From the NCBI GenBank assembly GCA_001972305.1, contig BDDD01001597.1:71856-135855 (forward strand): a DNA stretch of 64,000 bases, read 5' to 3'. The stretch is from Cephalotus follicularis (Eukaryota; Streptophyta; Magnoliopsida; Oxalidales; Cephalotaceae). Below are positions 1 to 64,000 of the stretch, in pieces. Both the position numbers and the translations under genes were made by a program. Under the pieces are notes generated by a model. The model ran no database searches. It was not told where the DNA came from and was given only the letters and a program-made list of their open reading frames with translations. Numbering within the stretch: position 1 is the first letter of the stretch; the number at the start of each line of letters is the position of its first letter.

Positions 1-229
1 TCAAGGTCAAGGTAATGCGTATCATGAATGAATGCATAGCGATGCAGTATGACATGTAATTTTCTCAGTAATTATATCTCCGTATTTACATATAAAAAAC
101 ATATGCATGTTCGCAGTACATGTATAAACTCATAAGGCTATATCAATACAGGTAGTAAGTATGTCCCCAAAAGAAACCAGACAAGTAGGTCGTCATAACC
201 GTCGCCACTTCCTCGCCCCAACGTCATGC
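1..229 (-). mobile_element. Left segment of host LTR 'H'
   Basis: AT-rich noncoding sequence that ends exactly where element 1 begins. The last five bases (CATGC) match four of five bases after element 1 (CATGA, 10079-10083), so this segment and 10079-11509 were once joined. No coding sequence is visible. I infer that it is part of a long LTR on the minus strand, because the third segment ends at 22179 in the complement of a TGTAACGCCC start. The other end lies outside the window. It could instead be other noncoding retroelement sequence. Confidence 0.55.
225..229. repeat. Element 1 target-site duplication, left copy (CATGC)
   Basis: Five bases immediately before the LTR start at 230. The right counterpart at 10079-10083 is CATGA, so four of five bases agree. 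Confidence 0.7.
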
Positions 230-424
230 TGTAATACCCTGTTCATTCGTAAATGTATTTTTACGGGTTCGTAAATATATTTTAAGAATTTTATATGTGT
301 TTTCGGACTTTTAGTTTTATTTAATTTTAAAAGTCCGGTTGCCCTATGATCGGGTTTATGTGAATTTCGCGGAATGATACCGGTCCAAAATTTTGGGTAT
401 GTTGTGTTATGTTGGGATTGAATT

Positions 425-590
425 TTATTTATTCTATAATAATCCAAAATAATTTTATTAAAAACAATTTATTATTCTTTTATTTTTAAAATTTCTTAAT
501 TCTTTTTATTATTGATTCTTTTTCTTTTCTTTTCTTATTTTATCAATTTCTCCTACTTTCCTCCCACTCTCTTCTTTCTTTTCCAGGATT
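425..590 (+). promoter_or_regulatory. Possible core promoter and pyrimidine-rich leader of element 1 LTR
   Basis: A TATA-like CTATAATAA at about 433 precedes a long C/T-rich stretch. This arrangement is common near plant LTR transcription starts. The start site is inferred only. The equivalent sequence is in the 3' LTR near 7565-7720. Confidence 0.3.
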
Positions 591-1390
591 CCTTCTTCCT
601 ACCAACTATTCCACATGGTAATTCCTTCCTTTTCTCATTTCATAATCCAGAAAAGTTCCCTTTCATCCCCCTTTTGTCAAATCATGTCTCATCTTTTTCT
701 TTTTTTTGAGTACCATTGTCATTTTTATATGATGCCACCATCCTTATTGCAAACCACTCCGAATCTGCCTTGATTGTGTGAAATAATCTGCTGTGTAAAT
801 CATTCTTCAAATTCTAGGAGGTAATCTCAACCCTTAATTGTTTCTTTTGGATTGAATTCTCTTAGTTTGCTATGTATGTCTAGGCATGTCATGGTTTTGT
901 ATTCTTCATTTTTTGTCACAGCAGATTGTGTGTTTGTACTTGTGTTCTCCCTACTATTTTTTGGGTTCTCTAACATCATTAAAGGTCAGTAAATTCGTCC
1001 CCTTTAATGATAATCTTGTTCTAATGACTTACTTTGAGTTTTTATGCTCTTGGTGTCTTTGAGTCTTTGATTCTTGCCCAAACTTGTTAGCATTGTGTTA
1101 GTGATATTATCTACATGTTTTATGCACCTATATATGTCACAAACTGAGTTTACAACATCTGCAATCAATTAGAAATAGAATCTGGACATGTTCATGCAAT
1201 GTCTTCTTGCTTCCTTTTTCAAGTTAAATCTCTACCAAGTTGTTTCCTTGTCAAATTTGTGTTTCTATGTCACCTACAAGTCATATATAATCATATATTT
1301 ATGTCCATATGCCTCTAGTTTAATGTAGAAATCATTTGAACCATTTTTAGTAGCAAATCGTCGGATTTCCAACTGTTCTGTCGCGCAGAA

Positions 1391-1555
1391 CAGTCGGCTG
1401 TCTCAATGGACAGTCGGCTGGAATGGTTGGGTAGTCGACTGGAGGGATGAACACAGTCGACTACCTGCATTTTTTGATTGTGTAGTCGAGTGTTAATATG
1501 GTCCAGTCGACTGCCAAGCCTCCCCAGTCGACTGGAACCCTGTTTTAGTCGACTG
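1391..1555. repeat. Phased TCGA-palindrome array, element 1 5' LTR (8 units)
   Basis: Eight 10-bp units matching YAGTCGRCTG or close variants start at 1391, 1411, 1432, 1454, 1483, 1504, 1525 and 1546. Steps are 20, 21, 22, 29, 21, 21 and 21 bp, giving two blocks of four units. Several units are perfect palindromes (CAGTCGACTG). The sequence between units is not conserved, so this is not an ordinary tandem repeat. Confidence 0.9.
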
Positions 1556-1920
1556 TTTTGCCCTGGAATGTGTTGTTTTCAACTGTTTTGATTCATTTGA
1601 TCCCTGAATCGATCCGAATATTTTCCAAACACTGTTATGAGTCTATTTAATGCTTCTGATGTGTTTTAGACTCTTATACATATGATTTTGAATGGCTTTT
1701 AGATTGTGTACTTCAAAGGAGAATTTGTTTTTGATCGCCTATTCGTAAGTACTTTGCAAGCACATAAGGTACGAATTTTCTGTTCCTTGGGTATCTGACA
1801 TTCAAACTGAAACTATTTTGATAAACATCTTCGTTAATGAAATCAACGATGTTCATGATTTTGATACGTTTTGAATTTAAAGTTGGTTTAACATTTTAAT
1901 TGATTCCGACTTTATGTATA

Positions 1921-1995
1921 CGATATGTTATGGTACGATATGTTATGGTATGATATGTTAGGATACGATATATTATGATATGAAATGTTATAATA
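1921..1995 (+). repeat. 15-bp tandem repeat, five units
   Basis: Five consecutive 15-bp units, typified by CGATATGTTATGGTA, with a few substitutions. The 3' LTR has only four units at 9053-9112. The two LTRs have therefore gained or lost a unit since insertion. Confidence 0.85.
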
Positions 1996-2971
1996 CTGTT
2001 GTGAGCAGTTTTTGAATATGTTGTGTGAAAACATATTTATGTGATTTAAGTTGATTTTGATAAATCAATTATTTTAATTTAAATACTGAGTATTGTACCC
2101 ACCTATGGGGCGTATCCATAGGCACGTCGTGGGCCAGGCACGGGGACGTGACACTTCCGTAGCAGTGTGATTTGACGACGGCGTCTCTAAGTGTATGAAC
2201 GAATCCCATGAGGTGGATTTGTGAATTCTCTATGTGATAGAGGCGTATGAATCGATTCTAGTTTATGTGATCTGAGGTGAATTCAGATATGTGGTCCGAG
2301 GAGTGATCGGACATGTGAATGTGAGAATTGACTTGTGTAGTGCCGTACACTTCAATTCTAGTGGGCATGTGGAATTAGCGCCTCCCTTGCAAAAATTTAT
2401 GATATATGATATGAATATGGCTCAGTATGTTTTATGAACTATGATTTATAATGTTTCGTAATTGTTTCCAAAAATATGCAACTGTCATTTGAATATGATT
2501 TAAACTGTTGTAAATGTTTAAGATTCCTGTTACGTTATTATTGAAATATTAATGTTTTTAAATTACCGTTTACTGTTTTAATTCCCTTATCCGTACTGAG
2601 GTTTGCTCCGCCGCGTTTTCGTTTTCCATGCGGCAGGTTTTCTGGAGCAGCGGGAGAAAGTGTGATTGAGTGATGACCACCCTTTATGATGGATCCTTAG
2701 GAGAGTGATCCTTATGTTATGTTTAGTGGTCGGATACATGGATTTTTATGTTTTATGTTTTAAATTGGAACTGATTTATGTTTTGAATTTTCCGCAACTA
2801 CTTAATGTGTTAAATGGTTAAGCATTATTATTTCCATAAGACTGCCACATTTTCGGCTGCTTTTGGCTAATAAAGCAAACTTATGATTTGTTAAGAAATG
2901 TATATGCTCAGATTGTTAAGTTATGTATGATACGACCCTGTGACGACTCCCGCCGTTCTGGTGGTGTTACA

Positions 2972-3154
2972 GAATTTTGGTATCAGAGATTTTGGTTATG
3001 TTTCCTTAGAAGACCTAACTAGGTTTGACCTGTGAGATTGGGTATTTCGCTATTTCGCTTAGGCTATTTCGCTTATGATTTTCTGATATGTTTCCTATTT
3101 TCTGCTTTCTATTTTGTTCCTTGTGATGTTTTATGTTCAAGCGCCTTTTCGTAG
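2972..3154 (+). other. Element 1 leader between LTR and gag
   Basis: Short untranslated leader that contains the PBS. It includes a small internal repeat of CTATTTCGCTTA near 3050-3075. No reading frame is visible. Confidence 0.7.
2978..2988 (+). promoter_or_regulatory. Primer-binding site of element 1 (initiator tRNA-Met)
   Basis: TGGTATCAGAG lies six bases after the LTR end. This is the usual plant PBS complementary to the 3' end of initiator tRNA-Met, where minus-strand cDNA synthesis is primed. Confidence 0.9.
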
Positions 3155-4285
3155 ATGGCACGTACAAGGAACGCTGCTCGAAGGACTGCAACCGTTGAGG
3201 CTCAGGAAGCTAGAAATGAGCCTTCTATGGAGGAGCTTGTACGCCAGGTAGTTGCTCAGGAGATACGACGCGTGTTGAATGAACAGAATCAGAATCAGGA
3301 CCGTAGGGAGCCGGTTGCTGCTAATGATGCTCCAGCTGATGTCCAGTTGGGAAGAGATGCTGGGGACAGGACTGTTACGCCCACTTATGTTTTGGTTGAG
3401 CGGTTCCAGAAGCAGAGACCGCTGTCTTTCAGCTCAGCCGTGACTCCGGTGGAAGCTGAGCACTGGATTGCTAATATGGACAAGATCTTTGATGTGCTTG
3501 GTTGCAGCGACGAACAGAAGATTAAGTTAGTTGTATACAAGCTTGAGGGTGATGCTCAGAAATGGTGGAAAGCTGTGGCTTTGGCTAAGGGTGGCAACTA
3601 TGCGAAGACTTTGACCTGGTCTGAGTTTTGCAAGGTCTTTTATCAGCAGTACTTTCCCACCGCTGATAAGGAGGCTTACGCCAGAGAGTTTATCAATACC
3701 AGACAGAAGGATAGAGAGTCGGTGACGGAGTTTTTGACCCGTTTCACTAGGCTTGCTGGTTTTGCTGGTTCTGCGGCAGGGACAACATTAGAGCAGGCAG
3801 AAAAGTTCAAATGGAAGTTGCACTATCAGTTTCGGGGTAAATTGATCAACACCAGGTTTACTGATGTATCTGATGTGGCTAATGCGGCTAAGAACATTGA
3901 GCTGGAAAGGTTAGATTTCCAGGCTGCTCGACAGGAGTTTGACAGAAAGAGAAACAGAAGTGATTCTCAGGGGCAAGGTTCTGGACAAAATAAGAATATG
4001 AATGGCAAGCGTGGGAACAGAAGTGATTACCAGGCACAGCAACAACCCGGTTATGACCCAAGGCAGACTCAGGGAGCTGCGGATGTCCAGATTTCCAAAT
4101 GTGATGTGTGTGGTAGACAGCATCCGGTGGGAGTATGCTATAAGGCTATCGGCGCCTGTTTTGTGTGTGGATAGAAAGAGCATTTCGTGAAGGATTGTCC
4201 TGACCCTCGTGCAAAAGAAAGGAAGGGAAACAATGCATATCGTGGACAGCACAACGTGGGAGGTCGTGTCTTTGATATCACGACT
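3155..4285 (+). pseudogene. gag: Element 1 gag (capsid/nucleocapsid), interrupted
   Basis: Would encode the structural Gag protein that packages retrotransposon RNA in cytoplasmic particles. The ATG at 3155 follows a TAG and opens a 339-codon frame. A retrotrans_gag-type region covers roughly residues 85-260, including the WW pair in 'QKWWKAV'. A basic, glutamine-rich tail follows. A Cys/His motif (CDVCGRQHPVGVC) precedes the nucleocapsid zinc knuckle. The knuckle begins CFVCG but a TAG at 4172-4174 falls inside it; the frame then continues with the remaining His and Cys. A second in-frame TAG lies at 4286-4288. It is the equivalent of element 2 gag. It is non-functional unless both stops are read through. 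Confidence 0.9.
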
Positions 4286-4288
4286 TAG

Positions 4289-4770
4289 CAGGCAGCTAAC
4301 ACACCAGGTACTGTTTCAGGCTCTATTTATGTTGGTAACCGTAGGGTTTATGTTTTGTATGACACTGGATCGACCCACTCGGTTGTAGCGAGGTCTTTTG
4401 TTCGGCATCTTGGGATGTCTTCTCAGTTGCTTGATCCAGCTTTGATTCTTTCGACCCCTTAGGGTTCTTCTGTTGTGATATTTGAGTGCTTTTATGCTTG
4501 TCCTCTTGTTTTTGATGATCGGGTTCGTGATGTAGACCTTTTGCCTATCGATATGTACGACTTCGATATGATTTTTGGAATGAACTGGTTGGATCGACAT
4601 CGGGCTACGATCAACTGCTATGCTCGAAGGGTTCTGTTTGGGAATGTGAATATTCCTGAGTTTGTTTTTCAGGGTTCACATCCTAGGAAAGAAGTGAAAG
4701 TTATATCCGCTTTGAAAGCTCGGAAGTTGGTAGCTAAGGGCGCTGAAAGTTTCTTAGCTGTTGTGAAGGA
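4289..4770 (+). pseudogene. Element 1 aspartic protease region
   Basis: Same frame as gag, so gag and pol were originally one continuous frame. The retropepsin active site DTGST starts at 4361, after a typical 'VYVLY' strand. It would cleave the Gag-Pol polyprotein. The downstream 'DMIFGMNWL' flap/helix motif is present near 4570. A TAG at 4460-4462 interrupts the domain. Element 2 has an uninterrupted equivalent of this domain. Confidence 0.85.
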
Positions 4771-6118
4771 TGTCTCAAAGGTTGAGCCCCGCCTTGAAGA
4801 CTATCCTGTGGTTAGAGAATTTTCTGATGTGTTTCTGGAGGAGTTACCGGGTTTGCCACCGCAACGGGAAGTGGAGTTTACCATCGAACTCATTCCCGGG
4901 GCGGCACCTTTATCTAAGGCACCTTACAGAATGGCACCGTTGGAACTGCAAGAGTTGAAGGAACAGTTGCAAGAGCTGTTCGGCCTAGTGTTTCATCGTG
5001 GGGTGCTCAGGTTCTTTTTGTGAATAAGAAAGATGGGTCTATGAGGTTATGCATAGACTACAGAGAGTTGAACCGAATCACTGTTCGAAATAAATACCCG
5101 CTACCTAGGATTTATGACTTGTTTGATCAACTCCAGGGTGCTCGGTATTTTTCGAAGATCGATTTGAGATCGGGATATCATCAACTTCGGATAAAGGATG
5201 AAGATTTGCCTAAAACTGCTTTCCGTACTCGGTATGGGCATTATGAGTTTTTTGTGATGCCTTTCGGACTCATTAATGCACCGACAGTTTTCATGGATCT
5301 GATGAATAGAGTTTTTCATGAGTACTTGGATCAGTTTGTTATAGTGTTCATAGATGACATTCTTGTATATTCCAAGTCGAAGGAAGAGCATGAAGAACAG
5401 CTTCGCATTGTGTTGAGTATTCTGAGGAAGAATCAGCTTTACGCGAAGGTCTCGAAGTGTGAGTTCTGGTTGGAACAGGTGGCGTTTTTGGGTCATGTGG
5501 TTAGAGTTGAAGGTATCTGTGTGGATCCTGCTAAAGTTGAGGCTATTACTAAATGGCCGAGACCTACCACAGTGACGGAGGTTAGGAGCTTCTTGGGTTT
5601 GGCTGGATATTATAGGCGGTTCGTGGAAGGCTTTTTCTCTATAGCCCTACCACTAACTCAGCTTATGAGGAAGGGAGCGAAGTTGGAATGGAACGAGGAG
5701 CGAGAAGCAAGCTTCAAGAAATTGAAGAATGGTCTTGTGCCAGCACCAATTCTTCGTTTACCATCTGGGTCGGGTGGATACCAGATATACAGTGATGCTT
5801 CTAAGAAAGGTTTGGGATGTGTTCTGATGCAGCACAGTCATGTGATAGCTTATGCTTCGAGACAGTTGAAGGCTTATGAGGTAAACTATCCTACGCATGA
5901 TCTTGAGTTGGCAGCGGTAGTGTTTGCATTGAAGATTTGGAGGCACTACTTGTACGGAGAAACTTGTGACGTCTTTACCGATCATAAGAGTCTCAACTAC
6001 ATCTTTACGCAGAAAGAGTTGAACATGCGTCAGAGAAGATGGCTAGAACTTCTGAAAGACTATGATCTGAACATTCAGTACCATCCTGGTAAAGCAAATG
6101 TGGTTGCTGATGCTCGAA
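4771..6118 (+). pseudogene. Element 1 reverse transcriptase-RNase H, frameshifted
   Basis: RT copies the element RNA and RNase H removes the RNA strand. The N-terminal part in the gag frame runs through '[12 protein letters not shown]' and stops at 5023. Compared with element 2, a short deletion near 4980 removes the LDRGF segment and shifts frame. The rest continues from about 5020 with '[10 protein letters not shown]', 'KIDLRSGYH', the PFGL motif and the catalytic FIDD (Asp pair at 5353-5358). RNase H follows with 'YSDASKKG' and 'FTDHKSL'. The frame runs to 'NVVADA' and then joins integrase by a deletion. Confidence 0.9.
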
Positions 6119-7307
6119 GAATTTCTGGTGGAATGGAATGAAAAAGGATGTTGCGGAGTACGTTGGGAAGTGTTTAATCTTTCAGCAAGTAAAGATTGAA
6201 CACCAGCGTGCTAGTGGTTTGTTACAACCCTTGGAGGTTCCGGTATGGAAATGGGAAAGTATATCGATGGACTTTGTTACGGATTTGCCGAGAACTTTCT
6301 GAAGGCATGATGCTATCTGGGTAGTAGTTGATCGATTGACGAAATCGGCTCACTTCCTGGCTATCCGAGAAGACTTTTCTGTTGATCGTTTGGCTGAGGT
6401 GTTTCAGCAGGAGATGGTAAGACTGCATGGGACTCCGGTATCCATTGTTTCGGATAGGGATCCTCGTTTCACATCACGGTTTTGGAAAGGGTTCCAAAAA
6501 GCTTGGGGTACTAGGCTCAGTTACAGTACAGCTTTTCATCCACAGACAGATGGGCAAACTGAAAGGACCATCCAGACCTTCGAGGATATGTTGAGGTCTT
6601 GTGCTTTGGAGTGGACTGGGAGCTGGGATGAGTATTTGAGCTTGGTGGAGTTTGCCTACAATAACAGTTGGCATGCTAGTATCGGTATGGATCCGTTCGA
6701 AGCTCTGTATGGGAGGAAGTGTCATACTCTGACATGTTGGGATGAAGTTGGAGAATGAGTTATTGAGGGACCCGAGCTAGTACAAGTCACTACTGAGAAA
6801 GTGGCAATAGAAAAGGAGAGATTGAAAGCGGCTCAATCTCGACAAAAGAGTTATGCGGACAGACATCAGAGGGACTTGGAGTTCAAGGTTGGTGAACATG
6901 TGTTTTTGAAAGTTTCACCTTGGAAAGGAATCCGACGTTTTGGGCTTAAACGAAAGTTGATTCCGCGGTTTATTGGACCTTTCGAAGTTCTGCAGAAGAT
7001 CGGTGCGGTCGTTTATCGGTTAGCTTTGCCTCCGCAGTTAGCACATGTCCATAATGTATTCCACGTGTCTTTGCTGAGGGGTTATCAGTATCATCCCCTA
7101 CATGTGGTTCACTATCCGTTGGACAGTATTCGTGAGGATTTGTGTTGTGACGAGGAGACCGAGGCTATTTTGGATCGACAGGAACGGGTGACATGTAGCA
7201 AGACCGTTTCTTTTGTGAAAGTGCTGTGGAGGAATCATCCCGAACGTGAGGCTACTTGGGAGCTAAAGGAGCATATTCGGGAGCGATATCCGCACTTGTT
7301 TGTTTGA
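6119..7307 (+). pseudogene. Element 1 integrase with chromodomain-like C-terminus, damaged
   Basis: Integrase inserts the cDNA. The N-terminal zinc-binding module is mostly missing: the sequence jumps from RNase H 'VVADA' into 'FWWNGMK'. The last Cys of the remaining C-x2-C is Phe (CLIF instead of CLIC). The catalytic core is recognisable ('SMDFVTDLP', 'IVSDRDPRF', 'HPQTDGQTE'). Stops are at 6300-6302 and 6756-6758. A downstream frame (6801-7307) holds the DNA-binding C-terminus and a chromodomain-like tail ending in ATWELKEH...YPHLFV. In chromoviruses this tail is associated with chromatin targeting. Confidence 0.88.
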
Positions 7308-7349
7308 GGTATGTTTGTGTTTGTGATTTCGGGACGAAATCTTCTTTTT

Positions 7350-7361
7350 AGGGGGGGTGGA
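7350..7361 (+). promoter_or_regulatory. Polypurine tract of element 1
   Basis: A run of seven G in AGGGGGGGTGGA lies directly before the 3' LTR start at 7362. This is the expected position for the plus-strand primer. Confidence 0.85.
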
Positions 7362-8522
7362 TGTAATACCCTGTTTGTTCGTAAATGTATTTTTACGGGT
7401 TCGTAAATAAATTTTATGAATTTTATATGTGTTTTCGGACTTTTAATTTTATTTAATTTTAAAAGTCCGGTTGCCCTATGATCGGGTTTATGTGAATTTC
7501 GCGGAATGATACCGGTCCGAAATTTTGGGTATGTTGTACTATGTTGGGATTGAATTTTATTTATTCTATAATAATCCAAAATAATTTTATTAAAAACAAT
7601 TTATTATTCTTTTATTTTTAAAATTCCTTAATTCTTTTTATTATTGATTCTTTTTCTTTTCTTTTCTTATTTTATCAATTTCTCTTACTTTCCTCCCACT
7701 CTCTTCTTTCTTTTCCAGGATTCCTTCTTCCTACGAACTATTCCACATGCTAATTCCTTCCTTTTCTCATTTCATAATCCAGAAAAGTTCCCTTTCATCC
7801 CCCTTTTGTCAAATCATGTCTCCTCTTTTTCTTTTTTTTGAGTGCCATTGTCATTTTTATATGATGCCACCATCCTTATTGCAAACCACTCCGAATCTGC
7901 CTTGATTGTGTGAAATAATCTGTTGTGTAAATCATTCTTCAAATTCCAGGAGGTACTCTCAACCCTTAATTGTTTCTTTTGGATTGAATTCTCTTAGTTT
8001 GCTATGTATGTCTAGGTATGTCATGGTTTTGTATTCTTCTGTTTTTGTCACAGCAGATTGTGTGTTTGTACTTGTGTTCTCCCTACTGTTTTCTGGGTTC
8101 TCTAACATCATTAAAGGCCAGTAAATTCGTCCCCTTTAATGATAATCTTGTTCTGATGGCTTACTTTGAGTTTTTATGCTCTTGGCGTCTTTGAGTCTTT
8201 GATTCTTGCCCAAACATGTTATCATTGTGTTAGTGATATTATCTGCATGTTTTATGCACCTATATATGTCACAAACTAAGTTTACAACATCTGCAATCAA
8301 TTAGAAATAGAATCTGGACATGTTCATGCAATGTCTTCTTGCTTCCTTTTTCAAGTTAAATCTCTACCAAGTTGTTTCCTTGTCAAATTTGTGTTTCTAT
8401 GTCACCTACAAGTCATATATAATCATATGTTTATGTCCATATGTCTCTAGTTTAATGTAGAAATCATTTCAACCATTTTCGGTAGCAAATCGTCGGATTT
8501 CCAACTGTTCTGTCGCCCAGAA

Positions 8523-8687
8523 CAGTCGGCTGTCTCAGTATACAGTCGGCTGGAATGGTTGGATAGTCGACTGGAGGGATGAACACAGTCGACTACCTGC
8601 ATTTTTTGATTGTGTAGTCGGCTGTTCATATGGTCCAGTCGACTGCCAAGCCTCCCCAGTCGACTGGACCCCTGTTTTAGTTGACTG
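8523..8687. repeat. Phased TCGA-palindrome array, element 1 3' LTR (8 units)
   Basis: Units start at 8523, 8543, 8564, 8586, 8615, 8636, 8657 and 8678, so the steps are identical to the 5' LTR array. The last unit has decayed to TAGTTGACTG. One unit (8615) is GTCGGC where the 5' copy has GTCGAG. Confidence 0.9.
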
Positions 8688-9052
8688 TTTTGCCCTGGAA
8701 TGTGCTGTTTTCAATTGTTTTGATTCGTTTGATCCCCGAATCGATCCGAATCTTTTCCAAACACTGTTATGAGTCTGTTTAATGCTTCTGGTGTGTTTTA
8801 GACTCTTATACATATGATTTTGAATTCCTTTTAGATTGTGCACTTCAAAGGAGAATTTGTTTTTGATCGCCTATTCGTAAGTACTTTGCAAGCGCATAAG
8901 GTACGAATTTTCTGTTCCTTGGGTATCTGACATTCAAACTGAAACTGTTTTGATAAACATCTTCGTTTATGAAATCAACGATGTTCATGATTTTGATACA
9001 TTTGGAATTTAAAGTTGGTTCAAAATTTTAATTGATTCCGACTTTATGTATA

Positions 9053-9112
9053 CGGTATGTTATGGTACTATATGTTAGGATACGATATATTATGATATGA
9101 AATGTTATAATA
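9053..9112 (+). repeat. 15-bp tandem repeat, four units
   Basis: Counterpart of 1921-1995 with one unit fewer. Confidence 0.8.
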
Positions 9113-10537
9113 CTGTTGTGAGCAGTTTTTGAATATGTTGTGTGGAAACATATTTATGTGATTTAAGTTGATTTTCATAAATCAATTATTTTAATTTAAA
9201 TACTGAGTATTGTACCCACCTATGGGGCGTATCCATAGGCACGTCGTGGGCCTGGCACGGGGACGTGACACTTCCGTAGCAGTGTGATTTGACTACGGCG
9301 TCTCTGAGTGTATGAACGAATCCCATGAGGTGGATTTGTGGATCCGCTATGTGATAGAGGCTTATGAATCGATTTTAGTTTATGTGATCTGAAGTGAATG
9401 CAGATATGTGGTCCGAGGTGTGATCGGACATGTGAATGTGAGAATTGACTTGTGTAGTGCCGTACACTTCAATTCTAGTGGGCATGTGGAATTAGCGCCT
9501 CCCTTGCCAAAATTTATGATATATGATATGAATATGGCTCAGTATGTTTTATGAACTATGATTTATAATGTTTCGTAATTGTTTCGAAAAATATGCAACT
9601 GCCATTTGAATATGATTTAAACTGTTGTAACTGTTTAAGATTCCTGTTACGTTATTATTGAAATATTAATGTTTTTAAATTACCATTTACTGTTTTAATT
9701 CCCTTATCCGTACTAAGGTTTGCTCAGCCGCGTTTTCGTTTTCCATGCGGCAGGTTTTCTGGAGCAGCGGGGGAAAGTGTGATTGAGTGATGACCACCAT
9801 TTATGTTGGATCCTTAGGAGAGTGATCCTTATGTTATGTTTAGTGATCGGATACATGGATTTTTATGTTTTATATTTTAAATTGGAACTGATTTATGTTT
9901 TAAATTTTCCGCAACTACTTGATGTGTTAAATGGTTAAGCATTATTGTTTCCATAAGACTGCCACGTTTTCGGCTAATAAAGCAAACTTATGATTTGTTA
10001 AGAAATGTATATGCTCAGATTGTTAAGTTATGTATGATACGACCCTGTGACGACTCCCGCCGTTCCGGGGGTGTTACACATGAACTCTTACCCCATCTCC
10101 GTTTGCGACCGGTTTGGAGAAAGTCCTCCGTATGTTGCTTAGCACGACGGCTAAACCAACAGCAGGTTACTAGCACAGCGGTTGAGTAATCAAGAGCTTA
10201 CAAACACAGTACAATACAAGTCAAGCAAGAAAATATGATTACTTGATCAAAATATATTTGTTCAAAATATATTACCTTCTCCGTCTTTGGGAATACTCCC
10301 CCAGTCATTTGAAAATATAAGTTTATATTTTCCAAATATACATTTTCTTTCCCCCAAAATGATTGTAATAATCATGCAAGTTTTCAAGATGGTTAACACA
10401 TTTAGAAATTAACCACAACCAATCACGGTACATTAACAGTTGAAATGCAGGGCAAACATATGCTCAGAATGCACCTAGGGTTATGGGTATTTAACCTAGG
10501 CCTATCACCTTCTCTAAAGGTTTAATTTCTGTTATAA

Positions 10538-10753
10538 CAGTCGGATATTTTTCCATAACTGTCGGCTGGATCCTTGAGACAGTCGACTGTTCTTCCCCAA
10601 CAGTCGACTTGTTCATCTCGAGTAATCAGTAGTCGACTGTTTTGGGCAAAAGGCATGGACAATCGACTGTTCTTACATGACAGTCGGCTGGATGATCGAG
10701 TAGTCGACTGTTTTACTTAAACAGTCAGCTGTTCTGGGCTGGACAGTACCAGT
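10538..10753. repeat. Phased TCGA-palindrome array in LTR 'H' (10 units)
   Basis: Units start at 10538, 10559, 10580, 10601, 10630, 10660, 10681, 10701, 10722 and about 10744. Steps are 21, 21, 21, 29, 30, 21, 20, 21 and 22 bp. Units vary around CAGTCGACTG, for example CTGTCGGCTG and CAATCGACTG. The last unit is weak. Confidence 0.85.
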
Positions 10754-11504
10754 AATTCGCTTTTAAGTCCATTCAACAAGCAATTGGAATTTATCCACAC
10801 GTATTCAAACCCTAGTATATCACCAGTAGTCATATCCTGGTCTAAAACACAACTCAATTCATGCATTATTCTCCGTTTTCATTGTAAATTCAAATGAAAC
10901 CCAAACATGGTATTGGATGAAAACCAATCCAAAACTCCATCCAAAATTCAATGTGCATGTCAGCTTATTTATTAACAGTAACCACAACATTAATACAGAA
11001 ATCCACCGTTAAACAACTACACCTTTCATTTATAACATCATTACTCTTAAGCTCAAAATGCATGCATAGAATTCTCTACCATTTCCCCTACCTTTGATTC
11101 CAAGTTAGAAATCGGAAGTCCACCTCTTTGTGTCTCCTTTCCAGTATCTTTGAGCCTCCCAGCAGCTCCAAGAACAGTCCACAAGCTCCAATCCGAGCTC
11201 CAAGCTTGACAATGGAGAATCCTCTCAATTTCTCACTATCTTCTCTCTCAATTTCTCAATATTTTCACTCTCAATTTCTCTGGTTCTTTCTTATCAGGTT
11301 GCAGGGTGAAAGAGACGGAGGGAAGGGAACATTTATACAGACCTCTCTCCTTCAACCCGTTTGCATGGCACTAAGGGCCCTTCTCTCCCATTTTCACTTG
11401 CATGCACGCACACTTGTCACTCTTTCTCTTTCCTTCTGTCCTTGAAGGTCCTTGCATGGTTGTGCATGATCAACACGTCCTATTTCACGTGATGGCCTCT
11501 GAAG

Positions 11505-11509
11505 ATGCT
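11505..11509. repeat. Element 2 target-site duplication, left copy (ATGCT)
   Basis: Exact match to 21803-21807, flanking the TG...CA termini of element 2. Confidence 0.9.
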
Positions 11510-14257
11510 TGTAACACCCCCGAGCTGTGGGAGTCGCTACAGTTGCATATACCAAAACTTAACATAACTAAACATACTAGAAAAGCTCATCTTTATGAAA
11601 TACGTGATGGTTTAAAGCATATCCATAAACATACTGAAACTGATCATAAACTGAAACTTATTGATAATCCAAAAGTCATAACTGAAATTAACATATTGTT
11701 TATTAAACAGATCCACTATGACCACATAAACACAAAGGGATCAGCACCTAGATGATCGTCAGACATAAGGGAGTCACTCTCATCACACATTGCCCCGTAG
11801 CTCCTGATAACCTGCCGCATGGAAACGAAAACAAGGCTGAGCAAACCTCAGTACGAATATAGAATGTAAAACAGTAAACGATATTTTAAAGCAAGAAGAT
11901 TTCAAAAGTACTTTAAAGCAGAAATCTTAAGCAGTGAAATAGTTTAAACATACTCTATAAATGCCCACGGCAAAACATATAAACCAAGTTCATAACTTTG
12001 AAACATAAAGCATACCTTTCAAAAACATAGGTTCCATAACTGAGCACCCATAACATATCAGAAACACATAGTAGCAAGGGGTTCGCGACACCCACATTGC
12101 CAAATAGAATTGCAGTGTACGACGCTACACATAAAATTCCCATATCATAACATATCCCAAAACATATAACTAGGATCGATCCATACGCCTCTATCACAAA
12201 TCCTATCCTAGGATATCCCAAAGAGACGCCGTAAACTAATCACACTGTTACGGAATGTGTCATGTCCCCGTGCCAGGTCCACAACATGCCTATGGTACCC
12301 CCATAGGTGGTTATAAAAGCTCAGTATTTCACCATTTCAAAAACTTAATTTCATCAAATCAATTTAATCACGTAGAAAGGTTTCCCAAAACAAAATCATA
12401 AATCGTTCTCAAACGATATATTTTCACGTATACTTTCATAATCAAAATGCAACTCTTTTATTTTCACAATAAAGAGACATTTGCATAGCATTTCGTAAAC
12501 ATAATATAGCTGAATTCATTAAGCCAGAAAATATTCATTTCAATAAAATATCAACTGACTTTATTCCGAAGCATACGAAAAATATACTTTAACATGTTCA
12601 TAAAACTGAATTTATTTCAAATAATTCAGTTATCCAAAACTGATTTTATTCTCAAAACAGAACTGAATTTGTACTCTAATAAAATCAATAAGAGTGTATC
12701 AAGGAACGAAGATCCGTACCTTATGCGATCACAGACTAACTTACGAATATCCGGTAAACTTCATTTACCTCACGTAGCACAATAATCTATACAACATAAC
12801 AATTTTCAAATAAGGGTCTAAAATTCATTTGGGCATAAAACAGAATCATAATGATGTTTAAGATAAACCCGGATCATCGGAAGAGCAAACGGATGAAAAC
12901 AGAAAGTTGCAGGACAATCCAGCCAACTGTTTCAGCGATCCAGACGACTGTTCAAGGGGTTGCAGTAGACTACACAACAGGGCCAGTCGACTACTCAACC
13001 TGGACTGTAGGCAGTCGAATGAATCAGGGGTCCAGCCGACTACGCAACACAAAACAGTCGACTGTTCGCACAAGATAGCTGACTACACAAACTAAACAGC
13101 CGACTATTCATATGGGCAGTCCACTGCTCTGGGTGACAGAACAACAGTTTCGTGCAGTTTTGTACAATCTAGTTGCCAAAACTCGGATTTTTGAACACCA
13201 GAAGATTACCAACATGCAAAACAACTTTATATGGCATGTAAAACGATGTTATAACACTGAATTCGACAACGACCTATTGACAGAAAATTATTTAATGTGA
13301 CAGAAAAACTTAAACCATGACATACAATTGCATAGCTCCAATTCTGTCTGTTTATGATGATCACATGCATCAAAACCAGAATATATAACACTCCCTAGGT
13401 GTCTACAGATTGCCACAAATACAGGATTTATTTTTGATAGAAAAACAGGAAGGTAGAAATCAAAACTACTCCTTCTCTAGCAACTTATACATGGGAAAAC
13501 AATTCCTTGATAACACTAACACATAACCATCACAGTAGGGCAACGAACTAACCTGCAATGGCGACACAAATTGAAGAAGAACATAGATGTTCGACATAAT
13601 CAAAAGAGTGAAATACACACTCAAAGTTTTGACAGTGCCATGCAATATCAATGAAACAATTACCGAATTGAACCTTGATGAAACTAACCTTATCAATGGA
13701 GTATGTAAACACAGAAATCACAGCCCCAATTGCTCAGCAAATTCGGCAGTAGCAACACACAGAAAGAGATGGCCAATTGAATGGCATTATCTCACATATA
13801 TAGCAAACGAAACCAAAACGGGAAAGGATAGAAAGAAAAGGAAAAACCCATATGTTAGATATGGAATGTAGGCAGATTTTCAGGGTGAGAAGAAGGAAAG
13901 AGATAGAGTTATGCGGGAGAGAGAGATTGGAGAGAGAGATACGGGTGAGAGAGAGTTTGGGAGGGAGAAGGAAAGTAAATTAAGATAAAAGATTTTGTTT
14001 TAAAAACCAATTTTGAAAACATAATTAATAAAATAAATTTGTACATATAAGATTATAATTATGTATTTATGAATTGGTTTATAGTAATAATAATTTGACT
14101 AAATTTACCCAACAAAATGTCCATACTAACATACCCAGAACTAAGCTTGTATCAGTCAGCCGAAAAACATAAACCCAACGTAAAACATGCAATCACTTAA
14201 ACAAAACAGATAAAACCCGTAAGAAAAAAAATACGTACAGGTAATCAGGGTATTACA
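11510..14257 (-). repeat. Element 2 3' LTR (left)
   Basis: Plus-strand start TGTAACACCC and end TATTACA. It matches 19049-21802 closely along its length. On the minus strand it begins just after the polypurine tract. Confidence 0.95.
12920..13126. repeat. Phased TCGA-palindrome array, element 2 left LTR (10 units)
   Basis: Ten decayed units start at 12920, 12941, 12963, 12984, 13012, 13033, 13055, 13076, 13097 and 13117 (steps 21, 22, 21, 28, 21, 22, 21, 21, 20). Many carry substitutions relative to the right LTR, for example CAGCCAACTG at 12920 where the right copy has CAGTCGACTG. Most of these are C/T or A/G transitions at CpG-containing cores. Confidence 0.85.
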
Positions 14258-14272
14258 TCCACCCCCCCTAAA
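14258..14272 (-). promoter_or_regulatory. Polypurine tract of element 2
   Basis: TCCACCCCCCCTA on the plus strand reads as a G-rich polypurine tract on the minus strand. It directly abuts the 3' LTR and matches that of element 1. Confidence 0.85.
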
Positions 14273-14310
14273 AAGAAGATTTTGTCCTGAAATCTTAACA
14301 TACACATACC

Positions 14311-15859
14311 TTAGACGAACAAAAGAGGGTATCGTTCCCGAATGTGCTCCTCCATCTCCCAAGTAGCCTCACGTTCGGGATGGTTGCTCCATAACACCTT
14401 CACAAACGGAACGGTCTTGCTACGCGTAACCCGTTCCTGTAGATCCAGAATAGCCTCCGCCTCCTCCTCATAAGATAGATCCTCCTGAATGCCATCCAGA
14501 GGATAGTGGACCACGTGTAGGGGATGATACTGATAACCCCTCAAAAAGGACACATGGAACACATTATGAACATGAGATAACTGTGGAGGCAAAGCTAACT
14601 GATACGCAACTGCACCAACCCTCTCCAGAACTTCAAACGGTCCTATAAACCGAGGACTTAACTTTCCCTTCAGTTCAAACCGTCGGACGCCTTTCCAAGG
14701 TGAAACTTTTAAAAACACATCTTCACCTACTATGAACTCTAAGTCCTTCCGGTGTCTGTCCGTATGATTTTTCTGTCGAGATTGAGCTGCCTTCAGCCTC
14801 TCCCTTGCTATAGCCACTTTCTCAGTAGTGATTCGTACTAGCTCTGGCACCTCGATAACTCTTTCTCCGACTTCATCCCAGCATGTTGGAGCTCGACAGT
14901 TCCTCCCATAAAGAGCTTCAAACGGAGCCATACCAATACTAGCATGCCAACTGTTATTGCAGGCGAACTCCACTACGCTCAGATACTCGTCCCAGCTCCC
15001 AGTCCAGTCCAAAGCACAAGACCTCAACATATCTTCTAAGGTCTGAATTGTCCTCTCTGTCTGCCCATCTGTCTGTGGATGGAAAGCTGTACTAAAATTT
15101 AGCCTCGTACCCCAAGCTTTCTGAAACCCCTTCCAAAACCGTGAAGTGAAACGGGGATCCCTATCCGAAACAATAGATACAGGAGTCCCATGCAGTCTCA
15201 CAATCTCCCACTGGAAAACCTCCGCCAAGCGGTCCACTAAAAAGTCCTCTCGGATTGCCAAGAAGTGAGCTGATTTAGTCATCCGATCCACCACAACCCA
15301 AATAGCATCGTTTCTCCTGTAAGTTCTTGGCAAGCCAGTAACAAAATCCATCGTAATACTCTCCCATTTCCATACCTGAACTTCCAAGGGCTGTAACAAA
15401 CCACTGGCACGCTGGTGTTCGATCTTAACCTGCTGACAGATCAAACACCTCCCAACATACTCTACTATATCCCTCTTCATTCCATTCCACCAGAAATTAT
15501 CCTTTACGTCTCTGTACATTTTTGTAGAACCGGGATGTATAGAGAACGGAGAGCTATGCTCTTCAGACAAGACATCATTTCTGATAGAAGCATCTGCCGA
15601 AACACACAACCGATTACCCAACCAGATCACTCCATGCTCATCCATACGGAACTCTGACTGTTTACCCTTTTCAACATTCTGAACTAGGGCCCAAATCTCA
15701 CCGTCATCACGCTGAGCTGCCTTAATTCGAGATATAAGGGTAGGCTCCATACACATGCCAGCCATATATCCATCTGAACCCCAAACAAACAGATTCAAAT
15801 CCAATCACTCCATATCTGCTATGAAATGCGACTGAGTAACCAAAGCCCCCACACTCCCA
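14311..15859 (-). pseudogene. Element 2 integrase with chromodomain-like C-terminus
   Basis: The best-preserved integrase in the window: 497 codons are open from 15804 to 14311. The zinc module H83-H90-C120-C123 is complete. The catalytic triad is D153 ('TMDFVTG'), D214 ('IVSDRD') and E250 ('DGQTE'), with 35 residues between D214 and E250 as in canonical integrases. A DNA-binding C-terminus follows, then a chromodomain-like tail (about 430-497) ending ATWEMEEH...YPLLFV. A single TGA just upstream (15805-15807) separates it from RNase H. On its own it would not be released correctly, because the rest of the polyprotein is broken. Confidence 0.9.
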
Positions 15860-17286
15860 GAACTTTTCCTACTCAGAGCATCAGCTACCACGTTTTCTTT
15901 ACCAGGGTGGTACTGAATATTCAGATCGTAATCCTTCAAAAACTCTAACCAACGCCTCTGTCGCATATTCAACTCCTTTTGCATGAAGATGTACTTGAGA
16001 CTCTTATGATCGGTAAAGACGTCACAAGTTTCTCCATAAAAGTAGTGCCTCCAAATCTTTAATGCAAACACAACTGCCGCCAATCTCGAGATCATGTGTA
16101 GGGTAATTCAATTCATAAGGCTTCAACTGTCTCGAAGCATATGCTATCACATGACCATGCTGCATCAGAACACAACCCAAACCCTTTTTAGAAGCATCAC
16201 TATAAATCCAGTATCCTCCTGACCCAGATGGTAAACGAAGAATCGGTGCAGACACAAGACCGTTCTTCAGTTTCTCGAAGCTTGCCTCCCGCTCATCATT
16301 CCACACAAACTTTGCTCCCTTTCTCATAAGCTGAGTCAGTGGGAAGGCTATGGAGGAAAAGCATTCCACGAACCGCCTATAGTAACAAGCTAAACCCAAA
16401 AAGTTCCTAACCTCCGATACTGTAGTAGGCCTCGGCCATTTAGTAATAGCTTCAACCTTAGTAGGATCCATAGTAATCCCTTCCGCTTAACCACATGGCC
16501 TAAAAACGCCACCTGTTCCAACCAGAAGTCACATTTCGAGAACTTTGCGTATAGCTGATTCTTCCTCAGAATACCAAGCACTATACGAAGTTGATCTTCA
16601 TGTTCTTCCTTCGATTTCGAATACACAAGGATATCGTCGGTGACCACAATCACAAACCGATCCAGAAACTCATGAAAAACCCGATTCATTAGGTCCATGA
16701 AAACTGCTGGTGCATTCGTAAGTCCAAACGGCATCACCAGAAATTCATAATGCCCATACCGCGTACGGAAAGCGGTCTTAGGCCCATCTTCATCTTTTAT
16801 CCGCAACTGATGATATCCAGACCTCAAATAGATCTTAGAAAAATACCGTGCACCTTGGAGTTGATCAAATAGGTCATCAATCCTAGGCAAAGGGTATTTA
16901 TTATGAATAGTGATCCGATTTAGTTCTCTGTAGTCAATACACAGTCTCATAGATCCGTCCTTCTTCTTCACAAACAAAACCGGAGCTCCCCACGGCGAAA
17001 CACTCGGCCAGTTAAAACCCCGATCTAACAACTCTTGCAACTGCTCTTTCAGCTCTTGCAACTCAAGCGGTGCCATCCTATAAGGTGCTTTAGATATAGG
17101 TGCCGCCCCAGGAATGAGTTCAATGGTAAACTCCACTTCCCGTTGCAGTGGTAAACCCGGTAACTCCTCCGAAAACACATCAGAAAACTCTCTAACCACA
17201 GGATAATCTTCAAGGCGAGGCTCAACCTTTGAGACATCCTTCACAACAACTAGAAACCCTTCGGCGCCCTTAGCTACTAACTTCTA
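15860..17286 (-). pseudogene. Element 2 reverse transcriptase-RNase H, frameshifted
   Basis: Runs from a TAG at 17284-17286 through '[10 protein letters not shown]', '[12 protein letters not shown]', '[11 protein letters not shown]' and 'PFGLTNAP'. The catalytic Asp pair is kept in 'VTDDILVYS', although the usual FIDD has changed. A frameshift near 16485 moves the frame to 16471-16022, and another near 16090 moves it to 16095-15805. RNase H motifs are 'YSDASKKG' and 'FTDHKSL'. The downstream linker reads '[10 protein letters not shown]', which is lost in element 1. Two frameshifts and one stop make it non-functional. Confidence 0.9.
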
Positions 17287-17789
17287 AGCTTTCATAACAG
17301 ATATAATCTTAACATCTTTTATAGGCTGTGAACCTTGATAAATAAAATCAGGTCGATCCACTTCTCCGAACAGAATCCTCCGGGCATGACAATCAATCGT
17401 AGCCCGATGGCTCTCCAACCAATTCATTCCCAGAATTATATCGAAATCATACATATCAAGAGGAAGAAGATCCGCATCACGAACCCGATCATGAAAAACA
17501 ATAGGACAAGCATAAAAACACTCAGATATCACAACAGATGTCCCCATAGGGGTAGAAAGAACCAAAGCTGGATCAAACAACTGCGAAGGTATTCCTAGAT
17601 GCCGAACAAAAGATCTCGCTACAACCGAGTGCGTTGATCCAGTATCATATAACACATAAGCTCTACGATTACCAACAGGAATAAAACCCGAAACCGTACC
17701 TGGAGCATTAGCTGCCTGATGAGTCGTAATTGCAATGACTCGGCCTCCCACGTTGCGTTGCCCAGCATTCGCACAATTACCCTTCCTTA
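17287..17789 (-). pseudogene. Element 2 aspartic protease region
   Basis: The active-site motif DTGST follows 'RAYVLY'. 'IILGMNWLESH' marks the distal part of the domain. The frame is continuous here, but a frameshift near 17790 disconnects it from gag, and a TAG at 17284-17286 separates it from RT. Confidence 0.85.
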
Positions 17790-18879
17790 GCACGAGGAGC
17801 CTGACAATCCTTCGCGAAGTGTCCCATCTGTCCACACACAAAACAGGCCCCACTGACTTTATAACAGGTACCGACTGGATGATACCTACCACAAGTATCA
17901 CATTTAGTAATCTCAATATTGGGGTTACCCCCACCAGCTCTCTGTGTATTCTTCTGATCATTTCCTTGCTGACGTTGTTGATCACCATCTTTACTCTTCT
18001 TGTGATCTCTCTTACATTGTTTACCTCCTCTGCCTCTGTTCCATGAACTGCCTTGACCTTTGCTCTGCTTTCCAGAATCTTATTCACTCCTATATCGCCT
18101 TTTATCCCTTTCCTGACGTGCTGCCTGGAAATCCAATCTCTCCAACTAAATGTTTTTCGCCGCATTTGCAACTTCAGCTACATCCGCAAACTTTGAGTTT
18201 ATCAGCTTTCCCCTTAACTGGTAATGTAACTTCCACTTGAACTTTTCAGCTTGCTCCGATGCTGACCCCGTCGCGGATCCAGCAAACCCAGCCAATCTGG
18301 TGAAACGGGCCAAGAACTCCGAAACTGTTTCTCCATCCCTCTGCCTGGTATTAACAAATTCCCTAGCATAGGCCTCCTTATCAGCAGTGGGAAAATACTA
18401 CTGATGGAAGACTTCTCGGAACTCAGACCATAACAGATCATCAGCATAACCTCCACCCTTAGCCAAATTCAGAGTATTCCACCATTTCTGAGTGTCTCCT
18501 TCAAGTTTGTAAGCCGCTAACCTTACCTTCTACTGATCATCACACCTTAAAATACTAAAGATCTTCTCCATGTGTGCCATCCAGTGTTCAGCTTCCACGT
18601 GTGTCACAGCCGAACTAAAGGACTGCGGCCTCTGTTTCTGAAACCGCTCAAGCCAAACATGAGTAGGTGTGCCAAGCCTATCCCCAGTTTCCATATCCCT
18701 CTGAACTTCCACCGGAGCATTCTCCTCAACAACTTGTTTCCGATTCTGTTGTTGCATTACATGATTCACCTCCTGAGCAACTGCCTGACGAAGCAACTCT
18801 TCCACAGAAGGCAGTTTCTGTCTTCATTTTGTGCCCCAGCTGGTGTAGTTCTCTGAGGAGTGTTTCTTGTACGTACCAT
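17790..18879 (-). pseudogene. gag: Element 2 gag, frameshifted
   Basis: The start codon is at 18877-18879 (M-V-R-T-R-N), equivalent to the element 1 gag start. A frameshift follows about 20 codons later near 18823. The next stretch, 18805-18530, holds 'MEELLRQAVAQEV' and 'PQSFSSAVTHVEAEHWMAHMEKIF', as in element 1. Further stops and shifts occur near 18530, 18400 and 18150. The Cys/His boxes (CDTCGRYHPVGTC, then CFVCG) can be read near 17800-17900 in a different frame from the protease. The copy would yield no full Gag. Confidence 0.85.
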
Positions 18880-19048
18880 CTACGAAGGAAACCGAAACCC
18901 GAGATATCAAACCGAAACACAAAAATCAAAACAGAAAACATATCAGAAAGGCCATAACAGAACAGTCCTAACCCAATTCTACCCAATCTCATAGGTCAAA
19001 CCTAGTTAGGTCTTCTAAGGAACAAATCCTATTCTCTGATACCATAAC
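18880..19048 (-). other. Element 2 leader with PBS
   Basis: Short leader between gag and the 5' LTR. The PBS complement CTCTGATACCA is at 19034-19044, matching initiator tRNA-Met, four bases from the LTR start at 19049. Confidence 0.8.
19034..19044 (-). promoter_or_regulatory. Primer-binding site of element 2 (initiator tRNA-Met)
   Basis: The minus strand reads TGGTATCAGAG immediately downstream of the 5' LTR. Confidence 0.9.
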
Positions 19049-21802
19049 TGTAACACCCCCGAGCTGTGGGAGTCGCTACAGGTGCATATACAAAAACTTA
19101 ACATAACTAAACATACTAGAAAAGCTCATCTTTATTAAATACGTGATGGTTTAAAGCATATCCATAAACATACTGAAACTGATCATAAACTGAAACTTAT
19201 TCGTAATCCAAAAGTCATAACTGAAATTAACATATTGTTTATTAAACAGATCCACTATGACCACATAAACACAAAGGGATCAGCACCTAGATGATCCTCA
19301 GACATAAGAGAGTCACTCTCATCACACATTGCCTCGTCGCTCCTGATAACCTGTCGCATGGAAACAAAAACGCGGCTGAGCAAACCTAAGTACGAATATA
19401 GAATGTAAAACAGTAAACGATATTTTAAAGCAAGAAGATTTGAAAAGTACTTTAAAGCTGAAATCTTAAGCAGTAAAATAGTTTAAACACACTTTATAAA
19501 TGCCCACGGCAAAACATATAAACCAAGTTCATAACTTTGAAACATAAAGCATACCTTTCCAAAACATAGGTTCCATAACTGAGCACCAAAACCTATAACA
19601 TATCAGAAACACATAGTAGCAAGGGGTTCGCGATACCCACATTGCCAAATAGAATTGCAGTGTACGGCACTACACATACAATTCCAATATCATAACATAT
19701 CCCAAAACATATAACTAGGATCGATCCATACGCCTCTATCACAAATCCTATCCAAGGATATCACAGAGAGACGTCGTAAACTAATCACACCGTTAAGGAA
19801 AGCTTCATGCCCCCGTGCCAGGCCCACAGCATGCCTATGGTACCCCCATAGGTGGTGATAAAGGCTCAGTAATTCACCATTTCAAAAACTTGATTTCATC
19901 AAATCAATTTAATCACGTAGAAAGGTTTCCCAAAACATAATCATAAATCGTTCTCAAATGATATATTTTCATATATACTTTCATAATCAAAATGCAACTC
20001 TTTTATTTTCACAATAAAGAGACAGTTGCATAGCATTTCATAAACATAACACAGCTGAATTCATTAAGCCATAAAATATTCATTTCAATAAAATATTAAC
20101 TGACTTTAGTCCGAAGCATACGAAAAATATACTTTAACATGTTCATAAAACTGAATTTATTTCAAATAATTCAGATATCCAAAACTGATTTTATTCTCAA
20201 AACAGAACTGAATTTGTACTCTAATAAAATTAGTAAGAGTGTATCAAGGAACGAAGATCCGTACCTTATGCGATCACAGACTAACTTACGAATATCCGGT
20301 AAACTTAATTTGCCTCACGTAGCACAATAATCTATACAACATCACAATGTTCAAATAAGGGTCTAAAATTCATTTGGGCATAAAACAAAATCATAATGAT
20401 GTTTAAGATAGACCCGGATCATCGGAAGAGCAAACGGATGAAAAGAGAAAGTTGCAGGACAATCCAGTCGACTGTTTCAGGGATCCAGTCGACTGTTCAA
20501 GGGGTGGCAGTTGACTACACAATAGGGTCAGTCGACTACTCAACCTGGCTGCAGGCAGTCGACTGAATCAGGGGTCCAGCCGACTATGCAACACAAAACA
20601 GTCGACTATTCCCACAAGACAGCCGACTATACAAACTAAACAGCTGACTGTTCATATGGGCAGTCAACTGATCTTGGTGACAGAACAGCAGTTTAGTGCA
20701 GTTTTGTGCAATCTAGTTGCCAAAACTCGGATTTTTCAACACCAGAAGATTACCAACATGCAAAACAACTTTATATGGCATGTAAAATGATGTTATAACA
20801 CTGAATTCGACAACGACCTATTGACAGAAAATTATTTAATGTGACAGAAAAACTTAAACCATGACATACAATTGCATAGCTCCAATTCTGTCTGTTTATG
20901 ATGATCACATGCATCAAAACCAGAATATATAACACTCCCTAGGTGTCTACAGATTGCCACAAACACAGGATTTATTTTTGACAAAAAAACAGTAAGGTAG
21001 AAATCAAAACTACTCATTCTCTAGCAACTTATACGTGGCAAAACAATTCCTTGATAACACTAACACATAACCATCACAGTAGGGCAACAAACTAACCTGC
21101 AATGGAGACACAAATTGAAGAAGAACATAGCTGTTCGACAGAATCAAAAGAGAGAAATACAGACTCAAAGTTTTGACAGTGCCATGCAATATCAATGAAA
21201 CAATTATCGAATTGAACCTTGATGAAACTAACCTTATCAATGGAGTATGTAAACACAGAAATCATAGCCCCAATTGCTCAGCAAATTCGGCAGTAGCAAC
21301 ACACAGAAAGAGATGTCCAATTCAATGGCATTATCTCACATATATAGCAAAAGAAACCAAAACAAGAAAGGATAGAACGAAAAGGAAAAACCAATCTGTT
21401 AGATAAGGAATGTAGGCAGATTTTCAGCGTGAGAAGAAGGAAAGAGATAGAGTTGTACGGGAGAGGGAGATTGGAGAGAGAGATACGGGTGAGAGAGAGT
21501 TTGGGAGGGAGAAGGAAAGTAAATTAAGATAAAAGATTTTGTTTTAAAAACCAAATTTGAAAACATAATTAATAACATCAATTTGTAAATATAAGATTAT
21601 AATTATGTATTTATGAATTGGTTTATAGTAATAATAATGTGACTAAATTTGCCCAACAAAATGTCTATACTAACATACCCAGAACTAAGGCGGGTATCAG
21701 TCAGCCCAAAAACAGAAACCCAATGTAAAACATACAATCACTTAAACGAAACAGATAAAACCCGTAAGAACAAAAATACGTACATGTAATCAGGGTATTA
21801 CA
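19049..21802 (-). repeat. Element 2 5' LTR (right)
   Basis: Starts TGTAACACCC and ends TATTACA on the plus strand, followed by TSD copy ATGCT. It is about 2.75 kb, close to the left LTR. On the minus strand a TATA-like AT-rich region near 21590-21610 precedes a pyrimidine-rich leader (plus-strand A/G tract 21420-21535). This suggests a promoter near the outer end and a long transcribed R/U5. Confidence 0.95.
20465..20670. repeat. Phased TCGA-palindrome array, element 2 right LTR (10 units)
   Basis: Units start at 20465, 20486, 20508, 20529, 20556, 20577, 20599, 20620, 20641 and 20661 (steps 21, 22, 21, 27, 21, 22, 21, 21, 20). They form a block of four, a longer gap, then a block of six. This copy keeps more intact CAGTCGACTG cores than the left LTR. 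Confidence 0.9.
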
Positions 21803-22179
21803 ATGCTCTTCCCATGTCAGTTTGCATCTGATTTCGCCATTTGTCACAAAAACAGAGCATGAACCAGTCGGCTGTCCTTCCCTGGCAGTCGGCTGTTCAC
21901 CTAGAAGCCTGTTGCCAAGTGTCACAACAGTTGGCCAGTAGGGTGGTTACTCATGCTAGTGGATTGCCCCACACCTCAGCCTAACAGTCGGCTGGTATAT
22001 CGCACCAGTCGGCTGTCCAAGCCAAAATTCCCATAATTATACTTAGAATCACACTTCTAAATGTTCTAAGCCAATTGAAATTCAAGATATCAACCAGGAA
22101 ATTCACCTTTTATTAATTCAAGATAAAAACTACATCGAGGATTACAATAATACATGAAATCAAATTTTCGGGCGTTACA
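21803..22179 (-). mobile_element. Right segment of host LTR 'H'
   Basis: Begins with the right TSD copy of element 2 (ATGCT) and ends GGGCGTTACA. On the minus strand this reads as an LTR start, TGTAACGCCCGAAAATTTG. A second, sparser set of palindromes lies at 21865-22015 (CAGTCGGCTG at 21865, 21886, 21985 and 22006). The following bases (22180 on) match copia LTR sequence, so H apparently inserted into the copia LTR. Confidence 0.6.
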
Positions 22180-22210
22180 GTGTAACATGGATAGAACAAG
22201 ACCGTATATT
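22180..22210 (-). mobile_element. Copia 3' LTR remnant between 'H' and element 3
   Basis: Thirty-one bases that begin GTGTAACATGG and end in the left TSD of element 3 (ATATT). The right copia LTR has CAGTGTAAC at the equivalent place (near 44175), followed by the same AGAGTATGAG seen after element 3. This supports a single copia LTR split by H and by element 3. Confidence 0.55.
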
Positions 22211-24415
22211 TGTAACGTCCCCGACCCGAGCCCGCTAATAGGTCAAAGCGAACTTCGAGGATCGGTTGCATTACGTGGGAGTGAACCGTTACATCCTTTG
22301 TCACTCTTCTCTAAAAGTACATTACATCATAAACTCATGTCTTGCAAGATAATACATAATCTTAAATTCAAACTTTACACATAATCATCTTATATAAAGA
22401 TGTCATAACCATATCGTTGGTATACATTTACACAGGATCATCCTTTATCATAACATATATTACAGTGGAAAACATTATCTTATTACATGTCAAAAGCATT
22501 CTTACGCACACAATGTCGCATAGTACATTTCCTTCGCAAAGTTTCTTCTTAAGAGCTCCCTTTAAGCTCCATTCAATCATTTCCTGAAAACATTTTATTT
22601 GAAAACAAACATTGAAAGAAATGAGCTCAAAATAGCTCAGTAAGCTGTTTTTACCGTAAACACATTTCATCGTAACCTTTTTCTAGTCAATACATATAAC
22701 TAGAACATTTCATAAAACATATCACTTTTCTAGTTACAAATTCGTAACTAGAACATTTCATAAACGTGAACGTCATAAAAACCTTAATGAACCCTTTTAC
22801 ACCGCTTCACCGGGGCTTTGTACACTCCCCGACTACTATCCTTACACCACATGCATGTCCGCGAGCACTTTACGCTCCATTAACATCGAGCATCTCGCTC
22901 CATTCCCCTTGGTTCACAATGCAAGGGTGGTTCATTCATCATTTCATAAAACATTTCCTCAATAATTTGAGTGATCAGCTCAAAGCATTCATAAAAATCA
23001 TTTCATAACATTTCTTTCACAATTCATAAAGTTTTGTCTTCATTTGAGTAATAAACTCAAATGCATTCATAAAACAGTTTTGCATAGCTTTACTAAAACT
23101 GATTATTCATATAGAAATAAGCATTTTCAGATAAAACTTATAACTTAAACATTAAATTAGACATCTTCACGAATTTAGAAAGCTCGAGATCATAACAATT
23201 GGTTGATAATTGAATCCGTTATGAATTTTTGAAAGTGGCTGGTTCCATATGAATACGGGGCATGAGCAGTAAAATGAAACATTGATTCTCATCAAGAATT
23301 TGATAGCATTTCGAGAAACATAAAACATAACAGTTAAAGAGGACATATTAAGGTTTTCAAAACATCCTACCATTTAATTTTTCGTCAAGAAACGAGCAAG
23401 ATGTGATTCAAATAATTTGATGCATAATCCAGGAATGAAATAGTACCCAAACAACAATTTAAAACATGGCTTTTCGTCAAGAAATCAATAGAATCTTGAA
23501 ACGTGCAAAGCATAAAAGTTGAAGAGGACATCCTAAAGTTTCCCTAACATTCAACTATTCAAATATTGATCAATAATTGAGAAAGATAGGAATAAAACAA
23601 TCTACTGCATAATTTGGAAGTAAAACAGAGGAAACTTTGGTGAAAATGGGTATAGGATTTACTTACTTTGCTTTAGAATTTCTTTCGCTCTTTGCTTTGC
23701 CGAAATCTCCACTTATTCCCGGTAGAAAGCACTTCCTATCCTCAGCCAAAATGACTAAATTGAGCCCTCATTGCCATTAAATAGAATGGTTACTTGGGAG
23801 GCAAGTCTTCTCCCTCTCTCACATGACTCAAGTCTCTCTCTTAGTAGCCCATGTGCTCAAAATCAGCCAATCCAAGTGATGACACTTGTTAGATCATCTG
23901 ATAACATCTCAAATCATTTATCCCGGGCTGCCACGTGTCCAAAATTAAAGATTTTTACTCACAAAATGACAAAAATTCAGATTTTGAAATTTGTCTGTAG
24001 CTCAAAGTGTCGACGCTTTCTCCCTAAGCGTCGCCGGTCACAGGCTTGTCCTGAGGTCTCCAACTTCTATCCTGACTAAAGCGCTGACACTTTTCGACAA
24101 AGCATCACCACTTTAAGTCTCTTCCAGGTCCACTTCAGTACTTGATTTCAAAGCGTCGAAGCTTACATTTACAGCGTCGTCGGTTGCCCCAAGCGTCGTC
24201 GCTTTTAGTAAAACTGTCGGCGCTTTAGACATCTTTGTTAACTCTTAACCTTTGAGATTGATAGCGAGACCCCCTGTCTGATTACCGGGGAGCGGAACCC
24301 TCGAACCCCATGAGCGTAGGGTCATACTATGGATCCTTTGAAATATTTGCCAATATACACAATAGAAATCATGTTTCCATAATTAATATCTTTACTGGAA
24401 ATTTGGGTCATTACA
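22211..24415 (-). repeat. Element 3 3' LTR (left)
   Basis: Starts TGTAACGTCC and ends GTCATTACA on the plus strand. It is about 100 bp shorter than the right LTR because it lacks a GC-rich stretch equivalent to about 31671-31770. Confidence 0.95.
24006..24224. repeat. Phased TCGA-palindrome array, element 3 left LTR (8 units)
   Basis: Twelve-bp units around AGCGTCGACGCT start at 24006, 24027, 24080, 24101, 24152, 24173, 24192 and 24213. Steps are 21, 53, 21, 51, 21, 19 and 21 bp, so units come in pairs one 21-bp step apart. The spacing is the same in the right LTR. Confidence 0.85.
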
Positions 24416-24435
24416 ATCTACCCTCCTTAAAAAAA
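24416..24435 (-). promoter_or_regulatory. Polypurine tract of element 3
   Basis: ATCTACCCTCCTTAAAAAAA on the plus strand gives a purine-rich tract on the minus strand directly next to the 3' LTR. Confidence 0.75.
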
Positions 24436-24453
24436 ATTTGTGCTCAAAATTAG

Positions 24454-26039
24454 TTATACATTCGACTTAAAAAGATGAGGGTACTCTTGTCTCATGGTGT
24501 CTTCCAACTCCCAGGTGGCTTCTTCATCTTCGTGGTTTTTCCATAAAATTGTTACTAACGGAACAATCTTGGTCCACAAGACTTGTTCTTTGTAATCTAG
24601 GATCTCCATTGGTTGCTCATTATATGACAAGTCTTCATGCACTTGAATAGGCTCAACTCTTACAACATGAGATGGGTTGGCCGTATATTTCCGTATTAGC
24701 GATATAGGGAATATGTGGTGTACATGAGATAGACTTGGTGGCAAGGCAAGCCTATACGCAACTTCTTCTATCCTTTCCAAAATCTCATATGGTCCAATGT
24801 ATCAGGGACTAAGCTTTCCCTTCTTGCCAAACCGCCTTACTCCTTTCCATGGTGATACCTTGAAAAAAACGTGATCTCCCACTTCAAACTGTAGTTCTCT
24901 CCATTTCTTGTCCGCATAGCTCTTATGTCTAGTTTGCGCCGTTAAGAGGAGTTTCCGAATCAGTTTTACTTTTTCGGTAGTTACTTGTACCATTTCTAGT
25001 CCCAATAACTTCCGTTCTCCTACCATTTCCCAACAGATAGGCGTTGGACATCTTTGTCCATAAAGTGCTTCAAAAGGTGCCATCTGTATGCTTGCTCGGA
25101 AACTATTGTTGTAAGCAAACTCGATCAGAGTAACATGCTGTTCCCAATTCCCTTGGAAATCTATAACACAAGCACGTAACATGTCTTCCAATGTCTGTAT
25201 AGTCCGTTATTATTGCTCGTCTGTTTGCGGATGGTACACCGTACTGAAATTCAACCTTGTACCCAAAGCATTCTGTAGACTCTTCCAAAAGCGCGATGTG
25301 AAACGGGGATCTCGATCCGAAACGATCGATACTGGTACACCATGTAGTCTGATGATCTTTTGTTCATATACCCTTGCCAATTGACTCAATGAATGACTGT
25401 CTTTGATTGGTACAAAATGCGCAGATTTCATTAATTGGTCCACAACTTCCCATATTGCATTATTCCCTTTAGCGATCTTTGGCAGTCCTGTCATGAAGTC
25501 CATACTAATATGCTCCCACTTCCATTCTGGTATGGGAAGCGACTGTAGAGTTCCGTTCGGTAACTGATGCTCGACCTTCACTTGTTGACAAACCAGACAT
25601 CTTGATACAAAGTCCGCAATTTCTCTTTTCATATTATTCCACCAATAGAGATCTCGTAAATCTCTATACATCTTTGTACTTCCAGGGTGTACTGAGAAAT
25701 TTGAACTATGTGCTTTTGTCATTTGTTCCTCTTTCAATTCTGCCTTAGCTGGAATGCATAATCTTGTATCGAATCTCAATACGTTGTCGGCTCCCAAGTT
25801 GAAGCGCGATACTTTTCCATTCCTTACTCCCTCTACTATCACCTTAATTTCCAAGTCCTTAAACTGACTTTGCTTTATTCTCTCAACTAGAGAAGGTTGT
25901 GCTATGACTTGAAATAGGGAAACCCCTCCTCCTTGTCTTATCACTTCCAAGTTCATCCGTTGGAAATCTTTTATCAACTCTTCCTGTGTAGTGATCATCA
26001 TAGCCAAGTTCCCCGTACTTTTTTGACTTAGGGCATCTG
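24454..26039 (-). pseudogene. Element 3 integrase with chromodomain-like C-terminus
   Basis: In the frame starting at 26121 the zinc module is complete (H138, H145, C175, C178). D208 ('SMDFMTG') and D269 ('IVSDRD') of the catalytic triad are present. The triad Glu is lost: after 'TDEQ' two consecutive TAA codons occupy the positions where 'TE' or 'SE' is expected. The frame then resumes 'RTIQTLEDMLRACV' to a stop at 24802, and continues from 24780 through a chromodomain-like tail ending ATWELEDTMRQEYPHLF at 24454. The enzyme would be inactive. Confidence 0.9.
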
Positions 26040-27420
26040 TCACAACATTCGCTTTACCCGGATGGTATTGAATGGTGCAATCGTAATCTTCCATAAGCTC
26101 TAACCATCTCCTTTGCCTCATGTTTCACTCCTTTTGGATAAAAATATACTTGAGGCTTTTGTGGTTGGTTAAGATTTCAAACTTTGCTCCATATATATAG
26201 TGTCTTCAAATCCTTAACGCGAAGATAACTACGGCCAATTCCAGATCATGCGTAGGATAATTCTGTTCATGTGCTTGAAGCGGCTTGGAAGCATAGGTGA
26301 TCACTTTTCCTTGTTGCATTAGCATGCAACCAAGCCCTTTGAGAGATGCATCACTATACACCACAAAAATTTCTGATTCCATCGGTAAAGCTAATATCGG
26401 GGCATTCATCAATCTTTCTTTCAACTCCAAGAAACTCTTCTCACATTTGCCAGACCACTCGAACTTTACATTCTTCTGCGTCAAGCTTGTGAGTGGGTTC
26501 GCAATACGAGAGAAATTCTCAACAAACCTTCGATAATAACCTGCCAGTCCCAGAAAACTCCGTATCTCGGCTACTGAGGTAGGTCTCTGCCATTCTCTTC
26601 TTGCCTCCATCTTGGCGGGATCTACCGATATACCTTCCCTTGTGATCACATGTCCCAAGAAGGATACCTCTTCCATCCAAAACTGGCATTTGTTGAACTT
26701 AGCGTAAAGTTCTTCCTTCCGTACTGTTTGCAACACACGGGATAAATGTTTCTCATGCTCCTCTCGACTCTTTGAGTACACTAAGATGTCATCAATGAAG
26801 ACTATCATGAACTGATCCAGATATTCACTGAATATTTTGTTCATCAAAGTCATAAATACTGTTGGAGCATTTGTCAATCCAAATGACATAACCAAAACCT
26901 CATAGTGTCCATATCTTGTCCTGAAGGCAGTCTTTGGTATATCTTCTTTCTTGACTTTCACTTGATGGTAGCCCGATCGAAGATCAATCTTTGAGAAGTA
27001 TCGAGCGTTCTTGAGTTGATCAAACAAGTCGCCAATCCTTTGTAGTGGGTACTTGTTCTTGATGGTGACTTGATTCAACTCTCGGTAGTCGATGCAGAGT
27101 CTCATTGTCCCATCCTTCTTTTTCACAAACAGTACCAATGCGCCCCATGGTGATACACTCGGTCGGATAAATCCTTTATCCAAAAGCTCTTGTAATTGAT
27201 CCTTCAACTCTTTCAGCTCATCTGGTGCCATGCGGTAAGTGCTCTTTGAAATAGGAGCTGTTCCCAGTACAACATCAATAGTAAACTCCACTTCTCGGTC
27301 CGGTGGCATACCCGGTAAATCTTTAGGGAAAACATCGGTGAACTCCTTAACAACATGTAACTCTTCTATCTTGATCGTCTCTTTATCGGTATCCACACAT
27401 AGGCAAGATAGCCTTCGCAT
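26040..27420 (-). pseudogene. Element 3 reverse transcriptase-RNase H
   Basis: A long open stretch (27420-26206) with all RT landmarks: '[10 protein letters not shown]', '[10 protein letters not shown]', 'SFGLTNAP', catalytic FIDD in '[11 protein letters not shown]', and '[12 protein letters not shown]'. RNase H begins 'VYSDASLKG'. A stop at 26206-26208 falls in RNase H after 'FALRI', and another occurs just upstream of 26121 (KE-stop-NMRQRR); both are in frame. RT itself looks intact apart from its junction with PR, which is frameshifted near 27400. Confidence 0.9.
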
Positions 27421-27899
27421 CCTCTTTCCAACAATCGCTTAGCTTGCATCGAAGATACGATCTTTAAGGGTTCACTGGCTCCCATGCTTCGGAAAACAAA
27501 CTCAAGTTGTTCCGGTATAGGAAACCTAACTTCCTTCTTAAAACAGTCAACACTAGCATGATTCGTCGAAAGCCAATCCATTCCTTGTATAACATCAAAC
27601 TTTAGGATTGCTAGAGGTACTAAGTCTACTAGCATCATCCTATCACATAATATTAGGTCACAAGACTTGTGTACTTTATCAACCACAAAAGTATTACCAC
27701 TTTGGGTTTCAACGGCTAAACCTATCTCCAAATCTTGTGATGGGGTACTTAAACATCGTGCAAAAGATAAATACACAAAATAATGCATCGCTCCAGTATC
27801 AAACAATACATATACAGATTTAGAGCATACAGGAAAAATACCTATCACCACGTCATTGGGATTTTCCACCTCGTCAGCCGTCATGGCATAGGTTCTTGC
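27366..27899 (-). pseudogene. Element 3 aspartic protease region
   Basis: Follows the zinc knuckles in the same frame. The active site is DTGA (D159 of the frame from 28274, near 27800), and 'VIQGMDWLSTNHA' is the conserved distal motif. The frame ends at 27366 after a shift relative to RT. Confidence 0.85.
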
Positions 27900-28928
27900 T
27901 GGTGCTCTTTGTTGCTGGGCTCTGTTCCCTCCTTGTCCTCCCGTCTTTGGTCGGGTGCATTGCTTGGACATGTGACCTTCCTGTCCACAGTTGTAGCATC
28001 TGATCGTCCTTTGATTCTGGGCTTGGTTTGGTCCTTGTTGACACTCTTTAGCTTGGTGTCCTTGCTTTCCACATTTGTAACAAACTCCCGTCCCATACAA
28101 GCATTTCCCACGGTGTCTTTCCCCAAATTCTTGGAAAATTTTTGAGTCCTGTCCTCCATCGGACCTTGCTTTCTTATGCTTACTGTTATCGGAGGATTCA
28201 CCCGCCTTCCTCTTCCCGTGTCCTTGCTCCGTCCGTTTTTGCTGATATCTTTTGCTATCAATTTCAATCCTCAATGCAAACCTTAAAACCGCGTCGTACG
28301 TCTACAGGTCTTGTGCTATCACCAGCCTTCGGATATAAGGCTTCAAACCATGAGAAAATCCAGTAGCCCTTCTATCTTTTGTGGACACTAGATGAGTTGC
28401 GTATCGGGGCATCCTTGCAAAATTTGCCTCGTATTGAGCCACTGTTTCAGACTCACCTTGCTCCAGTTGGAGAAAATCTTCCTCCATCTTATCCTTCATG
28501 GCTTATGGGAAGTACTTGTCCATGAATATCCCTTTGAATCCTTCCCATGCCATCACTTCTCTTTCTCGGCGCGTCTTGGTTCCCTCAACCATCTCCCACC
28601 ATTGATCCACCTCTCCGTCTAACTTGTATATTGAAAACTATACTTTCTGTCAGTCTATGCAATCCAACGCTCTAAAAATCTTCTCGTTCCCTTGGATCCA
28701 TGCTTCCTCTTCCAAAGGATCGGTTGTTCCTGAAAATATTTTCAGGTTGTGCCTCGCAAACTGCTCTAGCGTTGGCCTTGATAGTGGATGCTCTTGCTGA
28801 TTATTGCCGTTGTTGGTTGCAATAACTTGAGCCAATCTGTTTAAAATCGCGCTCAGCGAATTATCATCCTCTTTGTTTCGTGCATTTCCATTTCTTCTTT
28901 GTCCTCTTCCTCTTCTCGCGTCGGCCAT
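27900..28928 (-). pseudogene. gag: Element 3 gag with two zinc knuckles, interrupted
   Basis: The start ATG is at 28926-28928, giving MADARRGRGQ. The first part (92 codons) stops after 'FRALDCID'. The capsid-like stretch continues with a stop before 'MKDKMEEDFLQLEQGES' (28499), another after 'LVIAQDL', and then the frame from 28274. Two CCHC knuckles are intact: CYKCGKQGHQAKEC (residues 65-78 of that frame) and CYNCGQEGHMSKQC (93-106). Having two knuckles distinguishes this family from elements 1 and 2. Confidence 0.88.
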
Positions 28929-29149
28929 CTAGTTAGCATCCATAGGTTAGTTCTTAATCTTAAGCAATTCTACTCATATGCTAGGTAAAGCAGTTAAATT
29001 CTAATGCTCAAGATCATATAAAGAACTAACAGCTTTATTTATCTCATAAACCTTCATACATTTCCTACACTTCATTTCTCACTTATGTCACATTTTCACA
29101 TGTCCACATTTAAACATTTTTTTTTTACAAAATCCTTCTTATCGTTAGC
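28929..29149 (-). other. Spacer between extra ORF and gag, element 3
   Basis: AT-rich noncoding spacer with a poly-T run at about 29119-29128. No signal is recognised. Confidence 0.6.
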
Positions 29150-29536
29150 CTAGTCTTCATCACTAGGAACATCATCGTCGGGCACTTCTTGTTGGATCCG
29201 TCTTATCATCATTATGAGGTTCTCTCTAACACCAGTCATCACAATGTCATTAAGTCCCCATATGTAGCTCATAAGCACCCTAAGGCCAGATTTAATTTCT
29301 CTGAGGGTTTCGACTTTCCTTTCTATCTCTTGATGATACTCTGCCTCCATCTGGTAAATGTGTGTATATAATTGCTCTCTATTGTTTGCTACCAATTGTC
29401 TTAACTCTTCCTTTTCTTCGCATAATTACTGGTTTTAAGCTATCAAGGTTTGTACTCGCCAGTGTACCGTTTCTGATGACCCACAACCAGAGAATCCTGT
29501 ACTAGAATTGGAGTTGGATTCGCTCATTGTTGACAT
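29150..29536 (-). pseudogene. Extra ORF upstream of gag in element 3, function unknown
   Basis: A frame of 128 codons lies between PBS and gag on the element's coding strand. It opens MSTMSESNSNSSTG and ends with an acidic tail (VPDDDVPSDED). Two TAA codons near 29440 split it, leaving 81 clean codons from 29395. The middle is rich in Glu, Gln, Arg and Leu and looks helical, possibly coiled coil. I do not recognise a family. It could be a genuine accessory protein of this lineage or a chance frame. Its strand, position and length favour a real accessory ORF. Confidence 0.5.
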
Positions 29537-29594
29537 CTGAAAAATAGGTTAGCAAATACGCAAACCATATCCTCAACATGTATCACAATTATCT

Positions 29595-29605
29595 CTCTGA
29601 TACCA
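29595..29605 (-). promoter_or_regulatory. Primer-binding site of element 3 (initiator tRNA-Met)
   Basis: CTCTGATACCA on the plus strand reads TGGTATCAGAG on the minus strand, four bases from the LTR start at 29610. Confidence 0.9.
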
Positions 29606-31414
29606 TTCTTGTAACGACCCTGACCCGAGCCTGCTAATAGCTCAAAGCAAACTTCGAGGATCGGTTGCGTTACGTGGGGGTGAACCGTTACATCCTTTGG
29701 TACTCTTCTCTAAAAGTACATTACATCATAAACTCATGTCTTGCAACATAATACAAAATCTTAAATTCAAACTTTACACACAATCATCTTATATAAAGAT
29801 ATCGAAACCATATTGTTGGTATACATTTACACAGGATCATCCTTTATCATAACATATAATACAACGGAAAACATTATCTTATTACATGTCAAAAGCATTC
29901 TTATGCACACAATGTCGCATAGTACATTTCCTTCGCAAAGTTTCTTCTTAAGAGCTCCCTTTAAGCTCGTAATGTCCATTCAATCATTTCCTGAAAACAT
30001 TATATTTGAAAACAAACATTGAAAGGAATGTGCTCAAAATAGCTCAGTAAGGTGTTTTTACTGTAAACACATTTCATCATAACCTTTTTCTAGTCAATAC
30101 ATATAACTAGAACATTTCATAAAAACATATGACTTTTCTAGTTACAAATTCATAACTAGAACATTTTGTAAACATGGAAGTCATAAAAACCTTAACGAAC
30201 CCTTTTACACCGCTTCACCGGGGCTTTGTGCACTCCCCGACTACTATCCTTACAGCACATGCATGTCCGCGAGCACTTTACGCTCCATTAACATTGAGCA
30301 TCTCGCTCCATTCCCCTTGGATCGCAATCCAATGGTAGTTCATTCATCATTTCATAAAACATTTCCTAAATACTTTGAGTGATCAGCTCAAAGCATTCAA
30401 AAAAATCATTTCATAACATTTCTTTCACAATTCATAAACTTTTGTCTTCATTTGAGTAATTAACTCAAATGCATTCATAAAATAGTTTTGCATAGCTTTA
30501 CTAAAACTGATAATTCATATAGAAATAATCATTTTCAGAGAAAAATTATAACTAAAACATTAAAGTATACATCTTCACAAATTTAGAAAGCTCGAGATCA
30601 TAACAATTGGTTGAGAATTGAATCCATTATGAATTTTTGAAAGTGGCTGGTTCCATATGAAAATAGGGCATAAGCAGTAAAATGAAACATTGATTCTCAT
30701 CAAGAATTCAACAGAATTTCGAGATACATAAAACATAACAGTTAAACAGGACATCTTAAGGTTTTCAAAACATCCAACCATTTAATTTTTTGTCATGAAA
30801 CGAGCAAGATGTGATTTAAAGAAGTTGCTGCATAATCCAGGAATAAAATAGTACCCAAACAGCAATTTAAAACATGGATTCTCATCAAGAAATCAATAGA
30901 ATCTTGAAACGTGCAAAGCATAAAACTTAAAGAGGGCATCATAAGGTTTCCAGAACATTCAACCATTCAAATATTAATTAAGAATTGAGAAAGATATGAA
31001 TAAAACAATCTGCTACATAATTTGGAAGTAAAACAGAGGAAACTTTGGTGAAAATGGGTATAGGATTTTCTTACTTTGCTTTAGAATTTCTTTCTCTCTT
31101 TGTCTTGCCGAAATCTCCACTTATTCCTAGCAGAAAGCACTTCCTATCCTCAGCCAAAATGATTGAATTCATCCCTCATTGCCATTAAATAGAATGGTTA
31201 CTTGGGAGGCAAGTCTTCTCCCTCTCTCATAGGACTCAACTCTCTCTCTTAGCAGCCCATGTGCTCAAAATCAGCCAATCTAAGTGATGACACTTGTTAG
31301 ATCATCTGATAAAATCTCAAATCATTCATCCCGGGCCTGCCACGTGTCCAAAATTAAATATTTTTACTCACAAAATGTCAAAAAGTCAGATTTTGAAATT
31401 TATATGTAGCTCAA

Positions 31415-31633
31415 AGCATCGACGCTTTCTCCCTAAGCGTTGCCGGTCACGGGCTTGTCCAGAGTTCTCCAACATCTATCCCGACTAAAGCGTTGACGCT
31501 TTCCTACAAAGCGTTGCCACTTTAAGCCTCGTCTAGGTCCACTTTAGTACGTGATTTCGAAGCATCGAAGGTTACATTTGGAGCATCGTCGGTTGCCCCA
31601 AGCGTCGCCGCTTTTAGTAAAACCGTCGGCGCT
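31415..31633. repeat. Phased TCGA-palindrome array, element 3 right LTR (8 units)
   Basis: Units start at 31415, 31436, 31489, 31510, 31561, 31582, 31601 and 31622, with the same step pattern as the left LTR (21, 53, 21, 51, 21, 19, 21). By comparison with the solo LTR, the array lies upstream of the likely TATA region, in U3. Confidence 0.85.
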
Positions 31634-31722
31634 TTAGACATCTTTGTTAACTCTTAACCTTTGGGATTGACGCTTTCAACAAGACATTCATCCAAAAAAA
31701 ATAACCAATTTCAATTTTCTTC

Positions 31723-31763
31723 CTGGGGTGCTGCCCCAGCGCCCCTGCCCGTTGTCCGGGCAG
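31723..31763. other. Two adjacent GC-rich perfect hairpins in element 3 5' LTR
   Basis: CTGGGG-TGCTG-CCCCAG at 31723-31739 and CTGCCCG-TTGTC-CGGGCAG at 31745-31763 are perfect inverted repeats with 5-base loops. They fall in the roughly 100-bp segment absent from the left LTR. Confidence 0.8.
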
Positions 31764-31919
31764 TGGGACCCCCCGTCTGCCCACCGGGGAGCGGAACCCC
31801 CGAACCCCCCGAGCGTAGGGTCATACTACGGGTCCCTTGAAATATTTGCCAATTTACACAATACAAATCATTTTTCCATCATTAATATCTTTAATGGAAA
31901 TTTGGGTCATTACAATATT

Positions 31920-31989
31920 CGAGTAGAGTATGAGTACATCCAACCACCTAGTGGCTTGACAGGTCACACTCTCTCTAACAATCTCCCAC
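31920..31989 (-). repeat. Copia 3' LTR, 5' part
   Basis: On the minus strand it begins TGTTAGAGAGTGTGACC directly after the polypurine tract. It matches the start of the right copia LTR (44238 leftwards). It is cut by element 3; the LTR appears to continue at 22180-22210 and then beyond H, off the window. Confidence 0.85.
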
Positions 31990-32002
31990 TTGGCCCTCAA
32001 CC
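31990..32002 (-). promoter_or_regulatory. Polypurine tract of the copia element
   Basis: The minus strand reads CCAAGTGGGAGAT immediately before TGTTAG. This is the classic plant copia PPT and LTR junction. Confidence 0.85.
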
Positions 32003-32398
32003 CACGAAGCCCTGTATTGCAAGCCCATCATACTACTATGATGCTCGACTACAAAGAGCTTTAGTGAGTGAGTCAGCTAATTTGCCTCTATGGCAACCCT
32101 CTCTAATACAATATCTCCTCAGTCAAAGATCTCTCAGATTAATGATAACACCACAAACCGTTGGTGAGACCTAGGCTTCTTGGCTTGTGCAACAGCCCCA
32201 TCATTATCACAGTAGAGTACTACAGGACAACCAATGGTTGGAACCACTCAAAGTTCAGCTATGAACTTACTCATCCAAACATCATCTCTTGTAGCATCTA
32301 AGGCTGCTATATACTCTCATCTGAAGTTTCCAGTTTTGAGTTTCTCTAACTCACAGCACCGCCACGTATAGTACCAAGAAAATGATACATTAGTTATC
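32003..32398 (-). pseudogene. Copia RNase H remnant
   Basis: Minus-strand translation gives 'EYIAALDATRDDVW', then after a TGA 'VVPTIGCPVVLYCDNDGAVAQ', matching the C-terminal RNase H of plant Ty1/copia pol. Several stops and shifts are present. The downstream part reads into the usual C-terminal '...WVEGQVGD' before the PPT. The RT domain expected upstream is missing. Confidence 0.8.
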
Positions 32399-32640
32399 CT
32401 ATACCCGGTAGACACAAGGCTCATCATCCTCGATGATGTTGGGCTCGTCAGTACCTTCAATGAGAAAACCATATATCTCGGGCGCTGTTAAAATCCTATA
32501 TGAACTCCTTGCTGAAGGAGTGCCGATGTGAGATATAATCTCATGCTGGGATCTAATCCCAACTGTGTCTCTAGAGGTACCAGCCTCTAATTCCTTTCCG
32601 TTCTGTGGTGTTTCTACCAATGGCAACTCCTCGAGTTCAA
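32399..32640 (-). pseudogene. Copia integrase-RT linker, joined to RNase H by deletion
   Basis: The frame contains '...PEIYGFLIEGTDEPNIIEDDEPCVYRV', recognisable as the conserved stretch just before the copia RT ('DDEP'). Directly after it comes RNase H sequence. About 1 kb that would encode RT is therefore deleted. Confidence 0.75.
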
Positions 32641-33568
32641 TTTTGCTCCCATTGCTTCATGCGAGTAGGCATTCCTTCTCCAGGAAAATAGCAGTACGCA
32701 AAATAAACACCTTTTATTCGCTAGGATGGTAGAAATAATATCCCATAGTTTCCTTGGGATACCCCACAAACCGGCAATTATCTGATCGTGCCTCCAGCTT
32801 ACCAGGTTCCAACCTTCTAACGTAATTTAGATAGCCTCAATCCTTCAAATGGTTTATGCAGGGTTTCCTTCCTGTCCATACCTCGTATGGAGTGGAGGGA
32901 ACGGATTTCGAAGGAATCCAGTTAAGGACATATGTAGTTGTTTCCAGTGCATAATCCCCAAAATAGGTAGGTAGGTCTGCAAAAGACGTCATGGATCGGA
33001 CTATGTTCATCAAGGTCCGATTCCTCCGTTCGGACAAACCATTATGTTATGGCGTTCCTGGAGGGGTTCAATGTGAGAGAATCCCATTATCTCTAAGATA
33101 ATCCTGGAACTCAGTAGACAGGTCCTCACGCCCTCGATGTGATCGAAGTGTTTTGATGGGCTTCACCGTTTGCTTATGTACTTCATTTCTAAATTCCTTG
33201 AACATCTCAAAGGAATCTGATTTGTGTCTCATCAGTAACACATACCCATATCGTGACAAATCCTCGGTAAAAGTAATGAAGTAAATGTATCCTTATCGCG
33301 CATTGACTGACATAGGTCCATTGACGCTGGTGTGGATTAAAGCTAGTAAATCCACCGCCATCTCTCCATGATCGGAGAAGGGAGATTTGGTCATTTTTCC
33401 AAGCAAGCAAGATTCACATGTTGGAAGGGACTCTAAGTCCTGGATGTCCAAAAGACCATCCTTAAACAACTTTGACATGCTTGCCTCTCTAGGATGACCC
33501 AATCTACAATGCCAAGTATAGGATTCATTATTCTCTCTTTGTCTTTTAGTTCCTTGCTTGATTGACAA
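32641..33568 (-). pseudogene. Copia integrase (3' part), degenerate
   Basis: Fragments in several frames: the pre-integrase zinc region 'YTWHCRLGHPREASMSKL...CESCLLGKMTKSPF', then the core. The first catalytic Asp in the usual 'HTDVCGP' is changed ('HTSVNGP'). Later fragments are 'GYVLLMRHKSDSFEMF' and 'SERRNRTLMNIVRSM', the latter retaining the catalytic Glu region. It is interrupted at 33568 by the solo LTR and continues at 36250. Stops and frameshifts make it inactive. Confidence 0.85.
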
Positions 33569-35280
33569 TGTCAGGACCACGCTCCCGCTAATTCAATGGG
33601 ACACGTGCCCTACCGGGGATGGCGCTCCACTTGCCAACAACCCTCCGAAGCTAATACTACCCAGGGAGAAAGCCTGGGCTGGGTTGGGCAGCAGTTAACT
33701 GGGCAGCCGGGGTAGAGGAGCTAACTTCTCTCTTGCACAAGCCCCGCTCAAAACTTAATACCAAAGCTCCAAACGCGCCATATCGCTTATGCCCTAAACC
33801 TTTATTTAACCAAGGCTCCAAAACGTTCCGCATTACTTAAGCCCCACATGCTCCTCACATGGACTTAGCATAACGCGCAAAGCATCCCCGGGGAGAGCAC
33901 ACACATGTAACTCACGAGCATACTAACCAACATGCCTGGGGACACTCCTTGGCCTCGGGTCTTTCTCCTTCCCTGCCTAAAACATCCTGAGCCCAAGGTC
34001 TATAATGCTGCGCATAACAATGCTTGGGGAGAAACCCGCGCATGCCTCACGTCAACACTTAAACTCCCCCGGGGACACGCACAAAGTCCCCTGGCACCCC
34101 TGCTCAACCTACAACATAACTTAAACGTACAATATAACTTAATACTAAACATCAAACATATGCCCGTCCTGGGCCTTCCTCTCACCAGCCTTACCTGAAA
34201 GAAACCTTACCCGGAGACAACCTATCTCCACAGGTAACGCTCTACAAACATAAGGCAACCACCTTAGCCTTAACCATACTCTCCCGCTAAGCTCATCTTC
34301 ACTACACAAGCCCGGGGACTCCCTAGCTCCCCTGCCAGGCCTGGAAACATAAAACTCAAAACATGAAACATTCACAAAAACACATGATAAACACATCTAT
34401 GAACCTAAAACATACATATCAAAACTTGAAATCATCAAACTAATACATATATCACCCCTGGCATGTATACGCTGCCTCCTCTAGCACACAAAACAATAAC
34501 TTATCTTTACATATGAAAACTCTCAACTACTCTACTACAAAATAAGGGTAACATGACCCAAAGAATGCCCCATGCTATGCACTGCTAACGCCCAAGCTGA
34601 CGTTCCCTGGCGCTGAGCTCAAAAACCACCTGGCTAGCTATGTACAGCAGGGCTGGAAGGTCTCCTCCGGCTGGCTGGTCTGCAAAATAGTCTGTGAGTG
34701 GATTAGTCCAACTAACTAAGTGAAGGACAACAAAACATCCTCTGGTACATTCTTAAAATGAATGTGCTGAAAGAAAGCTTCTCATGAACATCAAAACTAT
34801 CCCTACTGGGGAAAAGACTGTAGCAAAACATATGTCATGGCATACAATAAAGAAATGCTCAAAGTACTTGAAAGAAAAGCTTACTCTTTCTCTGCTTAGC
34901 TGGGTCTAGAACGTTCATATAAGCTGAAATAAAGTTAAGAGTACAACTCGTTAAAAGAAAGGTATCTGATAAAGAACTGGGGTCCTTCCCGGATAAACAC
35001 CCGAGGAGAACAACTAAGCTAGGAACTAGCTTTTCTATGCAGATCTAGGTCGAAGCCTCCTGTTTACATGATATAATATACTTGCCAACCAATAGTGGCG
35101 CTGAGCTGATCTAGGCCGAAGCCTGCTTGGCAGTATCTGCCAAGAACCCATGGCTCCCTTCTGTGCTTACTATTGCTTTGCTTACTTGCTTATCTAGGCT
35201 AATGGCATTGCTGTCGCGGACTAAGTCCTCCTCTAGAAGACTTACTGAAAGGCTTTAATCTCTACTTTGGCAACTTAGCT

Positions 35281-35545
35281 CTGCTGTACTCAAACCCTAA
35301 ACACTATCATAGACATTAGCATAAAGGAGATCCAGGTAGGACCAGGGGATAGTCTCGCCCGGCTTCCTATCATAGACAATAGTAGACCGAGGAGGTTGGA
35401 GCTATGTACATAGTGCTCGGCTGCACTCATACCCTAAACACCATCATAGACAATAGTGTAAAGGATATCCAGGTATGGAACCCGGGGGCAGAGTCGCTCG
35501 ACTTCCAATCATAGACAATAGTTGGCCGAGGAGTTGGGTTGAGCA
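35281..35545. repeat. Two-copy direct repeat of about 137 bp in solo LTR
   Basis: Two diverged copies with CCCTAAACAC, ATCCAGGTA and 'ATCATAGACAATAG' in the same order. They are offset by about 137 bp (ACCCTAA at 35294 and 35431). Confidence 0.7.
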
Positions 35546-35912
35546 CGTACGCGGTACCTTACTAGAAAGTGACTAATTCACCTGAAGAACTTGAGCTCTA
35601 GTGCTCGAGAAACTCTCTTTCCCACTTCTATTAAGGGAAACATACAAAGATGCTAGGGAAAAGCAATTTCCCGTTAGAAAACTCTCACTGTACTGGAATG
35701 AAATCTGAAAGAGTTATCAAGGACATCATCAAGAACATCATGAAACAACTAGAAACATAGAAAGGATGACCCACTCACAGTTCTTGGCTGCGTTCTTACT
35801 GGCTTCCACTGGCAAGAACTTCTCCTCTATCTCCTCATCCGCTACTGCGCCTGGCTGCTTCTCCACTAAGATTGGAAAGCTTCGAACTGTTGTTCCCTTC
35901 CCATTCGTCAAT

Positions 35913-35948
35913 GAAGAAGAAGAAGAAGAAGAAGAAGAAGAAGAAGAA
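35913..35948 (+). repeat. (GAA)12 microsatellite
   Basis: Twelve perfect GAA triplets within the solo LTR. They produce a poly-Glu run in an incidental reading frame. Confidence 0.95.
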
Positions 35949-36249
35949 CCAAAGCTCTCTCTCTCACTCTAAAACTCTAAAAACTCTAATATGCAGATAC
36001 TAAAGAAAGGAAAGACCACAACTCCCAACATAAGCAGTCATTTGCCTTGGGATTTGGAAGCTTCCCCAACAAGCTTTGCACTTAAGTCCCGTAACTATCA
36101 CTAATCATGCTTTATACTTGGGCTTATAACACTAAACAACACTTAACCTTCCTCTCCTATTCAATTAAGTCCAAAGCCCATAAAAACAATTATTCTCCTA
36201 GAAAAAGTTCTCTTAGGCTCCCAAGGAAGCTACGGGGCGTTACAGACAA

Positions 36250-36420
36250 TGCCATATTGTGATCGTTGTTCAAAACATAAATCCCATTTTCTATATGTCG
36301 ATCACATATAAAAATGTTTTCACTAGACAAAAGAGAACAACCATAAACATTAAAATTACGCTCCATGCCCAATTTATTAAAGGTAAAACACCAACAATGT
36401 TCCGTATTAAGATCTCAAAA
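36250..36420 (-). pseudogene. Copia integrase (5' part, pre-integrase region)
   Basis: Continues the pol frame across the solo LTR: 'MERNFNVYGCSLLSSENIF...VLNNDHNMALS' resembles the protease-to-integrase linker (GAG_pre-integrase) of plant copia elements. It joins 33568 once the solo LTR and one TSD copy are removed. Confidence 0.75.
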
Positions 36421-36610
36421 CAACAGGGATTCAAACTGATTACAAAACCACTGGGAAAATACAAATCATAAATTCCGACAACTCTTGTGATGATCCTTGA
36501 TCCATCACCCAGTCGTAGGTCCACTGCATCTCCAGCTCTAAGTTGTCTTACGCTTCTTAGACCCTGCCAAGAATTGCAAATATTAGTACCACAACAAGTG
36601 TCTAACACTC
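36421..36610 (-). pseudogene. Copia protease remnant
   Basis: 'MLDTCCGTNICNSWQGL' corresponds to the copia protease active site, normally DTGCGSHIC. The catalytic Asp is kept but the following Gly is Cys. 'LRLGDGSRI' follows, as in the family. The domain is probably inactive. Confidence 0.75.
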
Positions 36611-36639
36611 AAGTAGAACTAATATTATAAGCTACATTA

Positions 36640-37235
36640 ATCTAATTCATGTAGGTACCTGAAGCAGAGGCACCAGTAGTGGAAGCAAGAAACTCCTTGT
36701 AGTCCCTTTTCCAATGTCCTGAATTTTCACAGAAGAAACAAGTCCTCTTCCTCTTAAGCCATTGTATCCTACTCTTAGCAGCACCCCTTTGACCAAGCGA
36801 CCTCTCCATTAGGGTCTTATCGTTGGAACTATCCCTCGTAGAGGTGGTACCATCAAATGGAAAAGGCTTTATAGACGATTCCAACCCATCAAGGTCAAAA
36901 TCTACCTCATCAGTACAGTGTGCCATACAACTCCTTGAGTTGCATCAGTATGGCAAGTAAGGGCTATAAATACTCACATTGCCTTTGCAATTCAGGCATC
37001 ATGCCTTCAATCTCTAGGTAACGTGCTCGGTCATTGTGGAACCACCACTTGGCCACCATAGTCTTGTGGTCCCCTGATGGGTTGGTACCTAGTACCGGGG
37101 GGGTTCCTCAATCAAAACATGAGAAACATTTAAGCTTCCTAAAATAAGAAGCAAATTGCGCTGCCAATCTAGGAAATTTGGCCCAGCCAGGTTTTCAGTC
37201 TCTAAGACTTTTGCAATTGCGACACTATCAGACAT
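36640..37235 (-). pseudogene. gag: Copia gag, shortened and frameshifted
   Basis: The start ATG at 37233-37235 opens 'MSDSVAIAKVLETENLAGPN'. The frame ends at a TAG after a run of C (EEPPRY-stop), and the sequence continues one frame over with 'TMVAKWWFHNDRARYLEIEGM'. Much of the middle of gag is missing. The next fragment holds the nucleocapsid knuckle CFFCENSGHWKRDY, in which the last Cys is Tyr. It would not assemble particles. Confidence 0.8.
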
Positions 37236-38519
37236 TTTTAGCAAAGTATATAACTCAACCTACAGGAAACAATAAAGAGATTATTAGCAAATATTATATT
37301 TTCCAGTTTCCATGTTACTACCATAACACTTGGTCTTTAGTGCTTATGGTTCCTCCCACTATTCTAATCGTATCTCGCACCTCCACGTGGAATTCGGGAG
37401 ATCTAATATCCTAGTGGGGATTGGAATCTACCTCAGCATATCATGGCCTCAGCTTTAGCATGAAAAACCATAACACCCAAGATAGGTAGGCTCACCTGCC
37501 AATTTACACAGCTCGGGATCTAATCCCACATGCTTGTGTGAGATCCAATCATAGCTTCGGCCTACCAGCTCAATATGACCTCAGCTTTAGCATGACAAAC
37601 CATTAGAGCAGCATAAGTCTATACCCACAGTCCTCAAAGTAATACACATGTTTTGACACCCATACGTTTACGTGCCCAAGTGCAAAACATTGTGATTTCC
37701 TTGGAGTATCTAACACTGACGCTGACATGACACTAAACAGACCGCAAACCTTAGCTTTAATGCCACTCAACGAGAACAATGGAAGGCCACGTCGGGTCAT
37801 TCTAAGTGTCACTGGCGTTATGACTTATTATTTAAAATCATGGAAGAATTTTAGGTCTCACATTTTAATTAAGCCGATCAATTAATTAATTCATTGGTTG
37901 TCTTAGCGAAACCCAATTAATTACAGCTTACATGCACTGACGGTATTGGACCAATTGTCCAACACATGCATCCAAAGAACAACTTAAAATATGGTTAGGC
38001 TTGGGACAATTCTATAGTGATCCATACGAGCCAATGTGATCACTGGGTCTCCTAGGTGAACTATTTAATTCTACTTGATTATAAAGAGCACCATGCATCC
38101 ATGGGCTTAATCTTGGTCTTGTAACTTCCTTGATGTTCCTCTCCTTCGATTCTCCTCCAAGTGCTTACAAAGCTTTTAATAAAATTTACATTTAAATTTT
38201 AAAGAAAAGAATCTATCCTAGAGAGGAAATAAATACAAGAAATTAAGGTGCACGCAGGCCACCAAATTACAAACCCAATAAATAATAAAGCATATTTAAA
38301 CATCCATAAAAGAAACGAAAAAAAACTAGGTCCTGCCTCATAGCCTACCATCATGCTTATCACATCCAAAAAAATATCTAATATAATTTTTGAATAAAAC
38401 AAATAAACCTTTTAATTTTTGATGGCTAGTTGAATCAAAATGGCATTTATTGGTATAACTCCCACTAGATTAATTAAAATCCAGTATCCACAGGGATTGC
38501 ATACCAAATTAATCCAAAG

Positions 38520-38800
38520 TTATGATCCACCAATTATGGATCACCATTATGCAAGGAATAATCAAAATGTGTTAATAAAATTTTAATTTATAAAATCAAA
38601 TCCCGTTTCCTTTCTTGTCACCATGACAAAAATGGATGTTTCCATTTCCTGTTTGCATAATTTATGCATCCAATGATGTGATCCACAAAATGTGGATCAC
38701 CATTAAGCCAGCAAAAATGGAAAACATGTTAATGGGATTTCATTCCATGAATACAAATCCTGTTTTCCATCTTTTGCGCCATATCCATTTCTAATAGAAA
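38520..38800. repeat. Hairpin module, copies a and b, in copia leader
   Basis: Each copy starts with an inverted repeat of the GATCCAC...GTGGATC type around a short AT-rich loop (near 38525 and 38690). Each then has a CATGTTAATGGGATTTCATTCC-like stretch and a pyrimidine-rich TTTCC end. Two more copies are in the copia LTR at about 42390 and 42670. Confidence 0.7.
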
Positions 38801-38844
38801 TGACTTATGGCTTTTCCATTTTGATATTGCATTTTCTCGTCGAA

Positions 38845-39016
38845 AGCATCGATACCTTATCCTAAGCATCGACGGTTACCAGCTAAGCATCGACGCTAAC
38901 GTCGACGCTTTATGTAACCAGCTGCGCGTTAGATAAAGCATCATTTCCCAAACCACTAAGCTTTGACGCTCAACGCAAAGCGCCAACACTCAAGGTTTTC
39001 TTTCAGCGCTTAACGC
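38845..39016. repeat. Phased TCGA-palindrome array in copia leader, part 1
   Basis: Units around AGCATCGACGCT or AGCGC... start at 38845, 38865, 38886, 38917, 38937, 38959, 38979 and 39005, with an overlapping AACGTCGACGCT at 38898. Most steps are 20-22 bp. The array continues after the solo LTR. Confidence 0.7.
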
Positions 39017-39147
39017 ATACCGTTTGTGATGACCCGAATTTCCATTACATATATTAATTTATGGAAAGATGATTTCTATTGTGTGATTGGCAAATATTTC
39101 AAGGGACCCGTAGTATGACCCTACGCTCAGGGGGAAATTCTGGCTTA

Positions 39148-39368
39148 AGCACCGACGGTTCCAGGTAAAGAGTCGACGCTTTGGAGGCAACCGACGACTC
39201 TCCAAATGCAAACATCGACGATTTGAAGTCAAGTGTGTCAGTTGACCTGGCGGAGACTTAAAGTGACAACGCTTTGTAGGAAAGCGTAAGCGCTTTAGTC
39301 GGGATAGAAGTTGTAGACCTCGGTATAAGGCCGTGACCGGCGATGCTGACGGATAAAGAGTCGATGCT
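39148..39368. repeat. Phased TCGA-palindrome array in element 3-family solo LTR
   Basis: Units start near 39148, 39169, 39190, 39212, 39262, 39283, about 39336 and 39357. They are the mirror order of the element 3 array, with the same roughly 21-bp pairs and roughly 50-bp gaps. The sequences have diverged (AGAGTCGACGCT, AGTGACAACGCT), but the spacing is kept. Confidence 0.75.
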
Positions 39369-39599
39369 TTGCCCTGTGTCAGGTGCAGAATTCTAGCTTT
39401 TTATCCCGTTTCGGAGGAATTAAATGGATCGAGGGACACGTGTCAAGAAAGTGATGTAAGACTTATGTTTTTATTCTGGAAAGGGGTAGGTGGCATTATT
39501 GGATTTGATGGAATTCCATCACATGGGCTGCTAAGGAGGCAAGCTCACATGGGTGAGGTCATGGATGACACCATGCAAGCTTGGCCTCCAAGTTTGCCT

Positions 39600-39615
39600 C
39601 TCCTATATATGTATG
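39600..39615 (+). promoter_or_regulatory. TATA box of the solo LTR
   Basis: CCTATATATGTATG about 575 bp into the LTR, followed by A/G-rich sequence (39655-39710). It is about 240 bp downstream of the palindrome array. The position suits an RNA polymerase II core promoter. Confidence 0.45.
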
Positions 39616-41645
39616 TCCAATTTCAGCTAATGAAGGGTTGCTTTTCTGCTGATATTAGAGAGGAGGATGCTAGGGAGAGAAGAAGGGAAGGAGATCAAGT
39701 GAGGTAAGGAAATTCTATACCCATTTTATCAAAGTTATTCCTTTGTTTTACTTCAAAATTATGCAGCAGATAGTTTTATTGATATCCTGCTCATTTCATG
39801 ATGAAATTTCAAATGGTTGAATGTTTTGAAAACCTTAAGATGTATAATTTAACTGTTATGTTTTATGCATCTTGAAATTCTGTTGAATTGTTGATGAAAA
39901 GCCATGTTTTCGTCTACTGCTCAGGTGCTGTTTTCAAAGGGAAACTGCAACTTTAAAAATTCATTGCAGCTTCGTTTCTCAATGGAATTTTATGATTTTT
40001 ATCTCTATGGATTCATTCAGATGTCTACTTTAACTTTTATGTTTTACATTTTTCAGGAAAGAGTTTATTTCTATATGAAATTTCTATTTTAGAAAAGTTA
40101 TGCAAAGCTGTTTTATAATGGTTTTTGAGTTAATTTCTCAAAGTGATGAGAAATGTTTTACGAATGCATTTGAGTTAAGCACTCAAATGAAATGAAGGTT
40201 TCTACATGAGAAACCAGTTTTAGAAATTTTTTACGATGATATTTTATTAATGCTTTGAGCTGATCACTCAAGGTATTAAGAAAGAATTATGAAATGGTTT
40301 TATGAATGCATTTGAGTTAATTACTCAAATGAAGAGAAATGTGTTATGAATGCTTTGAGCTGGTCACTCAAAGTATTAGGAAATGTTTTATGAAATATTT
40401 TATGAATTGAATGAACAACTACTGGATTGCGATCCACTGAGGATTAATCTCGTAAAGATTAATGAATGAACCAAAGGAAAGAATCCAAGATGGATTAATG
40501 TTAATGGAGTGTAAAGTGCTCACGAGCATGCATGTGATGTAAGGAAAGTAATCGGGGAGTGCACAATGCCCCAGTGAAGTGGTGTGAAAGGGTTCATTAA
40601 AGGTTCGCGACCATTAAGTTTTATGAAATGTTCTGTTTCAGGAGATATGAACAGAAAAAGTGTTTTAAAGATGTTTTGTTTATGAATGTGAAGAAAATGA
40701 TTTTACTTGATGTTTTCAAGTATGGCTGTGATACAAGCCAAAAGAAAGTATGATTGGAAAACGTTTTTGATTGTTTTCAAGTATGTCGGTGTTATACACC
40801 AGGAAATGCATGATTTTAGAAATGTTTCGATTTTATGAAAGTTATCCAAAAAAAAACGGATTTCGATAGTGCAATGTTCTAGTTTTATAAAACTAGAAGA
40901 AGATTTTCAACAATGTTTTGAAATGTATGAGCTGGAAACGTTTTGATAAAGATTATCAAAAATAACGGGTTTCGATAATGGTTTATGACAATGTTTCTTA
41001 CGGGGATCTTTAAAGCTCAATCCTTTTAATGTCTTGTTTTCAAACAAACCTTCCAGGAAATGTTGAACGTGAAGTTGCGAGCTGTAGAGGAAGTTCACAA
41101 AAGAAGCGTAAGGAAAGGAAGTATGATATGCTATGCAGTTATGTTTTAATGTCATGTGTTAATGTTTTCTGCTGTGTAATGTTTTATGATAGATGCTGTA
41201 TATATGTGAATGTATAGAAACAAATGCTATAGATTATGATGTTTTTATGTAAGATGATGATATCAAAAGTTATTGAACATACTTGAGAGTATGAGAAGTT
41301 AATGATAAATGTGAGTGTATGATTGTTTTATGATAAGTTTATGTTTTTCCGCTGTGAAAGGTTACATGTTAAGTGATGTACAAGTGCAAAGGTATTAGAA
41401 ATGATCATGATAATGAGAATATAACATTTTGAAATTGGTGTTCAAAAGATGTAAGCATTTGTGATCCTGTGAAGTTATTGAGTAATAATGTTAGGTTTTA
41501 AATCTAAGTCAAGATTAAAAGATATGAAATGGATCATTAAATGGTTAAACGATTTGATGGTCAAAGGTCACACCCACGTAACGCACCGATCTTCAGAGCT
41601 CGCTTTGAGCTTAAAGTGGACTCGGGTCGGGGGCGCTACACCGTT

Positions 41646-41734
41646 AGTGCTTAGCAGCAATCCATCAGCGCTTACGACTAACCTCTAGTGCTTAACCTGT
41701 AACTGTCGACGGTTTATGCGAAACCGTCGACGGT
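41646..41734. repeat. Phased TCGA-palindrome array in copia leader, part 2
   Basis: Units start at 41646, 41667, 41687, 41702 and 41723. When the solo LTR and one TSD copy are removed, 41646 follows the 39005 unit by 20 bp, so one continuous array was split by the insertion. ACCGTCGACGGT at 41723 is a perfect 12-bp palindrome. Confidence 0.8.
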
Positions 41735-41814
41735 TATTGAATATCAGCCACGAATTTTTATCCAAAACAGCCACCAAAAACAAAAAACAATGTTTAACTT
41801 GGGTTGATTAGTAC

Positions 41815-41826
41815 GCTCTAATACCA
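41815..41826 (-). promoter_or_regulatory. Primer-binding site of the copia element (initiator tRNA-Met)
   Basis: The minus strand reads TGGTATTAGAGC, one mismatch from the usual TGGTATCAGAGC, two bases beyond the LTR end at 41829. Confidence 0.85.
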
Positions 41827-41828
41827 AT

Positions 41829-44238
41829 TGTAAGAACAAAAACGAGTATATAGTTGTTTTAGGCGTTAAGTGCATAGGATGTATAACTTTAATTTTCATT
41901 AAAGCGGCTCTATAACAAAAACATCCCATAAACTAACTCCATAAACAAATACAAACAACCTAGGATCGCTAATCAACAGCCCAGATAAAAAATATAATCA
42001 AACATAGAAGGATAGAGATTATACCAAGCAACCAACTCCTTCCTTCAAGTTTCCGTTCTTCGACTTGAAGCTTTTACTCAGGAACGAACAGCAGCGGAAT
42101 AACCAATGTAAAACAATTCCTATATATCTAATCCTAATCTGGGATTAATACAGGGAATGTAATACTCAATGAAAGTACTACACCACCTTTAATAATCAAG
42201 TAGTGGTGTTTAAAGACAATGGTATGTGACTTTCTCTTTTCTCCCTTTTGTTTTGTTCTACACTAAGAACCAAAACCAATTCAATTCTCTCATTTCAAAA
42301 ATCGTTTTTTCACCGATGTAACAAGTCTTCACACATGAAAAACCTATTCTCACTTTTCTCTTTATGCACTCTAGCATTAAGAGTCATGATCCATTCAAAT
42401 ATGGATCACATTAAAGCCATCACTCAATAAAAGTTATGAATGGATTTCATTCCTATAATGAGAATCCCTTTCCTTTTATTGGTGTCATGTCTAACAAGTT
42501 TCCATACCATGAAAACGTGTTCTTGCATGACATGAGGCTTTCCGAGTTTGCTGTTGCATGACACACGTACTGCCATATTGGTTATCTAATAACCATAACA
42601 AGTTAATGTTATATATGGCAGCCAATGATGTGATCTCTCTTCTCTATATGCTATTCAAGCATCAAAAGATATGATCCACCAAATGTGGATCATCATCATG
42701 TCTAAAAAATAATGAAAACATGTCAAAGGGATCTCATTCCTTGAATAGAGATCTTGTTTCCTTTCTTTGGTGCCATGATTCATGTGTTACCATATCCATA
42801 TGGTTTTACCAAGTTGCAGTTGCTTGACATACAAAATGTCTAAGCATAGAAGACGCGTTGTGATCATTTCCTTTAAGAAGAAAACATGTTATGTCAAATA
42901 AAGGTTGTCTAACAACCAAAAACACGTTGCTCTTCATGCAACCAATGAGAAGAGAAAGCTTAGCATGCAAACAACCAATGCATGAGAGAGATTGAGAGAT
43001 AAAATAATAATCCAATTGTTATTTAATACCAAAATCATATTAGTATGTTCCGTCAACTAATTAGTCACGTAACTTCACTAATACACCACAATATATAACA
43101 TGTGCCATACACATTATAAAACAATACGATATATGTATCTGAGACATATACTCATGAGGCGGGACCCGAAAGTCCGGAATTAATCGGTAACGATGGTGTG
43201 TTACTAAGACACCTAGCTCTTAAGTAAAATTACCATAAATAGTCCTTGAGTACTTTTAAGACCCGGAACATGTGACTATCACATTCCAGACGTGTAAATT
43301 AATCCCCTGATTAATTTCCACAATTAAGTCCGTTTTCGATACATCCGATACTTTATCCCGATGACAGTTACCGTGTACTATAATCCCTCGTCATCCACGG
43401 CTCCGATCACGGCCTAGGGTAAGGATACGTGTCAACCCTAGATATGCCTGTATCTGTAATCCGTATTTTACCATCATGACTATCGACAAGCCTTTCCGAA
43501 AACCCTAGGTTCCAGCTCGCCGTAACCTGGCCAGGTATTTCAAAGTCCATAATGTAGACAGATACTATAGAGCCAATCACCCTTACATCGGGTGTGACGA
43601 TCCCATGTTGCGCAATCACTTACATTTCCATAAATCCTGCAGGACCCAAAAACTACCTGTTTACAAATCCCACAAAAAAACTGGGTAGGGCATAAATCAA
43701 AGTCAGACAATTTCTATGTAATGCACAGTAGCCGCTCAGGTCTAAGGATCAGACAAGTCCATCAAGAACTTGCTAAACTTGTAGAGTCTATACACTACTG
43801 CCCCAGATGGGAATCTCTACCGACACGGGATATGTGACCATCCAAGTAGAATTCCCATGGAGGGTCATGTTCTGTGTTCATGCTCCAAGCACGCACCCCA
43901 CATTAGCTTAAGGGTTCAACCCAAGTGGCAATGAGATACTCCACCCTCCCATTCGCGAGAGCAAGCACAATATGGCAAGTCTGTCCGCTTCACAAATGCC
44001 CTAAATAAGTGAACCTATGACTTGGAACAGTTTAGTCACAGGGAATAAGGAAGTCGCTCTCATAGCCCTAGGCTCGACAACCAACCCTTTGATGTGACAG
44101 GGCACCATATATGTAAGTTGTGTCATGCTTCAATTATGTGATAAAACTTACCAATAATTAAATACAATTTGCACAGTGTAACAGAGTATGAGTACATCCA
44201 ACCACCTATTGGCTTGATGGGTCACACTCTCTCTAACA
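41829..44238 (-). repeat. Copia 5' LTR (right)
   Basis: The minus strand starts TGTTAGAGAGTGTGACC at 44238 and ends GTTCTTACA at 41829, next to the PBS. It is about 2.4 kb. Its start matches the fragment beside the PPT at 31920-31989. It is noncoding, with two hairpin modules near 42390 and 42670. The flank from 44239 belongs to another LTR, so the copia element probably inserted there. Confidence 0.85.
42385..42785. repeat. Hairpin module, copies c and d, in copia LTR
   Basis: GATCCATTCAAATATGGATC at about 42390 and GATCCACCAAATGTGGATC at about 42671. Each is followed by the same 'GGGATCTCATTCC...GAGATCTTGTTTCC' type stretch seen in the leader copies a and b. Confidence 0.7.
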
Positions 44239-45428
44239 AATTGTACATAAAACAGGACAAAAATGTTGACTGTCCAGTCTTAAGCGTCGACCGTTTCTCT
44301 TAAGCGTCTACAGTTCCTCTCAAAGCGTCGACAGTTTATGTTAAGCATCGTCGGTTCCCTCACTTAGGCATCGACAATTTCTATTTAAAGCATTCGACAA
44401 TTTTTCCTTAGGCGTCACCAATTTTCTCTTAAGCGTCGACGGTCCCCTATTAAGAGTCAACGGTTTCTATTGTTCTTGCGATTCAAAGTAAATAGAGCAC
44501 GTAATTTCTTATTTCAATTCAATCAACCATCAACATAGAATCATATCTAAACCATCTGAACCCAATATGCATACCATATCATCATAAACATGTCATAAAT
44601 CCCCCCTCAAAACGCTATCCCATAATCAATTTGGATTGATTCTTCTCTTTACCCTCCAACTCCTTCAATTCAACTTAACGTTCAATAATTCCCAGAATTC
44701 AAGCCAGGTTGCGTTTAACATCTGATACAGAACGAAAATAAGTATATGTATATAACTAATTAACTATAATAACAACAACTTAACTCAAATCAAAAGCTTA
44801 CCAATTCAGTTTAAGCTTCAATTTCAACTTGAACTCCAATTTCAACATGCAACTTATTATATTACATAGATTCCTCTTTCTTCAATGCTTCCAACTTTAT
44901 TCTCTACCCACTCTAACATCTAATATAAAGGGATAGGGATTTTCCTTCAGTGATCCCTCAATTCTTCTAACTCACAATTTCAATATTTTCTCCCCTCTCT
45001 CTCACTCCACTATCTTACTGTTTTCTTTCAGTTTTGCAGATGACAAACATTTAAAACACTTATTCATCCTTTAGCTGGCAACTGGTGCCATGTTTGGCAT
45101 TGTTTGACATGTTTCCATAACACCCGTCCAGTTTAAAATCCATTCATGCCATTTCTCTATTCCAATCGACACGTATCACATACCTGTCTAGGCTTAAAGC
45201 ATCGACGGTTTTAGCCTTGGCATCGTCGGTTTGGTGCCAGATTTCTGTTCTTTAAGTTCTTTCAAATAACTTCCCATTTAACTAAATTTAGTCATAATAC
45301 CATACAATTAAGCCCTTAATAACAACCATTAGCTTGATCAATGGGCAACTAAGCATTAATTCAAACCAATGTATAATTTATTAATCGTTTATACAATATA
45401 CATTAAATTTGAATTTGCGGTTATTACA
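44239..45428 (-). repeat. Element 4 3' LTR (partial)
   Basis: Ends GGTTATTACA at 45428, directly beside a PPT. The left part is cut off by the copia LTR. The LTR holds a nine-unit palindrome array and a further pair at 45198 and 45219. A TATA-like minus-strand stretch lies near 44925. Confidence 0.75.
44284..44465. repeat. Phased TCGA-palindrome array, element 4 LTR (9 units)
   Basis: Units resembling AGCGTCGACGGT start at 44284, 44304, 44325, 44345, 44367, 44390, 44411, 44433 and 44454. Steps are 20, 21, 20, 22, 23, 21, 22 and 21 bp, an unbroken run. A separate pair (45198, 45219) is also 21 bp apart. Confidence 0.9.
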
Positions 45429-45443
45429 TTTCCCCCTCCTTAC
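45429..45443 (-). promoter_or_regulatory. Polypurine tract of element 4
   Basis: TTTCCCCCTCCTTAC on the plus strand is purine-rich on the minus strand and directly next to the LTR end. Confidence 0.75.
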
Positions 45444-45468
45444 AGAAAATTCATCCTCGAATTTAGAT

Positions 45469-46989
45469 TTACAAATGAGGGAATGTTTCCATCATTTCAG
45501 CTTCACGTTCCCATGTTGCTTCTTCAGCTCCGTGAAACTGCCATAGAACTTTCACCATAGGAATGGTTTTCGTGCTTAAAACTTTCTCCTTTCTGTCCAT
45601 AATGGTTATTGGCCTTTCTTCATAAGATAGATTGTCACTGATAAATCCAGGATCATAGCTCAACACATGAGAAGGATCGGGTACGTATTTTCATAGGATG
45701 GCAACATGGAATACGTTATGTACATTAGACAGGTTGGGTGGTAACGCTATTTGATATGCTACTTCCCCAACTCTCTCCAATATCTCATAGGGTCTAATAT
45801 ATCGTGGAGCTAATTTTTCCTTTTGACCAAATCTGGATATCCCTTTCGAAGGTGAGATTCTTAGAAAAACATGATCTCCCTTCTCAAACTCTACCTTCCA
45901 CCTTCTTCTATCAGCATAACTATTTTGTCGACTCTGGGCAACGAGTAAACTTTTCCCAACTATCATAACCTTATCGGTAGTCTCTTGAACAATGTCAGCT
46001 CCCAATATTTGTCTTTCCCCCACTTTATCCCAACATATAGGAGATCTACAATTCCTCTCATATAGTGCTTCATAAAGGGCCATTCCAATGCTAGAATGAT
46101 AACTATTATTATAGGAGAATTCAATAAGCGGAATATGATCTTCCCAACTTCCCGCAATATAAATTTCACAAGCCCAAAGCATATCTTCTGGAGACTACAT
46201 TGTACACTTGGACTGTCCATCGGCCTGTGGGTGAAACACCATACTAAAATTCAAGGTTGTTCCCAGGGCTGATTGGAACTTCCTCCAGAATCTTGAGGTA
46301 AACCTCGGATCACGGTCTTAAACAGTACTGACCGGTACTCCATGCAACTTCACAATCTCCTGAATGTATAGCCGACCTAACTTCTCAATAGAATATGTCA
46401 TATTCATCGGAAGAAAGTAAGCAGACTTGGTGATTCTGTCTACGACAACCCAAACTGCTTCATGGCGATTCTGTGATCTCGGCAAACCCAACACAAAATC
46501 AGTGGTTACATGTTCCCACTTCCATTCTACTACTGGTAAAGATTGCAACAATCCTATAGGTTTCTGATGTTCTGCCTTGACTCTATGACAAGTCAAACAT
46601 CTTGCCATGAATTTTGTAATATCTCTCTTCATGTCGCTCCACCAGTAGTTTCCTTTCAGATCATGCCACATCTTATAACTTCCAGGATGAATATTGTAAT
46701 GGGATTTATGAGCTTGTTGCAATAGCTCATCTCTTAGACTCTCGTCATCCGTAACACATATTCTCCTTGGAACCTCAATATACCATCAGAATGTATAGAG
46801 AAATCAGAGTTATGTCTGATTCTAAATTCCCACGAATGTTCCATAACTCCGTGTCACTGAACTGAGCATTCTTGATGCGATCAAAAAGTTCTTGGTTTGC
46901 TCTAAGTTTTGCAACTATAACACCTATGGAAACCATGAACGGATTCCATCTCTGAAAGTCCTCCAGTAATTTCCACTGAGAGACCATCG
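45469..46989 (-). pseudogene. Element 4 integrase with chromodomain-like C-terminus
   Basis: Split into frames 46722-46318, 46182-45691 and 45666-45469. The zinc module is visible ('SHYNIHPGSYKM...CLTCHRVKAEH'), then 'TTDFVLGLP'. A stop interrupts the second Asp motif ('VSTV-stop-DRDPRF'). The Glu motif reads 'ADGQSKCTM' in place of 'TDGQSERTI', so the catalytic Glu is lost. The C-terminal segment ends in 'ATWEREAEMMETFPHL', a chromodomain-like tail. Confidence 0.85.
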
Positions 46990-48400
46990 CACCAGCAATC
47001 ATTGCTTTGCCACTTAGGGTGTCAGCAACAACATTCGTTTTCCCATGGTTGGTATTGAATATTGCAGCTATAATCATTGAAGAATTCAACGCACATTCTC
47101 TGTGTCATATTTCATTCCTTCTGAGAGAATAGATACTTCAAACTTTTGTGGTCGGCGAATATCTCGAATTGAGCACCATAAAGATAATGTCTCCATTTCT
47201 GTAAAGCAAACCCGATGGCAGCAAATTCAAGATCATGGATAGTATAGTTCTCCTCAAACGGTTTCAACTTCCTAGACGCATAAGCAATTACTTGACCACG
47301 TTGCATGAGAACACATGCCAAGCCTTTCCCAGAAGCATCCCTGTACACAGTAAAATATTCATTAACCTCATGTAATGTCAAAACAGGAGCCAAAATCAAC
47401 CGACTCTTCAATTCCTGAAAGCTTGCTTAACAAGCATCATCCCAAACAAAACTTGACTTATTCTGAGTCAAACGAGTCAACAGAATAGAAATCTTGGAAA
47501 ATCCTTCAATAAACCTCCGATAATAGCCTGCCAATCCCAAGAAGCTACGGACTTCAGTAACATTCTTTGGTTGTGGCCAATTGACAATGCGCTCTATCTT
47601 TGAAGGATCCACCGATAACCATTCACTGGATACAATATCAACAAGGAAAGTCACACGATCTAACCAAAATTCACACTTACTAAATTTAGCAAATAAGCGA
47701 TCCTTTCGAAGAGTTTGCAACACAATCCTCAAGTGTTTCATGTGCTCTTCAATACTCCTCGAATATATCAGAATGTTGTCTGAGAAGATCACAACAAACT
47801 GATCCAGATAAGGTTGACATACCCGGTTCATTAGACACATGATTCGTCAAACCAAACGGCAATATCAGGAACTCATAATGCCATATCTGGTTTGAAAAGA
47901 AGTTTTCTCAACATCGCCCTTACGGATCCTCAACTGATGATAGTTTGTCCTCAAGTCAAGTTTAGAGAACACAGTTGAGCTTTTTAATTGATTAAACAAC
48001 TCATCAATGTGTGGAAGAGGATACTTGCTCTTCACAGTCACCTAATTCAATAGATGATAATCAACATAACCTCATCGACCCATCATTCTTCTTCAGGAAC
48101 ATTACCGGTGCTCCCCTCGGTGATACGCTTGGTTTGATAAATCCCTTATCGAGATAGTCTTGCAATTGAATCTTTAACTCCTTCAATTTAGTAGGAGCCA
48201 TTATGTATGGAGCTTTAGAAATAGGAGCAGTTCCTGGCATTAATTTAATACTAAACTCCATATCTCTCTCCGATGGCAATGAAACAAGATCTGCTGGAAA
48301 CACATCAGGAAATTCACAAACAACTTGAATATGTTCCAAACTAGGCATACCTTTCGTTACGTCCACCACATAAGCCAAATAACCTTCACACCCTTTCTCG
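46990..48400 (-). pseudogene. Element 4 reverse transcriptase-RNase H, badly decayed
   Basis: RT starts in the frame ending 48061 ('KPSVSPRGAPVMFLKKNDGSMRLC') and continues with shifts. Part of the 'LPFGLTNAP' segment is missing near 47840. The catalytic box reads FSDN ('[11 protein letters not shown]') instead of FIDD, so one catalytic Asp is lost. RNase H follows (47411-47112) with 'VYRDASGKG' in place of 'YSDASGKG', then 'FADHKSL'. A linker with 'NVVADTLSGKA' leads into integrase. Not functional. Confidence 0.85.
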
Positions 48401-48950
48401 AGATATTTATTCGCTCGAGTTAAAGAAACAATCAGAGCAGAAGTACTATTCTCTCCCATGAACTGGAATACAGTTTGATATGACAAATAGAAAGTCACCA
48501 CCTTATTGTAACAGTCAACACAAGCCCGATGGACATAGAGCCAGTCCATCCCCAAGATGACATCAAAATCTCGGATCGGCAACACAATCAGATCAGCAAA
48601 TAGTTGAAAACAATCTATCGTGATCTCACGGTTATTTATTACTGTGTCAGTCAAAAAGCAGTCTCCTGTTGGAGTATTTTCTTCCACCACATATGGCAAA
48701 CAAGAGGTCAAACAATGCAAGTTACAAACAAAACATGATGCAATGAATGAGTGTGTAGCTCCCAGATTAATTAATACGTGAGCTAATATACCAGATACAA
48801 AAATGGTAGCTCCCACAACAAATGTAGACTCTGGTATGTCCTCTTTGGATAAGGTATAAACTCTAGCTTTCATATTTCCCTTTCCAGTATCCCTTAACGG
48901 TTGAGCAGCCGCACCACTTCCATTACCTCCAGTAATTCCTTGTTGGGCAC
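48401..48950 (-). pseudogene. Element 4 aspartic protease with active-site Asp lost
   Basis: The conserved 'VLFDSGATHSFI' context reads 'VLINLGATHSFIA'. The catalytic Asp is Asn and the following Ser or Thr is Leu. The distal 'VILGMDWLYVHRA' motif is intact. The frame is open over the whole domain, so loss of activity comes from substitution. Confidence 0.85.
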
Positions 48951-49982
48951 GTGCTTGATCTCTCACTGTCGGACAATCTTTCAACTGATGATCTTGCGAG
49001 CCACATCTAAGGCATTTCCCATTCTCTTGCAGCACACACTGTCATGATGGTTCGGAAGACCACATAAACTACATCCTCTAGAACCTTGTTGAATTCCTCG
49101 ATTAGGAGTTTTAGAAAGAGAAGAATTTCGTTGAGAACCTCCTTGTCCCCTAATGACAAATTTAGATGATCCAGCGGGGTTATTACTTCCCTATCAGTAT
49201 GAAGAAGCTGGTCTCGACTGAGAAGCACGAGATCTCTCCATCCTCCATTCAATTGCATCAGCCTCCAGAATTTTTGACTTCTCAGTAACAGCTACAAAAG
49301 AAATCAACTGCGGTACAACCAGTTTAGATTTGATATCAGGCCTCAAACCTTTCAAGAATATTCTTATCTTTCAAGACTCACCCTCCACCAGATAGGGTGT
49401 GTGTCTTGTCAGTTATATGAATTTGGTCTGGTATTGAGGTACCATCATATCTCCCTAACATAACTCTAGGAAATCTGTCTCCCTCCTATCACACTCCATT
49501 TACGGAACAAAGGTTTCAAAGAACTCGAACAGAAATCTGCCCAAGTCCTATCAAGATTAAGAGATATCCACTTTGCCTCTATCATCTCCCACCAATGGGT
49601 AGCTTCTCCACATAAGCGGTATACTGCAAAATTCAGCTTTTGTGCATCAATACACTCAAGAGCACCAAATATCTTCTCCATATCCGTCATCCAGTGCTCC
49701 GCCATAGTGACATCAAGTTCACCCTTGAACGTCGAAGGATTTTGCCTCATGAATCTCTCCAAATCTCTTCCAAATCCACCAGCATGATAAACCTCAAGAG
49801 CTTGCTAGTATGCTTGATTAGCTTCATACATATGCCGCAACTCTGCCATGTTCTCCGCATTGGCTTGCATTTGTTGTTGGAAAAGATCAGCCATGCGATC
49901 TAAAGCACTCCTTCCTTTGTTCGCTTGTGGGGAATTCACTCCTTGTGGAGCTTCATACATATGCCGCAACCCTGCCATATCA
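48951..49982 (-). pseudogene. gag: Element 4 gag, frameshifted, 5' end fused to copia RT
   Basis: The capsid region (49762-49466) includes 'FKGELDVTMAEHWMTDMEKIFGALECIDAQKL' and 'THWWEMIEAKW'. A zinc knuckle CLRCGSQDHQLKDC lies in the protease frame, and another Cys/His box (CSLCGLPNHHDSVC) is readable just upstream in a shifted frame. At the 5' end a 28-bp segment (49821-49848) recurs at 49950-49977, after which the sequence becomes copia RT. The leader, PBS and 5' LTR are missing. Confidence 0.8.
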
Positions 49983-50104
49983 TCATGATTTCTTTTAGTA
50001 AGTAATGTTATATCAACAAGTCCTCTTTTAAAATCGTTTGGAATTAAAAAAACTACTCAATCTTTCATACCAAGCACTTGGATCTTGTTTTAAACCATAT
50101 AATG
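49983..50104 (-). pseudogene. Ty1/copia reverse-transcriptase fragment
   Basis: The minus strand reads 'YGLKQDPSAWYERLSSFF', then after a shift 'DFKRGLVDITLLTKRNHDD'. This is the conserved RT segment downstream of the copia catalytic core ('LYGLKQAPRAWY'). It abuts gypsy gag in frame at 49982 and an LTR end at 50105. Confidence 0.85.
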
Positions 50105-50516
50105 TGTCACACCCCATTTCTTATCAACAGATGGTTAACCAATTAATCTAGTATTTACCAATTATTTAAAACTTTTAAACTTTGCAGAAGCAGAAAATAA
50201 TACTGGACTGTATAACATGGCATACACATGTAGCCCATACTACATGCTTAAGCTTATTACAAAACAAAGTTATATATTACATATTGAGAATGTAAATATA
50301 ACAGGGGCATAACTTATTTCAAATTACAACCTTAATTAAAACCTTCAACGTAAATCTTCAATAGCACGTCTTTCGAAATCCTTCATCAATCTGAAATTGT
50401 AGGTATTAGCCTTTTGTCTATTCGGCTAAGGAGGAAATATGCATGCAGATGAATATAAAGATGTAATCGTGCATGACAGTTTATATTTTCAAAAGAGATA
50501 TATATATAAGCAACCA
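50105..50516 (-). mobile_element. LTR fragment (3' end of an LTR on the minus strand)
   Basis: Starts TGTCACACCCC, the complement of an LTR end GGGGTGTGACA. It is noncoding and AT-rich, and is interrupted at 50517 by another LTR. The family is unknown. Confidence 0.5.
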
Positions 50517-52766
50517 TGTAATGCCCCGAATTTTATAACAATAATTGTATAAATAATTATTGTAATATTTTGCACAACGTATTGCAGTAATAAAGCCCAA
50601 CAGAGGCCCGAGGCAACAAAAGATATTACGTACTGAAGCTCGCAATTATAAAGCCCAAAATGGCTAATACAGCCCATTTTTAATGGGCATCTACAAGGCC
50701 TAATGTTCGTATTATTGTCATGGTAATTTTAGTGGGCGGTTGGATTTAATTGATATCATAATTGCAGAATAAATGGGACCCAAGTCTTAATAATTTGCTG
50801 GTAAATACAAAGAAGAAACACAAATAATTAATAAGAAAAGGGGGTGGAACTAATAAAATAAAGGGAGCACACGGCCATGAGAAAGAAGAAAGAGAGCCGG
50901 GAGCATGAGAGATAAGAAGAGAGAGGGAGACTCGCTGCTCTGTCGATGTCGTCTCCGGCGCCGTCCTCTGAGGATGAAGGCGAGCTCCTCAAGCCCCGGT
51001 ATTCTTCTTTCCTTGTCTCTTCTGTTTTCTTTTCTTCTTTTCTCTCACATGCGCTGTGCCATCTCGGACGTGCGATTTCATCGCCGTTAGCATAGCGGAT
51101 GGGGTCGGTCGTAGTCTTGAAGGCCAGCTTTGCCCATTTTGACGGTGGTTGAGGTGTTTCACTGCCTGAATTGGTCAGAATTAGTTGATTGAGTCAACTC
51201 ACCCGTTTTGACTCACCGCTACCTATGACACGGCGTTTGGCACCGAGTCTCAGGCAGTGATGCCTAAAACTGATCATTTTGTGGCATTTTTGGGTGGTGA
51301 CCGGGGTTGTTGAAGTCTGACGAGTCGACTCCGTGAGTCAAGCCCACTGCCGTTTGTGACACGGTGTTTCACGCTGAGTCATGGCGAGTCTCAGTTGCCA
51401 ACGATTTGATCGAAGACTTTTAATGCCAGTTATGGAGTGATCTGAGTTAGACGAACTGGTCAGAGTTCTGGCGAGGCGAACTCGCACTGAGTCTCAGTGA
51501 GTTACGGGTAGAGAAGGCTAAAGTTGACTAGTTTACGGGACTTTTGTGAACCAGCCGGAATTGTGGATGACCAATGAGTCAAACTCACTACCGGATGTGA
51601 CTGCGCGATTCATGGCCATTCATGGCGGTTCTTCGGCAACATTGTATAGATCGGCCAATTTGCAGCCTGTTTATGGCTTGGGCGGAGTTTTGATGTGTTG
51701 GTCATATCTGGTCGGAGCTCTGGTGATGACAGTGTGTTGATACCTTTGTGTAGGTCGTAACGGAAGTGTGATTGTTATAGTAGTGATACTAAGAGAGAAC
51801 GGGAACTCTGTTTGCACAACAAGGAGCTGTGCTCGTGACAGTGAGTGAAGCTTAGAGGAGGTAGCAGTCTGTCGATTCTACTGCAAGTCCTCCCAACTCA
51901 CATGCTTAGTTGTTAACAGGTAGGGTTTACATATGCTTCGATGGTACATGCTTAGATGACTATTGACTTGATCCCATTCGTATACACCGGTATGGGACAG
52001 TAGCATACGAATGGTAGATCACTAGAGTACAGTTATACTATTTTACTCGCATTGATGCATTTTGAACGGATGGTATGGATTGATATGCTTTCATTGATGA
52101 TTGTGTGCTAAATTGATTGTTATGGTTATGCATGATTACTGATTACATGGCTTAATGATCTACATACGGGTATAATGGACTGAATGGAGAATTGAGAGAA
52201 GTTGAGGTTCTACCTTCTCTCAATTCAAGGGTTATGGAAATGGATTTTATGGTTTTAAAACTATTTTGAGTTTTGACTGATGTTTGAAACTTATAGCTTC
52301 CTTTTGATCGAATTTAAATGGATTTGAAATGGTTTTAATATGAATATCCAGATTGTTTGACGAACCCCTTGTTATGGTCAAACCGTTGACGCCTTAGCGA
52401 AAGGTGCTGACGTATTTTGTTGATCAATGGACGCTTATGTGTAGTTGATCGGCGCCTCATGTGTTACACATGGATGACGTTTAGTGTATTAGTCGAAGCT
52501 CAAGGCATAACGCCTTAACCATCAACGCCTAGCACATAGCATCGACCCTTATCGCCATGATTTAGCCAAGCGCACTGTTTTATATAGTTTCAATCCAAAA
52601 TGGTTTTAACATCAAATGGATTCCATAGGAAGCCTCCCTAAGGCCTTGTAGGATATGAAAATACTCTTGTAGTACTTTTAAACCACAGATCAATATTCAA
52701 AATAAATCTTTAGAGAAAGTTTCATAAAAGGGGATTTTAAACAAATGTTTTTCAAAATAAATGGAT

Positions 52767-52925
52767 AGGATAGTTCCATTGGGATATCTGGATGCGAACA
52801 TCCTAGTTGGACTTCCTCTCCATTGTTTTATGGAATTCAAAATGGTTTTCAAGAATTGTTAGGTTGGCTTGATTGGGATATCTGGACGCGGATATCCTAG
52901 TTGGACTTCCTCTACATTGTTTTCA
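52767..52925 (+). repeat. Two-copy direct repeat of about 60 bp
   Basis: 'GGGATATCTGGA' and 'CCTAGTTGGACTTCCTCT' occur in the same order in both copies (about 52778 and 52876 onward), offset by about 98 bp. Confidence 0.75.
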
Positions 52926-53280
52926 ACTCCGATAGGGACCAACAAATGGAAAATGGTTTATGGAAATGGAAATTCTTTATGGATATGGGAAATGGCCTAT
53001 GGCTATAGAAATGGTTTATGGAAATGGAAAGATGGTTTATGGAAATGGTTATGTTTATGGAGATGGTTTTCAAATGGTTTTGACGGATGTGGATCCTATG
53101 AGATCCTTTATGGTAGGTCCCTATCTTTTAAATTGAATATGGTTATGTGTTATGGGTATGGTATCGTTATGGTCATGGATATTATTGTTTGAGACCTATG
53201 AGATAACCCTTTCATAATCTTCGTTTTCGTCGCCAAGATTATGGGTGTTGGATGACATCACCACTGGAAGGTATTGGCGC

Positions 53281-53432
53281 AACATTATCGTTATGGGTTA
53301 TGACCATTTTTACGGCATAACATTATTGTTATGGGTTATGACCGTTTTTACAGCATAACATTGTCGTTATCGGTTAGTACAGTTTTTATGGCCTAACATT
53401 ATGGTTATGGGCTAGGACCGTTTCTATGGCCT
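53281..53432 (+). repeat. 38-bp tandem repeat, four units
   Basis: Units begin with AACATT at 53281, 53319, 53357 and 53395, an exact 38-bp period. The consensus includes TTATGGGTTATGACCGTTTT. Confidence 0.9.
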
Positions 53433-53803
53433 AGTAATGATGTGATCAGCGTTATCTGTTCCCCACTCGGCTACGACCCTGAAAGGGTAGGTTGACACGA
53501 GCCGTTCATTCCCCCACCACCCGGGGCGCTCCAGGAGGAAGGATACCCCACAAGGATCCTCTACCTCAACCACGCTACAACCAAAAACCTCAAGGAAAAT
53601 AGATATGGGATCCGACGTAAGGTAACGCCATCCGGGAATAAACTTACTGAGGTCCCCAAACGTCCCCGGATACTAGGGAGTTAACTAGGGAACACCCGAG
53701 GTCACAAACATAAACACCTCACAAAACATACACGCTCACGTGCTGGGGAGGGAGGTCAGGTGAAACTATGCCGAGGAGGGAACTACCAACAAAGGTAAAA
53801 TCT

Positions 53804-53875
53804 ACGTCCGAGGACACACACCATGTCCAAGGACACACCCTATGTCTGAGGACAACCTATGTCCAAGGACAAAGC
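53804..53875 (+). repeat. Short tandem repeat, four units of 17-19 bp
   Basis: Variants of ATGTCCAAGGACACACC at about 53804, 53823, 53842 and 53859. Confidence 0.75.
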
Positions 53876-54699
53876 TCCCAAGCTAGCTGCACAACTCACC
53901 TAGAGGTTAGTCTGATAAAAGCCTAGGAGATTTATCCTATGCCGAGGAAGGCCTAAAAGGTCCCTGGGCATCACGTCCATCTCGGCACCACGAAACTACA
54001 CCTCAAGCATAAAGAATAATCTAAAACATCCTAAGGATCTCATACACGTCACAAGGCATAAACATCAAATTTGTCGAGCATCTCCAAGAAATTGAAAACA
54101 TATGTAAACCTCGGATTTAATACATCAGAGGTTATCATCATATACAAGGCTGAAAGATTCCCGAGAATCACAAAAGAATCTACACAAAAACCCCCCAAAA
54201 ATATGTCCTAAATGCATGCAGGTCCAAAATAGCCGAGGAGCCGGCTACAGTGCTCATGCCAAGGTCTACCTATCCAACGCAAGCCTTGGTCTGGTGGATC
54301 AAAAGAACTCCAAAACATGCCTTCCACTGCACAAAAACTGAGAGGGGATTAGTCCAACTGACTAATGAGCAAGAACAAGAAATCTCCCGAGGATCCACAA
54401 CCCTTGTATACCCACAACCGGCATCCCGGGCTATGCCCAACTGGGAAACAACAATACATATAACACTCTTCAATAAGACAGAAAAAAACGTGAATATGTA
54501 TATATCAAGGAAAACAAGACAGTTAAGGAAAGACATCAGAGTTACCAACTCAAGACAATAATCTCGGAAAAAGGTAATAATGTCAATAATAGTAATGTGC
54601 CGAAGAGCCAACCACTCCGAGGATCACCATAAGAATCAGGACTCCAATGTTCATAAAGATCAGAAGAACACTGGTACTGCGTAGATTCAAATACCACTG

Positions 54700-54843
54700 C
54701 CAGAACCACCTCGGCCATATCATCCTCAGCTTTCCCGGAACCACCACGGCACTCACACGTAACCACTATGCCGGAACCACATCGGCGCTCACAAGTAACA
54801 GCTTCGTCGGAACCACATCAGCAAGGTCATGGGCCACAGGATT
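54700..54843 (+). repeat. 36-bp tandem repeat, four units
   Basis: Variants of CGGAACCACATCGGC recur at about 54701, 54736, 54772 and 54808, a period of 35-36 bp. Confidence 0.75.
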
Positions 54844-55767
54844 GTGCAAATCCCTCATATACGCATATAGATACCCATGTCCAGAGCACAAGACCACAAG
54901 AACATCGGTTGAAGGGTTACACAAGCTCTCCTTCATTGGCAATCACGTAGGTCGATCATCAACTAAGGGGCCTGTGAATCATCGCTCAGCTCTAGCCTTG
55001 TCGAAGATGGAACAAGAGAATTTAAACCTAGAGGTAAGCGAATCACCGCTCCACCAACTCAAGTCGGCAATCTCATGTCCGAGCACTCAGCATGGTCTGA
55101 CCAAAGAAGTAGCGAATCCATCGGCTGCTCCCACACATCATACTATCATAGACCAACGGAATGAGCAGATCTAGGTAATGGAACATAGGCACAGTAACAC
55201 CCAACAGCCCATCATAGATAATGAAACAGCTGAACGGAATTGGGATCAAATGCCACACTCCTCCTCAGCCATACAAGTCTCAATACCCGAGCTTACCAAT
55301 ACCCAGCATCCGAGAACAACACATGATATCAACATCATGAAATATTCAAAAACAGGGAAAAACATATCAACTCAAGACAACGAGCATACATACTCAGAAC
55401 AGTATCTCATCATGCAATAATAAAAAAGGACAGCAGGAAAACAACTCCTGGTCAACGATAATATCATGAAACAAGAAACAAGGCACATTATAATAGAAAA
55501 ACTCTCAGAATCAAGAGATAGAGAAAAGGGAGTATCCCACTCACTAGATAACTGCAAGCTTGTCCTCGGACTAGCTCCCTTGCTTTGTGGACTCCACGCC
55601 TGGATCTTCTTTGACAAGATCACACACACACAACAAACTTAGCATCCACTGTCCTAACTCAAGAGCGAACAATATGCATGAACACCGACATGCACAAAGC
55701 CACAACAAAGACTAACTGGCCATCGCATACCCATACTCTGCTTCAAGACGTAACGTACGAAACAACA

Positions 55768-56136
55768 TGTTCATGTAAAAAGAATGTTTTAAAATTTATA
55801 GCCGCAAGTCCACGGATCATGCAGTAACGGGTCGAACGCAGGGAAACGTAAACTAGTTATAATTTATCCAACCTAAGCGAAGTATACCAAGTTTGAAATA
55901 AACTATCAAAAACTACTCCTAATTATGCAAAGTAAAATAAATAAACAAAAACAAGAAATTAAAACTTTGATAATTAAAAAATCGTTGAATTTGAAACACT
56001 AAGAAATAAAACATGCAATGAATAAAAATAAAGAGAATATATAATAAAGAAGCGGTTTTAGGGTATAGAAACTCACCGTAGATTGTATTGAACAATTCCA
56101 TGGAGTTGAATGATCATACCTTGATAAACAATGAGA
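55768..56136 (-). repeat. Left LTR or LTR remnant of the Athila-like element
   Basis: Starts TGTTCATGTAAAAAGAATG and continues with a 'GCAAGTCCACGGATC...TCGAACGCAGGG' stretch. The first 35 bases match the right LTR. No clear inner boundary or PPT is visible. Confidence 0.45.
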
Positions 56137-56293
56137 GCTAGGTCTATACGGAGTGCGGCGGTGATGACAAGACGTATGAGTAGTCAAGCTAGGTCTATAC
56201 GAAGTACGGCAACGATAACGGCGGCAAGACGTATGAGTAGACATGCTAGGTCTATACGAAGTGTGTTCGTTGCGACAAATCGTATGAGTAGAC
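56137..56293. repeat. Tandem repeat, three units of 49-57 bp
   Basis: Units start GCTAGGTCTATACG at 56137, 56188 and 56245 and end in GTATGAGTAG. They lie just downstream of the truncated integrase. The middle of unit 2 is 6 bp longer than in unit 1. Confidence 0.85.
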
Positions 56294-56989
56294 TCCGTTG
56301 AATTAAGCTCCATTTATTCACCAACTTTCGATCAGTCTTGAAAGCGGTTCGATAAGCCCATAAAGCATCCACAAGTCGTGTGGACCAATCCTTTCTATTG
56401 GGGTTAACTATTTTTTCGAGAATTTGCTTGATTTGGCGATTGGATACCTCAACTTGCCCACTCGTTTGGGGATGATATGGTGTGACGAGCTTGTGAGTGA
56501 TCCCATATCTTTTCATAAGTGCTTCAAACGAACGATTACAAAAATGAGTACCTCGATCACTGATAATGGCACGTGGGGTGCCAAAACGAGAAAAAATATG
56601 CCCCTTGAGAAATTTAACAACTACGGAGTTGTCATTTGTTCGACAAGGAATCTCCTCAATCCACTTTGAAACATAATCAACAGCTAAAAGGATATATAAA
56701 TTCCCAAATGAATTTGGAAACGGACCCATAAAATCAACACCCCATACATCAAAGATCTCGACCGTCAAAATCGGTGTCAAAGGCATCATATTTCGTTTGG
56801 TCGCACGGCCTAAAGCTTGACACGAAGCACAAGCCTTACAGTACTGAAATGCATCTTTAAAAATCGTCGGCCAATAAAAACCACATTGTAAAACCTTAGC
56901 TGCTGTCTTGGTCGGGCTGAAATGTCCACCACATGCTTGATCATGACAAAAAGATAAAATTGAGCGATGCTCATGATCAGGAACACATC
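56184..56989 (-). pseudogene. Athila-like integrase, C-terminus truncated
   Basis: The catalytic core has '[12 protein letters not shown]' (first Asp), 'IISDRGTHF' (second Asp) and '[14 protein letters not shown]' (Glu), so the DDE triad is present. The frame passes '[14 protein letters not shown]' and then leaves the family consensus, running into tandem-repeat sequence until 56184. Upstream zinc-module sequence is readable near 56800-56980 but out of frame. The C-terminal domain is missing. Confidence 0.85.
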
Positions 56990-57690
56990 ATCGTAAAATC
57001 AAATCCGGACATGCTTTAAAATGATAAGGATCATCCCAATAATAATGTTTAACTTGCGACAGAAACCGATGCCTTACTTGAGCAGACCATTCCGAGGGTA
57101 CACTTCCCGTAACAAGATAATTCACTATGTCCGCATACCATGGTTCCCTCTCAACGCGCAGAATGTGCTCATCCGGAAAACTCTCATTAATCAGATCATG
57201 GACTTCGGGTGGATTGGGAAGTCGGGATAAATGGTCGGCTACTAAATTCTCAGTTCCTTTCTTGTCTCGAATTTCAACGTCAAACTCTTGAAGAAGTAGA
57301 ACCATCGGATAAGACGTGCTTTTGCATCCTTTTTACTCATGAGATACCGAATCGCAGCATGATCGGTATACACAATGACATGTGATCCTAAAAGATACGA
57401 ACGAAATTTCTCTAGGGCAAAGACCACAGCTAAGAATTCCTTCTCAGTCGTCGTGTAATTCAATTGCGCATCGGAAAGGGTCCTACTAGCATAATAAATG
57501 ACGTAAGGCAGTTTATTCATTCTTTGTCCGAGAACAGCTCCAATGGCACTATCGGAAGCGTCCCACATGATTTCAAAAGGCTCAGTTCAAATGGGTGCCT
57601 GAATGATAGGAGCGGAAGTGAGCTCCTTCTTTAAGCGGTCAAATGCTACAAAGCACTCATCAGAGAAAACAAAATCTTGATCCTTCGCAA
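56990..57690 (-). pseudogene. Athila-like RNase H and connection region
   Basis: After a TGA at 57587 the frame shows 'MWDASDSAIGAVLGQR', 'YASRTLSDAQLNYTTTEKEFLAVVFAL' and 'VYTDHAAIRYL', then 'DKKGTENLVADHLSRL' in the next frame. This is RNase H followed by the linker to integrase. It begins only a few codons after the protease ('SDECFVAFDRLKKEL'), which shows that the RT palm and fingers are missing. Confidence 0.85.
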
Positions 57691-60033
57691 GGAGCGAAGT
57701 CAAGGGAGACGTATTTCCGAAGCTTAATCTCATCAGACCGTTTCGACAATTGATTAATGCATTACTTGTAGCGAGGAAAGGTCTACCAAGGATAACAGGA
57801 ATTTGATCATTTAAGTTTGCAACAAGCTGGGTGTCTAAGACGACGAAGTCAACAGGAAAGAAAAATTCTCCAACCTTTATCAATACATCCTCGATTTTTC
57901 CTCGCGGTACCTTCACAGACCTATCCGCTAATTGCAATGTCATCGTCGTAGGTCTTAACTCTCCTAATCCAAGCCTTTCATAGACCGATGACGGTAATAA
58001 GTTCACACTCGCTCCTAAATCGAGCAAGGCATGCTCAACTTTCGTGTTTCCAATAACACAAGCGATTGTCGGGCAGCCAGGATCTTTGTACTTTCGCATC
58101 GTGGGTTGCGAAAACAAAGCACTAATGTTGGCTGCCAAGAAAGCCTTTTTCGGGGTTTGAAGGATCCTCTTTTTCGTGCATAAGTCTTTTAGGACTTTTG
58201 CGTAAGAGGGCACCTGTTCAATGGCTTCAAGCAATGGAATATTAATATGGACTTGCTTAAATGTTTCAATGATCTTTTCCATTGTTGGGGCTTTCTTGTT
58301 TTGCAATCTTTCTGGAAAGGGAGCTGGTGGGTCAAATGAACGTTTTGGCTCCTCGACCGGTTGTTTCTCCTTTTCATCCTCTTTCTCCTTCCTCAATTCC
58401 TCGTTTGCATTCAATTGCATTGGTTGCACGGATGGGTCAGCCAATGGTTCTTGAAAATTTTCTTGCGCCAAGGGTTCTTCCATTTGCTTGCTCATATTCT
58501 CCGTTTGATCCGCTGGATGGTATTCAGTTCCACTCCTTAGGGCAAAAACTTGCTTTGATGGACCCGAGGAGGAAGCTGAATTTTGCGGATTTACAGGTTG
58601 TTGGAATTGAGCGGAATGGTTTAAGATAGTTCTAGGATTCGGTTCGGGTTGGGAAGGCATCTTCCCTTTTTCTCTTTCGTGCAGAGCGGATGCTAGTTGC
58701 GAAATTTGTTTTTCCATGTTATGCTGACTAGTCATCACAGTACTGATAAGAAGTTCCATACTTTTTTCTAACGACGACATCCTAGGTGTATCATCCCTTT
58801 GGTTTGGCAAGCTTGAAGGTTGTTGGTTCGAGAATTGATTTTGTGGTGGGAAGGATGGTCGATTAGTGTTTGAATTTTGGGAGAACCTTGGAAATGTCTG
58901 CTGTGGGGCAGACTGGCTAAGGAAGCTCGAAGGTTGTCCCAAAAAGTGTGGAGGTGGGGCACCAACACTAGAAGGCTGCCCCGAAAAGCTAGATTGTCCT
59001 CGCATGTTTTGCCCTTGACTCCATGAGAAGTTTGGGTGATTTCTCCAACCCGGATTGTAAGTGTTACTATACGAGTTGTATTGGTTCATAGCAGACACAT
59101 TCTCAGGAGTATATTGATTTTCAATGTAGCTTTGGCATTCTTCGAGAACATGATTTGGGGACAGACACCAAGAACACATAGGGGTGCTTTGATCAATTTG
59201 GTTTACTTGTGTGGAACCCCTAAGCAACGACTCTATTCTCTTGAGGCGGCTATCTAACTGTGCCTCGAGTGCAACTGCTCCTTCTATAACGTACCCTTTG
59301 CTTGGCAATGCTCTCTCGGAAACTTGAGCTGACTCCCACTCTCTAGTTCGCTCACCCAAATCTAAAAGGAAATTCCATGCATCGTTTTCATCAGTGTACG
59401 AGGTGAACACATCGGGACACATAGATTCGACCAATTGCTTAGTCTGGTAGTCGATCCCTTCGTAGATGATTTGGCATAAATGCCATGTGTTTAAACCATG
59501 ACGAGGACACTCTAAGAGAAGATCCTTGAAACGTTCCACCTAGAAAATGATTCATTGGGTTTTTGATGAAACTGGAGAATGTCGTTCCTAAGTTTATTGG
59601 TTTTATGAAGAGGAAAGAATTTCTTTAGGAACGAGACAGTGAACCGATCCCAAGTGGAGATGGAATTAGTTGGGAGACTGTAGAGCCATTTCTTAGCTCC
59701 ATCTTTAAGAGCAAAATTTATGAATCGCAACTTGATATCATCGTCGAATAGTTGCTGAAGTTTCATAAGGGGACATACCTCCTCGAACTCGCGAAGGAAG
59801 AGATATGCATCCTCATTGGGTACACCATGAAAGTGCGGGAGCATACTCATGAATTGTGATTTTAACTCAAAATTGTTCCCGTTAGGTGCAGGCAACAGGA
59901 TACTGGATGGTTGCGCTGTCCTAGCGGGGTAGAATTTGTCGCGAAGAGTTTGAATTGGTCGTGCGTCCGCCATTTGTCTTGGTCGATTAATTCTTTCTAA
60001 GCGATGATTTGGACCACGAACCAAATCGGTCAT
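57691..60033 (-). pseudogene. gag: Athila-like gag-protease, one frameshift
   Basis: Gag starts at 60033 (MTDLVRGPNH) with a capsid region: 'FELKSQFMSMLPHFHGVPNEDAYLFLREFEEVC', 'KWLYSLPTNSISTWDRFTVSFLKKFFP'. A frameshift near 59535 is followed by 'MERFKDLLLECPRHGLNTW' in a 650-codon frame. A C-x2-C Cys/His-like box (CSWCLSPNHVLEEC) lies near residue 120 of it. A long Gln/Pro/Ser-rich spacer precedes the protease. The active site DLGASVNLLP is at residue 507, the usual Athila-type variant, followed by 'VILGRPFLAT'. The frame then crosses directly to RNase H. Confidence 0.88.
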
Positions 60034-60500
60034 AAACTAACGCTAGGAATCCTAAACTATTGGTAGAAATTAACTTAGCAAAATTAGGGTTTGTTTAAAG
60101 CTTATGCAAAGATTATGAGAATTTGTTGTTTAAAGCTTATGCAATACCCTAATTCAAACTAAGCTAACGGAAACACAAAGGTCAATGCAAGAAACCTCAT
60201 TTATCTACGTTAGAAAATTGTTAAAGTTTATGCGAATGAAGTTAAATGTTTGTTAAAAATTATGCTGAAGCTATTTAAACTAATTAGAATTGTTAGAAAA
60301 ACACAAAAACAGAAAAAATAGAAATAAAAATACTAGAAATAAAAATTAACATAGAGCACACACTAGTAAACTAATTATACTAACTAACACGAATTAAAGC
60401 AGAAAAAAGCTCACAGTAAAATAAACCAGTTTTTTTTTTAAATTAAATCTAAACTAAATACTACGAATCAGTCGAATAAATTTAAACTAATTTAAACGTT
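60034..60500 (-). other. Leader of the Athila-like element
   Basis: AT-rich and noncoding, between the PBS and gag. Two similar 'GTTTAAAGCTTATGC' stretches occur near 60090 and 60130. No reading frame is seen. Confidence 0.6.
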
Positions 60501-60520
60501 TCCCCGGCAACAGCGCCAAA
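60501..60520 (-). promoter_or_regulatory. Primer-binding site (tRNA-Asp type)
   Basis: The minus strand reads TTTGGCGCTGTTGCCGGGGA. This is the PBS typical of plant Athila/Tat-like elements, complementary to tRNA-Asp with one change. It ends four bases from the LTR start at 60525. Confidence 0.85.
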
Positions 60521-60524
60521 AACT

Positions 60525-60790
60525 TGTTCACGTAAAAAGAATGTTTTAAAATTTATAGCCATTTTCCAGAAAAGACGTCGACTTCCAAAGAAAGACGTCG
60601 ACGCGATTGTTTAAACCCAGAAAAGACATCGACTTGAATGAAAGACATCGACGCGTTTTCCCTGTTTTCTGCAAAATTTGTCCATTCTTCAATCATTACT
60701 CCTTTTAAACTCCAATTTGCACACTTTTGGGTAGTATTCTTGCACTTTGGTGATTTAATACTTGTACCTGAAAATCATTAAAACACAACC
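60525..60790 (-). repeat. Right LTR of the Athila-like element
   Basis: Starts TGTTCACGTAAAAAGAATG next to the PBS. It contains four palindromic units at 60573, 60593, 60624 and 60643 (AGACGTCGACTT type; steps 20, 31, 19). The outer end is not clear and is placed where chromovirus pol sequence begins. Confidence 0.55.
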
Positions 60791-62587
60791 AAATTAGTCT
60801 AAAGGTAATGCCAGACGATAAGCAACAGCTCCAATCCTCTTCAAGATCTCAAAATGACCTATGAACCTAGGGCTAAGCTTACCACGCTTGCCAAAACGAA
60901 TGATTCCTGTGTATGGCGATACAAAGGAAAACCTTATCACCTACCAAGAACTCCGAGTCCTTACGGCGCTTGTCTGCATAACTCATTTGCCTACTCTGCG
61001 TTGCACGTAATCTTTCTCGGATGACCTTCACTTTCTCTGTTGGGTTTTGGACTAACTCAGGCCCCAAAATCCTTTGCTCTCCCACTTCATCCCAACATCA
61101 AGGGGTTCTGCAATGTCCTCCATACAAAGCTTCATAAGGAGCCATAACAATGCTAGCTTGGTAGCTATTTTCATAGGCGAACTCGATCAAGGTCAAGTGG
61201 TCATCCCAACTACCTCTGAAATCCATAACATAGATTCTCAACATATCCTCAAGAATCTGGATAACACGCTCAGACTACCCATCTGTCTGAGGATGATACA
61301 CTGTACTGAATAGTAACTTTGCACCCAACGCACTCTGCAAGCTCCCCCAGAATCTCGAAGTGAACCTGGGATCTTTGTCCAAAACAATACTACTGGGAAT
61401 CCCATGTAACCTGACGTTACCGTCCACATACAACCGAGCTAACCGGTCCAAGCTAAACTCCAACTTATTGGCAAGAAGTGAGCAGACTTGGTCAGTCTAT
61501 CCACTATCACCCACACACCATCGTGTTTCCCCTTCGTCAAAGGAAAACCCGAGACAAAATCCATGGTTATATGATCCCACTTCCATTCCGAGATAGGAAG
61601 CGATTGGAGAAGACCTAAGGGTTTCGGCACTCAGCCTTCACCTGCTGGCACGTCAAGCACTTTCCTACAAACCTGGAAATCTCTCGCTTCATGGCACGCC
61701 ACCAATACAACAATCTAAGATCACGACACATCTTGGTACTTCCAGGATACATTGACCAAGCAGAACGATGTGCTTCCTCCAAAATCTCCTTCTTAATCTT
61801 GTCAACATGCGACACTCATATCCTCTGCCCGAACATCAGGGCACCATCATCTCTGATGTGGAAGTCAGTCCGATATCCTTCTCTAACCTGCTTCATAAAC
61901 TTTGCTAGCCTCCAATCCTATTCCTGCGCTTCTCAGATCTGTTCCACCAACACATATCTGACTTGCAGAGAAGCGAGCATTGCTCCATTGTCCTCGGTTG
62001 CAAGCTCTACACCTAAGGACCTCAACTGCTCGAACATCAGAAGGTAAAGCGACTGAATGTGATCCAGGAAAACTGAAGACTTGCTGCTCAGCACATCAGC
62101 CACCACGTTGGCCTTACAAGGATGATACTCAATGGTCCAATCATAATCCTTAATGAGCTCAATCCATCTTCTCTGCCTCATGTTTAAATGCTGCTGCGAG
62201 GAAAAATATCTTAAGCTCTAGTGGTCGCTAAAGATCTGGCAAACCTCACCATACAAGTAGTGGCACCATATCTTCAAGGCAAACACCACCGCTATTAACT
62301 AAAAATCATGGGTAGGGTAATTTCGCTCATGATTCTTCAACTGCCTCAACTCATAGGCTATGACCTTCCCATCTTGCATCAACACACAACCTAGCCCTTG
62401 ATGGGAGGCATCACTGTATACCACAAAACCAACATTTGGAGAAGGAAGAGTCAACACAGAGGCTGATGTAAGCCTATCCTTCAGCTCACAGAGGCTCTTC
62501 TCACATATGTTCGAACAAAAGAACTTCTCTTCCTTCCTCGTCAACTTTGACAGAGGAGCTACTATCAAAGAAAACCCTTCAACGAAC
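60791..62587 (-). pseudogene. Element 6: chromovirus pol fragment (RNase H to integrase C-terminus)
   Basis: Minus-strand order: RNase H (62568-62299, '[19 protein letters not shown]', ends 'NYPTHDF-stop'), linker ('[34 protein letters not shown]'), integrase zinc module (61815-61615, 'RLLYWWRAMKREI...CLTCQQVKAEC'), core ('TMDFVSGFP', then '[10 protein letters not shown]', 'HPQTDG') and C-terminal part ('MGEQRILGPELVQNPTEKVKVI', 'SYADKRRKDSEF'). Every piece is in a different frame or separated by stops. It is cut at 62587 by an LTR and at its other end by the Athila-like LTR, so gag, PR and most of RT are not in the window. Confidence 0.85.
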
Positions 62588-63348
62588 TGTCACGCCCCGA
62601 ACCTCAAGGTTGCCCCCGAGGCTCGACACGTGGCAGGTCCAACCATAACATCAATACACTCCTTGGAATGGCTATAAAATTTAAAACTTTAAAACACCAT
62701 ATGCATGTAGAAGATAACATCAAAATCCATATAGATAATCCCATCTATAAAAAATAATGATATATAAACATTTTATCCCCTGCCATAAGCCGGTAGGTCA
62801 ATAGCTGAAAGTACAACATGTCTCTTATACATGCTAAACTAGAAATACAAGGTAGGGATCGGAGCTATGTTACAAGAAAGTCTCGTGCTGCTATCCCAGA
62901 GTGTCACCTAGACCTGAGCCTAACCCATTCCACAATAGGGAAATGCGTCAGCGACATAATGTCGTGTAGGCTATACTAAATGCTATGCAATGGTATGCAA
63001 TAGATGTAATATTATGCCATAAAATGCATCAGCATAATAGTGTGATATGCGTGCAATACAATACCTATGTATTCATGGAAAGTCATATACATAAATAGCA
63101 AGTGTGAACTAGTCCATTATATCTACCATCCCTAAGCAGTGGTATACATAACTAGTCCCAAATGTCACATCAAAGGCCAATGGCCTACAGACACCCCATA
63201 AACAATCCATACTCATATCATGGGAACAATCAACCATGAGGTACATCCATCATAGTCCAAACACTCTATGTGTCATAGCTGTGAGGGCATAGGATAACAC
63301 TGGGCCACATGATCTAGGATGGTAGACCTAAAGGTACTAATCCCTGAG

Positions 63349-63600
63349 GGAATCCATGACTCAATCCCGAAGGAGAATAGCGGGATTTGCTCGAGTCTCT
63401 AAGGAATCCGTGACTCAATCCCGGAGGAGAACAACAGGGTTTACTCTAACCTGGGAATCCGTGACTCAATTCTGAAGGAGAACAACAGGATTTACCCAAA
63501 CCTTAAACATGAGGGGCTCATGACTCAATCCTGAGGGAGAAAAAGAGAGTCCAAGGGGGTTCATGACTCAATCATGAAGGAGAACAATAGAGTCTACCCC
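63349..63600. repeat. Tandem repeat, five units of 44-59 bp
   Basis: Units built on 'TGACTCAATCC-GAAGGAGAA' begin near 63349, 63403, 63454, 63513 and 63557. Unit length varies. Confidence 0.85.
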
Positions 63601-63627
63601 AAATAATCTCTGCCATATACATAGCAT

Positions 63628-63850
63628 AATCTGTCACTCAACTGCACAGGGACTCCCGAAGGTCCACTGACAGCAAGAATCTATAATGATGATATGTGGC
63701 CTACATCCATAATACTTCATGACGGGAATGAAGATTATAGATGGGTTATCCCGTAAAGTCTCAATCATAATAGTCAACAGCCATAGTCATACCCATAACC
63801 ATAATATGTCACTCAACTATGCGAGGACGCCTGAAGGTCCACTAGCACAT
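63628..63850. repeat. Two-copy direct repeat of about 40 bp
   Basis: 'GTCACTCAACT...GAAGGTCCACT' occurs at about 63632-63670 and 63808-63846. Confidence 0.75.
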
Positions 63851-64000
63851 GAGGACTCCATATTCACATTTCATGTAAAAGATAGGGACCTATCATAAAG
63901 GACCTCATAGGATCCGCATCCATCAAATCATATAAAACTATCTCTCCATTCTCCTTCTTTTCTAAAAACTGAAATTCTTGTTGGTCCCTACCAAAACTGA

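Follow-up and report, generated by a model that had tools for sequence, protein, structure and literature searches.

Phased arrays of TCGA-centred dyads shared by Ty3 and Ty1/copia retrotransposons of Cephalotus follicularis

The nearest described system to the repeated sites reported here is the set of repeated-motif (RM) boxes of Sireviruses. In the accessible part of the published account, RM boxes are palindromic, multi-copy motifs that mostly precede the TATA box, within the upper LTR half, and whose sequence varies by element around a mostly shared core (PMC2829016). That text suspects a regulatory role, names no factor, and describes the RM motif as Sirevirus-specific, missing from classic retrotransposons and built with a CGG-CCG core (PMC2829016). 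CACTA (En/Spm) elements carry many subterminal copies of family-specific 12-20 bp motifs in direct and inverted orientation, which in En/Spm are bound by TNPA. These are DNA transposons whose self-encoded protein has excision roles, and the accessible portions of their accounts describe no common TCGA dyad (PMC2613891, PMC8978399). Among stress-response motifs in plant LTRs, Rider has a CBF-binding domain, a host factor site, in its U3, and the part of the account available does not mention phased dyad arrays (PMC6762207).

The window analysed here (64,000 nucleotides of C. follicularis contig BDDD01001597.1) contains GTCGAC-centred dyad arrays with a dominant step of 21 bp in six element lineages and one further piece, and the hosts include both major retrotransposon superfamilies, Ty1/copia and Ty3 (Table 1). 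A first-pass annotation had placed arrays in elements 1, 2 and H, element 3 and its solo LTR, element 4, the copia leader and the Athila-like LTR, and all of these are present, the last as a short array at the Athila-like element. Its inventory was missing H2, the site pair near the element 4 LTR start and a decayed class B array. The six sites listed for the copia leader form a single array that was cut in two by the solo LTR, and a matrix scan found no array inside the Ty1/copia 5′ LTR itself. The Athila-like array has only four sites, arranged as two units of about 51 bp, and its motif is the same as that of an array in a Sirevirus-like copia element elsewhere in the genome (C1:102703-107182). 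This copia element has multiple PPTs, AT/TG attachment and a large gag with CCHC, and is the only array host in which these Sirevirus traits were seen.

Element 1 ends in TG..CA, has a target duplication of CATGC/CATGA (one mismatch) and the PBS TGGTATCAGAG, and encodes gag, a Tf2-like SH3 domain and a chromodomain match below Pfam's cut-off. RT, integrase and a below-cut-off chromodomain match are present in element 2 (target duplication AGCAT), as they are in element 3, which also has a protease. The copia element of the window has a gag_pre-integrs domain at 33293-33592. Some spacers of element 2 and H resemble each other.

Table 1. Elements and dyad arrays in the window (LTR offsets and site positions in bp)
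Feature	Position	Strand	Details
Element 1, Ty3, chromovirus-like	230..10078	+	LTRs 230-2971, 7362-10078; pair 95.6% identical
Class A array, 8 sites, element 1 5′ LTR	1393..1553	+	offset about 1164-1324
Class A array, 8 sites, element 1 3′ LTR	8525..8685	+	
H1, class A array, 9 sites	10540..10729	+ (inferred)	inferred LTR H, which elements 1 and 2 interrupt
Element 2, Ty3, chromovirus-like	11510..21802	-	LTRs 11510-14257, 19049-21802; pair 94.9%
Class A array, 10 sites, element 2 3′ LTR	12922..13124	-	
Class A array, 10 sites, element 2 5′ LTR	20467..20668	-	offset about 1135-1336
H2, second class A array of H	21867..22013	+	two pairs of CAGTCGGCTG, 21 bp apart
Element 3, Ty3	22211..31914	-	LTRs 22211-24415, 29610-31914; pair 92%; target duplication AATAT
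Class B array, 8 sites, element 3 3′ LTR	24009..24221	-	offset about 195-407
Class B array, element 3 5′ LTR	31418..31630	-	
Copia leader, class B sites, inner half	38848..38906	-	sites 38848, 38868, 38889, 38901
Solo LTR, element 3 family	39025..41640	+	target duplication CCGTT on both sides; 67-90% piecewise matches to element 3 LTRs
Class B array, 8 sites, solo LTR	39151..39365	+	
Copia leader, class B sites, PBS-proximal half	41705..41731	-	sites 41705, 41726
Ty1/copia element, 5′ LTR	41838..44238	-	PBS at 41826
Element 4 (Ty3), 3′ LTR part	44239..45428	-	truncated by copia element; PPT and TGTAATAACCG start
Class B array, 10 sites, element 4	44265..44461	-	offset about 968-1164
Class B site pair near element 4 LTR start	45201..45226	-	offset about 203-228; register of second site approximate
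Decayed class B array	52388..52546	.	first four sites 52388, 52409, 52430, 52451
Class C array, 4 sites, beside Athila-like element	60577..60652	-	steps 20, 31, 19

The array sites have a CG-centred TCGA core, and the arm bases beyond this core set the class, namely CAGTCGACTG (A), AAAGCGTCGACGCTTT (B) or AAAGACRTCGACGTCTTT (C). The array motif is CAGTCGACTG in elements 1, 2 and H, AAGCGTCGACGCTT in element 3 and its solo LTR, and AACCGTCGACGCTT-like in sense in element 4. Element 4 had been given a motif type of its own; however, a matrix trained on element 3 and the solo LTR detects the element 4 array and the converse also holds, and so it is not a separate type. Similarly, the repeat had been called a 21-bp palindrome, whereas the dyads are 10-18 bp long, many single sites are imperfect, and 21 bp is the step. 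Class B is common to Ty3 elements and a Ty1/copia leader, and class C to the Sirevirus-like copia and the Athila-like element.

Several observations bear on dyad symmetry. The two half-sites of class A carry 8.29 and 8.31 bits of information and are therefore equal. Among 124 exact sites in 250 kb of other contigs, 75 are A/A, 40 are B/B (with a broad class B arm set that takes in class C arms) and 4 are hybrids, such that 115 of the 119 sites with both arms classed have arms of the same class. Within class A, the observed arm pairing equals the column expectation. The arms thus vary independently, and their agreement reflects a difference between classes rather than compensatory change within one. 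Two findings count against the symmetric reading. Arm symmetry is poor in the element 4 array El4b, and the asymmetric class A variants in the window are always GTCGGC in sense and never GCCGAC (with H read as +), an orientation for which a strictly symmetric dimer would have no need.

The classes are nearly exclusive within an array. Minority-class sites make up 5 of 189 in 30 arrays from the 250 kb of other contigs, compared to a permuted mean of 53, although these arrays, LTR pairs among them, are not independent. A 3:1 purity rule is passed by 45 of 47 class-blind arrays, nine of which come from the window that was the source of the matrices, and genome-wide counts of class neighbours on both strands give 3,529 B-B and one A-B. 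Some overlap exists, in that the class B matrix scores H1 and one element 2 array above all shuffles. Sirevirus RM boxes form CpG islands; in this genome, the observed-to-expected CpG ratio is 1.3-1.8 in class B arrays, 0.6-0.8 elsewhere in those LTRs or in the copia LTR, and 0.5-1.0 in class A arrays. Such rows of hardly mixed site flavours suggest docking rows for paired DNA-binding proteins.

Comparison with RM boxes overturns the earlier claim that no described system has this arrangement. The Vitis RM motif CGGTCGACCG includes GTCGAC, and that of Tnd-1, ACAATCGATTGT, is TCGA-centred and also without the CGG-CCG signature, as given in the accessible part of the account and its 2010 table (PMC2829016). 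The motif is palindromic and repeated here too, and a Sirevirus-like copia of this genome bears a class C array. The RM copy number of at least eight is reached by elements 1, 2, H, 3, the solo LTR, element 4 and the C1 copia (8-13 listed sites per LTR), but not by the copia leader or the Athila-like array. An upper-LTR position upstream of a TATA-like box is seen for the solo LTR and for the C1 copia, in which a second TATA-like box lies further on. By contrast, the element 1 and 2 arrays lie about 1150 bp into LTRs of about 2750 bp, where no clear TATA is present, and they and the copia-leader array are probably downstream of the promoter. Differences are that the core here is TCGA without the CGG-CCG signature, that the hosts are mainly Ty3 elements plus another copia, with classes common to both superfamilies, and that a 21-bp step dominates, whereas the available text on RM boxes gives no spacing rule or class exclusivity (PMC2829016). 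The extension to Ty3, the class exclusivity and the class switching described below look new.

The same architecture with differing flanking bases, common to Ty3 and Ty1, had been noted in the first-pass annotation, and it is found far above chance genome-wide. The 1.58 Gb genome holds 45,110 cases of three GTCGAC sites at 19-23 bp steps, compared to 9, 166 and 887 cases for CTCGAG, CAGCTG and GAGCTC, which are composition-matched reordered palindromes. Phased GTCGAC-dyad arrays are consequently a feature of the genome and are not confined to the window. In the 250 kb of other contigs, 53 GTCGAC pairs lie 19-23 bp apart against a background of 0.26, and the runners-up among all 64 palindromic hexamers are ATATAT (26 versus 2.8) and TATATA (25 versus 2.5). 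GTCGAC triples number 15 at 19-23 bp and zero at 14-18, 24-28, 29-33, 34-38 and 40-44 bp. In C1:1-200000, two of the five intact LTR elements found carry arrays and the other three carry none. The excess is measured against shuffles, other step sizes and matched motifs.

Within the window, 30 of 32 exact GTCGAC fall within arrays as counted by hand, and 55 neighbour distances among 63 hand-listed sites in eight arrays are exactly 21 bp in 32 cases and 19-23 bp in 44. Nineteen GTCGAC-like sites close chains of at least three, whereas 200 block shuffles average 0.025 such sites and never give more than one, which excludes chance. A matrix scan for chains of four places 14 array regions (best scores 26.5-77.4) above the highest score among 60 shuffles, which is 21.6 with the class A matrix and 17.3 with that of class B, and the Athila-like array fell below that level. 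The matrix site lists were hand-picked by phase, with degenerate sites kept and off-phase rows dropped, and some were shortened (El4b has 10 sites in one matrix test and 7 in scans). Steps of 27-30 bp in the window arrays are not whole helical turns. A periodogram peaked at 10.3 bp, but the 27-30, 99 and 183 bp steps fit poorly and lags outside the window are 21k and 21k+7, and hence helical phasing finer than the 21-bp step is not claimed.

The arrays are not one homologous segment moved once, which had been raised as an alternative, because spacers are recognisably alike across flank groups in only 6 of 120 A-A, 11 of 91 B-B and 2 of 224 A-B pairs. Between elements 1 and 2, 75 of 87 site positions are identical compared to 36 of 76 in spacers (P 9e-8, an optimistic value since the alignments are partly placed by sites that were chosen by motif likeness). 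The control is the contrast between the 5′ and 3′ LTRs of element 1, for which the values are 81 of 87 and 75 of 78. Sites therefore outlast spacers between families, and not between two LTRs of one copy, an excess that would fit selection while the elements were active. These data render quite unlikely a neutral minisatellite, wherein a 21-bp palindrome unit was tandemly duplicated, the arrays are relics, and purity results from duplication and gene conversion. Such a process leaves unexplained that sites are alike while spacers are mostly unrelated between arrays, that the site-identity excess disappears between LTRs of one copy, and that the two arms of a site agree in class. Tandem duplication nevertheless contributes, given the two units of the Athila-like array, the spacer likeness of element 2 and H, and array lengths that differ between relatives.

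The first-pass annotation had offered convergence or exchange as the routes by which different elements acquired arrays. The class B array of element 4 aligns with a class A array at C1:49.6 kb such that four sites correspond one to one, in a single pair with 211 of 350 aligned bases identical and with the C1 sequence taken as a related stretch rather than as an LTR. The class can thus switch in place, and this one case, as read from the alignment, shows a third route, namely descent from a common array with in-place class change. Element 4 is the sole case aligned directly. A first pass of flank clustering merged 51 of 67 loci into a single group; stricter clustering gave 29 groups, two of them mixing A and B, and most inspected links in the larger mixed group traced to nested insertions or neighbouring elements. 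Searches of viral contigs found no relative, and the match in one contig was rejected as an unrelated in-frame repeat of a coding frame.

Transcript hairpins might instead serve as a packaging or dimerisation signal or as a small-RNA template, as in maize Sireviruses, whose palindromes are small-RNA hot spots in the accessible portions of the reports (PMC5311732, PMC10760457). In folding, the element 1 and 2 arrays do far surpass shuffles (z -9.2 and -5.5), whereas El4b does not (z -0.6). When sites were fixed and spacers shuffled, the energy was unchanged in five of six arrays (z -0.7 to 1.0; element 1, -2.2). RNA folding adds little beyond the sites themselves, and a role at this level is very unlikely. 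We consider it more improbable still that other elements use the arrays as landing sites when they integrate. A Sirevirus-like copia is inserted in a class A array with its AGCTG duplication overlapping a site, and the solo LTR lies within the copia-leader array, but three or more sites lie within 300 bp to one side of only 5 of the 12 insertion points, for which the background is 22% (P 0.11). Neutral tandem repeats, RNA hairpins and insertion hot spots were each considered and rejected on the evidence given above.

VANDALs are Mutator-like DNA transposons. In Arabidopsis, they carry dense noncoding tandem arrays whose motif differs between related families, each matching its own VANC, and whose repeats expand, contract and change together, according to the accessible parts of the reports (PMC5735166, PMC10398659). 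The arrays here are likewise dense, noncoding and different between related families, and in-place class switching looks similar to VANDAL motif change. By analogy, some element of the genome could encode a dimeric anti-silencing factor, with motif and protein co-evolving per family. This is unlikely, since one class is common to Ty1 and Ty3 elements, and in element 1 the PBS and gag are only about 180 bases apart, with about 55 bases separating its last open frame from the 3′ LTR. Furthermore, a 91-residue frame upstream of the element 3 gag has neither a Pfam match nor a homologue found. Of the open frames in elements 1-3 that were listed and scanned, none stood out as a VANC-like gene. In the available text, the VANC21 motif YAGTATTAY also differs in being non-palindromic, in a single orientation and bound by an element-encoded protein (PMC5735166, PMC10398659).

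The reading we favour, and judge fairly probable from the sequence patterns, is that the arrays are cis-regulatory operators for homodimeric DNA-binding factors with few specificities shared across superfamilies. Each CG-centred dyad would bind one homodimer, and with sites spaced by about two helical turns, several dimers would sit on one DNA face, where they may act together. At least two specificities (A, B and probably C) would be set by arm bases outside the TCGA core, with the array of an element tuned to a single one. Because both superfamilies use the same few specificities, the factors would most likely form a small host protein family or be supplied in trans, and elements would recruit them to drive transcription or to withstand silencing. 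Against operators stand the arm-symmetry exceptions and class overlap given above, the three LTR elements of C1:1-200000 that carry no array, and the steps of 27-30 bp. A further point against them is that array position relative to the TATA-like box or promoter varies among elements, being upstream in some and probably downstream in others, and therefore a simple enhancer position is not conserved.

RYCGAC is the core of the sites of barley CBF proteins, and the GTCGAC of these arrays fits it. Many sites conform, but the core is not present at every one, as phased positions also hold GGCGAC, GACGAC, GTCAGC and GTAGAC, with GGCGAC and GACGAC among class B sites.

More tentatively, and with slightly less than an even chance in our estimate, the arrays may constitute a retrotransposon cis-code, in which Ty1 and Ty3 elements of one genome share two or three mutually exclusive homodimeric-site specificities, and in which a phased array can be converted in place, at every site, from one class to another. 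Elements would then enter or abandon a small number of shared regulatory or anti-silencing channels, each operated by members of a small family of dimeric factors. If these are host proteins, many retrotransposon families would rely on a limited set of common handles, a point relevant to plant control over much of the genome; if the elements encode them, they would represent a new anti-silencing family. With tens of thousands of genomic matches to class-defined dyads, a two-site probe of either class could serve directly as bait and one of the other class as its control, and in-place switching supplies natural pairs for tests of site-protein co-evolution. Among protein matches, the 120 listed of 8,000 for RT are 48-72% identical and come from many plants, and four gag matches are 43-55% identical.

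The arrays of palindromes that the first-pass annotation had reported in several retrotransposons are real. Thirty of the 32 GTCGAC hexamers in the window sit within arrays, and the sites that end a chain of three number 19, far beyond the mean of 0.025 and maximum of 1 found in 200 shuffles of 500-bp blocks. Among 63 hand-listed sites in eight arrays, 32 of 55 nearest-neighbor steps are exactly 21 bp and 44 fall within 19 to 23 bp. Chains of three to four sites are also reached by some other palindromic hexamers, as they are in shuffles, and therefore chain length is not distinctive by itself. The window holds nested LTR retrotransposons, for which the labels "chromovirus" and "Athila-like" are in part provisional; the chromodomain matches of elements 1, 2, and 3 (23.7, 22.3, and 17.1 bits) all fall below the Pfam cut-off of 25.1.

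Elements and other features in the window (contig C1597) and in contig C1
Feature	Contig	Positions	Strand	Description
Window	C1597	71856-135855	+	
Elements 1, 2, 3	window			Both LTRs and target duplications; one mismatch in the duplication of element 1
Solo LTR	window			Element 3 family
Element 4	window			Part of the element
LTR H	window			Inferred
Ty1/copia element	window	LTR starts 44183-44239, 31925-31981		Starts 95% identical; 3′ LTR interrupted ~60 bases in, by H and element 3
Athila-like element	window			LTR looks truncated
Chromovirus-like pol fragment	window	60797-62589	-	Adjoins the Athila-like element
Separate inverted repeat	window	1370-1395		CTGTTCTG...CAGAACAG; opens the element 1 array
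Class A GTCGGC variants	window	1393-1413, 10561, 10683, 20579-20622, 21867-22008		All sense, none GCCGAC; H read as +
Open frame in element 3	window	29150-29425	-	91 residues, between PBS and gag; coiled-coil-like by eye; no Pfam match, no homologue in a protein search
Decayed array	window	52.4 kb		
Stretch with a class A array	C1	49679-49944		
LTR-like starts	C1	67.2, 73.9 kb		Class A sites at similar offset
Copia element	C1	102703-107182		

Matrices built from single families reveal how far the motif is shared. At a threshold giving two false hits per 64 kb, a matrix from element 1 alone yields 40 matches, every one in the arrays of elements 1, 2, and H. The matrix from element 3 and its solo LTR matches six sites in element 4 and seven across the two halves of the copia leader, with one further match in an element 2 array and three outside the listed arrays, two of which led to the decayed array. 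The element 4 matrix matches element 3 and the solo LTR (seven matches outside, three in class A arrays), and the copia-only matrix matches element 3, the solo LTR, element 4, and two Athila-like sites (four outside). Therefore, the copia leader has its motif in common with the Ty3 elements.

Triples of GTCGAC with gaps of 13 to 17 occur 45,110 times among the 1,577,397,061 bases (9,746 contigs) of the genome versus 166 for the reversed-pattern control CAGCTG, where this and the other genome-wide counts are of overlapping matches and may count one array several times. CTCGAG, which has the same composition and is likewise TCGA-centered, forms nine such triples, and its reversed form GAGCTC 887. 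In 200 kb of contig C1 and 50 kb of contig C300, neither of which was used to define the motif, 174 GTCGAC sites form 53 pairs at 19 to 23 bp versus 0.26 expected from lags 200 to 699. ATATAT (26 versus 2.8) and TATATA (25 versus 2.5) rank next among palindromic hexamers, and GACGTC gives 4 versus 0.19. GTCGAC triples in these 250 kb number 15 at 19 to 23 bp and zero at five other step ranges. Matrix chains mark 24 class A and 24 class B loci in C1, partly overlapping, and 2 and 13 in C300. Chains at wrong steps (16, 25, and 31 bp) are fewer, yet not nil: positions over threshold number 761 at the real step versus 23, 115, and 187 for class A in C1, 296 versus 18, 55, and 77 for class B in C1, 59 versus 3, 16, and 16 for class A in C300, and 197 versus 44, 58, and 57 for class B in C300. 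Two of the five intact LTR elements found in C1:1-200000 carry arrays. Most other array loci in C1 sit in unassigned stretches, and therefore it is the window and the array-bearing C1 elements that tie the arrays to LTR elements. Distances between exact GTCGAC sites in C1:1-200000 pile up at 21k, with a second series at 21k+7 (28, 49, 70, 91, and 112), as if arrays contain one fixed 28-bp joint.

Dyads fall into classes distinguished by the arm bases outside the TCGA core. The class A consensus, CAGTCGACTG, carries 8.29 and 8.31 bits in its two halves (31 sites), and its arms vary independently of one another; class B in element 3 and the solo LTR reads AAAGCG-CGACGCTTT (6.9 and 8.36 bits; 16 sites). 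Of the 124 exact GTCGAC sites in C1 and C300 that have a partner, 75 are A/A, 40 B/B, and four hybrid, with an unclassed arm in five, where the class B arm set is broad and includes class C arms. Dyads in the 250 kb comprise 61 A/A, 15 B/B, and three hybrids of the form CAGTCGACGC. Of 47 arrays called blind to class (30 in C1, eight in C300, and nine in the window), 45 count as pure under a 3:1 criterion. Minority-class sites in C1 arrays amount to 5 of 189, whereas 5,000 permutations average 52.9 and never fall below 40; the arrays used include LTR pairs and are hence non-independent. Genome-wide, adjacent copies of GCGTCGACGC are counted 3,529 times, against 4 for the reversed control, and GCGTCGACGC lies beside CAGTCGACTG just once with both strands counted; A-A neighbors in the 250 kb number 23. 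Classes A and B are not entirely dissimilar; with the B matrix, array H1 and an array of element 2 outscore every one of 60 shuffles.

Given arms that match, arrays that are pure, and sites set two helical turns apart, the arrays are candidate operators on which homodimers would bind side by side. Sharing between superfamilies favors factors that would be host proteins or supplied in trans. Counting against an operator reading are the variable position of arrays relative to the promoter, the fixed direction of the class A variants in the window (GTCGGC in sense), and the three of five intact C1 elements that lack arrays. RNA folding is not what unites the arrays. When spacers are shuffled around fixed sites, the folding energy of five arrays out of six stays matched (z -0.7 to 1.0), with element 1 at z -2.2, and one array of element 4 folds no better than dinucleotide shuffles.

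Sites are conserved beyond spacers between lineages, as seen for elements 1 and 2 (75/87 versus 36/76 identical) and for H and element 2 (71/100 versus 44/117). No difference is evident between the 5′ and 3′ LTRs of element 1 (81/87 and 75/78) or of element 2 (98/110 and 113/124). For the element 3 5′ LTR and the solo LTR, sites match at 105/126 and spacers at 147/238 with the element 3 site list (P 1e-5), and the excess is weaker with the solo site list (P 0.017 for the 5′ LTR and 0.11 for the 3′ LTR), all P values being optimistic in that sites help the aligner. Because the excess exists between lineages and not between LTRs of one copy, sites seem to be kept during lineage activity and to drift after insertion.

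The possibility that all arrays descend from one homologous segment that was moved, which the first-pass annotation had raised against its own proposal, is not borne out. Spacers are rarely alike between flank groups (6 of 120 A-A, 11 of 91 B-B, and 2 of 224 A-B pairs, with H1 and H2, element 3 and the solo LTR, and the copia halves entered separately), and therefore the arrays are not one moved segment. The class B LTR of element 4 aligns with the C1 stretch that has a class A array (49679-49944) at 66% over 278 columns; in a wider alignment (211/350 identical) four sites correspond one to one and the spacers are related, with the arm bases changed. Its start also aligns with the two LTR-like C1 starts at 78 to 79% over 76 columns. 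These alignments with class A relatives indicate that class can change in place within a lineage.

The C1 copia element has Sirevirus hallmarks, namely an AT/TG attachment after AAAGGGGGAG, further PPT-like tracts upstream, and a copia-type gag with a CCHC knuckle, features given for Sireviruses in PMC2829016. Only gag-like frames are seen in its 2.2-kb interior. Its ten listed sites belong to a third class, C, of the form AAAGACRTCGACGTCTTT, and lie at LTR offsets 162 to 553. They are followed downstream by one TATA-like box at 656 and a second at 1012. A matrix from these sites finds five matches in the 64-kb window, namely the four Athila-like sites and one more, and therefore class C too is common to a Ty3-like and a Ty1 element.

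The initial impression that no described system has this arrangement needs amending, as the repeated-motif (RM) boxes of Sireviruses are the nearest described system. PMC2829016 calls RM boxes Sirevirus-specific with a CGG-CCG core, whereas the arrays described here also occur in Ty3 elements; its table includes Tnd-1, which is TCGA-centered and without the CGG-CCG signature. Judged by titles and the opening lines of abstracts among the matches listed, mostly from non-subscription literature, no earlier paper describes arrays of this kind for Ty3 elements. In logic, VANDAL/VANC, the Arabidopsis anti-silencing system, comes nearest. The C1 copia element is itself inserted inside a class A array, with AGCTG, the sequence duplicated at its target, overlapping a site.
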